Below, piece after piece: positions 1-64,000 of a DNA stretch of 64,000 nucleotides; within the stretch, counting starts at the first letter, position 1, and every line of letters begins with the position of its first letter. The DNA comes from Dactylorhiza incarnata (Eukaryota; Streptophyta; Magnoliopsida; Asparagales; Orchidaceae), in NCBI GenBank assembly GCA_033032865.1, contig JAWHQI010000028.1:5165001-5229000 (forward strand). Direction: 5' to 3'. The notes under the pieces are model-generated. The model was given only the letters and a program-made list of their open reading frames with translations, did not search any database and had not been told where the DNA came from. Position numbers and translations under genes: made by a program.

Positions 1-86
1 TTGCCAGGAGTAACTTGTTTAAGAGATAATGATTCAGAAGCAGTTTCCTCTTTAAGTAGTTTAAGAGAGCTAGAAGACTTTATAAA
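1..86. other. Left-edge remnant, unassigned
   Basis: The 86 bases before the first giant LTR are free of stop codons in one frame on each strand, so they may belong to the decayed minus-strand Sirevirus H interrupted by L1. I cannot align them with the env-like tails of S1 or S3, and the 3' end of L1 is missing, so no target-site duplication can confirm the link. Confidence 0.25.
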
Positions 87-3000
87 TGTAACATCCCTCA
101 AACAACCAGACCCCTATGATGGTTTTGTCATGACTAGGTCATGACAAAACCATAGGAAACACAAAAGACCATGTGAGCATAGGCAAGGAGGAAAACCACA
201 GTGGTCTGCAAATTGCAATTTCCAAATACCAAGCCTAGGGTTGGACTTTATGGCCTCACCTTGACCTTTAAGCCCACCATAGCATCCCTAACCCACTAGG
301 GGTCCCTTAGAGCACCAAGGACCCATTGGGGTCAACCAAAGAGGTCAATTTGACCAAAGTCAACCCTAACCCTAAATTGGTCAAAGCAGCCCAATTAGGG
401 TCAATTGTACTCCACCATGCCAAATTGACCTTTCCCCTACCCTTATGAGGACATTAGGGACCCAATGGACCAAAAAAAAACATCATGGGGCCACCAATTT
501 GACCAATTTGACCTAAGTCAACAATAGCCCTGTTTTGGTCAAAGTGGCCTATTAAGGGGAAATTGACCCTCACTTTGCCAATTTGACCCTACCTAGACCT
601 TCCTAACCCTCAGGGGAGGTCAATGGGTCACTAACCACCCATTCGGGTCAACCCAAATGATCAAATTGACCAAAGTCAACTCTACCCTAAATTTAGGTCA
701 AAATGACCTATCATGATCTAACCAAGCCCAATCCACTTGGGCTAGACTCAATTGAGGTGATACACTAGCTAATGGAGTTGAGAGATACTGAATTGGCCAT
801 TCAATTTTAGGAAATTTGTCCAGGAAAGAGAAAGCCCCAATTTGAAAGAGAGAGGGGGGGGGTTAATGGGGAGGAAGAAGAAGCCTTCAATCTCCCCCAT
901 TAATGGCCTCATTCATCTCCTCTTGGGGAGAGGAGGAGTTTCCAGTCTTCTCCCGGCCAAATTGAGGCCCCATTCACCTCCCCCAAGTGAAACCAAATTC
1001 ACCCTCTAATGTCCATTAATGGCAATCAATATTGTAACCCCCCCCCCCCCCTCCCTCAATTGGAGCTTTTAACACCTTCAGAGGTCGGAGAGGAGAGAAC
1101 CCCCCTCCCCCCCCCCCCCCCCCCCCCCCCCCCCTTTTCCTGAAGATTTTGAGCTCTCGAAGTGCAAGATCGGCATGGATCCAAAGAGAACTCTCCCTCC
1201 CATGGACAACCCGAAAAACACCAGGGCTAATGCCAAATTAAAGGTCTGATCCTCCTCTCCTCCTCTCCTCCTCTAGTGCATAGATCCCAATCAATTTGGG
1301 GATTGATTCGAGCTCAATCGGGCTTGAATCACGCTCCTGAAAGGGCTTGTTTTCGAGCTCTTTGCCCCCGCTAGAAAACCCCCCTCCGGCCACCACCGGC
1401 CGGCAAACCACCACCAATCGCCTGCCACCACCTCGACGAAGGTGGTGGTGGCATCAGCCGGCCGGAAGGATGCAAGGGTGGCTGCCAAATTATTGGGGAC
1501 GATGACTGGGTGTCGTCCGATCCGTCATGATCGGCTATTCGTAGACTTAGATGATTTAATACTTATGGTGTTTGATTTCCTGTCACATAATATGTTGTGT
1601 TTTGTTTTAATTATTAAAAATACTTAGGTTCTGATTTAGAAGAAGTGGTCTACATGATAGTTGTAGACCATGAGGTCAACTTTATTTTAAAATTTGTTTC
1701 ACACCATTTGGGTCAGTGGTCTGACCACAACACTCAAATTGGTGCAACATATACAAAGGGGTGACCAGAGTTTAATTTGTGTTCCCCCAATAATCCAGTC
1801 ATCCAAATGACTTGAAATTTGAAACATAGGCTGTTTATACTCTCACCCTTAACATATCCAAAAAATAGAATTTTTGGAGGACATTTTTCTAAGGCTTTTG
1901 CAAACATTTAATAATTCATGTACCAATTAATTATAGGGTCTAATGACATCCAAATCCCTCCAAATTTTGGTGGGTGGTCCTTAGGGCCATGTTATGCCTC
2001 TGGTAAAAATTTCATCCCATTTGGGATTGATTTGGTTGGGTAATTAATTAACCCAAGTTTTGTCAAACTAAGGGGTTTTAGGTCAAAAGTGCACTTGTTG
2101 GGTTAAGTGGTCAAATCTCATCAAAATGATGTGAAACCTTGGACACTGACTTAATACCACATAAAACACTTCCACCAATGATTTGGGGTGATTTGGGGTG
2201 GATATGCCCTAAGAACCTAGTTCAAACCCTATGGTGCACTTTGGGCTTGATGAAGGACATAGGGTCATATGTCCTTGGATGGACTTGGTGGATAAGTTTT
2301 TAGGGTGGTAATAACCCTAGATAATTTTATGAAAATTTTTAGGCACTTTTCTTTCCTCTGAACTAGTTAAGAATCAATTAGGGACCTCCCTTATAGGGAG
2401 AATTTACATGCTCATTTTACCTTGATTGTTGATGGAAGTTTGGTAGTGCTCATATGATCATGATGTAAACCTCTGGTAAATTTTGTGTGAATTTTGGATT
2501 GATTGAATTAGTACTTCATTCACAAGTCAACTATTTTGCTCAAAGATTGGGATAAATAAATCAGGGCTTAATATTCTCTGAAAAATTGTGGAACTTGGTA
2601 ATAGGACATTTTAGGGCATTAGAAAGCTTTGTGAATTTTTGTATGATTTTTGGAAGTATTTATCAGTAAGTTACTTCACAATGTGCCCTAGTTTGGATTT
2701 TCTTGAAATATTTATCTATGTGACTAATGGTTCTGAAAAATTATAAAACTCAGTCAGTAAACTTTTCTGATCATTATAGATGTCTGGTAATTTTACCATA
2801 ATTTTGGGATAAGTATTTTTGGTGGTTACTTCATTAACCTCCAATTTTGGATAATTATTCAATATTATAATTAGAGGTCAATACCTTACTGTAAAATTGT
2901 GATATTCTGTATTTACTGTTATTTTGATATCATAGATTTTCCATAAATTTATGTACGTCATATCATAAGAAGATCTTACACTTCATGTTCAATTTCATAC

Positions 3001-3536
3001 TTGGCCAATTTTTGGAGAAATTAAATTAAATGCCAAATAAATAAGGAAAATTACGACCTTCTGGATTTAATCTTATAATATCATGATAGACTCCCAGTAA
3101 TAATCTTGAGTCATTTGCATGACTACAAGGAGTACCTCCTCTCATGCAACTCATATAGCTTATTTGGTCTGCGTATAGTAAAACTGTAAAACTTGAGTAA
3201 CTTTTAGACCATTAGGTGGGAATGAAAGGTAGATGGTGTACCTGGTCTGTTTGAATAGATTGGAGGTCACCATTAGGAGTCTATATGTTGAGTGTGCCCG
3301 ATAAGCTAAAGGGTAAGGTTATGCTCGGGATTGATGCTCGGGATTGACGAAAGATCGCCTTTCTCTTGGAGTCATAAAATACTTATGGTTAATCCAAGTG
3401 TAATGATGAGAGGGTATTCATGTGGGTAGTTACTAACAACATTAAGTGTCTTGAGAAAGGGAGGTTTGAGCTATCATCCCATCGTACCTCCTAGTACCAC
3501 TGCGAGCCCCTCACAGGGTAGACCTCGGGAAGTCCA
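87..3536 (+). repeat. Giant Ty3/gypsy-type LTR L1, 5' segment
   Basis: It begins TGTAACATCC, the same start as L2, L3 and L4. The segment is non-coding. The first 1 kb is rich in 'gaccaaagtcaac' words, then come poly-C runs (about 1041-1054 and 1107-1134) and a GC-rich block with the hairpin GCCACCACCT...AGGTGGTGGTGGC at 1424-1452, followed by AT-rich sequence. L1 is interrupted at 3536 by solo LTR L2 (5-bp duplication GTCCA at 3532-3536 and 10211-10215). No gene is supported here; short ORFs such as those near 1291-1627 are chance frames. Confidence 0.75.
119..153. other. Perfect 16-bp inverted repeat near L1 5' end
   Basis: Arms ATGGTTTTGTCATGAC (119-134) and its exact reverse complement (138-153) are separated by 3 nt. 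It lies 32 nt inside the LTR. L2, L3 and L4 also have an inverted repeat just after their TGTAACATCC start, with different sequences. Confidence 0.8.
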
Positions 3537-4672
3537 TGTAACATCCTCAGAACTTCTAGACCCCTTAACTGCAATTAAGGTGAGACAAGTGGTGAGTGTT
3601 GTGGGTTTGGGCTAGGTAGTGACCTTAGGACCCATTGAGTTGAATAAACCAACATGTGGTCTGCTACAGGAGGCAGGTCAGCCTAAGTCAAACTAGCTCA
3701 ACATGAACTCACACCTTCAAATTGACTCTTCCAATAGATGATAAACACTCCAAGGAATGCTATGGACCCAAAAGCCCCATCATGGGATCATCAATTTGAC
3801 CAAATTGACCAAAGTCAACATTTCCCCTAATTTTGGTCAAAATCACACCTATTGGTCAAATTAGCTCACCTAGGTCTTCACCATGACTCAACCAACCTTG
3901 GTTAGTGTCAATGGACTCAAGACCATCACATTGGACCAGCCAACTCATCAATTGACCAAGTCAAACCCTAAAGTCAACTCTAGGTCAAAATTGGGATAAA
4001 AATGGTATTTAAATGAATTAGGTCAAGCCATATGGGCTAAAGCCCTCAAATTCGGCCCACTCTGAAGCCCACATGCATAATGACCAGACTTGCCCAACAT
4101 GCAATGACATGCAAAGGGGTTGCATGGTCTTTTTCCCCTTCCACCATTAAGAAGAAGAGGAATTTGGGGAATGGAGGCCATGTGGCCCTCCATTCCTCTA
4201 CCCAAAGCCTTGCCTGAGCCCACACATGAATGCCCAGCCGAATTCCTACTGAAACAGTGCCACTTGGTGGCTGGGAGGAGCATCCAAGGCATGGCCAAAA
4301 ATCCACCCACTCAAAACCTTATGTCCAGCCATCCCCACCCCATTTTGACCCTTCCATCACCTTTAGAAGACTGAGAGTAGTCGAGCTGGTGCTTTGGACT
4401 GGAGAAAATGGTGCCGGATCAAGGAATTGGGCAGGACCGCTGGAGCTCGCCGCCACCATGCCGCACAATCACAACACCCGCCGCCAAGCCCCACTAAGGT
4501 CCGGTTTCTCCCCCTCTCCCTCTGTGCTAGAATCTAGACCTATTTAGGAGTGATATCGGGCTCAAACGAGCTCGATTCCATGCGAGATTGAGGGAGAAAT
4601 CCGAGCCTTTTCTTCTTGCTCGGGATTGCCGGAGGAGTCGCCTCCGGCGGCCGTGTCACCGCCTGGCGTTAG

Positions 4673-4696
4673 CCACCACCTCAACGGAGGTGGTGG
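4673..4696. other. GC-rich hairpin conserved between giant LTRs
   Basis: A perfect 10-bp stem CCACCACCTC/GAGGTGGTGG with loop AACG. Equivalents are at 1424-1452 (L1), 31829-31846 (L4) and 35906-35929 (L5, one T:G pair in the stem). It sits about 1.1-1.3 kb from the 5' end of those LTRs, in a Gly/Pro-codon-like GC block that follows an AT-rich stretch, so it may lie near the transcription start. Confidence 0.75.
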
Positions 4697-5900
4697 AGGC
4701 GGTGGCCGGCGGTGGTGGGCCGGAGGTTGCCGGGAAATGGCCGGAGAAGATGGCCCAGGCGGGATCGATCTGGACCGTCGGCTGGCTGGGGAAGATGACC
4801 GGATGCCATCGATCTTGCGATGTGATTCGTGCTGGATCAAATTTTAATCATATATATGTAATATTATTAATTGTATTAAACTGTCACACAATTTTAGTGG
4901 CTTTCATTAATTATTTAGAGGCCTTTAGAGGCCTTAATTTGAAAAGTGCCCAGAGACAACTCCTGTAGATCTGAGTGTCTACTTTCAAATGAAAGTGGAA
5001 TCAGGCCATTTGGTTAAATCTAGGGCCCATATCACTCATTCTTGTGAGGCTGGTCAAAATGCAAACCAGATCTTTGAACTAGTGTAACTTTTTAATGCCA
5101 AGTCTGATGGACTTGAGATTTTATCCATGCATGCATGTGCCTCATACCTAGCTTAGGTTTAAATATCAGATTTTTTGGAGATAATTTTTCTATAGTTTTG
5201 TTCAAAACTTAGAAAATTAAATAAATGGAATATTTGGAGTTATATAACTCCTAATGACCCCAAATTTTGGTGAGGGCTTCTTTAGGTCATGTATGAGATC
5301 TGGTTAAAATTTCATCACATGTGCATGAGTGGATTTCTCTGAGCTTCAAATTGAAGTTTTGGGACTTGAGAGTTAAATTGGGGTGCTAATAGTCAATTTG
5401 GGCTTTTGAACTTTTTGATGGAATTGAAGGTGGGAATCACCTTGCATGCTTCTGAAACCTTGGGGTTTTTGTATGTCATGAGGATATACATCTTTGACAT
5501 AAGTCTCATGACCTTTGGAAATTATTTTCATAAAGTTTCTAAGTAAATTCAAATTGTCACACTTGTAAATTAATGAAATTTATGAGATTAAAACAACTAA
5601 CAAAAATCCCACCTTCTAGGCATAGTCTTTTCATGACATTACATATCCTTAGAAACAATCTCATGTGGTTTAGAGGAAAATTTAGGGTAGCTCCTTTACA
5701 AATTATGAAATGCCCTCCCTGGGCAATTTAATTAATTATTGAGAAATTTATATTTAGAAAATGGTGATTCTCTGGAATGTGTAGCTTTATGATGAGGCAC
5801 ATCAGTAGGAGTAATCTCATGTGGCCTAGATGAAAATTTAGCTTAGTTCCTTTACAAGTTTTGAAATATCTTTCATGGATAAATTATTTGATTATTGAGC

Positions 5901-7350
5901 AATTATGGCTAAATAATCCCTGGTAGATTATGAAACTTTGGATTTGGTGTTTCTAGATGATTATTGTACTAAGTTAATTTTCTCAGAATTTATAGAGACA
6001 TGTTAATGGTAGTTGTAGTGTAATCTCTTATTGGCACACCATTTGAAATAAATAGTAATTATGGATAAATACTCCCTGGTAAATTAAAAAACTTTGGATT
6101 TGGTGTTTCTAGATGATTATTGTACTAGGTTAATTTTCTCAGAATTTATAGAGACATATTAATAGTAGTTGTAGTGTAATCCCTTATTGGCACACTTTTG
6201 TAATAAATAGTAATTATAGATAAATACTCCCTGGTAAATTATGAAACTTTGGATTTGGTGTTTCTAGATGATTATTGTACTAGGTTAATTTTCTCAGAAT
6301 TTATAGAGACATATTAATGGTAGTTGTAGTGTAATCCCTTATTGGCACACCATTTGTAATAAATAGTAATTATGGATAAATACTCCCTGATAAATTAAGA
6401 AACTTTGGATTTGGTGTTTTTAGATGATTATTGTACTAGGTTAATTTTCTCAGAATTTATAGAGACATATTAATGGTAGTTGTAGTGTAATCCCTTATTG
6501 GCACACCATTTGTCATAAATAGTAATTATGGATAAATACTCCCTGGTAAATTAAGAAACTTTGGATTTGGTGTTTCTAGATGAATATTGTACTAGGTTAA
6601 TTTTCTCAGAATTTATAGAGACATATTAATGGTAGTTGTAGTGTAATCCCTTATTGGCACACCAATTGTAATAAATAGTAATTATGGATAAATACTCCCT
6701 GGTAAATTAAGAAACTTTGGATTTTGTGTTTCTAGATGATTATTGTACTAGGTTAATTTTCTCAGAATTTATAGAGACATATTAATGGTAGTTGTAGTGT
6801 AATCTCTTATTGGCACACCATTTGAAATAAATAGTAATTATGGATAAATACTCCCTGGTAAATTAAGAAACTTTGGATTTGGTGTTTCTAGATGATTATT
6901 GTACTAGGTTAATTTTCTCAGAATTTATAGAGACATATTAATGGTAGTTGTAGTGTAATCCCTTATTGGCACACTTTTGTAACAAATAGTAATTATGGAT
7001 AAATACTCCCTAGTAAATTATGAAACTTAAGATCTGGTGTTTTCAGACCAATGTTGTGCTATAGTAATTTTCCTAAAATTTATTGAAGTCTTAACATAGC
7101 ACCTGTAGTGTAAATCCCTAATTGCACCCCATTTATGTTAAATAGAAATTATGGTTAAATAGTTCCTGTAAAATATGAAATTTGGGGTTTGAGGTGTTTA
7201 GACCAATATTATGATACAGTGAATTTATCAGAATTTATGGAGATCATTAGTTGACAGTCGATGTATAATTCACTATCTGCACGTCTTCTATTTTAATAGA
7301 GACTAAGATTTAAGTTTCCCTGGAGAATTTATGAAATTAGGATTTGAGGT
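5901..7350 (+). repeat. Tandem array, period about 155 bp
   Basis: Units begin near 5901, 6056, 6208, 6368, 6523, 6679, 6835, 6990, 7145 and 7303. About seven are highly similar (shared words CTCCCTGGTAAATTA and TTTCTCAGAATTTATAGAG) and the first and last are more diverged. It is non-coding. L4 has an array of similar period on its own strand (30021-30680). Confidence 0.85.
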
Positions 7351-8248
7351 TGTTAGATCACTACTCATTGCGAACCCATGGTAATAATTGGAACTCATTT
7401 GGATATGATGTGATCAAGATTGCACCTTAGGAGTCAAATCTAGCTCAATCATATTTTGGTCTGCGAATAGTAAAACTGATTTATATGATTTAGACCACCA
7501 CTGACCTTCACACATAGAACTATTAACTCTTTGACTATTATGAAGGCTCAGATTATTTGGAAGAACACCTCTAAGGGGCACCATGGGAAATAAGGGTTGG
7601 GGTGCGTTTAGCAAAACTATAAGTGCAGGAATTTATAATGATATAAAAAGGAGGTTAGACCTCATCAAGGGCCCCACAGACAACTCATCTGTGTTAAATG
7701 ATTATATGGGAGTAAAACTACCCTTAGCCGGGCGAGCCATTTTTAAGGTAAATACTCAAGGGAGAAGTCGAGAAATATCTAAGGCAACCCCTGGATTAAG
7801 GATGACGAAGAATATGAGTGTGGGTCCAAGTAAGGTTGAGAATGCTAATTGAATGTGTGCAGTTCCTCAGTGAAGAAGGGAACTCGAGCTTAGAATGTGA
7901 CGACGGGAGAGTCAGCACCCGGTCACAATTGGTGGTGTTGGAGTTCAAAAGAACTCCCCCACTCCTAGGAGCCAAGTTTAACTCATCTTATAGATTTAAT
8001 GTAATTCGAGAGGATAATGGGGATCAAGTAAAAAGGGGTAGATACCCACAAGATTAAGTGCCTCGGGAAGAGGAAGTTCGGGGTGTCAGCCCGCCACACT
8101 TCCCAGTACCACTGCGAGCCGCTCACCGGGCAACCCTCCGGAAGTCCAAGGCTAATCCTAAAGCTTCTGAAATCAACTAAATTATAGACAAGACTAGTTA
8201 AGTAGGAGAACATGACAAGTTAACTTCCATCCCAAACCGGAACATTTT

Positions 8249-8600
8249 ATAAGGAAGGACTGGGATAGTCCTGGGAGCGGTAGGCTCGGGTTATAAGGAA
8301 GGACTGGGATAGTCCTGCGAGCGGTAGGCTCGGGTTATAAGGAAGGACTGGGATAGTCCTGCGAGCGGTAGGCTCGGGTTATAAGGAAGGACTGGGATAG
8401 TCCTGCGAGCGGTAGGCTCGGGTTATAAGGAAGGACTGTGATAGTCCTGCGAGCGGTAGGATCGGGTTATAAGGAAGGACTGGGATAGTCCTGCGAGCGG
8501 TAGGCTCGGGTTATAAGGAAGGACTGGGATAGTCCTGCGAGCAGTAGGCTCGGGTTATAAGGAAGGACTGGGATAGTCCTGCGAGCGGTGGGCTCGTAGT
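8249..8600 (+). repeat. Hairpin tandem array, 8 x 44 bp
   Basis: Eight units start at 8249 and every 44 bp after. Each holds two adjacent inverted repeats, AGGACT-N5-AGTCCT and CGAGC-GGTAG-GCTCG. Single-copy relatives occur in L1 near 10350 (GGACTAATTAGTCC) and L5 near 61008 (GGACTAGTTAGTCC). Confidence 0.9.
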
Positions 8601-8911
8601 TTAAAGATAAGACTAGTGTAGTCTAGCGAGCGGTAGGCTCGTAGTTTAAATATAAGACTAGTGTAGTCTAGCGAGCGGTAGGCTCGTAGTTTAAATATAA
8701 GACTAGTGTAGTCTAGCGAGCGGTAGACTCGTAGTTTAAATATAAGACTAGTGTAGTCTAGCGAGCGGTAGGCTCGTAGTTTAAATATAAGACTAGTGTA
8801 GTCTAGCGAGCGGTAGGCTTGTAGTTTAAATATAAGACTAGTATAGTCTAGCGAGCGGTAGGCTCGTAGTTTAAATATAAGACTGGTATAGTCTGGAGAG
8901 CGGTAGGCTCT
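8597..8911 (+). repeat. Hairpin tandem array, 7 x 45 bp
   Basis: Seven units start at 8597 and every 45 bp after. The second hairpin (CGAGC...GCTCG) is kept as in the preceding array, while the first is changed on both arms to AGACTA-GTG-TAGTCT, so the pairing survives although the bases differ. Confidence 0.9.
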
Positions 8912-9419
8912 ACTCTATAAATGTTGATGTAGATTTGTGAGCTGGAGGCTCGGTAGTAAATGGCTAATACATGTTACTTGTGTGTAAGATGTGGTGGGTC
9001 TTCGGTTCTGTCTTAGTCGTCACACTGACAGCAGTTCGTTGACTCGGCAGTGCTAGTGGTTTTATGGGGGGCAGGTTGTCTTACTGCGCGTCCGACGGGA
9101 CGGATTCCCTAAACCCTGCCTGGCCAATTCAGTTTAGTACGCAGGAGCTCGTGAGTACCGGGTACCGGTATCACAGCGTACGTTAGGGCCTAGGTCTGGT
9201 AGTGTGACTTACCCACCTAGGTGAGGAGACGTCCGCTCCTCTGCCACCGTTTGACCACGCCGGGAGGTGCCCGAGAGGTTAGCTACCTCCGAAAAGTGGG
9301 AACTAAAGGTCTGTACGTACAGAGTCATGTGGGTGAGTTGCATGTGTATGAAATAATAATACAAACATTGCATCATTGCATTGCACATCATAGCATAGCA
9401 TTTCTGCACAAACAGAGAC

Positions 9420-9517
9420 CTCATCGTATAAATCCGTATGAGCTCTTTTATACGATGAGTTTACTTCTTGCTAGATCCCTTAGCTTATGTGCTTTTGTGT
9501 GTGCATATAAGCTAAGG
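9420..9517 (+). other. Paired hairpin module H1-H2 of L2
   Basis: H1 is CTCATCGTATAAA (9420-9432) pairing with TTTATACGATGAG (9447-9459), a 13-bp stem. H2 is CCTTAGCTTATGTGC (9478-9492) pairing with 9503-9517, 15 bp with one G:T pair. The H1 loop holds GTATGAGCTCT. Copies are in L1 (10848-10942) and in L4 (28544-28634, minus strand). The module lies about 0.8 kb from the LTR 3' end in L2 and L4. Confidence 0.85.
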
Positions 9518-9715
9518 TTACTTTCGTATTTGCTCTTATTTCTTGTACCTGCTTCTTTATATTACATTGTCTTTTACTATCTGCTGGCGTACTTACTCTG
9601 GTTAGAATAGAATGGTTACCTTTACTTGCTTAGTATTTATATACCATGCTAGTCTCGACATTTGTCACCTGCCTTGTTTCTTTTACCCCTTGTTTTTCCT
9701 CCGCTTCCTCCTCCC

Positions 9716-9780
9716 GCACGATGCCTAGGAGTCGCGGGGGGAGGCGGGGACAAAATTGGCTTAGTCTTTATGACTAACGG
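9716..9780 (+). other. Conserved CCTAGGAGTC box and TTAGTC hairpin
   Basis: The box CCTAGGAGTCG is followed by a G-rich run and the hairpin TTAGTC-N5-GACTAA (9761-9777). It is repeated in L1 at 16493-16550 and in L4 (minus) at 28270-28345. In L2 a short frame starts ATG-CCT-AGG-AGT and would give a basic peptide of 18 residues. L1 has GTG in place of that ATG and L4 has no start there, so coding is not supported. Confidence 0.6.
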
Positions 9781-10210
9781 TCGGTTGTGACCGTAGGTGC
9801 ACGAGGTGATGGAGCCCCAGCTAGAAGAGGAGACAGGACACGAGGATCTTATGCCGCGCATTACTTCTACTATAAGACAGGTGTTCGAGAGTTGAGAGTT
9901 GTTTAGCTTCCGCATAGATGTAGAGTGAGAGAGTTTATGTACCTTGCTTGGATTTGTACCGGGCTTAAGCCCTTTCTCTCCTTTACTTGTTGTACTCATT
10001 GATGGACTTTTATATTTTGTTGTATAAATGTGTGATCGTGGACTTCGTTTTGTTTCTTTCCCTTCTTAGCTCTTGTTGGCCTGTTGATCGTTCTGCCGGC
10101 AGGATCGGCGTCTTACGGAGGCAGCTAACTCGGGTGTTAGTGCCACCGTAAGGCGGCGGTTCTGGGCATAAGATCCGGATGCTCTCCAGGTGCGGGAGAG
10201 GGATCTTACA

Positions 10211-11111
10211 GTCCAAGATTAACCCTAAACTGCAGGAATAAATTGTTGTGCATGATTAACTGAATAATACACACACCCACACCCCGTGGCTACGAGAAGT
10301 TAGTTGGTTTGGTCTTACGAGAGGTAGGATCCGTGGTAGTAGGAGCGGACTAATTAGTCCGGTGAGCTTGTGACACAGAAATGGTTCTTGGATGGGCAAG
10401 TTAGGCCGGGGAGCTTATGGCTCGGAGATATAAATAGTATTCATAAATGTATGTGCATAAAAGTGGTGGGTCTTTAATATTGGCGGTCATCGCACCGACG
10501 TCGATACTTTGGCTCGGTAAGTGTGGTTAACACTTTACCAAGGAAACGTCTGGTGGATTAGCCAGTAAGAGTACGCAGGAGCTCCATTGTTGTGTTCTTA
10601 GCGTTGAGGCGTACGATAGGTCTTGGTTAGGTAGTGCAGATACCAACCTAGAGGTGGGCGAGGCCCAACCCACCGCTTCCGTTTGCCACTAGGGGAGTAT
10701 CCTGGGAGTTTTGCTAGCTCCAAAAAGGGGGAACTAAAGGTTTGTGCGCATAGAGTTGAAGTGTGTGAGTTGCACTTGTGTGATCATAGCATAAACTGTA
10801 TAACTTTGCATGTCATGGCATAAGCATTGCATTTCAACCCCTACCCCTATCGTATAAATTGGTATGAGACTTTTTATACGATATGCCCTGCTAAACGACC
10901 CCTTGGTCTATAGGTCTGTATGGGCATTCCTATAAATCAAGGTTACTCTTCTTAGTTACTTTTACTTATTACTGATTTACTTATTATTGCTTTACCTATT
11001 ACTGCTTTACTTATTACTGTTTTACTCATTACTGCTTTACTCATTGTACTATATATTGTGTAGTGGTATACATTTCCGTAGATTAGATTCACCATCACCT
11101 GCTATTTTTTA
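10211..11111 (+). repeat. LTR L1, middle segment
   Basis: This is the continuation of L1 between the L2 and L3 insertions. It carries the single-copy hairpin near 10350 and the H1-H2 module (H1 10848-10858 with 10873-10883; H2 10901-10914 with 10929-10942), then a TTTACTYATTACTGC run (10970-11040). It is cut at 11111 by L3 (duplication TTTTA). No gene. Confidence 0.8.
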
Positions 11112-11348
11112 TGTAACATCCCGACTTTGAAAAGGGGTCTAGTCGGTTCAGTTGAACCCTCGGAAGAGCTTAGGCTGGGTCATAAGACAACCACGACCCG
11201 ACCTTTGCCACCTAATGGTGGTCTTTTGGAGAAATAATTGTTTTGGGTAGCATTGTGCTTCGCCATAACACTGAAGTAGTATAGTAGCACGTCACGACTA
11301 CGCTATTTTGGTATAATAAGCACACGTGCTTCGAATCGACTTCCGTCA

Positions 11349-12004
11349 GTTGCATTAGACTCATATGGTCGATATGAGTGCAACAGAATTTGTTTCGTTC
11401 CAATCTGAGGTCATTTGGTGAAAGTGACCGTTTTGAGCATCGTAGCGCGCCACGACCACGCTATTTTAGTACAGTGAGCATATGAGCTCCGAATCGACTT
11501 CTGTCAGTTGCGTTAGACTCGTATGGTCTATACGAGTGCAACAGAACTCGTTTCGTTCCAATTTGGTGAAAGTGACCATTTTGAGTACAGTAGCGCGCCA
11601 CGATCACGCTATTTTAGTATAACGAGCATACGTGCTCCGAATCGACTTCTGTCAGTTGCATTAGACTCGTATGATCGATACGAGTGCAACATAACTCGTT
11701 TCGTTCCAATCCGAGGTCATTTGGTGAAAGTGACCATTTTGAGTGTCGTAGCGCGTTACAACGACGTTATTTTGGTATAATAGGTATACATGCTCCGAAT
11801 CGATTTCCGTCAGTTGTGTTAAACTCGTATGGTCGATACGAACGCAACAAAACTCGTTTCATTGCAATCCGAGGTCGTCTAGAGAAAACGACTATTTTGG
11901 GTAATATCGTGCGCCGCAACAACGTCATTTTCAAAGGTTAAGCTAGTGTACTCTGAATTGAATTCTGTCAGTTGCATTACTCGTATAGACGATACGAATG
12001 CAAC
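11349..12004 (+). repeat. Five tandem units of about 158 bp with palindrome
   Basis: Each unit contains an inverted repeat of the form GTTGC...ACTCGTAT-N5-ATACGAGT-GCAAC, at 11349-11384, 11507-11542, 11655-11690, 11813-11848 and 11971-12004. Between the palindromes the words GTTTCGTTCCAATC and GCGCGCCACGA recur. Short ORFs across it (11523-11941) are by-products of the repeat. Confidence 0.85.
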
Positions 12005-12849
12005 AAAATTCGTTTCGCTCGATTCCGACGTCGTTTAGTCAAGTAAATAAAAATAAACGTTCGTAAAATTATAAGAATCTCGAGATACGTAAACGCTTGA
12101 TTTCAACCCCGTCACATCAATATTGACTCGACGTTCGACGACTCAGACCCATGTTGACCTTGACCCACATGGGGGACCCACTTAGGGTTGACTTTGGTCA
12201 AATCCTCTTAAAAGAGGTGATTTTGAGCTTTAAACTCTCCCCATTCATCTCCCACTCACCAAACATAAAACCAACCAAGCCCACCATGAGATCACCTATT
12301 GCCTTAATGGGCTCTGGATTTTGGTGCCCTAATGGCTGAGACACCAAAGCAAAAGGGGGGAGCCCAAGCCCAAGTCTTCTCTTCCCTTTTCGTTTTTCCC
12401 TTACCCAAGCCCAAGCACAACCATCAAGATGATGCCACTTGGATGTACTTGCCTTCTGGATGCTTGCCAGCTGCCTCACAAGAGGAAGTAAAAACCATCC
12501 TCAAGAGGATAGTCCCACACCGTGGAAGAAGGGGAGGGGTGGCTCCTCTAAGCCTATATATAGATCCTCCCCTCCCTCCAAAGCCCACACACCCTCTCCC
12601 CCATCTCAGTCGAGCCCAAGCCACCCACTGCCGGAGCTCCACCTCGCCGGAATCCTCCCACCCGAGCTCCACCACCCTCCACCACCACTAATGGTGAATT
12701 TCGCCGAGGACCTCCGGCGACCTCGAAACAACGCGGGATCATCTCCTCTCATTCCTCCCTAACGTTCGGACGTCTCGCATGTGATCTCCGGCGACCGGAG
12801 CGCCGCCGCCGTCCTCCCTCTCCTCCGTCTCTTTTCTTATAAAAATTAA

Positions 12850-12895
12850 CTCCGGCGGTGGCCGGCGGCGGCAGGCCGCCGGACCACCGCCGGAG
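12850..12895. other. 19-bp GC-only hairpin in L3
   Basis: Outer arms CTCCGGCGGTGG/CCACCGCCGGAG (12 bp) stack on inner arms CCGGCGG/CCGCCGG (7 bp) with one bulged A and a 7-nt loop. It lies about 300 bp downstream of the TATA-like CTATATATAG, the position held by the GC hairpin in the other giant LTRs. Confidence 0.85.
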
Positions 12896-14135
12896 GGAGC
12901 GCCCGCCCCTGCATAGTCGGCCGGGGGTGGAGCCATGGCCGGCCGGCGACCGGACGGCGGCGGTGAAGGCCCGCAAGGGCGGCGGTGAAGGCCCGCAAGG
13001 GCGGCGGTGGTGCATGCGTACAGAAATAAAATTCTGTCTAAAAATTTAATAAAATTTAATAATTTAATATATTATCATATTAGAATTTTCTGGACCTTAT
13101 AGAAAGACTAAATGCAAAAACTTTGAACATGAAAGTTGCTCATTTTGGAAAGGGGGAACTGCAGTAAAAATTTCATAATTTTTGGAGGAGGATAAGTATT
13201 TTTAGAAATTAAAATACATCAAATATTTTGGTTTTTGAATTATCAGAGGGCCTTAATAGTGATGGAAAATTCTGATAAAATTTGGGAAGCTTCCTAATAC
13301 TGATTTACACCTGCTAGAATTATTTAAGCATTTTTGGAAGAGATTTACTATTTTTAGAGTGATAAAACCTTTGTTTTTAATTATTTAAGAAATAGCCACT
13401 CTATCAAAATCTCTCCAAATTATGGGAAGCTTTGGGGGTTGGATCACACCATCTGAAAAAGTTTGGTTAAATTTTAAAGTACTCTTGCTATATTTGGGAA
13501 TTTATTTGGCGATTATAAGAGCCTAAATAAATTAGCAAAGACCACTTATACCTCAAAAAGTCTTGCAAATTTTATAATAGCTCTTTATGGATGTTATTAG
13601 CCTAGGATAAAAAAATTGGATGGTCATCGGATATGGGCTTCTGTTCTAATGAACTTAAAATGAAATAATAACTCAACAAGCTGCGATTATAATAATGCTC
13701 GGACATTGAATCGCCTCTTTTGAGGTTTTAAGAAAATCATAATATCGTTCCTCAGTCCGCTTAAGCCATGCTTAAAGGTTGTAATAAAAACCCAAGGTCG
13801 GACGATAACAAAAGGCCAAATTTGGAAAAGAAGCTCCTATGAACAGAAAAAGAACATAACTTTCCTCCTAAGAACGGAGATGGAACTGAAGCCTCCTGAT
13901 TATGGAGTGATTGGACTACTAACCTGTTTATTTGTTTATTTCCTACAGTCTCGTACTGGTCCTGCATTTATTGCTTTCAGTTAGTACTTTCAATTACTCC
14001 AGTCCCACACTGGTCCTGCATTTACTGCTTTCAGTTAGTACTTTCTTTTACTCCAGTCTCGTACTGGTCCAGTTCAGTTACTGCACTTTATTTTAGTATT
14101 TCAGTTACTGTACTGTATTTCAGTTTTGCCTATAA

Positions 14136-14880
14136 TTTAGAGTTGGCGTGAAGATGGGGCATTCCTTCAGAGTCAACTCTAAAGAGTGCCGAACTGACCG
14201 CCGCTTGTAGAGCAGAGCGGACAGATCGATGTTTTGGCTTTTCCTTCTATATTGCCTATAAATTTAGAGTTGACGTGAAGACGTGGCATACCTTCAGAGT
14301 CAACTCTAAATAGTGTCGAACTAGCCGCCGCTTGTAGAGCAGAGCGGACCGATCAATGTTTTGGCTTTTCCTTCTGTATTTCCTATAAATTTAGAGTTGA
14401 CGTAAAGACGTGTCATACTTTCAGAGTCAACTCTAAATAGTGTCGAACTGGCCGCCGCTTGTAGAGCAGAGCGGACAGATCGATGTTTTGGCTTTTCCTT
14501 TTGTATTGCCTATAAATTTAGAGTTGACGTGAAGACGTGGCATACTTTCAGAGTCAACTCTAAATAGTGTCGAACTGGCCGCCGCTTGTAGAGCAGAGCG
14601 GACAGATCGATGTTCTGGCTTTTCCTTCTGTATTGCCTATAAATTTAGAGTTGACGTGAAGACGTGTCATACTTTCAGAGTCAACTCTAAATAGTGTCGA
14701 ACTGGCCGCCGCTTGTAGAGCATAGCGGACAGATCGATGTTTTGGCTTTTCCTTCTGTATTGCCTATAAATTTAGAGTTGACGTGAAGACGTGGCATACT
14801 TTCAGAGTCAACTCTAAATAGTGCCGAACTGGCCGCCGCTTGTACAGCAGCGCGGTCGAATCAATGTTTTGAAGTCTATT
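14136..14880 (+). repeat. Six tandem units of 127 bp with two hairpins
   Basis: Units begin at 14136, 14263, 14390, 14517, 14644 and 14771. Each holds TTTAGAGTTGAC...GTCAACTCTAAA (12-bp arms) and a second pairing CCGC...GCGG around CTTGTAGAGCAGA. Confidence 0.9.
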
Positions 14881-14898
14881 CTTGTATTGACAGTAATA

Positions 14899-15062
14899 AA
14901 TATTCCTACGAGAATATATTGAGCCTTTGAGAAAATATTCCTACGGGAATATATTGTGCTTTCGGGGAATATTCCTACGGGAATATATTGAGCCTATGAG
15001 AAAATATTCCTACGGGAATATATTGTGCCTTCAGGGAAGTATTCCTACGGGAATATATTGAG
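14899..15062 (+). repeat. Five tandem units of about 35 bp with hairpin
   Basis: Each unit centres on AATATTCC-TAC-GGGAATATT, spaced 34-35 bp, and linked by TGAGCCT or TGTGCYT words. Confidence 0.85.
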
Positions 15063-15109
15063 CTACTTTACTATATATTGTTGACATAAGAGAGTTAGAA
15101 ATTCTGAGC

Positions 15110-15182
15110 TTAAATGGTCTCAGCGGTTGGGCTTAAATGGTCTCAGCGGTTGGAATAATGGTCTCAGCGGTTGAGATAATGA
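15110..15182 (+). repeat. Short tandem repeat ATGGTCTCAGCGGTTG
   Basis: Three copies with a period of about 21-23 bp. This is the one array in L3 with no clear hairpin. Confidence 0.75.
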
Positions 15183-15344
15183 TCGAACACAAGAATGCAA
15201 TTATGCCTTATGTGGGCAGCTGAGGTTCGATTACCAGCTGGGTTAAAATAGTAGTTCATCTTCTCTCCTCCTACTAAACTACAGGTGGATATATTGTTAA
15301 GCTTTAAGAGAATTCTCTTTTCTCCTCTCATGATGAAATATACT

Positions 15345-15606
15345 TCGAAAAGTAATTCCTACGGGAATGAAATGTTGCCTTCGAGAAGTAATTCCTACGG
15401 GAATGAAATATTGCCTTCGAGAAGAAATTCCTACGGGGATGAAATGTTGCCTTCGAGAAGTAATTCCTACGGGAATGAAATGTTGCCTTCGAGAAGTAAT
15501 TCCTACGGGAATGAAATGTTGCCTTCGAGAAGAAATTCCTACGAGGATGAAATGTTGCCTTCGAGAAGTAATTCCTACGGGAATGAAATGTTGCCTTCGA
15601 GAAGTA
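15345..15606 (+). repeat. Seven tandem units of 36 bp with hairpin
   Basis: ATTCC-TAC-GGGAAT recurs every 36 bp from 15355. Because 36 is a multiple of three and no stop occurs in the unit in three frames, 112-120 residue repetitive ORFs appear on both strands (15285-15705). I do not regard them as genes. Confidence 0.9.
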
Positions 15607-16123
15607 ATAAAATGTGCCTTGGGAGAATGTCGGATGGCCTATGAGTTTTACTCTAAGGCAACCCGCACGACGGACGGTCTGAGAGGGCAACCCGTGCGAA
15701 ACTAATAGAACAACGTGGGTCTGAGACCGTATGCAGGATGATACGGAGTACGTAGGCGGTGGTCGTGGGAAGACTGCCTCGGCCCAATAAGAGTCCAGAT
15801 ATCCCCTCCCTTATAAAGGTTATATTATGTTTGTTTGGTAGTAGGGGTTGGATTCTGTTCGTGGTTCTAATAACTTGTCTTTAGCACAGGTGACAGGTGC
15901 GGATGAGAGACAACACCCATGTGTGGATGAAGCCATGGAGCAGGCTGCGTCAGGTACAAGTTGTTAAGCCGCATCCCTTTTGTTGTGCCCCACCTCACGA
16001 CATCTATATATTGGCAATGAATCCTTGATGGACATGATTTAATGCGGCGGAGGTATGGAAATTACTCATACAGGTCTTGAGTTTAAGGTTTCTGTGATAG
16101 TTAATCTTCCGCTACAATACTAC

Positions 16124-16250
16124 GTCTTCCGCTAAGTGCTATAAAGAGCACTCTTTGATGATGTCTTCCGCTAAGTGCTATAAAGAGCACTCTTTGATGA
16201 TGTCTTCCGCTAAGTGTTATAAAGTGCACTCTTTGATGATGTCTTCCGCT
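16124..16250 (+). repeat. Tandem repeat, 39 bp, with hairpin
   Basis: GTCTTCCGCT recurs at 16124, 16163, 16202 and 16241. The units contain AAGTGCT-ATAAAG-AGCACTCTT, a 6-bp stem. Confidence 0.85.
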
Positions 16251-16451
16251 AGAATACTGTTTCCCTACTCTGTTGATATGTAGTGACTTTCGCTTAACAC
16301 CACCCCTAGGCGTGACAACGGAGTGTTCAAGGAAGGGGGGTTGGAGAAGCTAGTACCTCCACCCTTTGGGATTGCTTCGGCGTCGTGCCGAAAGGGTGGT
16401 GTGCGATAAGATCCCCCGGTCGGACCGCCGATTTGGGAGGGGGGTCTTACA

Positions 16452-16840
16452 TTTTATACCCCTTGCTGTCCTCCGCTTCATTCCTTCCGCTCGGTGCCTA
16501 GGAGTCACCGGGGGAGGGGTGGAGGATTGGCTTAGTCTTTTTGACTAACGGTCGGTGGACCTTATCATTTTAGGGGACTGAGGAGATGCTGCAGCACCAG
16601 AGGCCGGTGTAGATGGAGGCGGGACAATCTAGCACAGGAGCACCAGTCTTAGGATCCGCGAGTGGCATTGTAGTGAGGATTTGATGTATCGGGCAGGAGC
16701 CCTTATTATTACTATCTTTATTTCAGTTACTATATGTGGACCTCTTATATCCTGAGATATTATATTTCATGTGATGTGGACTTGATTTCTATATATTCAA
16801 ATGTATACTTCTCTTTTGTTGTGATCGATATGGCCGGCAG
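16452..16840 (+). repeat. LTR L1, 3' segment, end deleted
   Basis: It resumes L1 after L3. It carries the CCTAGGAGTC box and the TTAGTC hairpin (16532-16548), as in L2 around 9720-9777. Similarity stops at GGCCGGCAG (about 16840). L2 continues there for about 110 bp to its terminus, so the last part of L1 has been lost and no TSD can be seen. Confidence 0.6.
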
Positions 16841-17800
16841 AAATAGGTGAAGTGACTTTAAAAACTATAATGGTATTGGTTGGATCAAAAGAAATATACA
16901 TGTGAGTGCCTGATTGTACCTCATCATGTTCATCTTTTGGCCGAGTAGGGGAGAGGAGATTCATGCCATATTTGAGAGAACTAGATTACTAAGCGCCCTC
17001 CCCCTTAATGTGAGGCCCCCCTTAGCCAATGAATCTTTCTCTGATAGAAGTGTTGTTAGATCATGGATAACAACTTGGACTGTTTGATCAACAAAGAAGT
17101 CATCAATAGAGTGACTTCTAGTATCATCAATTAATCTATTTCCAGTTATCTTGTCAGAATCAAACTCAACATTAGACATTTTGTCCTCATCAAATTGCGA
17201 GATATTTTCATCAGTAATGCTCAGGGATTGATAGACAAAATCTTCATGATGAACAGTCCCAGTATCATCATGACCTTCAGTAATAGCAGCAACATCAACC
17301 TCATTTCTCTGAAGAACTTTTTGTTCACCATCATTTGTATTTTTAGGCAAAACCATAGCCTCATCCTTATTCTCAGCAGCATATGCACCAGAGATCCTTT
17401 CTAACCCTGACAACATCAGACATCTCCCCCTTCTTGTCTTCATTGAAAATAGAAGTCAAGAAATCCATGCTGGCAGGGGAGGATTCAATTAATTTAATTA
17501 GTACCTCAACATAGGTAGATAATTCATGCATGTGAAGCTGAATACCATTAAGTCTCTGATGTAGACTGACAGATAGGTCATTTAGTTGACTAGAGAAAGA
17601 GGAGATCAAGTACTTGGTTAATTTACTGAGCAATGTACTCAACTCAGTAGATGACATACTGGATGTTGGTGAAGGAGATGAACTATAAGGAGGAATAGAT
17701 ACCATATGTGATATAGGAACCTCATGGTGAGCAGGAGACATTGAAGACGGTGGAGAGGTAGAAGAAATATGAATATTAGAATCACGATGAATGGGTATAT
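16841..17800 (-). pseudogene. Sirevirus H env-like gene, C-terminal part
   Basis: Minus-strand frames at 17373-17800 (Ser/Pro-rich, then a helical segment ending MDFLTSIF...KKG) and 16961-17443 (acidic). They match in order the C-terminal half of the env-like genes of S1 and S3, which have KDFLTSL and RSFLTSL at the equivalent place. A frameshift near 17420 separates the two frames. Polypurine words on the minus strand (near 16985-17010 and 17424) are typical of Sirevirus 3' regions. The upstream part of the gene continues at 27534-27796, beyond the S1 insertion. Confidence 0.65.
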
Positions 17801-19131
17801 TGAAAGTGCACAATTAACCTCACTAGAATTCTCTAGAGGGGGGGTGAATAGAGATTTAAAAATTATTTTGTGCAAAGTTAATATATATGTGTATGATCAC
17901 AGATTAGAGCTTCCCACACACCAACAAGAATTAAGCAAGAAAATAAAGTAAATGCAAGAAAATAAATCACAGCACAACACAAGAAAATATAGTGGTTCCC
18001 CAAACTTTGGGTAGTCCACTCTTCTACCCCCTTGGTAGGAATTCACTATCTTGCACTGAGTCTTTTGATAAGGAGACTCCTAGAACCACCCTGAGTCTTT
18101 TGACAAGGAGACTCTTAGAACCAACTGAGTCTTTTGACAAGGAGACTCTTAGAACCAGTACACTGAATTTTTTTGAAGAGAGATTCTAAAAACTCTTTTA
18201 CAATGTTTAAGTAAGAAAAAGAAAGAAGAAAGAAATAAGAACAAGAATGAATCTTCTTCCTAGCAAGAAGATTGGAAGCACAAGAAGTAGTGAATGAAAT
18301 CTCTCTTCTATAGTGAGAAGGAGATTGTAAAAAACTTTTCTCTCTTTTGAGAGAGCTTTCAGAGTTTGCAGTAGAATGGCTTCTGAAGAAGAAGGAGAAG
18401 ATGAAGGCTTTTTCTCTACAGCACACTATCTCTTTTCTCAGCTTTTTCTCTCTATTCTCTTGGGAGCTTTTCCTCTATTTCAAATGTATGTGGTGGATCA
18501 CTCTTCTACATTTTCTGCCGACCTCCTCTTTATTTATAGCTCTGTTAATTCAAAATAATACTATAGGAGGATAATCAATTAGCAGTTAGAGAAATAGAAA
18601 GATGAAAATGTTTCCATAATATTTATTTCTGTAGAAGGAAAGAACCAATTCTGATTTCAAATAATGTCCAAATAAGTTTAATCAAATTAGCCAAGAATCA
18701 GATATAAGGAAAGAATGATTCAGAACGGCTATAAAATATTGATGCTTATTCCATACAAGTCAGATCTACTGAAAGAAGGAAAGAGATCTGACGCATATTT
18801 AAATCTGTCATATAAATCGATGTGCGTCGATTACCATTCGACGTAAGCGTCGAATTCATCCTGGATGGACGTCGAGAGGAGAATAAGGAAGGTGCGTCGA
18901 CTAAGGTGCATCGACTTCTCCATATGCGTCGACTAGAAATCAGAGTAGCGTCGACAACACATACGTCGAAATCTTCCTAAAGTTACTTCGACTTATTCTG
19001 ACGGAAACGTCGACTATATTTCGCCGTTGCGTCGAATACTATTCGACGCATATTTACTTAACCTTGTTTTTCTTTCTTAGAATTCATATTCAACTTAATT
19101 CAAGGGGTTAAGAGAAATCATTTCCCCAACA
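17801..19131 (-). repeat. S1 3' LTR
   Basis: 1,331 bp. Three near-tandem copies of GAGTCTYYTGAYAAGGAGACT lie at 18055-18155. The cluster of CGTCGA half-sites at 18820-19060 includes full CGTCGA-N7-TCGACG sites at 18826-18844 and 19030-19048. Apparent ORFs at 17992-18574 occur equally in the 5' LTR and are not genes. Confidence 0.92.
18820..19060. promoter_or_regulatory. CGTCGA-N7-TCGACG cluster, S1 LTR
   Basis: About a dozen CGTCGA or TCGACG half-sites lie in 240 bp. The complete sites have 6-8 bp arms and exactly 7 nt between them. The same cluster is in the 5' LTR (27210-27460). Whether it acts as DNA (binding site) or RNA (7-nt-loop hairpin) is not shown. Confidence 0.75.
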
Positions 19132-19141
19132 ATCTCCCCCT
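19132..19141 (-). promoter_or_regulatory. S1 polypurine tract
   Basis: AGGGGGAGAT directly abuts the 3' LTR on the minus strand, the plus-strand DNA primer site. Further polypurine words lie upstream near 19446, 19476, 19846 and 20149, the multiple-PPT habit described for Sireviruses. Confidence 0.85.
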
Positions 19142-19354
19142 ATTTGTCTTAACCCTACTTAGAGAGAAATTGTAGTAGCATAAAATCAATCAGCACAGCA
19201 TTTGTATAGAAAAGAAATATGTCATGCAATCAAAAGGGAAGTTTGGAAGAAGAGATCATATAAACAAATTTTCCAGAATCATATAAACAGATCTCATGTT
19301 CATTCCAATTAGTACTTAACTATAGGGTAAAATATATCAGCATGGTTTCAAATA

Positions 19355-20396
19355 TTATTCAGGAGGGGTAGGAGGAGTCTTTCTTTTTCTCTTGAATACT
19401 AAGGTCTTTGGAGAAGTGAGTTGCTCCTTTTCTATAACAGGTGGTCCACTCAGCTCCCCCTGAGTCACAGCAGTAAGCTCCCCCTGAGATGGAACTTTTT
19501 TTAAGCCTTCTGCTCCTTCTTCAGTTGCTCTTCCATCTCCAGTTGTAACTACATCTGCCTCCTGAGCTCTTTCTTCAGCTATCACAGTTTCTGGCTCTCT
19601 CTCAATAACAACTTCAGCAATAATAGCATCTGGCTCTTCTTGAGTCTCAGCTGCTTCCTCACATTCAGTCACCTTTTCAGCCACAGCCTCTTTTACTGCT
19701 TCATTCTCTACTCTACTTGCTTCAACTGCTTGTTGTTCAGCTTCTCTTGCAATAGAGAGTACATCTGTTGTTGTATGTAGCAGAGGTATTACTTCAACAG
19801 ATTTTTGACTGGAGGGGTGCTCTTTATCAAATTTCTCCCCCTTCTTGACCTTCTTAGCCAAGGAGGTTAAGAAAGATCTAGTCACTTTGGAGGAAGAGAC
19901 AGAGGACTTCAAGCTCTGCACAGAGGCATTTACCCCTTCTATTTGGGTTTGCATGTGCATGATAGAGGAGTGAAGTTGGGAGCAGTGCTCATCCAGCATT
20001 CCCTGAAATATTTGGGTTGCTGACTGAATACACTTGGTAATGAGAGTGGCAGTGGATGGAGATGGGTCTAGTGGTGTTGGAGTGAAGAGATTTAAACCTG
20101 AGCTTTTAGTTGAGATCAAAAACCTGGCAAGAGGGGTTTCTGGAGCAACTCTCCCCCTGGTTTATATCTTTCAGGAAGGATGTAAACCTTTGTGGCGACA
20201 GAGGTTCCTCTTGAAGAAGAAGATGAAGCCCAGGAAGAGAGGCAGACAGGGTGGCCAATTTGGCTTCACAGGAGGTGATCATATTGGCACATTCATTTGA
20301 GAAGTTTGTTAATCGTGTCTGGAAGTCATTGAGAAGATTTTCCAGAGCATCGTTCATTGCTTTGATAAGGTCAGTTTGAACAGGAGTAGGCGCCAT
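19355..20396 (-). pseudogene. S1 env-like region (coiled coil)
   Basis: Two overlapping minus-strand frames form this region: 20106-20396 (start chosen at MAPTPV, 96 residues) and 19355-20119 (254 residues). Their overlap suggests a frameshift around 20110. The first part has long helices (DALENLLNDFQTRL). The second has RSFLTSLAKKVKKGEK, followed by a long Glu/Ala-rich acidic stretch and a basic end (VFKRKRK). The placement between RNase H and the PPT is that of the Sirevirus env-like gene. I see no convincing signal peptide or membrane segment, so 'env-like' is positional only. Unlike S3 and H, it lacks the upstream domain with PPGKR and LKKK-INW motifs. Two in-frame polypurine words encode QGEL. 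Confidence 0.6.
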
Positions 20397-20579
20397 TGAT
20401 GCAGGAAGAGAGAGAGGTAGAAGACGCAGTTTTGGCGGGTCCAGAGAGGTATTTGTTATGAAATAAGAAGTACTGTTTAAAGAAGATGAAATGTCGAGAA
20501 AGGAAACAGAAATCAAGGTAATCCAGTCGTAAAAGAAAAGGAAGTAAGGATTTGATTCCAATTTTAACCAGAAGTCGAC

Positions 20580-20800
20580 ATTACGTCGAATTGATGTCAA
20601 CGTATGCGTCGATATGTAGTCGGCGTTCCGTGAAGGTTTTGTCAGTCTAAAGATTTGTCGACGTGGTCATAGACTTGCGTCGATAAGAAGTCGACGGTAT
20701 GTTGATAGTGGATCGGCGTAACTTTAACTGAAAGAAATCAGAACCAGCGTCGAGGTCTTCTCGACGGTACGTCGATATTAATTCGACGCATCTCCAGGAA
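20580..20800. promoter_or_regulatory. CGTCGA-N7-TCGACG cluster between pol and env-like
   Basis: Six or more imperfect to perfect sites lie here (for example near 20588, 20608, 20672, 20700 and 20771), all with a 7-nt spacer. Some have one changed base in an arm (TCAACG, TCGGCG). Confidence 0.7.
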
Positions 20801-20847
20801 ACTTTCTTAGATATTCTGATGTCTTTAGATTTCCCTAACAATGAGGT

Positions 20848-23800
20848 TTACAAGCTTCCATCAAGCATCCCCAAGGTGTTTATGAAATAGTTATGCTTAG
20901 TTTCATCTAAAGGTTTTGTGAAGATGTCTGCTCTTTGATTGTCTGTGGGAATATATTCTAAGGTTATTTTACCCTTCTCAACATTGTCTCTAAGGAAGTG
21001 ATGTCTGATTTCTATATGTTTGGTCCTACTATGAAGGACTGGGTTGGATGCTATGGATATAGCACTAGAGCTATCACAATAGATCTTAGAGTTGTGTATT
21101 TCCAATTTGTAATCAAGTAGTTGATTTTGCATCACAGAATTTGTGAACAGCAGCTCCCAGCAGCTATGTATTCAGCTTGAGCTGTTGAAGTTGAGACTGA
21201 GGTTTGTTTCTTACTAAACCATGAAATCAATCTGTCACCTAGAAATTGGCAGGTACCAGATGTGCTTTTTCTATCAACCCTACATCCAGCATAATCTGCA
21301 TCTGAGAAACCTATTAATTCAAAGTTGGTTTCTGCTGAGTACCATAGTCCTAGTTCAGGGGTTCCCTTTAGGTATCTAAGAATCCTTTTTACAGAGGTGA
21401 GATGGGATTCCTTTGGATCAACCTGAAATCTTGCACATATGCAAGTGGCAAACATGATATCAGGTCTGCTTGCTGTTAGATATAGAAGGGATCCTATGAT
21501 GGCCCTATAAGTCTTTTGATCTACTGATTTTCCTTTATCATCTTTTTCTATGATGGCATTGGTTGCCATGGGTGTTTTCATGGTAGATGCTGATTCCATA
21601 CCAAACTTTTTGATTAGTTCTTTGGTATATTTTGATTGTGAGATAAAGATTCCTTCACTACTTTGTTTTACTTGTAGCCCTAGGAAGTAGGAGAGTTCAC
21701 CCATACTACTCATCTCAAATTTAGATTGCATAAGATTAGCAAATCTTTTACATAGTTTAGGATGGGTTGAGCTAAAGATAATGTCATCTACATATATTTG
21801 AACAAGGAGGAGTTGGTTTTTATGTGTTCTAGTAAAGAGTGTCTTGTCTACTTTTCCTCTTTCAAAGGAATTTTCTAAAAGAAAATTTGAGAGAGTTTCA
21901 TACCAAGCTCTAGGTGCTTGCTTAAGACCATATAATGCTTTGTTAAGTCTATAAACAAAGTTAGGGGAAGAGGGATTAACAAAACCTGGTGGTTGCTCCA
22001 CATATACCTCTTCTTGTAGATCTCCATTTAAAAAGGCACTCTTGACATCCATTTGGTAGACTTTCATCTTCATGAAGGCTGCATAGGCAAGAAAGAGCCT
22101 GATTGCCTCTAATCTGGCTACTGGAGCAAAGGTCTGATTGTAGTCTATCCCTTCTTCTTGTCTATATCCTTGTGCTACAAGTCTTGCCTTGTTTCTCACA
22201 ATTATTCCAGTGGAATCTAGTTTGTTCCTGTATACCCATTTTGTACCAATTACAGGGTAGTTTATTGGTCTTTCAACTAGGTTCCATACTTTGTTTCTCT
22301 CAAATTGGCCTAGTTCTTCTTGCATGGCCATAATCCAGTGAGGATCACAATTTGCTTCCTCAAACTTCTTTGGTTCAACTTGTGATAGGAAGCATTGGAG
22401 CATTATCCCATTGGAGACTTGGTGTCTTGTTCTTACTCCTGCATTGGGATCTCCAATCACTTGAGCTTGTGGATGATCTTTCAAATTGATTCCTGTTCTG
22501 CCTGAATTTGTCAGTTGTTCTTCTACTTCATTCTCAATGGGATCATTGTTCAATTGTTCTTCCTGGACCATGTCCTCTTGTGGAAGAGGGTCTTGAGTGC
22601 TCTTTTCTGAGGTTTCTTGTTCAGACTCCTCACTTGGTTCCTCTAACTGGTTTTCCTTTCCATTTTCTGTGTTCTCTAGAGCTAGTTGCTCAAGCTGGGT
22701 TTCTATGCTGTTGTTTTCCTCTGGAACAGAACTGGTGGAAGTTTCCTCCCCCTTAAGCAGCATGTTAGTTTCATCAAACAAAATGTGCATGGATTCTTCA
22801 ATCTTAAGAGTTCTTCTATTGTAGCACCTATATGCTTTGCTGGATGATGAATATCCCAGAAATATTTCATCATCAGACTTCTTGTCAAATTTGGCAAGAT
22901 GATCTTTCCCATTGTTTAGAATAAAGCAAGCACGTCCAAAAATTTTAAAATATTTAACAGTGGGTGTTTTATTTTTCAGGAGCTCATATGGAGTCTTTGA
23001 TTTAGTTTTGTGTATGAGGCTTCTATTTAGAACATAGTTTGCAGTGTTGACTGCTTCAGCCCAAAAGGTTTTTGGTAATCCTGACTCTGCAAGCAGGGTT
23101 CTACCTGATTCTATTAAGGTTCTATTCTTCCTCTCAGCAACTCCATTTTGTTGGGGAGTTCTAGGTGCTGAGAAGCTTTGTTTAATACCTTCTTCCTCAC
23201 AGAAACTACAAATCATCTGATTCTCAAATTCAGTCCCATGGTCACTTCTTATAATTGAAACATTTGTATTGAACTCAGATTGAATCTGTCTTATGAATTT
23301 TGAGAGAATTTTATGGGTTTCAGATTTAACTCCTAGAAAGAATACCCAGCTAAACATAGAATAATCATCAACAATGACCAAGGTATAGGATTTTCCACCT
23401 AAGCTTTGAGTGGATATGGGACCAAAGAGATCCATGTGTAGTAAGTATAAAGACCTGGGAGAGTCATCCTTACCAATGGGTTTGAAGGATGATTTGGTTT
23501 GCTTTCCTAGTTGGCAAGGTCTGCATGGAGAATCTTTAGAGTACCTACCCTTTGGTAAGCCTCTGACTAGGTTATTCTTAGCTAGTTTACTGATTGTTTT
23601 GTAGTTTAGATGACCTAGTCTCCTATGCCATAATTCATTTTTATCAATAATATTGTTGAATAAGCAAACTTCTGTGGGTGAAGAGCTAAAGTCCACTACA
23701 TATACTCTCCCTTTTCTAATTCCATTTAGTACTGTAGCACCAGTCTTGATATCTATAATATGGCAGAATAGTGTAGTGAATTTTACCTCATACTTACCAT

Positions 23801-24044
23801 TCTCACATATCTGACTTATACTTATCAGATTGTGTTTTAGTCCTTTGACTACTGCCACATTCTTGAAGGTGACTTTCCCTTCTTTGAAATCTCCAAATCC
23901 CTTGGTTTGGCCACAGCTAGAGTCTCCAAAGGTTACTGATGGTCCAAGTCTATCCTCAAAGTTGATTTATAGGTTTTTGCAACTTGTCATGTGCATGGAG
24001 CATCCACTGTCCAAGTACCACACCATCCTGGAAATGTGATACAT
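20848..24044 (-). CDS. S1 Pol polyprotein, two lesions
   Basis: Protease, integrase, reverse transcriptase and RNase H of a Ty1/copia element. Start chosen at the ATG at 24044, upstream of the protease motif. The protease active site DSG is at 24003-24011. A GAG-pre-integrase zinc region (WHRRLGH, later CRPCQ) comes next. The integrase catalytic residues lie in HMDLFGP (about 23435), SDHGTEF (about 23242) and NGVAERKN (about 23140). The RT palm motif YVDD is near 21785. RNase H has DADYAG and QAEYIA, and ends with the frame 20848-21135 ([20 protein letters not shown]). Lesions: an in-frame TAA at 23967-23969 just after the protease motif, and a one-base loss near 21135 that splits RNase H. 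Everything between is a single 2.7-kb open frame. It would act in cytoplasmic virus-like particles to copy and integrate the element. Confidence 0.92.
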
Positions 24045-24070
24045 CTGCACATAAAAGTTTAAACATTAGT

Positions 24071-26098
24071 TTAGACCCTGCTGAGCTGGGGTCCCTTTCT
24101 CTCATTAGTAAAAGATTTAATAAAAGAATAAGTGGGTTTTTCAGGATATCCTTCCTCCTTATGGGGTACTGGCTTATCATACCAATCTTCTTGGATGATA
24201 TCACAGAAATAGTGTTCATAATAGAAGGACATGGATTGAGGGACCTGTTTGGAAACAGAAAATTTTCTGTCTGATTTATTGCGTCGATAGGGATTCGACA
24301 TAGACTTATGGTTGCGTCGATATGAATTCGACGTAGGTTTCTGGTTGCGTCGATATGAGGTCGACGCTTCCTTCATTCTGAGTCTACTTTTAGTCGAAGC
24401 ATGTGAGAGATTACGTTGAGTGGAGGTCGGCGCGATTTGGTGTATGCGTCGATTAGAAATCGACGCACGTGGATAATAATTCGACGTATGTTCAGAATTT
24501 TTGTGAGGATACTTTCCTAAGATTCCTTTATCTGAAATGGGATTAGGTTTATTAAAAACAGTGGTTGTTTCTGGACCTACTTGTGATCTAATTCCTGCTA
24601 GATGATTCTCCCTGGTGAATTGAATGGGATGTTTCCAGACAGGTTTGCTGAATGTTTGTGATTTAGATGCTTCATTAGTATTCAGCTTTAGTTGTCTAAA
24701 TCTATCAGTGAGATTCTAAGAGATGTTCTTGAGCTTCTGACCTCTTCCATTCAGAGAGTCCTCAAAGGCTTTAGCCTTTGCCAGCTCTTTCCTTAGTGTT
24801 AGATTTTCTGAATAGATTTTGTCTAATTCCTTCTTTGAGAGCTCTTGATCGAGCTTATAGTTTTCATAGTGTGTATTCACATGTTTGAGATTTCTTAATT
24901 CAACTCTTAATTCTTTTACTTCTTTTTCAGATTTGATTAGATCTAAACAGAATTCTTTGAAATCTTGTTTGAAATCAGTAGAAGAGAAATCTATATCATC
25001 AAGTATATTTACCATAGATGTATCATCAAGCTTCTCAGTGGCCATCAGACAGGTTTCCTCTTGCTTGACCTCTTCCTGATCATTGTCTGATGAGGTACTT
25101 CCTTCAGATTCTGAATCACTCCAAGATTGAGCAATGAATCCTCTTTCTTTCTTTTTCTTCTTTAGATCTGTTCTTTTCAGATCTTTCTTAGTGTTGTTCT
25201 CCTTAGGACATTCAGGTGCAATATGTCCAGGTTTCCTGCAAGAGTAACAGATAATCTCTTTAGTAGGTGTTTTATTATACCTGGTTTTTGAATCTCTTCC
25301 TCTGGATCCTTCTATTTTGATCCACCTCTTGAACTTCCTAGCCAGGAAGCTGATTAGTTCCTCATCACTAGTAGATGGTTCACCTTCAACAGCTTTCAAT
25401 GCAATACTCTTTTCTTTTGAGAGTGGAGAGGCCTTTTCTTTCTCAGCTCTGGTTTTCAACAGTTGTTCATAGGATTTTAATTTACCCAACAGAACATCTG
25501 TTGATATTTCTTTTTGACTTCTGTAGTCTTTGATTGGCCAGATTCTTGAGTCCCAAGAGCTAGGAAAGCAAGTCAGCAATTTATCATTTATCTCAGTGAG
25601 AGATATGTCCTTCTCAAGTGTTCTCAATTCATTGACTATGAGGCTGAATCTTGAATACATGTCAGCAACACTTTCACTTTCTTTCTTTTGGAAGTTTTCA
25701 TATTGGGAGATCAGTAGTGCCTTTCTATCCTTTTTCTCATCAGCACTTCCCTCTACCATTTTGGTGAGAGCTTCCCATACTTCCTTAGCTGACTCACAAT
25801 CAGCAATCTTTTGGAAAATTTCATCTGAGAGGGTTGAGACTAGGATATTCATAGCCTTGGCATCATGTCCTTGGGCTTTCTTCTCATCTTCTGTCCATTC
25901 AGCTCTTGGAACAAGTGTTTCAGTCACTTTTCCACTTGAATCCTTCCTGAATGGCTTGGGGGGACCTGTCAAGATCACATTAAACAATTCATCATCAATA
26001 GAGTTTAAATAAATTCTAATTCTTGTTTTCCAAAGTGCAAACTTTTCCAGGTTGCAAATTGGAGGTCTGGTGGAAGCATAATCTTTGATTTGTGCCAT
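24071..26098 (-). CDS. S1 Gag with internal TAG
   Basis: Structural protein of the particle. Start chosen at MAQIKDYASTRP (26098), because S3 Gag begins with the same block; the frame upstream to 26155 is hydrophobic and unlike it. It has a copia-type (UBN2) capsid domain at about residues 10-230, a zinc knuckle CYSCRKPGHIAPEC at 25208-25250 (about residue 283), an acidic Ser-rich stretch and a coiled coil. A TAG lies at 24716-24718, where S3 has a Gln codon. The same frame then stays open for over 200 codons to a TAA at 24071. That C-terminal extension contains repeats of the type S-Y-R-R-N encoded by CGTCGA-N7-TCGACG sites. With the TAG, the product is 460 residues. Readthrough or simple decay both fit. 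Confidence 0.88.
24280..24480. promoter_or_regulatory. CGTCGA-N7-TCGACG cluster within gag frame
   Basis: Full sites lie at 24282-24300, 24315-24333, 24348-24366 and 24447-24465, each with exactly 7 nt between arms. They fall in the open C-terminal frame of Gag and are translated as SYRRN, PYRRN or SNRR blocks. Confidence 0.8.
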
Positions 26099-26181
26099 AT
26101 GATAAAATAATTTTGAAAAATATATATATATGAGAGGTAGGATCTTTTTGATCAAGGAGTTATCCTTTTTAGATCAACCTG

Positions 26182-26193
26182 GCTCTGATACCA
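26182..26193 (-). promoter_or_regulatory. S1 primer-binding site (iMet tRNA)
   Basis: TGGTATCAGAGC on the minus strand, 2 nt inside the 5' LTR end. It matches the 3' end of plant initiator Met-tRNA, the usual primer of these elements. Confidence 0.92.
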
Positions 26194-26195
26194 AT

Positions 26196-27533
26196 TGAAA
26201 GTGCACAATTAACCTCACTAGAATTCTCTAGAGGGGGGGGGGGGTGAATAGAGATTTAAAAATTATTTTGTGCAAAGTTAATATATATATGTGTATGATC
26301 ACAGATTAGAGCTTCCCACACACCAACAAGAATTAAGCAAGAAAATAAAGTAAATGCAAGAAAATAAATCACAGCACAACACAAGAAAATATAGTGGTTC
26401 CCCAAACTTTGGGTAGTCCACTCTTCTACCCCCTTGGTAGGAATTCACTATCTTGCACTGAGTATTTTGATAAGGAGACTCTTAGAACCACCCTGAGTCT
26501 TTTGACAAGGAGACTCTTAGAATCAACTGAGTCTTTTGACAAGGAGACTCTTAGAACCAGTACACTGAATTTTTTTGAAGAGAGATTCTAAAAACTCTTT
26601 TACAATGTTTAAGTAAGAAAAAGAAAGAAGAAAGAAATAAGAACAAGAATGAATCTTCTTCCTAGCAAGAAGATTGGAAGCACAAGAAGTAGTGAATGAA
26701 ATCTCTCTTCTATAGTGAGAAGGAGATTGTAAAAAACTTTTCTCTCTTTTGAGAGAGCTTTCAGAGTTTGCAGTAGAATGGCTTCTGAAGAAGAAGGAGA
26801 AGATGAAGGTTTTTTCTCTGCAGCACACTATCTCTTTTCTCAGCTTTTTCTCTCTATTCTCTTAGGAGCTTTTCCTCTATTTCAAATGTATGTGGTGGAT
26901 CACTCTTCTACATTTTCTACCGACCACCTCTTTATTTATAGCTCTGTTAATTCAAAATAATACTATAGGAGGATAATCAATTAGCAGTTAGAGAAATAGA
27001 AAGATGAAAATGTTTCCATAATATTTATTTCTGTAGAAGGAAAGAACCAATTCTGATTTCAAATAATGTCCAAATAAGTTTAATCAAATTAGCCAAGAAT
27101 CAGATATAAGGAAAGAATGATTCAGAACGACTATAAAATATTGATGCTTATTCCATACAAGTCAGATCTACTGAAAGAAGGAAAGAGATCTGACGCATAT
27201 TTAAATCTGTCATATAAATCGACGTGCGTCGATTACCATTCGACGTAAGCGTCGAATTCATCCTGGCTGGACGTCGAGAGGAGAATAAGGAAGGTGCGTC
27301 GACTAAGGTGCGTCGACTTCTCCATATGCGTCGACTAGAAATCAGAGTAGCGTCGACAACACATACGTCGAAATCTTCCTAAAGTTACTTCGACTTATTC
27401 TGACGGAAACGTCGACTATATTTCGCCGTTGCGTCGAATACTATTCGACGCATATTTACTTAACCTTGTTTTTCTTTCTTAGAATTCATATTCAACTTAA
27501 TTCAAGGGGTTAAGAGAAATCATTTCCCCAACA
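26196..27533 (-). repeat. S1 5' LTR
   Basis: 1,338 bp, with the same structure as the 3' copy. The CGTCGA cluster is at 27210-27460. The G run near 26231 is longer here than in the 3' LTR. Confidence 0.92.
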
Positions 27534-27796
27534 AATATCATCATGAGTAGGAGAAGGAACTGATGTGTTCATGGGAGGAATAAGAGCCTCAAGTAAGGAG
27601 AGTGGAGGTGAAGGTAGATAATGTCCTTCTGTGGGAAGAAGAAGACAAGTAGATGAAACAGCCACATATGATTTAGTAGGAGTTTTTATTGTGATCTGCC
27701 TTCCCCATCTACTGAAGAGTTGAATGTTCAATCTTTTCCCTGGAGGGATACTAATTATCTCAAATGAACAAACTGCTACGAATGAGTGCTTCAACA
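27534..27796 (-). pseudogene. Sirevirus H env-like gene, middle part
   Basis: A minus-strand frame with IPPGKRLNIQLFSRWGRQI, matching IPPGKRMNIGIFSKWTRQI in the S3 env-like gene (about 41150-41200), followed by a Pro/Ser-rich linker. It lies between S1 and solo LTR L4, both inserted in this gene. CAACA at 27792-27796 is one copy of the L4 target duplication. Confidence 0.7.
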
Positions 27797-28543
27797 TGTA
27801 AGATCTCTTTTTCCAAAACCCGTTCGGGTACTTGAAAACTCGAACCTCTCCCGTATCGCACGGTCAAGGTGGATCTTCGCCCAGAATCGTTGCCTTGTGG
27901 TGTCACCAACACTCGGGTTAGTCAACATTGCTCAGCACCGACCCTGCCGGCTATACAATCATAAGTAAAATATGCCAAAGTGAAGTACAGAAAAAAGGGC
28001 ATGTCCACAAGTCACAACATCATATAATGAAACAGAAAGTCCAAAAAGAGAAGTACAAGTAAAAAGGGCTTAAGCCCGATACATATCCAAAATAAGTATT
28101 ATCTCTCTCTCTACAACATGCAGAAACTACAACCAAACTCTCAAATGCGGAAATCTAACTATCTAATCATCGACCTGTGGCGTCGCGGTAGTACGCTGCA
28201 TCTGCTGTTCAGGTCCTGCCATCTCATCCTACTGCGCGCAGGACAACTCTGTCTCCTCGGACTCCTGCGGTCACACCGACCGTTAGTCATAAAGACTAAG
28301 TCGCTTTGTCCTCGCCTCCCTCAACGACTCCTAGGAACCGAGCGGGAGGAAGAAGCGGAGGACAACAAGGGGTAAACAAGAAGAGGTGACATGGCACTAA
28401 TCTAGCAGGTATAGGTAAAGCAGTAAAACTAGCTAGCAGTATAATGCATATAAATGACAGTAAAGTAGAGCATGAAATAAAGCAGTAATAGTAAGAAAAT
28501 GCGATGCAGTAAGTAAAACTAATCTACCATCACAGATTCGTAC

Positions 28544-28634
28544 CTTAACTTATATGAACGCCCATACGACATATAAGTTAAGATGTCCAGGTAACCCATC
28601 ATATAAAAGAGCCCATACTAATTTATATGATGGG
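28544..28634 (-). other. Paired hairpin module H1-H2 of L4
   Basis: H2 arms are CTTAACTTATATG (28544-28556) and 28570-28582, a perfect 13 bp. H1 arms are CCCATCATATAAA (28595-28607) and 28622-28634, a perfect 13 bp. Compared with L2, several base pairs are changed on both sides, while the loop keeps GTATGGGC. Confidence 0.85.
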
Positions 28635-30020
28635 GTATGCAGATGTGCGTTATGTTATGCTATGTTTATGATGTGAATTATGCGGCCATGCAATGCAACT
28701 TACCCATACGACTCCATGCGCACAGACCTTTATAGTTCCCAATTTGTTTGAAAGGAAGCCAACCTTTCGGGTATCGACCGTCGTGGCTCACGGTGGCAGT
28801 GGATCGGGCACTCCACATCCTAGGCGGGTATGGTCACTACCAAGCCTAGACCTCATGTACGCCTCAACGCTAAGAACACAACAGCGGAGCTCTTGCGTAC
28901 TCTTGCTGGAATCCACCAGACTTTAAGGTCGGGTGGGTTATTAGGGATTGTCCTCCAGACCGCGGTACTCAAACTTACCGGCCCTCTAAACCTCACCCTC
29001 ACCTGAGTCAATGTACTACCGTCGGTGACACGACTGGCCTAGCACCGTAGACTCGCCACTAATTGCATAAGAAACAGGTGTTTAACATGTCCACCCGAGC
29101 TTCCGGCTCAGGGACTAACACACAAGCTGATCCAACCCATCTCCTTCCCGGAGGAGATCCATACCAGTTTGCAGACCTACTTAGGCTACTCTTGCCTACA
29201 AATTTAGTTAGTGTTATATTTAGGGTGAATCTTGGACTTCCCGCGGTGTACTCCGTAAGGGGCCCCTAACAGTACTACAGATCAATGGGCTCAACCCCAC
29301 TATCCTCCTCAAGACAATTACTTTAGTTGGTGATTAACGTTTGGTTCACCCCTCATCATTTCATATAGTTAAAGTGACTTAGCTCATCTCCCGTCCCACC
29401 CCATCGGGTTGGACGTGCCTCCACACCTCATATACTAACCCTAACGCAACCTCACAACTAACCCTATGATTGACCTTCCATGAATCATTGTGTGCTATAA
29501 CTCAATTACTGATTGTATATAACTTCTAAACACTACTTAGTGGTCTGAATTGTCTAAAACTCAAAATTTTGTTTTCACTAAACGCAGACCACTAAGTTAA
29601 ACTAACTACCAACACCATAAGGGAACCCTTCTAAAAATCATCACCAAGGTCTCTAATAATTATTCTAGGCTCACACTGACCTTAATAAGGTATGCTCCAA
29701 TTTCCATAATTTTCCATATTAATTTGGTATTTAATATAATTTAAAGTAGTTAAGGCCTTAAGTCAAATTGCACATGAACTACCCTCAAAATGATTCCTCA
29801 TGCTACAAGAAAACTATCAGTAAGGTAATATCCCATATCAAGGTGGTTCACTGAGTTCCATGACCCTAGGGTGTGATTTGGCCTACTAAATCATCATAGT
29901 TGTATAATTACCAAAATGCCACTATAATTAGGAAAAATAGTATTTCACTTTTGAAAATTCTCCAAAAATTACCAAGTGTCCAAATGGGGTCCTAGAGTCC
30001 TCTGCCAAAAGAGTGTGTCA

Positions 30021-30680
30021 TTACCATGTGATTTGACATTTTAAACAGATTTAATATTCAAGTGATGTAAATTCCAATTTCTACATGAAAAACAAATCTA
30101 CAAGCTTCCAAACAATTGTCATGGGCATATATTAACCTAAAATTACAGATCACCAAGTATAATGACAAAGCCCCATGATTTGACATTTTAAAAAGATTTA
30201 ATACTCAAGTGGTGTAAATTCCAATTTCTACATGAGGTACAAGAAATACAATCCTACAAGATTCCAAACAATTACCACGGGCATATATTAACCTAAAATT
30301 ATAGATCACCAAGTATCATGACAAAGCCCCATGATTTGTCATTTTAAAAGATTTAATACTCAAGTGGTGTAAATTCCAATTTCTACATAAGGTACAAGAA
30401 ATACAATCCTACAAGCTTCCAAACAATTAACATGGGCATATATTAACATAAAATGACAGATTTCCAAGTATCATAACATTGCCCCATGATTTGATATTTT
30501 AAAATGATTTAATACCCAAGGGTTGTAAAATCCAATTTCTACATGAGGTACATGAAATATAATTCTACAAGCTTCCAAATAATTATCATGGGCTTATAAT
30601 AGCATTGAATGACAGAAAACCAAGTTTCACAATTTTTCCCCATGATTTGACATTTTTCACAATTAAATTCCCTTAAGCTA
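30021..30680 (-). repeat. Tandem array in L4, period about 155 bp
   Basis: CCATGATTTGACATTTT and related words recur near 30024, 30172, 30328, 30482 and 30641, with GGGCATATATTAACCTAAAAT between. About four and a half units. Same period and similar place in the LTR as the array in L2, though similarity by eye is weak. Confidence 0.8.
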
Positions 30681-33132
30681 GCAAGTACTTAAAATTTCCT
30701 ACACAAGGAATAATACTTCAATAAATCATAACAAAATTACTATAGTCCATTTTCATCCCTAATCAGACATTGATAGAGTTTCAACACCATACAAGGTCCT
30801 ATGACCATGCATTTCATTTTATTAAGGAAAGGGTGGCAATTTCATTTATTAGGAAGAAAAAATACTTAAATACCTCTAAAAATTCTCATTAAATTAACTA
30901 AGTCATTTTATGCTCCTACAAACATATCTACAAAGTTCTGAGCCAAGGCAAGAACATTTGGTCCTATGCCCTTCACAAATCTCACCTTGCACCCTTAAGG
31001 TTTTACCCTTAGGGTTTTAGGTCACGCCACCCTAATGGCTCCAAATGGGCCAATAGGGTGTGTCACATGCAATTGCATATCCATACCCACATAGCCATCA
31101 TGATGGGAGGAGGCTAACACACTCAACTCCTCAAAATGACCTAAACCCTAATTTGACCCTTAAAGGCCCTCATTAGGGTTTCCCATTTTCCATATCAAAT
31201 CAACTCCAAATGGAGTGAAATTTTCGGTAGGCACTACTCATGTACAAAGAGCATGCCATTAAAGTTTGGTGTCATTTGGACATCATATGCTCCAAAAATC
31301 AACTTAATTTAAATATTCTAACTACCACAAAAACCCTAGGTAAAAGTATCCACCAAGGGCTGTCCCTTTGGCAGGGGGTGCCCCTAGGGTATACCAACCC
31401 ATGGTTAAAAGCACAGCTCCAAAGCTTGAAGGGTTTGACCTAGGTATTTAATTTAGTGGACTGACCTAGTGTAGGACCAGTCCTAGTAAAATAGCTCCCT
31501 AGGGAGCTGTAGGTCACCAAATGACCTGAACTCAAGCCCTACTAAAGGTCAAGATCAAGGCCTACAACTTTTATGTCGGGCACTTTTTCTAATTCGGCCA
31601 TTAAGAGGCCTTAATTAATTATTGAAGTGGACTGAATATTAGAGGCAGAAAATCCAACTAATGAATTAATTAAATATAGAAATATGAGATCTGCACGAAT
31701 CTTGGCGCAGATCTAACGGCAGCGCCGTCGTCTTCTTCCTCAGCCAACGGCTGGGATTCTCCCGTGCTGGGCCGAGTTACTCCCCCATTTCCCGGCCACC
31801 TGGTGGCCACCACGGCCGGCCACCACCGCCACCACCTTCGTGGTGGTCGGGGCTACAACTTCCGGGAGACAGGAGGCCGGAGGAGGCGTATTCCGGCGAA
31901 CCCGATAGTTCCAAAACCATGGAAATCGGGGTGATTTTGTGAACTGATCCCGGCTCAATTGAGCCTGGACCTTGAAATAAACCACATGAGGATCTAGCAT
32001 GAGGGGAGGGGAGGAGAAACGAACCACTATTGGTGTGTGGCGGTGGCTCCGACGATGATTGGCCATGGATTTTCCTTGCTCCGGCGACCCCGCTCCCGAT
32101 CTCGATTCTCCAGCTAAAGCTCTGCTCCAGGTGTTGTTCCCGTCTGCTCTCGACCTCCTGAAGCTAATGGCGTGGCTGGAATGAAGTGAGGAGGCCTCTT
32201 TGGTTAGTTTTGAATTGGAGCCTCCTCGGTCCTCTCATGGTTGCCACCCTCCTGCACCAGCTGGCCCCTTGCTTCCACATGGGTCAAGCCCAGACCCACA
32301 GTAATCAGGGGAGGCCCCTAGGCTGATTGGAGGAGGAGTGTAGAGGAGGGATTGCTTTATGCTTTCTCTTTATGCTTTATGCCTTTTTGATTAACCTTTT
32401 GGTCCCCCCTCCATTGATTAATCGCACCATGGTTTAGGTTCAGCCTAGGGCTGATATGAGCATGCCTTAGGTCCATGTATAATGGTTAATTAAGGGGGTG
32501 TTGGGTCCCATTCAATTTAGGCCTAGAATTCACCTTAAAGGGCTAGGTTGACCATGGTTGACTTTGGTCAACCAAGGTGAGTGGGTTGACCCCACTTGGG
32601 GGTCATGAGTTCCTTAACATCACCCAACATTGGTTGGTCCATGGTGGAGCTCCAATTGGTTCAATTTAGGCATAAGGTGTGATTTTGACCAAAATTAAGC
32701 TAAAGTTGACTTTGGTCAAATTGGTCAATTGGTTAACCAAGTGATGAGGCTTTTAGGTCCAATGAGTTCCTTAAAGTGTTTAGAGTGTGGTGGTAAGGTC
32801 AATTTGAACAAGTAGGGTCAATTGAACCCTAATTGACTTAGTTTGGTTAATGTTGACCTATTATTGGCTTTGGTCAATTTCATGCAATTGGGTCTCACCC
32901 AAGTGCAATTCTCAAGGTAATGGTCTTCCTGAGTGGTTAGGGCATCATAAGTGAGGTCAATTTGGACAATTAAGGGTCAATTGACCTAGTTGAGGGGCTT
33001 AGGGTTAGGTTAGCTTTTGAGCTTTGGTGTGCACTTAGCAATTTCTACCCTAGCCTAAGGTCCTTGTGGTCACTCACCTCACCCCTATGCCCTAACATTT
33101 CCAATGGGTCTAGAAGGATTGGGGATGTTACA

Positions 33133-34010
33133 CAACACCATACTTAAAATCTTCCATAGCACATTTCAACATGACCCCTGAATCTTGTCTGGATCATCTT
33201 CATCAGATACTTTCCCCAATCAATTTCCTTTTTCAAAATTAAGATTCCCATTGCCTGCGGATGTGTCGTTGGTATTTCATATGGGTAGAAACTTTGCACG
33301 TCAGGACCTTGCCACAGATGTCAGTAAGGAACTGGTATTTTTAAGACACCTCTTTCTTCTTCATATTGGACGTTTTATTTCCTGTATATTCCATTATTCT
33401 CAACACTTCTGTAATTTTAGTTTTAGTGAAAATATCTTCTTCAGGCCCTATCGGCAGATTGAATGTGTCAGACATCTCAGCGTCAGTAATCCTAATCTGT
33501 GTCGCATAAATAGTGTCAGATAAGACACCATCCTCTATCAAATCATTACAGGAGTAAAAGGATTGAAGTTCATCAAATTGTAGTCATGAATGACTAGATA
33601 TTAGCAGTCGGTCCTTGATCAACAAATTGATTTAGGATTTCTTGAAACTCCCTTCAACAACTGAGAAGGACTCAAGACTCAAAGTCTAGATCAAAGCTAG
33701 GATTAATCCATGTTATAGTCATCTTTACCTACAAGAAAAGTTAGAAAAGAGGAAAAACAAGAGGGGAGATGAAAGGTTGAAGGAGTAAAGACAACTAAAA
33801 GAAGTTTGACTCTTACATCCGGCGATCCCTAGAGATTTTCTCAGAGTAAGAGACAACCTAAGTCTTAATGTATAGTAGTCAACATATAAGCGTGGACTTG
33901 TCGATGCACAAGAGGTCGATGCATGTTTTCATATCAAATTTTTTATATAGCCTCAACGCAGATAACCTTTAAGAAGTAGGCTTGCATTGACATGAACTCA
34001 ACCTACGTCG
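33133..34010 (-). pseudogene. Sirevirus H env-like gene, N-terminal part
   Basis: Minus-strand frames match the S3 env-like gene in order: 33341-33541 (TEVLRIMEYTGNKTSNMKKK against KKVLKIMQFKKEKTINLKK in S3), then MGILILKKEIDWGKYLMKMI near 33200-33260 against MGVLVLKKKINWGRCLLKMI. These motifs resemble the domain often annotated as 'putative plant transposon protein', an inference from memory of that family. There are frameshifts and stops. Degenerate GTCGATGCA words at 33895-34020 fit the CGTCGA cluster expected between pol and env-like. Confidence 0.65.
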
Positions 34011-34109
34011 AGATCATTAGTTGACATACACTGAGTTCTATCTTGAAACAGAAAAGCTTATTTTCTTAAAAAAAATTACAAATTTTATCTACTCAGCTCT
34101 ATTCAGCAT

Positions 34110-34828
34110 TTCTAGAGTATTTATAAAACACGTATGCTTCACCTCATCTAGAGGTTTAGTAAATATATCAGCTTTTTGCTTTTCAGTAGGAAAAAATTCA
34201 ATATAATTTTCTCTTTCTCCACATTGTCACTAATAAAGTGATGGCTTATCTCAATGTGCTTAGTCCTGCTGTGAAGTACAAGATTGGAGGCAATTGAAAT
34301 AGCATTGGAGCTGTCGTAGTAGATTGTGGATTTTGTGAATGAATATCCATAATCTAACAACTGATTTTGCATCCATAAGAGTTATGAATAACAACTCTCA
34401 GCTGAAATATACTCAGCCTCAATTGTGGATGTAGATATTGCGATTTGTTCTTTTGTTGAACCGTGAGATAAGCCTTGTACCAAGGAATTGATGAGCCCTT
34501 TAAATATCTCAGTATCGTTTTTACAAAGGTCATATGAGATTCTTTAGGGTCTACATGAAATCTTGTACAAACACAAGTTACAAATATTATATCATACCTA
34601 CTAGCTATAAGATATAAGAGTGATCCAATGATGGCCCAATAGATCTTTTGATCAACAAGTTTGTCTGCCTCATCTGTATCAATTACAACATTAGTACCAT
34701 AGGGGTTTTCATTGTGGTAGCACTTTTCAGTCCAAATTTCTTAATTAACTCTCTAGTGTATTTGGACTGAGAAATGTACAAACCTTCACCAGATTGTCTT
34801 ACTTGAAGACCAAGGAAATAGGTGAGCT
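34110..34828 (-). pseudogene. Sirevirus H pol remnant (RT end, RNase H)
   Basis: The minus frame 34148-34372 carries YYDSSNAISIAS and [13 protein letters not shown], the RNase H end matching S1 pol. Upstream, 34373-34828 retains the RT to RNase H connection in broken frames, with part of RNase H missing near 34470. The similarity stops abruptly at 34828 inside the motif equivalent to [10 protein letters not shown], where L5 sequence begins. Confidence 0.75.
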
Positions 34829-36168
34829 AGGGCAAAACTTTGACCATAGAAGCCTACGTGACCAAGTGAAATCACTTAAACCACCCTTGACTTAACTAGG
34901 CCAACCAACCCTAGTATGACCCAATTAGACCCCAATGAGTCAAATTGACCTCACCCATACCCTACTAACCATTAAGGGAGTCCATTAGGTCAGAAATATT
35001 ATATTGGGCTCACCCAATTTCATAAAATTGACCAAAGTCATACTTAGGTCAATTTAGGTCAAATCAACCCCAAATGGATCAATTAGCCCAATGTGGACCA
35101 CACCATGACACAATCAACATTGGATGGTGCCATGGGACCCATCACCATCAAATTGAGTCAACCCCACCATTGGTTGACCAAGTCAACCATGAAAGTCAAC
35201 CATGGTCAAAATTGAACTAAAATGGGAAAAATTAAGAAATTCAATTAATCTCCATGGGCTAAGGCCCACATGGCAGCCCACCCTATAGATCATGAACATA
35301 ATTACCACCCATGCCATCCAATTTTAGATAATGATGACATGACATGGTGAATTTAACACTTTCCCCAATTTTGAGAATGCTTTCAATGGAGAATTTGGTT
35401 GAATGCCAATGAGCATTCATTCTTCCCTCCCAATGCATCCCCTCAACTCCCCAATGAATTCTAGACAGTTTCCAACCTCTCCCGGCCAAGTGGAGGAAGA
35501 ATTCAAAGAGTTTTAACATTGGGCGAAATGACCATTAATGGCAATGCAATGTTTAGTCTCCCCCACCTCTAATTAACCCCTCCATTAATTAGCTTCATAA
35601 TGGGAGAGCGGTTGAAATCAAGTTTTAGGTTGTTACATTTGGTGGAGAAATGGAAATTTGGCATATAAGCATGCTTGAGGTGGGCATCCATGGAAAATTC
35701 AGGAAACAACCACCATCAAGCTCGATTGGAGCTCAGATTCTCCTCCTCTCCTCTCATGCTAGCTTCTTAGAACCAATAGGAATGGAATCGGGCTCAAGAG
35801 AGCTAGATCCAACATGTTCAAAATCGGTATTTGGACCGATTATACCCCCCTCCCGAAACCCCATATACACGTGATTCTGGTGGCCAGACCACTCCTACTT
35901 GACGACCACTACCTCAACGGAGGTGGTGGTGGTGGCGGCCGACCAGAGGAGGGGATGGCCAGGAAATGGTCTTTGAAATCGGTCCAGGCGCGTGCAATCT
36001 GGGTTGTTGGCTTAAGGAAGAAGACAGCCGGATGTCGCCGGTTTGGGGGTGCCCTAGATCAAAGCTAAATTATTTTATGTGCTATAGTTTAAATTTAATG
36101 ATATTTAATATGTCACATTTTGTATAGAAACTTCAAACCCATTTTGAGTATCATATAGGCAGACCTAG
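34829..36168 (+). repeat. Giant LTR L5, 5'-truncated first segment
   Basis: Sequence of the L1/L2/L4 type: 'gaccaaagtcaac' words, then a GC block with the hairpin at 35906-35929 and an AT-rich tail. The TGTAACATCC start is missing at the junction with H. It is interrupted by S3 (duplication CCTAG at 36164-36168). No gene; the ORF at 35650-36068 is a GC-block artefact. Confidence 0.7.
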
Positions 36169-37772
36169 TGTTGGGAAAAACTCCTTTTGATTTAACTTAA
36201 CAAATTATCTATAGATGATTTATACTCCCTAGGAGTATTACCCTCATTGTATAGAAAGGGTAACTTGGTCATTAGATGTCCTAGGATGTCACACTCATCT
36301 TGGAGTGTCAAGGCCAGGTCAAGATAATCACAAAGTCAGTTAAGTTAAGACTTGCGTCGAATGAAAGTCGACGCAACTTTGACTTGATGTCGACGCAACT
36401 TTGACTAGATGTCCAAGCAACTTAATCGGCCTGTCAAATTATAAGTCAAGTCGACGCAACATCGAATGGGACTCGACGTAGAAGGAAGAGCTTGTCGAAG
36501 CCATCTTAGAAGTCGACGCAATTTTGACTTCAATTTGACGCAAAAGATAAAGTTCAAGTCCAAGTCTTCAACTCGACGGATACGTCGATAAGGAATCAAC
36601 GCAACGTCGACATCTGAGTTCAGCCATAGCTAAGAAGGAATTCAAAGCTACTCCTATAAGAACTCAGAGGTGCGTCGACATGAAGAATGATGAAGTCGAC
36701 GCAGCGTCGAATACAGTCTGAAAAGGAAGCTTTTTCTGCTGTCCTTTTAACACCTTTTCAGAAGGACCACAAAGTTAAAGACAGTTCTCCAATGGCTCGT
36801 TTATTGCCAAGAATGGAATGGAGTATTCCAGGACACAGCAAAAACATTCTTGGAAGGTATTCAAATCTGATGGACTGGTCGGGATCAAAAGTAGAAAGGG
36901 AAATCAAATGTCCAATAAGAATTCCTTTTCCGGAAAGCCTAAAAGGAGAAAGCAATTCAAATTCCAATCATACAGAATAAGTATGCTGAAGAGGAGAAGA
37001 AATACATAACATTGATTATTATTACTGATCTGTCGAAAAGGGTTTTTCTGCTTCTTCCTCCTTCAACCCTAACACAGAAAAACAAGTGTCCTCTCTACAC
37101 AGAAAAAGAATACAGCTACTTCTTCTTCTTCATCACACATCAGCTAGTTTACAAGAAGTGCTCAAAGAATAAGGATCAATCAAATAACCCTTGCAATCAT
37201 CACAATCATAAGCAAGGGTTCATCATATTCAGATCCAGTGAAAAATAGAAGCTGCAGTTCATAAGAAATTGCTTCTGAAGAATTCTGAAAGCAGAATTCT
37301 ATTCTCCCTCTTCTTTCTATCTTCTCCTTTCTTCTTCACTGTAAAAGAGTTTTATTAATCCCTCTTTCAAAGAATTCAGTGGTTCTAAGAGTCTCATTAT
37401 CAAAAGACTCAGTGGTTCTAAGAGTCTCCTTATCAAAAGACTCAATGGTTCTAAGAGTCTCCTTATCAAAAGACTCAGGCACAGGTTGTGCAATCCTACC
37501 AGGGAGGTAGAAGTGAGGAGTACCCACATTTTGGGGAACTTCTATAAAAATTCTTGCGTCCTATGTGTTTGATTTTCTGTGTTGTCCCTATTTCCAGTTT
37601 TCCGTGTTTATATTTCCTGCAATATGTATTTTCTTTATTCTGTCTTTTTGGATTGTTGATTGCATAATACTTAGTTTTTTATTGTGTGTACATAATTATG
37701 GTAAAAAAATATTTAAAACTCTATTCCCCCCCCCCCTCTAGAGAATACTCAGAGGCACACTGTGCACTTTCA
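36169..37772 (+). repeat. S3 5' LTR
   Basis: 1,604 bp, TGTTGGGAAA to CTTTCA. CGTCGA sites at 36350-36720 include the 8-bp-arm site TGCGTCGA-N7-TCGACGCA (36353-36375). GAGTCT...TATCAAAAGACTC repeats lie at 37385-37480, resembling those of the S1 LTR in reverse. A C-run stands near 37728. ORFs at 36687-37248 are LTR frames also seen in the 3' LTR. Confidence 0.9.
36350..36720. promoter_or_regulatory. CGTCGA-N7-TCGACG cluster, S3 LTR
   Basis: At least a dozen CGTCGA or TCGACG half-sites, several paired with a 7-nt spacer (36355-36373 and near 36582). Repeated in the 3' LTR at 42755-43110 with many CpG to TpG or CpA changes. Confidence 0.75.
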
Positions 37773-37774
37773 AT

Positions 37775-37786
37775 TGGTATCAGAGC
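37775..37786 (+). promoter_or_regulatory. S3 primer-binding site (iMet tRNA)
   Basis: TGGTATCAGAGC, 2 nt after the 5' LTR end. Confidence 0.92.
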
Positions 37787-37880
37787 GAGGTTGATCATTG
37801 AAAGGTTAACACCTTGATCAAAAGATTTCCTCATCTTATTTCTTTACTGTAAATTAGTTAAAAACTATTTTCTAAAGAAA

Positions 37881-39613
37881 ATGAGTTCTAAGAATTATGC
37901 ATCAACAAGACCATCAGTGTGTAACCTAAATAAATTTACACTCTGGAAGGCCAGAATAAAGCTTTACATGAACTCTATTGATGAAGACATCTTTGATGTT
38001 ATAATTCCAGGTCCCCCTGCTCTAGTCAGACAAGATGTCAGTGGATCTTCAACACTTGAAGCTGTACCAAGGAATGAGTGGACAGAGGCTGAGAAGAAGC
38101 AGAAGGCTTGTGATGCCAAAGCTACGAACATTCTGATTTCCACCATGTTAGATGACATCATCCAGAAAGTAGTTGAATGTCAATCAGCAAAAGAGATCTG
38201 GGAATCTCTTTCCAGACTTGTAGAAGGAAGTTCTGATGAAAGAAAGGATAGGAAGTCCCTTCTCATATCCCAATATGAGAACTTTCAAAATAAAGCTGAG
38301 GAACTGTTGCTGAGATGTATGATAGATTCACCGTTATAATAAATGAGCTGAAAGGTCTAGAAAAGGAGATTTCTCTGACTAAAATCAATGATAAGATCCT
38401 CATGTGCATCCCAAGCTCATGTGACTCAACGATCTGGGCCATCAGAGAGTCCAGATGCCACAGAGAGATCTCTACTGATGCTTTGCTAGGAAAACTCAAG
38501 TCTTATGAGATGCTACTGAAAAGCAGGCTTGAAACAGAGGCAAAGGAGGCAACCTCAACTCCTATCCAAAGGAGCCTTGCTTTAAAGGTTGCTGAAGGAG
38601 AGCCCTCCACTCCTGAAGATGAAATGTTCAGCCTCCTAGCAAGGAGATTCATAAAGTGGGTAAAGATAGAAGACTCAAGGACATGAGAGAGGAGCTCAAA
38701 GCCCAGATTTGATAAGACTCCAAAGAAGGAGGTGATTTGCTTCTCCTGAAACAAGCCATGGCACATATCCCCTGAGTGCCCACAGGAACAAAGGGACAGG
38801 AGCAGCAACAAAGATGTGCATAAGAAGAAGTCTTTCAGAAGGAAAGATAATAAGAAAGCTAAATATTTCATTGCTGAAACCTGGAGTGACTCTGAAGCAG
38901 AGTTAAGCTCATCCTCATCAGAAAGTGAGGAAGAAGCTGTTGAAGCTGCCAACATGGTGGCATTAGGGATCTCCTCAAATGATGAAGAAGAATAGGTATC
39001 ATTGTTTGATGATTTTGATTTTAATTCTGATGATTTTAAAAATTGCTTTAAAGAATTTTGCAATGATTTCCTCAAAATACAAAAAGAATTAGAAAATCTC
39101 AAGAAAGATGGATTATATTCAATAAATAATGATTTGAGAAATAAAATTCAGGATAAAGAAACAGAATTGATAGAGATAAGAAAGGATAATCTAAAATTAA
39201 AAGAAGAACTAACAAAGGCAAAAGCCTTTGATGACTCTCTCAATGGGAGGAGTCAAAAGCTCAAAGATATTACACAAAATCTCTTCATGAGATTTAAACA
39301 CCTAGGTCTAGGAGAAGACCCTTGCACTAGTACTGAAGTCACTAGTAGAATAACCTGGAAAAATCCAGTTAGATTTATTAGACCTAATGGGTATCAAACA
39401 AGTGAGAGGAGTGCAATAACTAAGGGTCAAGATATTAATAATCCAGATAAAATAACTATATTTAATAGAGGAAAACCAAACAATGAAAAGAAATATCTAG
39501 GCAAGAATAATTCAAAGAAATTAACCAACAAGAATCAAAAGGCTAAAGCCAAAAGTAGAATAATTAGACACTCTGTTAACTTTTTATATTGGATACATTT
39601 TATACATATCTGA
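37881..39613 (+). pseudogene. S3 gag pseudogene
   Basis: It begins MSSKNYASTRPSVCNLNKF, matching S1 Gag. Frame 37881-38339 is followed after a frameshift near 38310 by 38315-38686, then by stops at 38684-38686, 38747-38749 and 38993-38995, then by the frame to 39613 with the coiled-coil region (KAFDDSLNGRSQKLKDI as in S1). The second stop falls on the second cysteine of the zinc knuckle (CFS-stop-NKPWHISPEC), and the knuckle glycine is Trp. It cannot make a functional nucleocapsid. Confidence 0.88.
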
Positions 39614-40521
39614 ATACCAAAATAATAAATCAAGATTTGATAAACTCATTCTCTGTCATCCAAAAGGATATACTGAAAGACCCTTCTATTCTTTCATAGA
39701 ACCATATAATGGTAAAAGCAAAGGGCCCAAGGTAACCTAAGTTCCTTCTAATGTTTGAGCTACTTGTGCAGGATTAGGTAGGATCCGTCCTATGAGATAA
39801 GGGAAGGGGAAGGAAGAACTATGGCCTAATAAAGAACTAAATCCAACAAGGGAGTGATTTCTTATCTGAATCATCTTATTATCTTCTTTAGTTCATAAAA
39901 ATGATAGTATAAATACAATTTTCAATAAAAAAAATCATTGCTGGGAAAACAGCAAGAACTTTCTAAGAAAATATAACTATATAATCATAGTCGCGTCAAA
40001 TAGAATTTGACGTACTGTCTAATTCTACTCGACGCATGCTTCGAAAGCAATATACAACAGATAATTCGAGTTGCGTCGAATAGAATTCGACGTACCGTCT
40101 AATTCTATTCGACGCCAGCTTCGAGAGCCGTCTAAATCAGATAATTCGAATAGCATTCGACGCAACGTCGACTTCATATCGATGGATACGTCGATTTAAT
40201 AGTTGCTCGTGAAATTCGAAGGTGTGTCAAGTTCTAATCGACGCAACGTCGACATAACAAGCGTGCACAGTTTCAATTCTAGAAGCTGTTTCGACATATT
40301 TTGGCGTGCTGACTATTAATCTTTGTCGACGGTGCTTCGGATAAAACCCTAAGGTGCGACGAATCATTTTCCTTTAAGCAACATTGGCGTCGAATTCATT
40401 ACGCTTTTTAATTTTCTCTTTCCTACTCTCGTGCTCTTCCTCCCCCCCAGCTCTCCTGCTTCTTTCTCTCATCTCTTTCTCTCTCTCTCTCTTGTCACTT
40501 TTTGCAAGTACTTCAGAATCA
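39614..40521 (+). other. S3 spacer replacing pol, with CGTCGA sites
   Basis: 39620-39740 still resembles the end of the S1 gag frame (GYTERPFYSFIE against GYPEKPTYSFIK), then unrelated sequence follows. At 39990-40330 lies a CGTCGA cluster, including 40074-40092 (CGTCGA-ATAGAAT-TCGACG). A pyrimidine-rich stretch (40430-40500) precedes the env-like ATG. No gene. Confidence 0.7.
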
Positions 40522-42350
40522 ATGGCTCCTCCAAAGATAAACTTTGGCTTTGATGTTGATATAAACTCCTTCAACACAGCATCTGATAATTTCAAGGCCA
40601 TCCTAGGCTTATTTCATGTTGTCGGTCTGACAAAGTTTTTTCTTCAAGGTGCAAGATACTTGATGCTGAACTGACAGAGTTCAAGGACAATATGCAAATA
40701 GGAGATGATGGCTCGCTCAATGAGAAAGTTTCTGAGACAGATATATATATAAAAGAGGAATTGCTAAATCAATCATTTGATCTTACAACTGGCAGTGATT
40801 CAGATGAACTGGCATGGGAAGATATCAAAAAGGTTCTAAAGATCATGCAGTTCAAGAAAGAGAAGACCATCAATCTGAAGAAGATTGATCTTACAGAAGA
40901 ATATAGATTCCTTGCTGATATAGTATGGAATGTGCTCCTATGCAAAATCTCAGCTCATGATGCTATCCCCAAGCAGCAACTGTAGAGCATGGGTGTTCTA
41001 GTCCTTAAGAAGAAGATAAACTGGGGGAGATGCCTCCTGAAAATGATTGGACACAAATATGCTCACAAAGAAAATGCATATATGAGAATCATGAGCCAGG
41101 TGCTCTTCCACCATTATCCAATTGTGTGCAAGTCAAAAGGAGTGCCCATTCCTCCAGGAAAAAGGATGAATATAGGGATATTTTCCAAGTGGACTAGGCA
41201 GATTCTGAAGCCTGGTCAATCTACACCTTCACCTCCTCCTTCTCCCTCTCCCCAAGACATGGAGACAAATCTACCAGATCCTCCAAGGGATAATTCTCTT
41301 CCACAGGACACCCTAGCAACTCAACAAGACACTAATCCAAAGGTTGATCCAGATGTTGATCCAGCCCAGTTCAACCAGACCATTCTATCCATTCCTTCCC
41401 CAGAACCTGCACCTCGGGTCTCTATCCAACCACATCAACAACCATCAACCATAATCACAGACAATCAATCTACTCCCTTACCATAATATCATATCTCTCC
41501 GGAAGTGTATCAATCCCACTCCCCTATCCACTAAGATCTCCCGGACTTTAATGAAAACTTCACAGCAATCCCTCCAGGTATCCTACCCATACCTACTCCT
41601 CCTACATCTCTTGTCTCTATCACACATTCTACTCTCTCTATTGAGCAAGCAATCTCTAAAGCAGTAGGGTTGGCATCAAGCACCTTTGCTGACCTACTGG
41701 CCAGTCAAGCCAGAAAATTCAATAAGAAGTACTCTCAGATGGAGTCAGAGATACAAGAATCAAAAGAGTCCCTTCTATCACTCAAAACAATTGTATCCTC
41801 CTCCATGATAACTAAAGATTTCTTAACCTCCCTTGTAAGTAAGGTTAAGAAGTGGGAGAAGATCCAGGAGGAGGAGATACTTAATGAGGGAATTATAAGT
41901 GTCCAGGAGAAGGACAAGAGTGCACAAGAATAGATTGCTCCAAGTTTCCCAAGTACTGAGGCTCATGACCCAAATAAGCTCATAGTTTTTCAAACAGAAA
42001 CAGTCTAAGTGGAGCCATTTAGGAATCCTCCATAAACAGAAAAGCTTGCATCAATCCAGGGGGAGCCAGCTACAGAAACCCTTGTAGTAACCCAGGTGGA
42101 GCTCCCAACAACTCAGAGGGAGCTCGTAGAAGATGAACAGATATTGGATGAGGTTGCAGTGATTGTTAAGGAGGATGCTCTGAATGCTGAACAAGATGCA
42201 CAATCTCAGGGGGAGTCTCCCAAAGAGAATGAAATCAATCAAGAAGCTGACAGGTATCCTGAAGAAGGAAATGAATCTCTTGTTTTTGCTGCAAGAAAGG
42301 AGATACCTCTGGTCTTCTCAAGGAAGAGGAAAACTGCTGACAAAGAATAG
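40522..42350 (+). pseudogene. S3 env-like gene, broken
   Basis: Five successive frames can be followed: 40522-40674 (MAPPKINFGF), 40692-40985, 40989-41486, 41670-41933 and 42096-42350. Stops or shifts separate them. The first 220 codons carry YRFLADIVWNVLLCKISAHDA, VLKKKINWGRCLLKMIGHKYA and IPPGKRMNI, a domain resembling the 'putative plant transposon protein' family. Then come a Pro/Ser-rich linker, a coiled coil with KDFLTSLVSKVKK, and an acidic tail ending LVFSRKRK. Polypurine words near 42057, 42092, 42112 and 42208 are in frame and read QGEP, QVEL, QREL and QGES. Its role is unknown, and I see no membrane anchor. Confidence 0.72.
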
Positions 42351-42561
42351 TGATGTTCATGTATTTTGTATACATATGATACAATTCTCATTATCAAATG
42401 GATACAGTAATTCAAAACAGTATGATTACTTGGAAGTTTACTATATGATCTATCTTGTTATTTAATAATTATTTATTGTATCTGTATAATTGCTTGTATT
42501 AAGATTTATGTCAAAGTTGTGTAAAATCACTTTAAACAATCTGTAAAATTTGTTAAGATAA

Positions 42562-42573
42562 ATATGGGGAGAT
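42562..42573 (+). promoter_or_regulatory. S3 polypurine tract
   Basis: ATATGGGGAGAT immediately before the 3' LTR. Shorter and less pure than the S1 tract. Confidence 0.75.
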
Positions 42574-44181
42574 TGTTGGGAAAAACTCCTTTTGATTTAA
42601 CTTAACAAATTATCTATAGGTGATTTTACTCCCTAGGAGTATTACCCTCATTGTATAGAAAGGGTAAATTGGTCATTAGATGTCTTAGGTTGTCACACTC
42701 ATCTTGGAGTGTCAAAGCCAGGTCAAGATAATCACAAAGTCAGTTAAGTTAAGACTTACATCGAATGAAAGTCGACGCAACTTCGACTTGATGTTGACAC
42801 AACTCTGACTAGATGTCCAAGCAACTTAATCAGCATGTCGAAGTATAAGTCAAGTTGACACAACGTCGAAAGGGACTCGACGTAGAAGGAAGAGCTTGTC
42901 GAAGCCATCTTAGAAGTCGACGCAACTTCGACTTCAATTCGACGCGAAAGATAAAGTTCAAGTCCAAGTCTTCAACTCGACGGATACGTCGATTAAGAAT
43001 TGACGCAACGTCGACATCTGAGTTCAGCTAGAGCTAAGAAGGAATTTGAAGCTACTCCTATAAGAACTCAGAGGTGCGTCGACATGAAGAATGATGAAGT
43101 CGACGCAGTGTCGAATACAGTCTGAAAAGGAAGTTTTTTCTGCTGTCCTTTTAACACCTTTTCAGAAGGACCACAAAGCTAAAGACAGATCTCCAACTGC
43201 TCATTTATTGCCAAGAATGGAATGGAGTATTCCAAGACACAGCAAAAACATTCTTGGAAGGTATTCAAATCTGATGGACTGGTCTGGGTCAAAAGAAGAA
43301 AGGGAAATCAAATGTCCAATAAGAATTCCTTTTCAGGACAACCTAAAAGGAGAAAGAAATTCAAATTCCAATCATACAGAATAAATATGTTGAAGAGGAG
43401 AAAAAATACATAACATTGATTATTATTATTGATCTGTCGAAAAGGGTTTTTCTGCTTCTTCCTCCTTCAACCATAACACAGAAAAACAAGTGTTCTCTCT
43501 GCACAGAAAAAGAATACAACTGCTTCTTCTTCATCACACAGCAGCTAGTTTACAAGAAGTGCTCAGAGAATAAGGATAAACAAATAACCATTGCAATCAT
43601 CACAATCATAAGCAAAGGTTCATCATATTCAGATCTAGTGAAAAACAAAAGCTGCAGTTCATAAGAAATTGCTTCTGAAGAATTCTGAAAGCAAAATTCT
43701 ATTCTCCCTCTTCTTTCTATCTTTTCCTTTCTTCTTCAACTGTAAAAGAGTTTTATGAATCCCTCTTTCAAAGGATTCAGTGGTTCTAAGAGTCTCCTTA
43801 TCAAAAGACGCAGAGGTTCTAAGAGTCTCCTTATCAAAAGACTCAGTGGTTCTAAGAGTCTCCTTATCAAAAGACTCGGGCATAGGTTGTGAAATCCTAC
43901 CAGGGAGGTAGAAAAGAGGAGTACCCACATTTTGGAGAACCTCTATAAAAATTCTTGTGTCCTCTGTGTTTGATTTTCTGTGTTGTCCATATTTCTAGCT
44001 TTTTGAGTTTATATTTCCTGCAATCTGTATTTTCTTTATTCTATCTTTTTGGATTGTTGATTGCATAATACTTAGTGTTTTTATTGTGTGTGCATAATTA
44101 GGGTAGAAAATATTTAAAAATCTATTCACCCTCCCCCCCCCCCCCCCTAAAGAATACTCAGAGCCACACTGTGCACTTTCA
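42574..44181 (+). repeat. S3 3' LTR
   Basis: 1,608 bp. Many of its differences from the 5' copy are CpG to TpG or CpA within the CGTCGA sites (for example TTGACA for TCGACG), as expected after methylation. A C-run of about 16 lies near 44133. Confidence 0.88.
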
Positions 44182-44594
44182 CCTAGGCCTAGTGATGAAC
44201 ATCAACTTTGTAGCTCTTATACTTTATTTTCCAGAGAATTTTAAATCACCTTAATTGGTGCCCTACAACCCCTAAAATCTCCATTTTAGTGGAGGGTGTC
44301 CTAATGGTGCTCTAGACACTAAAAGGAAGATTTCCAACTAAATACTTATCCAATTGGGGCCGAAATTTTGGCACTGTATGAGTCATACCTAGATACACCG
44401 CCTATCCAAAAATCAGATTTTTTGGAAAGTATTTTTCTATCGTTTTAAAAAATATTTAATAAATCATGCATATGATAGATCTATGGCTAGATCACTTCAA
44501 TTTGACTTACAACTTTGGTAGATGGTAGTTTAGGTCATCAAATACTCCTGGTAAAAAATTTGGACCATTTGGATTTCTGAATATGGGTGTATTT
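44182..44594 (+). repeat. Giant LTR L5, second segment
   Basis: AT-rich LTR sequence between S3 and the TR-GAG element. It ends with TATTT, the TR-GAG target duplication. No gene. Confidence 0.7.
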
Positions 44595-46690
44595 TGTGAC
44601 GACCTAAATTTTTATAAACAATATTTTTGGTTTAAATATTTCCCCGATGACGATAAAAGAAAGGTAGTACGAATTTTTCGTATATTTTACGCGTTTTATT
44701 TCATTTTTTACGAGTTGAGTTTGTTTTCTAATTTTTGGGTACCATGAGTTATCTCATTTTGGCACTTATTATGCGTTTGTGGATCTCATTTTAGCACTTA
44801 TGATGAGTATATGGGCTGTGGGCTGGTGGGCTAAATATAATGGGTTGCTGTTATCATCTTTGGGCTGTTAAAGTGGGCTGGAATTGGGCTGTGTGTTGGT
44901 GGTTGGCAGCTGCTTTGGGTTTGTATTTTTTCTTATTGCTGGCAGGATTGAGTTGGTGAGCCTGTGGCTTGTTAGACACTTGGCCAAGCCAAGTGTTGGC
45001 TGGTTTTCTCTTTGGGCTTCAAGAGGTGACACTTGTTTTTTTTGTTGTTGGGCTTTTCCTGTTGCTGGCAAGGTTGGCTGGCTGTTTCCTCACCAACCCC
45101 ACCGCCTATCCCCTTCTATAAATACAGATTCTTGTACATTCCTGCATTCCATCTCCAGCTCTACTTCTCCCTCTATAGTTACTGCTCTCTCTCCCTCCTC
45201 TTTCTTATTCTCTGTTGTTGGCTACCGCTGCTGCTGCTCGCTGCCGTTGTACTACTGCTTGCTGTCGTTGTGTCGCTGCTTTGCGCCGCCGCTGCTACCA
45301 CCATTTCTGTACTGCATTTCTGCTGGAGCTGTTTCCTGTGCCTTGTGCTGCTGCCTTGTGCTGCTTCTGCTTTCCGTCGGCTGTGCTGTGAGCTTTGCTC
45401 CCTTCTTTTTATTCTGTGTTGTTGCTGCCGCTAGTTCTATTCTCGCGCTGATTTCTTGTTGTTTTCTCGCTGTTTTCCTTGCTGTTTTAGCTGATTTTAC
45501 TGGCTGTTTGGGGACATTTTCATTACTAAAGCTGGACAGTAAATGTTGTGGATTGAATAATCCATTTCAAGGGTTGGTATGTCCATTTTGAGGCACTCTA
45601 AATGGTTGTCCAGCTGCGGTAAGCGCTGTTTTTGGTCGTCTTTTGTCTTTTGGTTTCTTTTGGGTTTTCCGGTTTACCGTTTTCCACTTTTCAATTTTTT
45701 TGGCGCAAACATTTCTATAAATCCTCTACGCATTCTGCTACGATTAAAATGAGACGCAACCCGAGTAAACTGCATATTATTTCAGTGGTTTCCACAACCC
45801 AGACCCAATTGGAAGATCTTGAGGATGGCGTCCCAAGAGAATCGTGGCAATAATGCAGAAAAGGATAAAAGGAAAGCAGTGGTGAGTATTTTATTTCTTG
45901 AAATTATGGTTATTCAAGTAATTTTCTTAATTTATTATTTTGTACCTGAAAAGGACACTGCCTGTGCATATGAATTAAAATGATTTATCGCTATACCAAA
46001 AATGTGGGTAAGGGAAGTTCAAGCGATACAAAATCTGAGGGGAACTTTTATTTAAAACAATTATGTATATGAAAATTTCGACCAGATAAAAGTCAAAAGG
46101 TAAAACAGTGCATCACATTTTGAATCCGATGAAGTAGAGGTATCTACGGAGGGATTCACCAGTAGGGGTGAGCCTACAATTACGCCCTTCGGGGGTGGGA
46201 TCCAATTCAAGTTTGCATTCATGTTATATGTAATAAAAAGGGGTAAATTCAAAAAGGGAAAAACTAAAATGAAGTATTGTAGAACTTTCGATTTTTCTGT
46301 AATGTATGCATATTGGTAAAATCCCGTTGTTTGCATGTATACACTGTTTCACGAAATATCTGTCTCACATAGTCATATTTTTATGACTAATCTATGTTGA
46401 CTCAAAATTTCTAGGCAAATGAAGCAACTCCAAGTGTTCCTCGAAGGATTCCTCCTGAAGAATTAGCGAAGGTATGGCTCAAGATCTTCATAGGGATTGA
46501 AGATTGTCAAGAAAGGCAAATAGCCTCCTGTACAGATTATGATTGTAAATTTTGTAACGAGTACGGTTGAGTACTCAACATTCCTGTAATAATTTTGTAA
46601 ATAAATAAATTAATGTTGGTTTGTACTCATTTGTGCATTTACGCCATTAACTGCGATGAATAAATTGAAACCATAAGAACGGTCCTCACA
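44595..46690 (+). repeat. TR-GAG 5' LTR
   Basis: 2,096 bp, TGTGACGACC to GTCCTCACA. It has a TATA box (CTATAAATA, about 45116), a Leu/Cys-codon-like pyrimidine and GCTGCY-rich leader (45150-45460), then Gag exon 1 (45825-45881) and exon 2 (46415-46471). The long ORFs at 44884-45591 are low-complexity leader frames, not genes. Confidence 0.88.
45116..45124 (+). promoter_or_regulatory. TATA box of TR-GAG LTR
   Basis: CTATAAATA at about position 520 of the LTR, followed within 35 bp by a pyrimidine-rich start-like region. Duplicated in the 3' LTR near 48697. Confidence 0.6.
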
Positions 46691-48037
46691 ATTTGGTATC
46701 AGAGGGATCGGGTTTCAAGATATTCGGTTGTAGTGAGTACGAACAAACAAATAATTAAAGTCATATAGTATTAGTATAGCTAATTAAATTTTTCTTAGGA
46801 ACCCTATCACGTATATTCCAGTAGACGCTTAAGAGAACCACGTGAAGATCCCGAAAGACAGCAAGATACAGTGTCTGTGGAAAGCGACAATGGACATCAG
46901 CATCGTCCATCCAACTTGTTCTTTGCTATAGCCGAAGCTCTGAAGATGGTATTCCCGACATTAGCCGTTTTAGGATCATCAATTCCACAAGTAGATCCTA
47001 ATCCTACTCCAAACCCAATGCATCCACCTCGTGAAGTTCCCCCTGTAGTCGTAGCACCTTTACCCCACCATCGCCAGTTGGATATTGATTTAAGACAATT
47101 CCTTGAATTAAAACCGCCAACTTTTCAAGGAGGCTTGTCTCCCTTAGCAACCGAAGATTGGATTCTACGAATTGAAACAATTTTCCAAGTTATGCAATGT
47201 CCAGAAGACCGGAAGGTGGGATTAGCTGCTTTCTTGTTAGAAGGAGTAGCAAAACGTTGGTGGAATAATATAGTCGCCAAGAAATATGTCGGGCGTGGAA
47301 TTGTTACCTGGGAAAATTTCTTACAAGAGTTTACCAGCTGGTTTGTTCCGAGATCGGAAAAGCGAGTATTGCACGATCAATTCCTTCGCCTCGTCCAAGG
47401 AACGAAGACGGTTATGCAATATGAAACAGAATTTTCCAAATTAGCGTATTATGCCGACTCCCTTGTTGCTACAGAAGAGGATCATTGTCGTCAGTTCCAA
47501 CAAGGACTGCACGACGAGATACGTAATCTCTTGGTTCCATTAGATATCTTAGAGTATGGAAAATTGGTGGAGCGAGCTCGACTAGTAGAAATTGATCAGG
47601 AGAAATCTCAGCGGCGGAGGGATATGGGAAAACGAAAAGTAACAGAAACTCCAAGTCAGTCTGAAGTGCAAGGGAAAGAAACTAAATCATTTCAAACCGA
47701 CCCATCTATTAGTCATACATCTCAATTGCCCGCAACCAAATGTGCAAAGTGCGGAAGATTTCATCGAGGTGAATGTCTGCTTGGGCTTTGTTACTATTGT
47801 CGTCAACCAGGGCACATGAAGAATGAGTGTCCAAAGCTTCGCAATAAAGAAAGTACCTCTCGCGGACCACCTCCTTCGCAGCAACACTTATATCAGATGC
47901 AAGCTGAATCCCTAGCTTCAGCACCCGGTCCTGCTCCAGTTGCCCCTATCCTTGCTCCAGTTCCTCCTCCGGAAGTTCCCGAAGAACGAATGATCCAACC
48001 TCGAGCATTCAATTTAGAACCCTATCGTCGTAATTAA
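45825..48037 (+). CDS. TR-GAG Gag, three-exon model
   Basis: Predicted exons are 45825-45881, 46415-46471 and 46799-48037, all joined in phase 0, giving 450 residues. Donors are GTGAGT (45882) and GTATGG (46472); acceptors are TTTCTAG (ending 46414) and TTTCTTAG (ending 46798). Exons 1 and 2 lie in the 5' LTR. Intron 2 spans the LTR end and the PBS. Without splicing, the main frame has no ATG near its start (46871 is GTG). Domains: Ty3/gypsy capsid (about residues 136-312, with AKRWWNN and FVPRSEKR), then CAKCGRFHRGEC and zinc knuckle CYYCRQPGHMKNEC (47789-47830), then a Pro-rich tail. There is no protease or RT. The coding frame is intact, suggesting selection or recent activity. The exon model is inference. 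Confidence 0.8.
46694..46705 (+). promoter_or_regulatory. TR-GAG primer-binding site
   Basis: TGGTATCAGAGG, matching initiator Met-tRNA except for the last base, 3 nt after the LTR. It lies within predicted intron 2. Confidence 0.85.
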
Positions 48038-48161
48038 GTGATAATGAGACACCTTTGTATATATTATCTATAAACTTTGTATATATGAATAACCATTTTC
48101 TTTTCTTATTTCAAGTTATACTCTTCTCATCTACAAGTTTTCGAGGACGAAAACTCCTTTA

Positions 48162-48174
48162 AGGAGGGAAGAGT
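48162..48174 (+). promoter_or_regulatory. TR-GAG polypurine tract
   Basis: AGGAGGGAAGAGT directly before the 3' LTR. Confidence 0.8.
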
Positions 48175-49160
48175 TGTGACGACCTAAATTTTTATAAACA
48201 ATATTTTTGGTTTAAATATTTCCCCGATGACGATAAAAGAAAGGTAGTACGAATTTTTCGTATATTTTACATGTTTTATTTCATTTTTTACGAGTTGAGT
48301 TTGTTTTCTAATTTTTGGGTACCATGAGTTATCTCATTTTGGCACTAATTATGCGTATGTGGATCTCATTTTGGCACTTATGATGAGTATATGGGCTGTG
48401 GGCTGGTGGGCTAAATATAATGGGTTGTTGTTATCATCTTTGGGCTGTTAAAGTGGGCTGGAATTGGGCTGTGTGTTGGTGGTTGGCAGCTGCTTTGGGT
48501 TTGTATTTTTTCTTATTGCTGGCAGGATTGAGTTGGTGAGCCTGTGGCTTGTTATGACACTTGGCCAAGCCAAGTGTTGGCTGGTTTTCTCTTTGGGCTT
48601 CAAGAGGTGACACTTGTTTTTTTTGTTGTTGGGCTTTTCCTGTTGCTGGCAAGGTTGGCTGGCTGTTTCCTCACCAACCCCACCACCTATCCCCTTCTAT
48701 AAATACAGATTCTTGTACATTCCTGCATTCCATCTCCAGCTCTACTTCTCCCTCTATAGTTACTGCTCTCTCCCTCCTCTTTCTTATTCTCTGTTGTTGG
48801 CTACCGCTGCTGCTGCTCGCTGCCGCTGTACTGCTGCTTGCTGCCGCTGTGCCGCTGCTTTGCGCCGCCGCTGCTACCACCATTTCTGTACTGCATTTCT
48901 GTTGGAGCTGTTTCCTGTGCCTTGTGCTGCTGCCTTGTGCTACTTCTGCTTTCCGTCGGCGGTGCTGTGAGCTTTGCTCCCTTCTTTTTGTTTTGTGTTG
49001 TTGCTGCCGCTAGTTCTATTCTCGCGCTGATTTCTCGTTATTTTCTCGCTGTTTTCCTTGCTGTTTTTGCTGATTTTACTGGTTGTTTTGGGACATTTTC
49101 GTTACTAAAGCTGGACAGTAAATGTTGGGGATTGAATAATCCATTTCAAGGGTTGGTATG
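48175..49160 (+). repeat. TR-GAG 3' LTR, first part
   Basis: 986 bp, colinear with the 5' LTR up to GGGTTGGTATG, where S2 is inserted. ORFs at 48561-49194 are leader frames. Confidence 0.88.
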
Positions 49161-50330
49161 TGTTGGATCTTACGGCGCCCTTAGAGGGGGGTGAATAAGG
49201 GAATAAAATTCTTTGTATAAATTTTAAGATAATAGGAAATAATGATAACAATTTTGTAATAACAATTTTGTAATAACAATTTTGCAATAATGAAATTTTA
49301 CGCCAAATAAGAGAAATCAAATAAACACAAATATAATCATGATTGCATTATATAAAAAGGGTGTTTACAAAATTTGATTTCAATATCGCTAGAAATCGGA
49401 GGCGTACAAAAGTGAATTTCTTTTCATTTTCTATACCGACTTGTATCCCCACAAACCGGCTGGCTTTAGCCTATCCTTCCTCGGATAAGGCCTCAAGCCG
49501 CTCTAGCTAATCCTTCCCCGGATATGGCCTCGAGCCCCCTAGATATAATCACCTAGAACTAGTCGCCAACACAAGGCGAATTTCCCCCTAAGTCCTACCC
49601 AGACCTAGTCGCCAACACAAGGCGAATTAACTACAAAATACAAATAAAGAAATGAAGTAAATAACAAGCAAACTCCCTCTTGAGATTTTTGGAGATTAGG
49701 ATGAAGGATCGCTGAAGCACAAGCTAGGTCGAAGCGATCGTTCTTCAGATGCAGCGTGATGGCTTCCTTCTCCAGAATTTCTTCTTTGGCTTTGAGTGGG
49801 AGATGATGTTTTGGCAGAGTAGCAGCACGAGAGTTTGGACACAAGTAATGTCTCTGGAAGATCTAACCAAAACGAGAGAGAGCCCAGCATTTTATAGAAC
49901 TTGGAGCTAGCGCCTGCGGTAGTGGATAGCGCCTGCGGTAGCGTTCGTGTGGAGCGGTTGCGAAACCGTCGGCGGCGTGGCGCTGTGCACGAACTTGAGA
50001 TAGTGTCTGGCGGTAGCGATAGCGTTGGCGGTAGCGGTAGCGGTAGCGGTAGCGGTAGCGGTTGCGAAACCATCGCTGTGCACGAACTGGAGATAGCGCA
50101 TGGCGGTAGCGATAGCGCTGGCGGTAGTGCTGGCGGTAGCGGTAGCGTTGGCGTTAGCGATAGCGCTGGCGGTAGCGCTGCTCCTTTCAAAAGTTTGTTC
50201 CAAGCTGCTTTCTACCTGTGGAGTATTGCACCTATAGTTCCTGCACACTATAAATACACTACAAGCAATATCAAATACAATATGTGATTTGTTATTCTCA
50301 AACAAAGGGATGTGACACACATGTCCAACA
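49161..50330 (-). repeat. S2 3' LTR
   Basis: 1,170 bp. Contains a CpG-rich run of GGTAGC, GATAGC and GCTGGC hexamers at 49905-50185, giving Gly/Ser-rich or Ala/Thr-rich spurious ORFs on both strands, and paired ATCCTTCCYCGGATA words near 49480-49525. Confidence 0.9.
49905..50185. repeat. Hexamer array GGTAGC/GATAGC/GCTGGC in S2 LTR
   Basis: Imperfect 6-bp tandem repeats broken by two copies of a block with GTTGCGAAACCRTCG and TGTGCACGAACT. The counterpart in the 5' LTR is 58113-58390. Copy order differs between the LTRs, as expected from slippage. Confidence 0.85.
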
Positions 50331-50340
50331 ATCTCCCCCT
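50331..50340 (-). promoter_or_regulatory. S2 polypurine tract and repeats upstream
   Basis: AGGGGGAGAT abuts the 3' LTR. More AGGGGGAG words lie at about 50450, 50467 and 50497, the multiple-PPT pattern of Sireviruses. Confidence 0.85.
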
Positions 50341-52321
50341 TTTGATAATAACAAATCCTCTAAGCAAGAAATCAACAATAGTGTTTATAGATAAGATAAG
50401 CAAGATAAAAGTGCAACTATAGTAAATGATATGCATGATAATGTGCATACTCCCCCTATCTTAATACTCCCCCTACATAAATGCAATTTATGTGTTACTC
50501 CCCCTAAATGATAGATTTAGATTTCATGAATTAGTCTCCCCTTATTTATCCATATTTCTCCTATATAGATTTCTTTAATTAATCTCCCTCTTTTGGTATT
50601 ATCAAAAGAAGATGGGGTGAGGGTAGTAAGGAGGCATTTCTTAGCATGATCGAGCTTTTCGAAATATAAAAAAAAAAGATAAAGAGTTTAAGCATAGCAT
50701 ATATAAGAGATTTCAAATATAAAGATAAGAGTTGTAAGCAAGCGGAAGATTATAATAAAACATCTTTTTGTAAGCATGAAAAACATAAGTAGAAATATGA
50801 GTTTTAGTTCAAAATTGAAAGATGTTTTAACCTTTTTGAAATCTCAAAGTTTTTCATAAAGATACCAAGCATGAAATGAACATATCAAAGAGAGATTATA
50901 CTACAATGTTGCTTAATTCTAAGTTCAAGAAATACCAAAACATTGTAGAGACCATGCTAGGTTTATCTAGTGCATTTTTATATAAAGAGTAGTATAAATA
51001 AAGCATTAGAATCCAATACTCATGAGAAGAAGTGTTATGAAAGATAATGATGTGCACATAAGTGTATTTTGGGCAATGTTAACAATTGATTTAAATCACC
51101 AAAATACAAGACATATGTAAAGTAAAATGCACAATAAAACACAAGTAAATTACTTTCACACACTTTTAATGCACATAATTTTTAACAAAGTGGTGTAATA
51201 ACCAAGGTTTGCACAAGTAACTTTACTATTCTTTCCAAGGTGCTCAACCTCACAATGCTTATGAAGACTTATCAGGAGGTTCAAGTAGTGCTTGGTGGAG
51301 TTATATTTGTCTACATATATATAATTTTTTGTTCATATTTGTGAGACAACATTCTCCGAATACACTTATTTTGCAAACCCAATTTTTAAACTTAACCACT
51401 TTTCTAAATTTCATAAGTGCAATTCAAATGTAGTGTAGGCAATAAACTTATGCAAGTTTTAATTCATTGTACAAATACAATACACAAGCAAGCATTTTTA
51501 GATTTAGACACACATGTTGATTACCATAATATAAATGAGTGAAATGTTTCATTATCAATCATAAAGCATTTACTCATACTTAGAGGCATGCTACGCTTGA
51601 TTCTACACATTTTTCAATATAATTGATGCACTTTAAATAGATATATCAAAGCATGATAAGCAAAACAATGTTCATAGTAATTTGAAGGAATAAGTTTTAA
51701 CATTGTAAATAATTCAAAATAATAGAATTCATACATGCTTGATATTGGAAATAAAGATCGTACAGTTTTTGTTTTTTGTTTTATCATTTTTAAATCAATT
51801 AAAAAATAGAAAATCACAAAAAAACATATTTTTGTCATTTTTAAATTTTGAATTTTTGTAGTTGATTTTTCATAATATGAATAAAACACAAATAAAAAAA
51901 ACATATATTTGTATTTTTGAATTTTGAATTTTTGTAGTTGATTTTTCAAAATATGAATAAAACAGAAAACCATAAAACATATTTTTTTATTTTTGAATTT
52001 TGAACTTTTATAGCTGATTTTTCATAATTCAAATAAAACAAAAATAAAATAGACAGAAACACAAAAGTAAATTTGCACAAATAAACTAACATATTTTTGT
52101 TGATTTTTAGAAATTTTAAAAAACATAAAAATCATACACCCACGCTAGCGCCGGCGCTATCGCTAGCACTGGAAATAGTACACGATTTTTCAAGAATTTT
52201 AAATTTTTGATTTTTGATATTGGTTAGGGGTCTTAAGAGTAGTCTTATGCAGAAGTTTTGTAATTATCAGAGATGTCTTGATTGCTCAAATTGCATAAAA
52301 CATTAGCGTTTTATATGTTTT
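50341..52321 (-). other. S2 3' non-coding region
   Basis: About 2 kb, very AT-rich, between RNase H and the PPT, with no supported gene. It contains a diverged repeat of TTTTGAATTTTTGTAGTTGATTTTTCA-like units at 51840-52030 and a lone CpG-rich palindrome TAGCGCCGGCGCTA (52146-52159) flanked by GCTATCGCTAGC, resembling the LTR hexamers. S1 and S3 have an env-like gene at this place; here none is visible. Confidence 0.75.
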
Positions 52322-55300
52322 TCATCCTAAGATGTCTAAGACTCCTAATTCCAACCTTAACATTTGAAACCTTGCATCGGGAAGAGGTTTAGTGAATATA
52401 TCAGCAAGTTGAGAGTCCGTGCCAATGAAACTAATCCTTACATTTTCCTTTTTAATGTGATCCCTTATGAAATGATGACGCACATCTATATGTTTGGATA
52501 TAGAGTGGTGTACCGGATTATTTGTAAGATCAATGGTACTCTTGTTGTCACATTTTAATTCAATAAGTTTTAGATGAAAACCAAAGTCCTCTAAAGTTTG
52601 GCTCATCCATAGAGCTTGTGCACAACAACTCCCTAATGCAATGTATTCAGCCTCCGTGGTGGAGAGTGCAACCGAATTTTGTTTCCTACTAGACCACGCA
52701 ACTAATGAAGGTCCTAGAAAATGACAAGTACCACTAGTGCTTTTTCTATCAAGTGAACAACCGGCATAATCCGAATCGGAATAGCCATGCAATGTAAATG
52801 AATCATTATGTGGGTACCATAATCCTAATCTAGATGACCCAATGAGATATCTAAAATTCGTTTTACCGCTTTTAAATGAGATTCTTTTGGATTGGCTTGA
52901 AATCGAGCACATAAGCATACGGCAAACATAATATCGGGTCTAGTTGCACTAAGATAAAGTAGGGATCCTATCATACCTCTATATAAGGTTTGATCAATTG
53001 AAATTCCCGATTCATCTTTTCCTAATTTAAGTGACGCACTCATTGGTGTAGAAGCATGTTTAAGGTTTTCAAATCCAAAACGTTTAAGCATATCATGGAC
53101 ATATTTTGTTTGACAAACAAAAATACCATCAATTCTTTGAGTTATTTGAAAACCAAGGAAATAAGAAAGTTCTCCTACTAGACTCATTTCAAATTCATTT
53201 TTCATCACTAAAATAACTTCATTACACATCTCTTCATTAGTAGATCCAAATATTATATCATCAACATATATTTGTAAAATAATTATATCATCATTATTGT
53301 GCTTAATGAAGAGAGTATTATCCGCACTTCCCATAATATAACCGTGCTTTAATAAAAATGATGTAAGTCTTTCATAACATGCACGGGGCGCTTGTTGTAA
53401 ACCATAAAGCGCTTTTTCTAGTTTATAAACATGATTTGGAAATTTTTCATTAATAAAACCGGGGGGTTGTTCAACATAAACTTCTTCTTTTACAAACCCG
53501 TTTAGAAAAGCACTTTTCACATCCATTTGAAATAGTTTTATTCTTTTAAAGCTTGCAAATGCTAGAAAAATTCTTATAGACTCCAATCTAGCAACGGTGC
53601 AAAAGATTCATCAAAATCTATCCCCTCGATTTGAGAATATCCTTGTGCTACTAAGCGTGCTTTATTTCTAGATATTCTAGACTCACCATCTAATTTATTT
53701 TTGAAAATCCATTCAACACCTACAACCGGGTGATTAGATGGTCTTTCTACTAATTTCCAAACATTATGTCGCTCAAATTGTTCTAACTCTTCATTCATAG
53801 CCAAAAACCAAAATTCATCATTTAAAGCGGTTGTAACATTTTTTGGTTCAATTTCGAAAACAAAGCATATATTTGAATAAGATTCATGAAGAGAAGAGCG
53901 AGTTCTTACCCCGATGTATGGTTCACCAATTATAAGTTCCCGTGGATGATCCCTTGTGAATTTTAAGACGCTTGGAGGTACATATTCATCTTTCTTGGCC
54001 TCCTCTTCTTCTTCTTTGGAAGGTGCTTCATCACCATGCTCCAAAGGAGGTAATGGATCATCCTTTTTCCTGCGGAAAGTCTTTCTAAACAAGGAACAAG
54101 CTCATCAAATTTCACATTAATTGACTCTTCAACTTTTCTAGTTCTTTTATTTAAAACTCTATAAGCTTTACTAGTTGAAGAGTATCCAAGAAATGTTCCT
54201 TCATCACATTTTTCATCAAACTTTCCCAAGCTATCTTTTGTATTTAAGATAAAGCATTTACAACCAAAAACTTTGAAGTAAGACACATTAGGCTTCTTTG
54301 AAAATAGAGTTCATATGGTGTGAGATTTAAAGATGGGCGAAGCATGATTCTATTTATAACATAACATGATGTGTTTACGGCTTCGGCCCAAAAGGACTTA
54401 GGTAATTTATATTCACATAACATAGTGCGTGCTAGCTCTTGAAGTGTCATATTCTTTCTTTCTACAACACCATTTTGTTGTGGTGTGCGTGGTGCGGAGA
54501 ACTCATGTTTTATGCCTAACATATCACAATAAGAAGTAAATTTTTCATTTTCAAATTCTCCTCCATGATCCGAGCGAATGCATTTAATTTTTAAATCACT
54601 TTCATTTTGAATACGAGTACATAATTTTGAAAATTCACAAAACGCTTCGGATTTGGATGAGAGAAATATTGTCCAACAATATCTAGAAAATCATCTATTA
54701 AAACATATGTATACAATCCACCACCAAGACTTGCGGTGCTAACGGGACCAAAGAGATCCATATGAATTAATTGCAAAGGTCTTGTAGTAGAAATAACATT
54801 TTTACTTTTGAAAGAGGATCTAGTAATATTACCTTTTTGACATGGTGAACAAAGTGAAGGTAAATTTCCATTTAATCTAGGCAATCCTCTAATTAAATCT
54901 CTTTTGGCAAGTTTTACAATAAGCTTTGTGCTAGTATGTCCTAGCCTTCTATGTCAAAGATCAAGTTCATCATTTTTGGTAATAAAACATTTTAAAGATG
55001 ATTTTGAAAGATCATGAAATGAAACAATATAAACATTGTGTATTCTTGGTGCAGTTAGTAAAATATTGTTTGTAATAGGATTAGATATTTTACATAGATT
55101 AGTAGAAGATTCAAATAAAACATCTAATCCTTTATCACATAATTGGCTAATTGAAATAAGATTATGTTTTAGCCCTTTTACATAAAGAACATTTGATATA
55201 GTGAAGGATCTGTTACCAACTGTACCAATTCCCATGATTCTTCCTTTTCCGTTGTCGCCAAAAGTCACAATCCCTCACTTCTTCCTTTCTAGGCTAAGGA

Positions 55301-55385
55301 ACTTTGATTTATTGCCCGTCATGTGCTTGGAGCATCCTGAATCCAAGTACCACACGTCTTCATTGTCCTTAGCCTTCCTACACAT
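52322..55385 (-). pseudogene. S2 pol pseudogene
   Basis: The protease DSG is at 55335-55343. A TGA at 55275-55277 follows it. The frame 54954-55268 ([12 protein letters not shown]) ends with a stop in place of the Trp of the WHRRLGH motif. Integrase pieces are HMDLFGP (near 54760), a frame shift near 54690, then DHGGEFEN and NGVVERKN (54244-54580). RT is split at about 53582 between 53574-54092 ([16 protein letters not shown]) and 52825-53586 ([14 protein letters not shown] near 53262). A shift near 52870 leads to RNase H at 52322-52918 (SDSDYAGC, STTEAEYIA, SKHIDVRHHF). All Ty1/copia domains are present in order, but at least five lesions preclude one product. Start set at the ATG directly after an in-frame TAG (55386-55388). 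Confidence 0.88.
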
Positions 55386-57338
55386 CTAGAAAGAAGATGA
55401 GAGTAAAGATCCGGATACCCAAGTGGAACCACCCATAGAGTAAGTGGAAGCCTTAGGTACCCAGACTTGCTTTAAAGTATTTCATTTTATTTTCCTGCAA
55501 GAACTAGATGTGTGACCTAACCTATAACAGTTTGCACACGAAATAAAGGGGGTTGATGCCCTTTTTTGGTATATTTTCTTGCTGGAAAAATTTTGATTTG
55601 GAGATGGAAAGCATTTTGAAAAAGAAATTTTAGGTTTCTGGTATGAGGTGCTAGCGCCGGCGTTAGTGGCTAGCTCTGGGCGGTAGCCCTCTCCTCGATA
55701 TCCGAGCCCAAACTTTCCAGAACCATGGCACTGGTTCCCAAGAATCATTTCCAGTGATTTTTGGCCTATTCCAAATTTTTTAATGGCCATGGTGAGATCA
55801 TGAACTTGTGCTTTAAGTGAAGAATTTTCTTTCACAAGCATGACACACCTATTTTCAAAACCTTTTTTTATTATTTTTGATTTGCAAAAGAGAGGCTTCT
55901 AATTTCCTTTCTAATCCCCCCTTCTCTTTTGTAAGAGTTTTGGCATGAGTTAGGGCTTTAGAAAGTGACTCTTCAATGTCTTTTGCCAATTTTGTGGAGT
56001 GATCACATTCTTGGCAAGAAACCTTTCTCTTTTCTAAAACAATTACCTTTTTGGAAAGCTTCTGATTCTCTTTAATAAGAGATTCATTTTCACGATTTAA
56101 TAAAATACTATCTTTCATATTTTTATCAAAAGCTTTGCAAGTTTCAAGAAATTCATTAAACAATTCATCATAAGTGGGAGGAGTTACCTCAGTGTCACTA
56201 GGAACACTGGTGTCATCGCCGTCATTTTCATGTCCCATGAGGCACATGTTTGCTTCCTCATCTTCGCTTGATGAAGATCCACTTGATTCTTCAGAGGAGG
56301 AGGAGGAGGAAGAGTCATCCCATGTTCTAGCTTTTAGTACTTTCTTCTTCTCCTTCCCTTTGTGCCGTTTTTCTTTCTTCTCCTTCAAGAACTTTGGGCA
56401 CTGGCTCCGAATGTGCCCCGTCTTCCTACAATGAAAGCACGCTGGTGGAGGTCTTTCTTCTTCATCGTCGCTCTCCTTTTCCTTCTTTGAGGACGACCCT
56501 TTCCATCTTCCATCCTTTTGGATAAATTTCCGGAAAGTGTTTCGCCTTTCCGGATTTCGCATGAACTTTCGGAAGTTCTTCACCAAAAGACTCTCTTCAT
56601 CTTCATCCTCATCCTCTTGGCACTCCTTCTTTGATTTTAATGCCAACGCCTTCTTCTTTGGCTCCTTGTTGTATTCATCAAATTGGATTTTGAGTTCTAC
56701 CTCATGGGTTTTGAGATGCCCAATGAGGCTCTCAACTTGGAGCGTTCTTAAGTTGTGTGACTCCGAAATAGCTGTCACCTTCGGGTTGAATTTTGGAGGG
56801 AGAGAACGAAGGATCTTACGGACCAAGTCGCCATTTGAGAAGGTCTTTCCAAGAGTTTTGAGGCATTGACGATCTTGGTGAAGCGCGTGTACATACCATC
56901 AACATCTTCGCTTTCATCCATTCGGAATTTTTCATATTCCGACTCCAGTTGGAAAAGCTTGGAATCTTTAACCTGCGATGTACCTTCATGGGTAACTTCC
57001 AAATGATTCCAAATTTCATAAGCAATAGTACATGCAGAAATTCTATTAAATTCATTTCTATCCAACGCACAAAATAGAGCATTCATGGCTTTTGCGTTAT
57101 TTTTGCATTTGAGTTTATCCCGATCGTCCCATTTATCTTTGGGTTTTTCTAACATAACTTCTCCAACTACAAATGTAGGAGGAGTGTATTCTTCTTCTAC
57201 CATGTTCCAAACCTCAATATCTAGGGTCATTAGAAAACAACGCATCCTATTTTTCCAATAATTATAATCCGACCCAGTAAATAGTGGAGGTCTACTAATT
57301 CCCTGACCCTCGGAAAAAGCGAGATCATAAGACGCCAT
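55386..57338 (-). pseudogene. S2 gag, frameshifted
   Basis: It begins MASYDLAFSEGQGISRPPLF (57338). It has a UBN2-type capsid region, a one-base shift near 56862, then the frame 55855-56826 with zinc knuckle CFHCRKTGHIRSQC (56399-56440), a Ser/Glu-rich patch and a long coiled coil. A second shift in an A-run near 55868 leads to 55482-55841, with a second knuckle CANCYRLGHTSSSC (55496-55538). A TGA at 55482-55484 ends that frame. The frame reopens to a TAG at 55386-55388, which is followed at once, in the same frame, by the pol ATG. A variant of the S2 CpG motif (GCTAGCGCCGGCG) lies in frame near 55650. Confidence 0.85.
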
Positions 57339-57371
57339 TATTCCTGGTTTTTAAACCATTTGGAATAACCT

Positions 57372-57383
57372 GCTCTGATACCA
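57372..57383 (-). promoter_or_regulatory. S2 primer-binding site (iMet tRNA)
   Basis: TGGTATCAGAGC on the minus strand, 2 nt from the 5' LTR. Confidence 0.92.
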
Positions 57384-57385
57384 CT

Positions 57386-58536
57386 TGTTGGATCTTACGG
57401 CGCCCTTAGAGGGGGGGTGAATAAGGGAATAAAATTCTTTTTATAAATTTTAAGATAATAGGAAATAATGATAACAATTTTGTAATAACAATTTTACAAT
57501 AATGAAATTTTACGCCAAATGAGAGAAATCAAATAAACACAAATATAATCATGATTGCATTATATAAAAAGGGTGTTTACAAAATTTGATTTCAATATCG
57601 CTAGAAATCGGAGGCGTACAAAAGTGAATTTCTTTTCCTTTTCTATACCGACTTGTATCCCCACAACCCGTTTGCCTTTAGCCTATCCTTCCCCGGATAA
57701 GGCCTCAATCCGCTCTAGCCAATCCTTCCCCGGATATGGCCTCGAGCCCCCTAGATCTAATCACCTAGAACTAGTCGCCAACAAAAGGCGAATTTCCCCC
57801 TAAGTCGTACCCAGACCTAGTCGCCAACACAAGGCGAATTAACTACAAAATACAAATAAAGAAATGAAGTAAATAACAAGCAAACTCCCTCTTGAAATTT
57901 CTGGAGATGAGGATGAAGGATCGCTGAAGCACAAGCGAGGTCGAAGCGATCGTTCTTCGGATGCAGCGTGATGGCTTCCTTCTCCAGAATTTCTTCTTTG
58001 GCTTTGAGTGGGAGATGATGTTTTGGCAGAGTAGCAGCACGAGAGTTTGGGCACAAGTAATGTCTCTGGAAGATCTAACCAAAACGAGAGAGAGCCCAGC
58101 ATTTTATAGAACTTGGAGCTAGCGCCTGCGGTAGTGGCTAGCGCCTGCGGTAGCGTTCGTGTGGAGCGGTTGCGAAACCGTTGGCGGTGTGGCGCTGTGC
58201 ACGAACTTGAGATAGCGCCTGGCGGTAGCGATAGCGCTGGCGGTAGCGGTAGCGGTTGCGAAACCGTCGCTGTGCACGAACTGGAGATAGCGCCTGGCGG
58301 TAGCGATAGCGTTGGCGGTAGTGCTGGCGGTAGCGGTAGCGCTAGCGGTAGCGCTGGTGTTAGCGATAGCGCTGGCGGTAGCGCTGCTCCTTTCAAAAGT
58401 TTGTTCCAAGCTGCTTTCTACCTGTGGAGTATTGCACCTATAGTTTCTGCACACTATAAACACACTACAAGCAATATCAAATACAATATGTGATTTGTTA
58501 TTCTCAAACAAAGGGATGTGACACACATGTCCAACA
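57386..58536 (-). repeat. S2 5' LTR
   Basis: 1,151 bp, with the same features as the 3' LTR. The hexamer array is at 58113-58390, shorter and rearranged relative to the other copy. Confidence 0.9.
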
Positions 58537-59649
58537 GTATATCCATTTTGAGGCACTCTAAATGGCTGTCCAGCTGCGGTAAGCGCTGTTTTTTGTCGTC
58601 TTTTGTCTTTTGGTTTCTTTTGGGTTTTCCGGTTTACCGTTTTCCACTTTTCAATTTTTTTGGCGCAAACATTTCTATAAATCCTCTACGCATTCTGCTA
58701 CGATTAAAATGAGACGCAACCCGAGTAAAATGCATATTATTTCAGTGGTTTCCACAACCCAGACCTAATTGGAAGATCTTGAGGATGGCGTCCTAAGAGA
58801 ATCGTGGCAATAATGCAGAAAAGGATAAAAGGAAAGCAGTGGTGAGTATTTTATTTCTTGAAATTATGGTTATTCAAGTAATTTTCTTAATTTATTATTT
58901 TGTACCTGAAAAGGACACTGCCTGTGCATATGAATTAAAATGATTTATCGTTATACCAAAAATGTGGGTAAGGGAAGTTCAAGCGATACAAAATCCGAGG
59001 GGAACTTTTATTTAAAACAATTATGTATATGAAAATTTCGACCAAATAAAAGTCAAAGGGTAAAACAGTGCATCACATTTTGAATCCGATGAAGTAGAGG
59101 CATCTACGGAGGGATTCACCAGTAGGGGTGAGCCTTTAATTACGCCATTCGGGGGTGGGATCCAATTCAAGTTTGCATTCATGTTATATGTAATAAAAAG
59201 GGGTAAATTCAAAAAAGGAAAAACTAGATGAAGTATTATAGAACTTTCGATTTTTCTGTAATGTATGCATATTGGTAAAATCCCGTTGTTTGCATGTATA
59301 CACTGTTTCACGAAATATCTGTCTCACATAGTCATATTTTTATGACTAATCCATGTTGACTCAAAATTTTTAGGCAAATGAAGCAACTCCAAGTGTTCCT
59401 CGAAGGATTCCTCCTGAAGAATTAGCGAAGGTATGGCTCAAGATCTTCATAGGGATTGAAGATTGTCAAGAAAGGCATATAGCCTCATGTACAGATTATG
59501 ATTGTAAATTTTGTAACGAGTACGGTTGAGTACTCAACATTTCTGTAATAATTTTGAAAATAAATAAATTAATGTTGGTTTGTACTCATTTGTGCATTTA
59601 CGCCATTAACTGCGACAAATAAATTGAAACTATAAGAACGGTCCTCACA
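58537..59649 (+). repeat. TR-GAG 3' LTR, second part
   Basis: Resumes after S2. The copy of Gag exon 1 here (ATG at 58785) has a TAA at 58794-58796, so only the 5' LTR can supply a working exon 1 at present. Exon 2 is unchanged apart from its surroundings. Confidence 0.88.
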
Positions 59650-61501
59650 TATTTCACTTGCATGAAACTTGTATGTTTGGGAAATGGTGTGCATTTAGCA
59701 CAAAAGTGTATTTGGTCTATTTTTCCCAAATGGATTGTCACATGCCAAGGAGATTTTGATCATGCATGCATTACGACGAAATTTATCACCCCTGGAAAAA
59801 TTGGGATTTTTGGACTTGAATTTTCTTAAGTATTTCATTTATAATTAATATGCCACACTTTTAAATAAATGAAATAAATATAACTAAATCACTTAGGAAA
59901 AATCTAAATCTCTTTCACTTGGTTAGTTATGTCAGAACACACCTCTGTAAATTTAATGGGAATTTTTAAGGTCATTTTTCTTGTAGAATGTTATTAATTG
60001 TATTTGTCGCATTTATGTATATGCAAAATATATGTGGTCAAAAGCTAAAACTTAAAAAATTTCAATACTCTTGCTAGACACTTTTTAGGACATGATGAAC
60101 CTTTGTAAATTATTTGGAATTTTTGGATGAATAAATAATATAATACTTGTTCAATGTTGAAAATTCCTCATAAAAGTGTTTATGGAATTTTAATGGGCAT
60201 ATTATAATGGAAAATTATGATTCTCTGTTAGACACATTTTTATGACATAAGAAACCACTGGAAAATTACTTGGATTATTTGGGCATCAGATTTTTGTACC
60301 TCATGTGTAAATTGATTAATTGGCACATATTTCTTAAATATGAATTATGGCCAAATTAAATTAGAAAATATTTGAATCTCTGGAAAATTATCTTTCATGA
60401 CATGTTGAAGCTTTGGAAATTATTTTAGCTGTATTGGCCATGTAGTTTTGATAGTTACATCACATAAGACTTGAATAACACAATGTGAACAATATTGGTC
60501 TGTGTATAGCAAAAACATAATTTGTTGACCTAATAGTGAAATCATTTTAGAAATGAATGATTCCTGATAGAACATTAACATGATCATGTGCACCTCAGGA
60601 AGTAATCATGGAGCATATAGATTAGTATAGCTTGGGTTGCACCACATACAATGCATAAGGAATTATAAGTCTATCCCAAGTTAACAAGAACAACATCGCA
60701 AGAGGGCTTTAGAGAAGGGTAGCCACCAACAAGATTTAAATATCTTGAGAAAGGGACGTTTGGGATGTCACCCCATCATACCTCCTAGTACCGTTGTGAG
60801 CCATTCACCGGGTAGTCCTCGGGAAGTCCAAGATCCTAAACTGCTAAGTCCAACTAAATTCTAGAAAAGAATAAACTAAGTAGAAAGATAAGTAGAACTT
60901 ATGTACACACCCCTCGGAAGATGATAAGGATTTGGTTATGAAGGGCTGGATAGTCAGGGGAGCTAAAGCTCGGTTTGGTTGTGATATGGTTATGATATAG
61001 AGGACTAGTTAGTCCTGCGAGCTGGATGTTCGGGTGGTTGAGTTAATACATATATGTGCATGTACATGTGCATAAATGATGTGGTGGGTCTTTGGTACTA
61101 CCCCAGTTATCACACCGACGGGAGTACGTTGACTTGACAGGTCCAGGTCAGCTGGTTTTTTTGTGAAGTTTTCCTAATGACCCCTTTTACTAGCCTAAAA
61201 GACTGGTGGATTCCAGCAATAGTATGCAAGGACTTTAGAGTGCACCTAGGACATGCACAGAGGTATATATAATGTCTATGCTCGCTATTGTGCATACCCA
61301 CCTAGGAGTGGAGGTACCCATTCCACTGCCCACTATAGTCAGGTGGTACTTGAGAGTCTAGCTAACTGCGAAAAGCAGGAAATAAAGGTCCGTGCGCATG
61401 GAGTTGTGTGTGTGTGTTGCACTTGTGTGTAATCATAGTATAAGCATTGCATTCAACAAAATCCTCATCATTTACAAATAGTATGAGCTCTTTTTATATG
61501 T
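59650..61501 (+). repeat. Giant LTR L5, third segment
   Basis: AT-rich, then at 60720-60835 the block AGAAAGGGACGTTTGGGATGT...GGGAAGTCCA, shared with L1 (3450-3536) and L2 (8060-8150). It has the hairpin GGACTAGTTAGTCC and GAGC words near 61005-61025 and a decayed H1 hairpin near 61463-61500. Interrupted by G6 at 61501. No gene. Confidence 0.75.
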
Positions 61502-61585
61502 TGTAACGCCCCAAAAATTGTAGTTTAACGAAGTAGGCGGAATGGTAGTGATGCGCTCGAAGTAGGCTGAATTTTCCCTACCTTC

Positions 61586-61850
61586 TCCTCGCGCACGTTC
61601 AGTAGCTTTTCTTCGCGCACGACCAGTGATCGTGCGCTATGATCGTGCGTTAAATACAAGGAATAGGGGTCGGCTGAAAGGGTGTACGCGCACGACCAGT
61701 GGCCTCTTCTTCGCGCACGACCAGTGATCGTGCGCATGATCGTGCGTTAATATTGAGGAAATATGGTCGGCTGGAAGGCTATACGCGCACGACCAGAGGT
61801 TCTTCGCGCACGAACAGTGACCGTGCGCCTGTGAACGTGCGCACTGTTTA
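61586..61850. promoter_or_regulatory. GCGCACGA-N7-TCGTGCGC hairpins in G6 LTR
   Basis: Full sites lie at 61615-61637, 61713-61735 and 61806-61828 (one arm base changed), each with a 7-nt centre (CCAGTGA or ACAGTGA). Extra half-sites lie near 61591, 61645, 61687, 61740 and 61785. They lie about 80-330 bp from the LTR start, upstream of the likely transcription start. Confidence 0.85.
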
Positions 61851-62143
61851 TTCTGCTCCGCGAAAATGAACGGATATGGCGATCCGGCCGTTCATTTGTG
61901 TTGGATTTGGATCCAACGGCTGGGGCTTTGGCTGGAGGCTATTAGGGCTTATGAGAGGGGTTTATTCCTCATTATTTTGGGGCTCTTCTCTCTCCTAGGC
62001 TAGAGAAAGAAGAAGGAGGCAAGGAAGAAGAAGGGGAGATCCGGCCATTGACGGAGCTCCGTAGCTCCGTTTCGCGAGCCGTTTCCAGATCTGGAGAGTG
62101 CAGCCCGGTGCGGTCCTTTCCCTCCGTGTAAAATCTCAGATCC

Positions 62144-64000
62144 ATGGCTAAGAAGAACGCTCCTAGGGTAACAATTCTTCCTCCCGATCTTTGGACCTGT
62201 CATTTGTCCTCTCTTTCCTTTTTCTATGCTTGCATGAGGAATCTCTTTCACCAAATGGGTGAAGTGTAGGATTTCCTCAAGTTCTTTGGAACTCTGGGTA
62301 GATTGTGTCCGTCCCCGGCATTATTGCATGTAGAAATCCGGTAGTCGTGCGGATTTAGGCATTGTGTGTGAAGTCTATTCGTGGTCGTGAGCCCGAATCG
62401 GTGATGCTTGATTTGCGACGTTGCATTTAGGTTAGGCCTAGAATGCGTGCCGGAGAATGACTCCGTGAAATCATCTATAGTATCGCGGGAATTAAGTGTA
62501 GGCGTCTTGTGAAGATCCTAACAAAAGCCCCATGCTTTGAGATTGGATGAAGGCAAACCTTCACCACGAAATTGATGTGGAGCGTCTTGTACCTCCTTCT
62601 TGGTTACGTGTAAAGCCTATGTCCTCGTGAAGGCTTGGGTGTTGTAATCTATGTTTTGTGTAGCACTAGCAAGTGCTAAACCCTTACGGGCCGAGGTGAT
62701 GTCACACCCGCATCGTATGTGTGAACTCGACGATGAGAGCTCGGGAATTGACTGAACTGAACCCGTTTCCATGTCGTATCGGTAAAGGGATTGTTGTCTC
62801 TCGTAAAGCCGTGTGATCATGGGAGAGGCCGCGGAAGGTGTTTACCTAGACGGGCCAGAAGCTCTTTTCCATCTAAAGTTTCCGGACTCATGATGGTGTT
62901 GGTGCTCGTGAAGAAGTACCTTTGATCCATGCCTTGCGAGCATGGAGTGTGCGGTTGTGTGTACCCACGTTGGTGATAGATTGTTGTTATGATTAGCCTC
63001 ATGCGGTTGCTTAGGCGGTTGTGGGAACCTTCGGGTGAACCCAACCAACATCATGTGCATACCTAGGTTCCTTTCTTTTTGATGCCCAACCTAGAATATT
63101 GATTGTGCTTGAAACCTCACCTTGTGTAGTTTGCACTTTCTTTATATTAGTACTTGTTGCTAGTATGGCTTGCTTGCAGGGTAGAAGCTCCGCCACCCCG
63201 GGAAAGGGGTGGGGTCATTATAATTTGGTCAGCTTTGCTGACCGTTACCTTATTTGCCACCGCTTGGTAGAATGTTCTTATGCAGGTGCAGGTGAGCCTA
63301 GCGGAAAATAGCGGGCGGTGGCCCTTTGCTGAGTTGGCCCTCGAAGGTCAGCCTCTTTTCTGTTTTCCTTGTATTGCCGGCCTGCGCGCCGATGTATGTT
63401 CATGGAGTTTTGTGCATTTTGTTAAATGTAAGGCCTTAAGGCCGTAACTCTATTTATTGTTTCATTCCTGAGATAGTGGACTATTCTAAAATGAAATGGT
63501 TTAATCCTTTGTGCTTCCGCTTATCTTTAGTGTACTCTGGTGTAGTTATTTTCTGTGTATCACCTTATAACGCCTAGCTAGTGTGTATAATATGGCGTGG
63601 GGTCCCGGCCGGACCTACTGTTATACTATTCTTACTGGCAGGGTGTTACAATTTGGTATCAGAGCTTAGGGCGTCGATCCGTAGTTTAACGAATTCGGGA
63701 CGAATTCCTTTTAAGGGGTGGTGCGCACAGGTTGTGCATTCACCTAAAATGACAAAAAACTAATAAGAATGTTCACTTAGGAATGAAACAACATACTTGT
63801 TTGCGGAACCTGAGCGTTCCATGATTGATGTTTGCTATGTTTTCGGTCACTAAATTGTGCCTTGCATAATTATAGGTGACTAGAAGTGCTGCGGGGCAGT
63901 CTCGACCCCGCAACACCGCTGAAGGAAGTGGGTCGGCTGAAGTGCCAGCGACCACTCCTTCGGCTGAGATGATCAGAGTGGTCACAGAAGCGGTCATGGC
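62144..64000 (+). CDS. G6 Gag N-terminus, spliced model, partial
   Basis: Downstream of the PBS a frame is open from 63876 to the window end (VTRSAAGQSRPRNTAEG), but no ATG precedes it in frame after the acceptor-like ATTATAG. In the LTR, an ATG at 62144 opens MAKKNAPR and meets a donor GTAACA at 62168. Exons 62144-62167 and 63876 onward join in phase 0. A 6-nt GTGCAG flanked by acceptor TTATGCAG and donor GTGAGC (63286-63291) could be an additional micro-exon. The frame is too short here to show a capsid domain, so Gag identity rests on position. Confidence 0.5.
63654..63665 (+). promoter_or_regulatory. G6 primer-binding site (iMet tRNA)
   Basis: TGGTATCAGAGC, 3 nt after the LTR end at 63650. 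In the splice model it lies inside the intron. Confidence 0.92.

Follow-up and report, generated by a model that had tools for sequence, protein, structure and literature searches.

The window analysed here, a 64-kb stretch of DNA from the orchid Dactylorhiza incarnata, contains two elements, S1 and S3, that are of Sirevirus type by their primer-binding sites, multiple polypurine tracts and copia gag/pol. S1 lies on the reverse strand between LTRs of 98.6% mutual identity (5' LTR 26194-27534, 3' LTR 17799-19132). Its primer-binding site TATCAGAGC (26182-26190) adjoins the 5' LTR, while the terminal polypurine tract AGGGGGAG (19134-19141), with intact AT/TG att site, adjoins the 3' LTR and is the first of five copies in the linker (19134-20151), the non-terminal ones being located at 19454, 19478, 19835 and 20151. 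The gag ORF (24716-26173; Retrotran_gag_2, zf-CCHC) is accompanied, beyond a stop codon, by a downstream ORF in the gag frame (24071-24715) that is not joined to gag, and the pol ORF (21132-23966) encodes integrase (rve) and RVT_2 domains. Two further reverse-strand ORFs in env position (20106-20666 and 19355-20161) gave no Pfam match above the cut-off; the latter aligns over 74 aa with the S3 linker at 38% identity. S3 lies on the forward strand (5' LTR 36169-37772, 3' LTR 42574-44181) with TATCAGAGC next to its 5' LTR (37778-37786). The AGGGGGAG octamer is found at 42058 and 42208 and is altered in its terminal copy, and gag is the sole Pfam match among the S3 ORFs scanned.

Both elements carry many copies of an inverted motif, CGTCGA-N7-TCGACG, referred to as the box. 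Within the LTRs, boxes occupy the upper half (LTR positions 85-290 in S1 and 187-415 in S3). The S1 5' LTR cluster (27200-27462) includes boxes at 27227, 27297, 27410 and 27432, and its 3' LTR counterpart (18800-19060; CpG observed/expected 2.25) those at 18825, 19008 and 19030 besides weaker ones. Another cluster separates pol from the env-position ORFs (20560-20800; boxes at 20584, 20607, 20678, 20748 and 20770) and reaches into the beginning of the first of these stop-to-stop ORFs, and the downstream gag-frame ORF carries an in-frame, reverse-strand array at the gag 3' end (24270-24500; boxes at 24282, 24315, 24348, 24414, 24447 and 24468, mostly in 33-bp steps). In S3, the LTR clusters extend over 36340-36720 (CpG observed/expected 1.59; boxes at 36355, 36377, 36460 and 36583) and 42744-43124 (boxes at 42759, 42770, 42864, 42915, 42926 and 42987), and an internal cluster over 39980-40260 (CpG observed/expected 2.55; boxes at 39994, 40016, 40074, 40096, 40144, 40166 and 40225). 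These positions agree with the initial annotation, which had placed clusters in both LTRs, at the gag end and between pol and an env-like gene whose identity is putative.

Gap, arms and copy number

The proposal that CGTCGA and TCGACG arms recur exactly 7 nt apart was borne out: the window holds 13 exact sites as opposed to none in shuffles, and 36 sites with up to two mismatches as opposed to 0.3 in 30 dinucleotide shuffles of the window, 35 of these 36 being contained in S1 and S3. All eight sites cited as examples in the initial annotation were recovered, the first beginning at 18825 instead of 18826 and that at 24282 having one mismatch (TCGACA). Among gaps of 0-40, exact arms were paired 13 times at gap 7, twice at 17, once at 28, five times at 29, twice at 40 and at no other gap. 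When dyads were ranked without a preset motif, CGTCGA with gap 7 headed the S1 ranking (10 exact sites, with each LTR included) and shared second place in S3 (n=3), and it was absent from the best eight dyads listed for each of the five other parts of the window. Of the 70 arms in the window, 62 have C and three have T at position 1. The peak at 7 is likewise seen in the 3.27-Gb genome, where 121,091 exact gap-7 dyads (44 in the control) compare with 15,071 for all gaps of 0-6 together (control 1,803) and 34,363 for all gaps of 8-17 (control 2,671). These genome totals count copies and not independent origins, and the figure of 121,091 presumably mirrors element number for the most part.

Such multiplication would also be expected of a repeat unit that has no function and was spread by slippage, gene conversion and element copy number. 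Local tandem duplications indeed contribute, namely a 33-bp array (24279-24366), a 22-bp array (36367-36423) and an 80-bp duplication (39989-40149). Pairwise differences give a divided picture. Of four alignments, each of few copies, two show arms that differ less than spacers and flanks despite their CpG richness, namely the S1 LTR (four copies; arms 0.056, spacers 0.214, flanks 0.169) and the gag array (three copies; 0.148, 0.357 and 0.357). The other two do not: in the S3 internal cluster (two copies), arms (0.15) exceed spacers (0.086) and resemble flanks (0.157), and in the S1 pre-env cluster (two copies), arms (0.167) and spacers (0.19) are similar. Yet, a functionless origin is very unlikely, given that arms and gap stay constant while spacers differ and that the fast-decaying CpGs of the arms persist in the young S1 and in gag codons. 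Among the non-redundant boxes with up to two mismatches (14 in S1, 11 in S3), 24 of 25 spacers are distinct from each other, which is not the pattern of one recent tandem duplication with identical spacers.

The box is also present in a third Sirevirus family, in the LTR of a distant copia element (L017) with a pol 32% identical to that of S1, and in a 41-bp tandem array. Part of this sharing reflects descent, since the three Sirevirus families, S1 and S3 included, are related to one another. Searches of viral contigs and genome contigs for pol relatives yielded none that was confirmed, and the pattern of two close boxes occurred 0 times in the viral contigs.

CpG content and codon use

The boxes hold 106 of the 122 CpGs of S1 in 996 of its 9,736 bp and 87 of the 119 CpGs of S3 in 1,043 of 8,013 bp, while the S1 pol ORF has a single CpG in its 2,835 bp. 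Box clusters accordingly reach CpG observed/expected ratios of 1.59-2.55. Differences between the two S3 LTRs are of CpG type in 13 of 27 cases within the box region compared to 4 of 68 outside; arm CpGs decay fast after insertion, yet they persist in the young S1 and in its gag codons. There, the boxes force codons that are not otherwise used: arginine is encoded by CGN in 10 of 12 cases within the S1 gag array versus 0 of 30 in the remaining gag frame, and serine by TCG in 6 of 13 versus 0 of 61. Translated, the box leaves a footprint of approximately [S]SNxxRR, mostly in 11-residue steps, which recurs in three gag relatives, P0001, P0068 and P0005, the last of them named Platanthera zijinensis. 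Used as a protein query, the C-terminal portion of P0001 matched nothing besides P0001 itself. The juxtaposition of a CpG-poor element and CpG-dense boxes offers a direct way to test whether box methylation controls the element.

By analogy to VANC proteins, which act on Arabidopsis VANDAL transposons, the boxes could be targets of an anti-silencing protein encoded by the elements themselves, one that would bind the motif and take methylation off. VANC target motifs are described as short, piling up in tandem repeats and differing between related elements (PMC5735166, PMC10398659), and the box clusters are the CpG-dense parts of S1 and S3. However, a candidate DNA-binding protein was not found, both env-position ORFs of S1 being devoid of Pfam matches above the cut-off, and the box also resides in the 41-bp tandem array and in L017, for which gag and pol are the sole listed ORFs of at least 150 aa on its own strand between the LTRs. 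We therefore regard this scenario as rather improbable.

Symmetry, spacing and a putative dimeric reader

The initial annotation had described the spacers as AT-rich and free in sequence. The former applies (72% A/T), while the latter is wrong: the centre is G or C in 21 of 25 window boxes and is flanked by A/T on both sides. The same centre is found in 17 of 22 boxes of other S1-type loci and 17 of 20 of other S3-type loci, but is not kept in the third Sirevirus family (4 of 9). Among genome sites in which a single arm is altered, the first 100 listed show a symmetric G/C profile across the spacer (40, 13, 21, 69, 23, 14 and 40). Neighbouring boxes are regularly spaced as well, 21-23 or 33 bp apart in 11 of 12 cases in the window and 22 or 33 bp apart in 13 of 14 cases among neighbours within 50 bp at the fetched loci (41-bp array left out). 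The periodicity of TCGA at 11 (R 0.304) is stronger than in any of 2,000 jittered controls, which reach 0.22 at most; as the circular statistic peaks at 11.5-11.6 and not at 11, the neighbour distances are the preferred measure.

Taken together, the best reading is that the box is bound as DNA by a regulatory protein that forms dimers and is probably encoded by the host, for which the odds are somewhat in favor. It draws on the fixed gap, arm conservation in two of the four alignments, the codon bias in gag, the CpG contrast, the symmetric spacer, the 22/33-bp spacing and the occurrence in distant repeats; the two alignments without better arm conservation, the 4 of 9 centres in the third family, the lack of a fit to the factors compared below and the part of the sharing that is due to descent speak against it. 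Of the two possibilities originally put forward, the sequence data thus lend good support to a dimeric DNA site, whereas an RNA hairpin fares less well. The box, approximately TRCGTCGA-NWWSWWN-TCGACGYA, would be recognized as double-stranded DNA by a symmetric protein dimer that grips the two CGTCGA half-sites at a fixed distance (GTCG-N9-CGAC), and where boxes follow each other at 22 or 33 bp, the dimers could line up along the same face of the DNA. The protein would most likely be a host transcription factor. Boxes in U3 may then act in upstream activation or against silencing, and those preceding the env-position ORFs as a second regulatory module; in the gag array the DNA word is retained even where codons must bend.

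An RNA role would instead involve stems of 6-8 bp with 7-nt loops in the genomic RNA, which might act in packaging or as a source of small RNAs directed against the element. Each of the five clusters tested is more stable than its shuffles (z -2.9 to -5.9), the folding energies of six single sites lie between -9.4 and -13.7 kcal/mol, and small RNAs have been mapped to those parts of maize Sireviruses that are rich in palindromes (PMC5311732, PMC10760457). Moreover, boxes changed symmetrically at position 1 of both arms occur genome-wide at 3.05 times expectation (2.87 net of control) compared to 1.33 times (1.19 net of control) for an unpaired double change; this excess is, however, equally predicted by a symmetric protein site or by families founded with TGTCGA arms. 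Among 20 changed arm pairs, read as sense RNA, 13 are broken, 6 form G-U and 1 is compensated, and flanks and spacer ends co-vary no more than shuffles. A box forms its own hairpin in the minimum-energy fold in 8 of 25 cases, and a loop has no need of a G/C centre between A/T. Hence, the hairpin is an unlikely basis for the motif.

Concerning the identity of a dimeric reader, none of the known factors compared (ARF, VOZ, NAC, W-box, as-1 and DREB) fits the box. The VOZ site is GCGT-N7-ACGC, and VOZ and NAC dyads are rejected for wrong spacing, as the arms would yield GCGT-N13-ACGC. W-box, as-1 and DREB sites do not match the box consensus. Auxin response factors come closest in geometry, CGTCGA-N7-TCGACG having the GTC/GAC core spacing of TGTCNN-N7-NNGACA, and the boxes might be a variant IR7 in which C replaces T as the first base, methylation perhaps letting this cytosine pass for T. 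Both IR7/8 as ARF dimer geometry (PMC10690724) and the 10-bp phasing of direct repeats for clade A ARFs (PMC6207667) would be in keeping with this, as would the 3,643 double TGTCGA dyads in the genome (220 in the control). Nevertheless, TGTC is termed the invariable core of ARF sites, in conflict with the predominant C of the box arms; the best dyad TGTCGG-N7-CCGACA is not enriched in the genome (110 versus 197 in the control), TGTC-N11-GACA is absent from the window, and the methyl mimicry is a conjecture of our own. An ARF site is consequently highly unlikely.

Returning to a dimeric host protein, it is tempting, if speculative, to extend the reading to a single factor that reads more than 100,000 fixed-gap dyads, which a number of retrotransposon families and one or more tandem repeats would have come to share, partly independently. 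With almost no CpGs left elsewhere in the S1/S3-type elements, CG methylation, and hence an on/off switch, might be concentrated in their boxes. A 19-bp dyad with a strict gap and about 121,000 copies defines a geometry strict enough to fish for the protein, with natural gap-6 variants in the genome as controls. The discovery of such a host factor would account for the on/off switching of a large class of plant retrotransposons.

Relation to known palindromic and dimeric motifs

In VANDAL transposons, short motifs have accumulated in tandem repeats much like the boxes described here, but the VANC21 motif YAGTATTAY is a non-coding one, the term 'palindrom' does not occur in PMC5735166, and the Pfam search of the env-position ORFs revealed no VANC-like protein. 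The ARF IR7/IR8 sites share inverted half-sites, a 7-bp gap and the GTC/GAC geometry, and differ in core base 1, which is C here and T there. In maize Sireviruses, palindromes of the form CACCGGACNNNGTCCGGTG cluster in the cis-region of the LTR (PMC10760457); this clustering is alike, whereas their core is different and their spacer is 3 nt.

The closest relatives are the palindromic repeated motif (RM) boxes that Bousios et al. (2010) reported in Sirevirus LTRs and upstream of ENV (PMC2829016). These contain a CGG-CCG core in 12 of 13 motifs (absent in Tnd-1) with short intervening sequences, occur in at least eight copies per element, and form a CpG island followed on average 37 bp later by a TATA box; no common reader is identified there. 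An inverted repeat around the PPT/3' LTR junction is likewise described. The boxes in S1 and S3 share with them the dyad symmetry, the high copy number (14 and 11), the location in the upper LTR half and CpG-dense clusters that may correspond to the published CpG island, and the clusters at 20560-20800 and 39980-40260 match the position upstream of ENV, an ENV that is putative here. In contrast, the arms are CGTCGA/TCGACG and not CGG-CCG, the spacer is a variable 7 nt instead of short, and TATA candidates (LTR position 595 in S1, 1375 in S3) lie much farther than 37 bp from the CpG-dense region. A cluster inside gag, steps of 22/33 bp and sharing with other repeats come in addition. Neither CGTCGA nor TCGACG appears in the main text of PMC2829016, and the literature searched on Sirevirus palindromes and repeated motifs, TCGACG retrotransposons, CGTCGA plant factors and orchid Sireviruses gave no match to the 7-nt-spacer motif or the gag cluster. 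The original impression that the motif and its internal spread are undescribed hence needs qualification, as the literature already contains palindromic boxes from these two locations in Sireviruses, the LTRs and the region before ENV; what is new relative to the literature searched is the CGTCGA-N7-TCGACG form.

A fixed-gap palindrome and its carriers

The split palindrome CGTCGA-N7-TCGACG, referred to here as the box, occurs 13 times in exact form in the window, where its exact arms were found at no other gap from 0 to 16 nt. With up to two mismatches, 36 boxes are counted against 0.3 in shuffles, and 35 of these lie inside S1 and S3, two elements with a Sirevirus primer site; the single outsider is at 12115. 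S1 (minus strand; LTRs 17799-19132 and 26194-27534, 98.6% identity) is a copia element with copia domains on gag and pol and five polypurine octamers in its linker, while S3 (plus strand; LTRs 36169-37772 and 42574-44181, 93.2% identity) gave domain matches for gag only among the ORFs scanned. Among the relatives of the S1 gag that carry a name, the best come from the orchid Platanthera zijinensis (63% over 40% of the query, 55% over 45%, 45% over 59%), making an orchid or a related monocot the probable host. A dyad scan without a preset motif put the box at the top of the list in S1 and in joint second place in S3. Another dyad, GAGTCT-N10-AGACTC, ranks first or second by frequency in each of these elements, and its arms fit a 33/34-bp tandem repeat in their LTRs (18054-18157, 26456-26559, 37376-37478, 43768-43877).

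Across the 3.27-Gb genome, gap 7 yields 121,091 exact sites (control 44), compared with 15,071 (control 1,803) for gaps 0-6 pooled and 34,363 (control 2,671) for gaps 8-17 pooled, i. e. about 56 and 35 times the respective means per gap value, these counts being copies and not independent origins. The constant 7-nt spacing proposed in the initial annotation is thus borne out, including the peak at 7 in the gap histogram. A natural gap variant is seen at G000:C11:7908840-7908989, where the arms are 6 nt apart in seven dyads, CGTCGATTGTAATCGACG, that follow each other in 22-bp steps.

Twenty genome regions were sampled, 14 at listed box sites and six elsewhere, one of which (L023) has a box. The carriers comprise S1-type loci (L008, L013, L018), S3-type loci (L009, L011, L012, L015, L016) and a third related family (L005, L010, L023), in which DNA identity to S1 pol is 66-74% across the matched segments of L005 and L010 and 81% over 387 bp in L023. 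L005 and L010 harbor boxes with GC-rich spacers between their pol and gag matches, L005 also past the pol 3' end. Exact boxes are likewise present in both LTRs (3788-4556, 8674-9418) of L017, which has copia gag and pol by Pfam and a pol with 32% identity to that of S1. In L014, which was assigned to none of these groups, a pair of exact boxes lies 22 bp apart. L006 and L007 carry a 41-bp tandem array with a full box in each unit (L006:2402-2549, L006:9307-9518, L007:1112-1253). The L006 array adjoins long runs of a 12-bp CTTCTTAGGACT minisatellite.

Arms, spacers and the gag array

In a non-redundant set of 25 boxes (S1 3' LTR and interior, S3 5' LTR and interior), 24 spacers are distinct, which speaks against a single tandem duplication with identical spacers, though local tandem duplications do occur. 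Neighbors at most 50 bp apart are spaced by 21-23 or 33 bp in 11 of 12 cases in the window (the remaining one by 48) and, leaving out the 41-bp array, by 22 bp (seven) or 33 bp (six) in 13 of 14 cases at the sampled loci. The spacers had been described as free; they vary, but within limits, as G or C occupies position 4 in 21/25 boxes, and A or T fills positions 2 and 6 in 24/25 and 23/25. The G/C center recurs in 17/22 S1-type and 17/20 S3-type boxes elsewhere, and in just 4/9 of the third family. In the genome listing of sites where one arm has changed, the first 100 (with 84 different spacers) show a symmetric G/C count by spacer position (40, 13, 21, 69, 23, 14, 40), as expected of a DNA dyad, while a hairpin loop need not give such a profile. 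Hence, the spacer sequence appears to be read alongside the arms.

The boxes at 24282-24447 mostly follow 33-bp steps in an open frame after the stop codon of the gag ORF. Arginines in this array use CGN in 10/12 cases (0/30 in the remainder of the frame, 1/44 in pol) and serines TCG in 6/13 (0/61 and 0/83), and therefore it is the DNA word that is maintained, rather than just the peptide. Three frame patterns scanned over 80 proteins matched seven. The translated footprint occurs in gag relatives P0005 (380, 391 with W as first residue, 402), P0068 (282, 293, weaker at 304) and P0001 (569, 590), and in P0005 and P0001 it precedes a conserved C-terminal stretch also found in S1. No support is drawn from P0041 and P0065, which matched once each, and P0066 and P0067 correspond to S1 itself.

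Pairwise differences in arms/spacers/flanks favor selection on the arms in the S1 LTR (0.056/0.214/0.169; four copies) and the gag array (0.148/0.357/0.357; three copies), in the cluster before the env-position ORFs only relative to flanks (0.167/0.19/0.39; two copies), and not in the S3 interior (0.15/0.086/0.157; two copies).

CpG content and the structure of the box

S1 has a single CpG in the 2,835 bp of pol (o/e 0.01) and another single one in the 1,458 bp of gag. The box clusters reach o/e values near 2.2 in S1 and of 1.59 and 2.55 in S3 and hold 106/122 and 87/119 of all CpGs, a contrast partly built in, as the box itself contains CpGs. The near-absence outside the boxes is striking because the pol part matching the CpG-free stretch of S1 keeps an o/e of 0.78 in another Sirevirus-type element of the window. 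L005 and L015 repeat the S1 pattern, with several 1-kb windows at 0-0.08 and higher values at boxes. Between the S3 LTRs, 13/27 differences in the box region are of CpG type versus 4/68 outside, and thus boxes decay after insertion. That young copies still have intact boxes then argues for either selection acting on active copies or a protection that precedes silencing.

The Sirevirus-type element at 49161-58551 (minus strand) is CAG/CTG poor in its part 50600-57300 (0.28 and 0.22 of expectation; CpG 0.59), opposite to S1 and S3 (nearly CpG-free, CAG/CTG 0.72-1.24): two lineages of one genome, each depleted in a different methylation context. Its LTRs contain a CpG island (49911-50160, 58161-58410), built at 49911-50160 of GCGGTAGC-type repeats with a box unlike that of S1/S3. 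Nested long direct repeats at 44594-49161 (97.3%) and 45577-59654 (97.5%) suggest that elements were inserted within each other. Tandem arrays lie at 5742-7363 and 30029-30656 (period about 156 bp) and 14007-14941 (about 127 bp).

As for an RNA hairpin, the clusters give more stable folds than shuffled sequence (z -2.9 to -5.9), but just 8/25 boxes form their own hairpin. Of 20 changed arm pairs in sense RNA, 13 are broken, six wobble and one is compensated; covariation of box flanks was not found. Genome-wide, 3,643 sites (control 220) show the symmetric double C-to-T change at position 1, 3.05x the number expected given 24,047 singly changed and 121,091 intact sites; an unpaired double change is counted 4,058 times (controls 211 and 226), 1.33x the expected 3,045. 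Net of controls, the ratios are 2.87x and 1.19x. This excess argues against plain independent decay. It is compatible with a hairpin, with a symmetric protein and with TGTCGA arms already present when a family was founded, and does not discriminate among the three.

Relation to known systems

The box is real and stands out strongly at the DNA level, in coding sequence as well as outside it; how it acts we infer. Auxin response factor (ARF) dyads share its geometry but not its core, and the ARF dyad TGTCGG-N7-CCGACA is not enriched genome-wide (110 versus 197 in the control). According to Bousios et al. 2010, Sireviruses carry palindromic repeated motifs (RM) in the LTRs and upstream of ENV that form CpG islands, with a CGG-CCG core in 12/13. 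The class was already known, as the initial annotation noted in general terms for Sirevirus LTRs, and the present form is new within the literature searched. Measured against the published motifs, the S1/S3 boxes agree in position and CpG character but lack the CGG-CCG core and differ in spacer and gag array, and are therefore an RM-like variant rather than RM proper.
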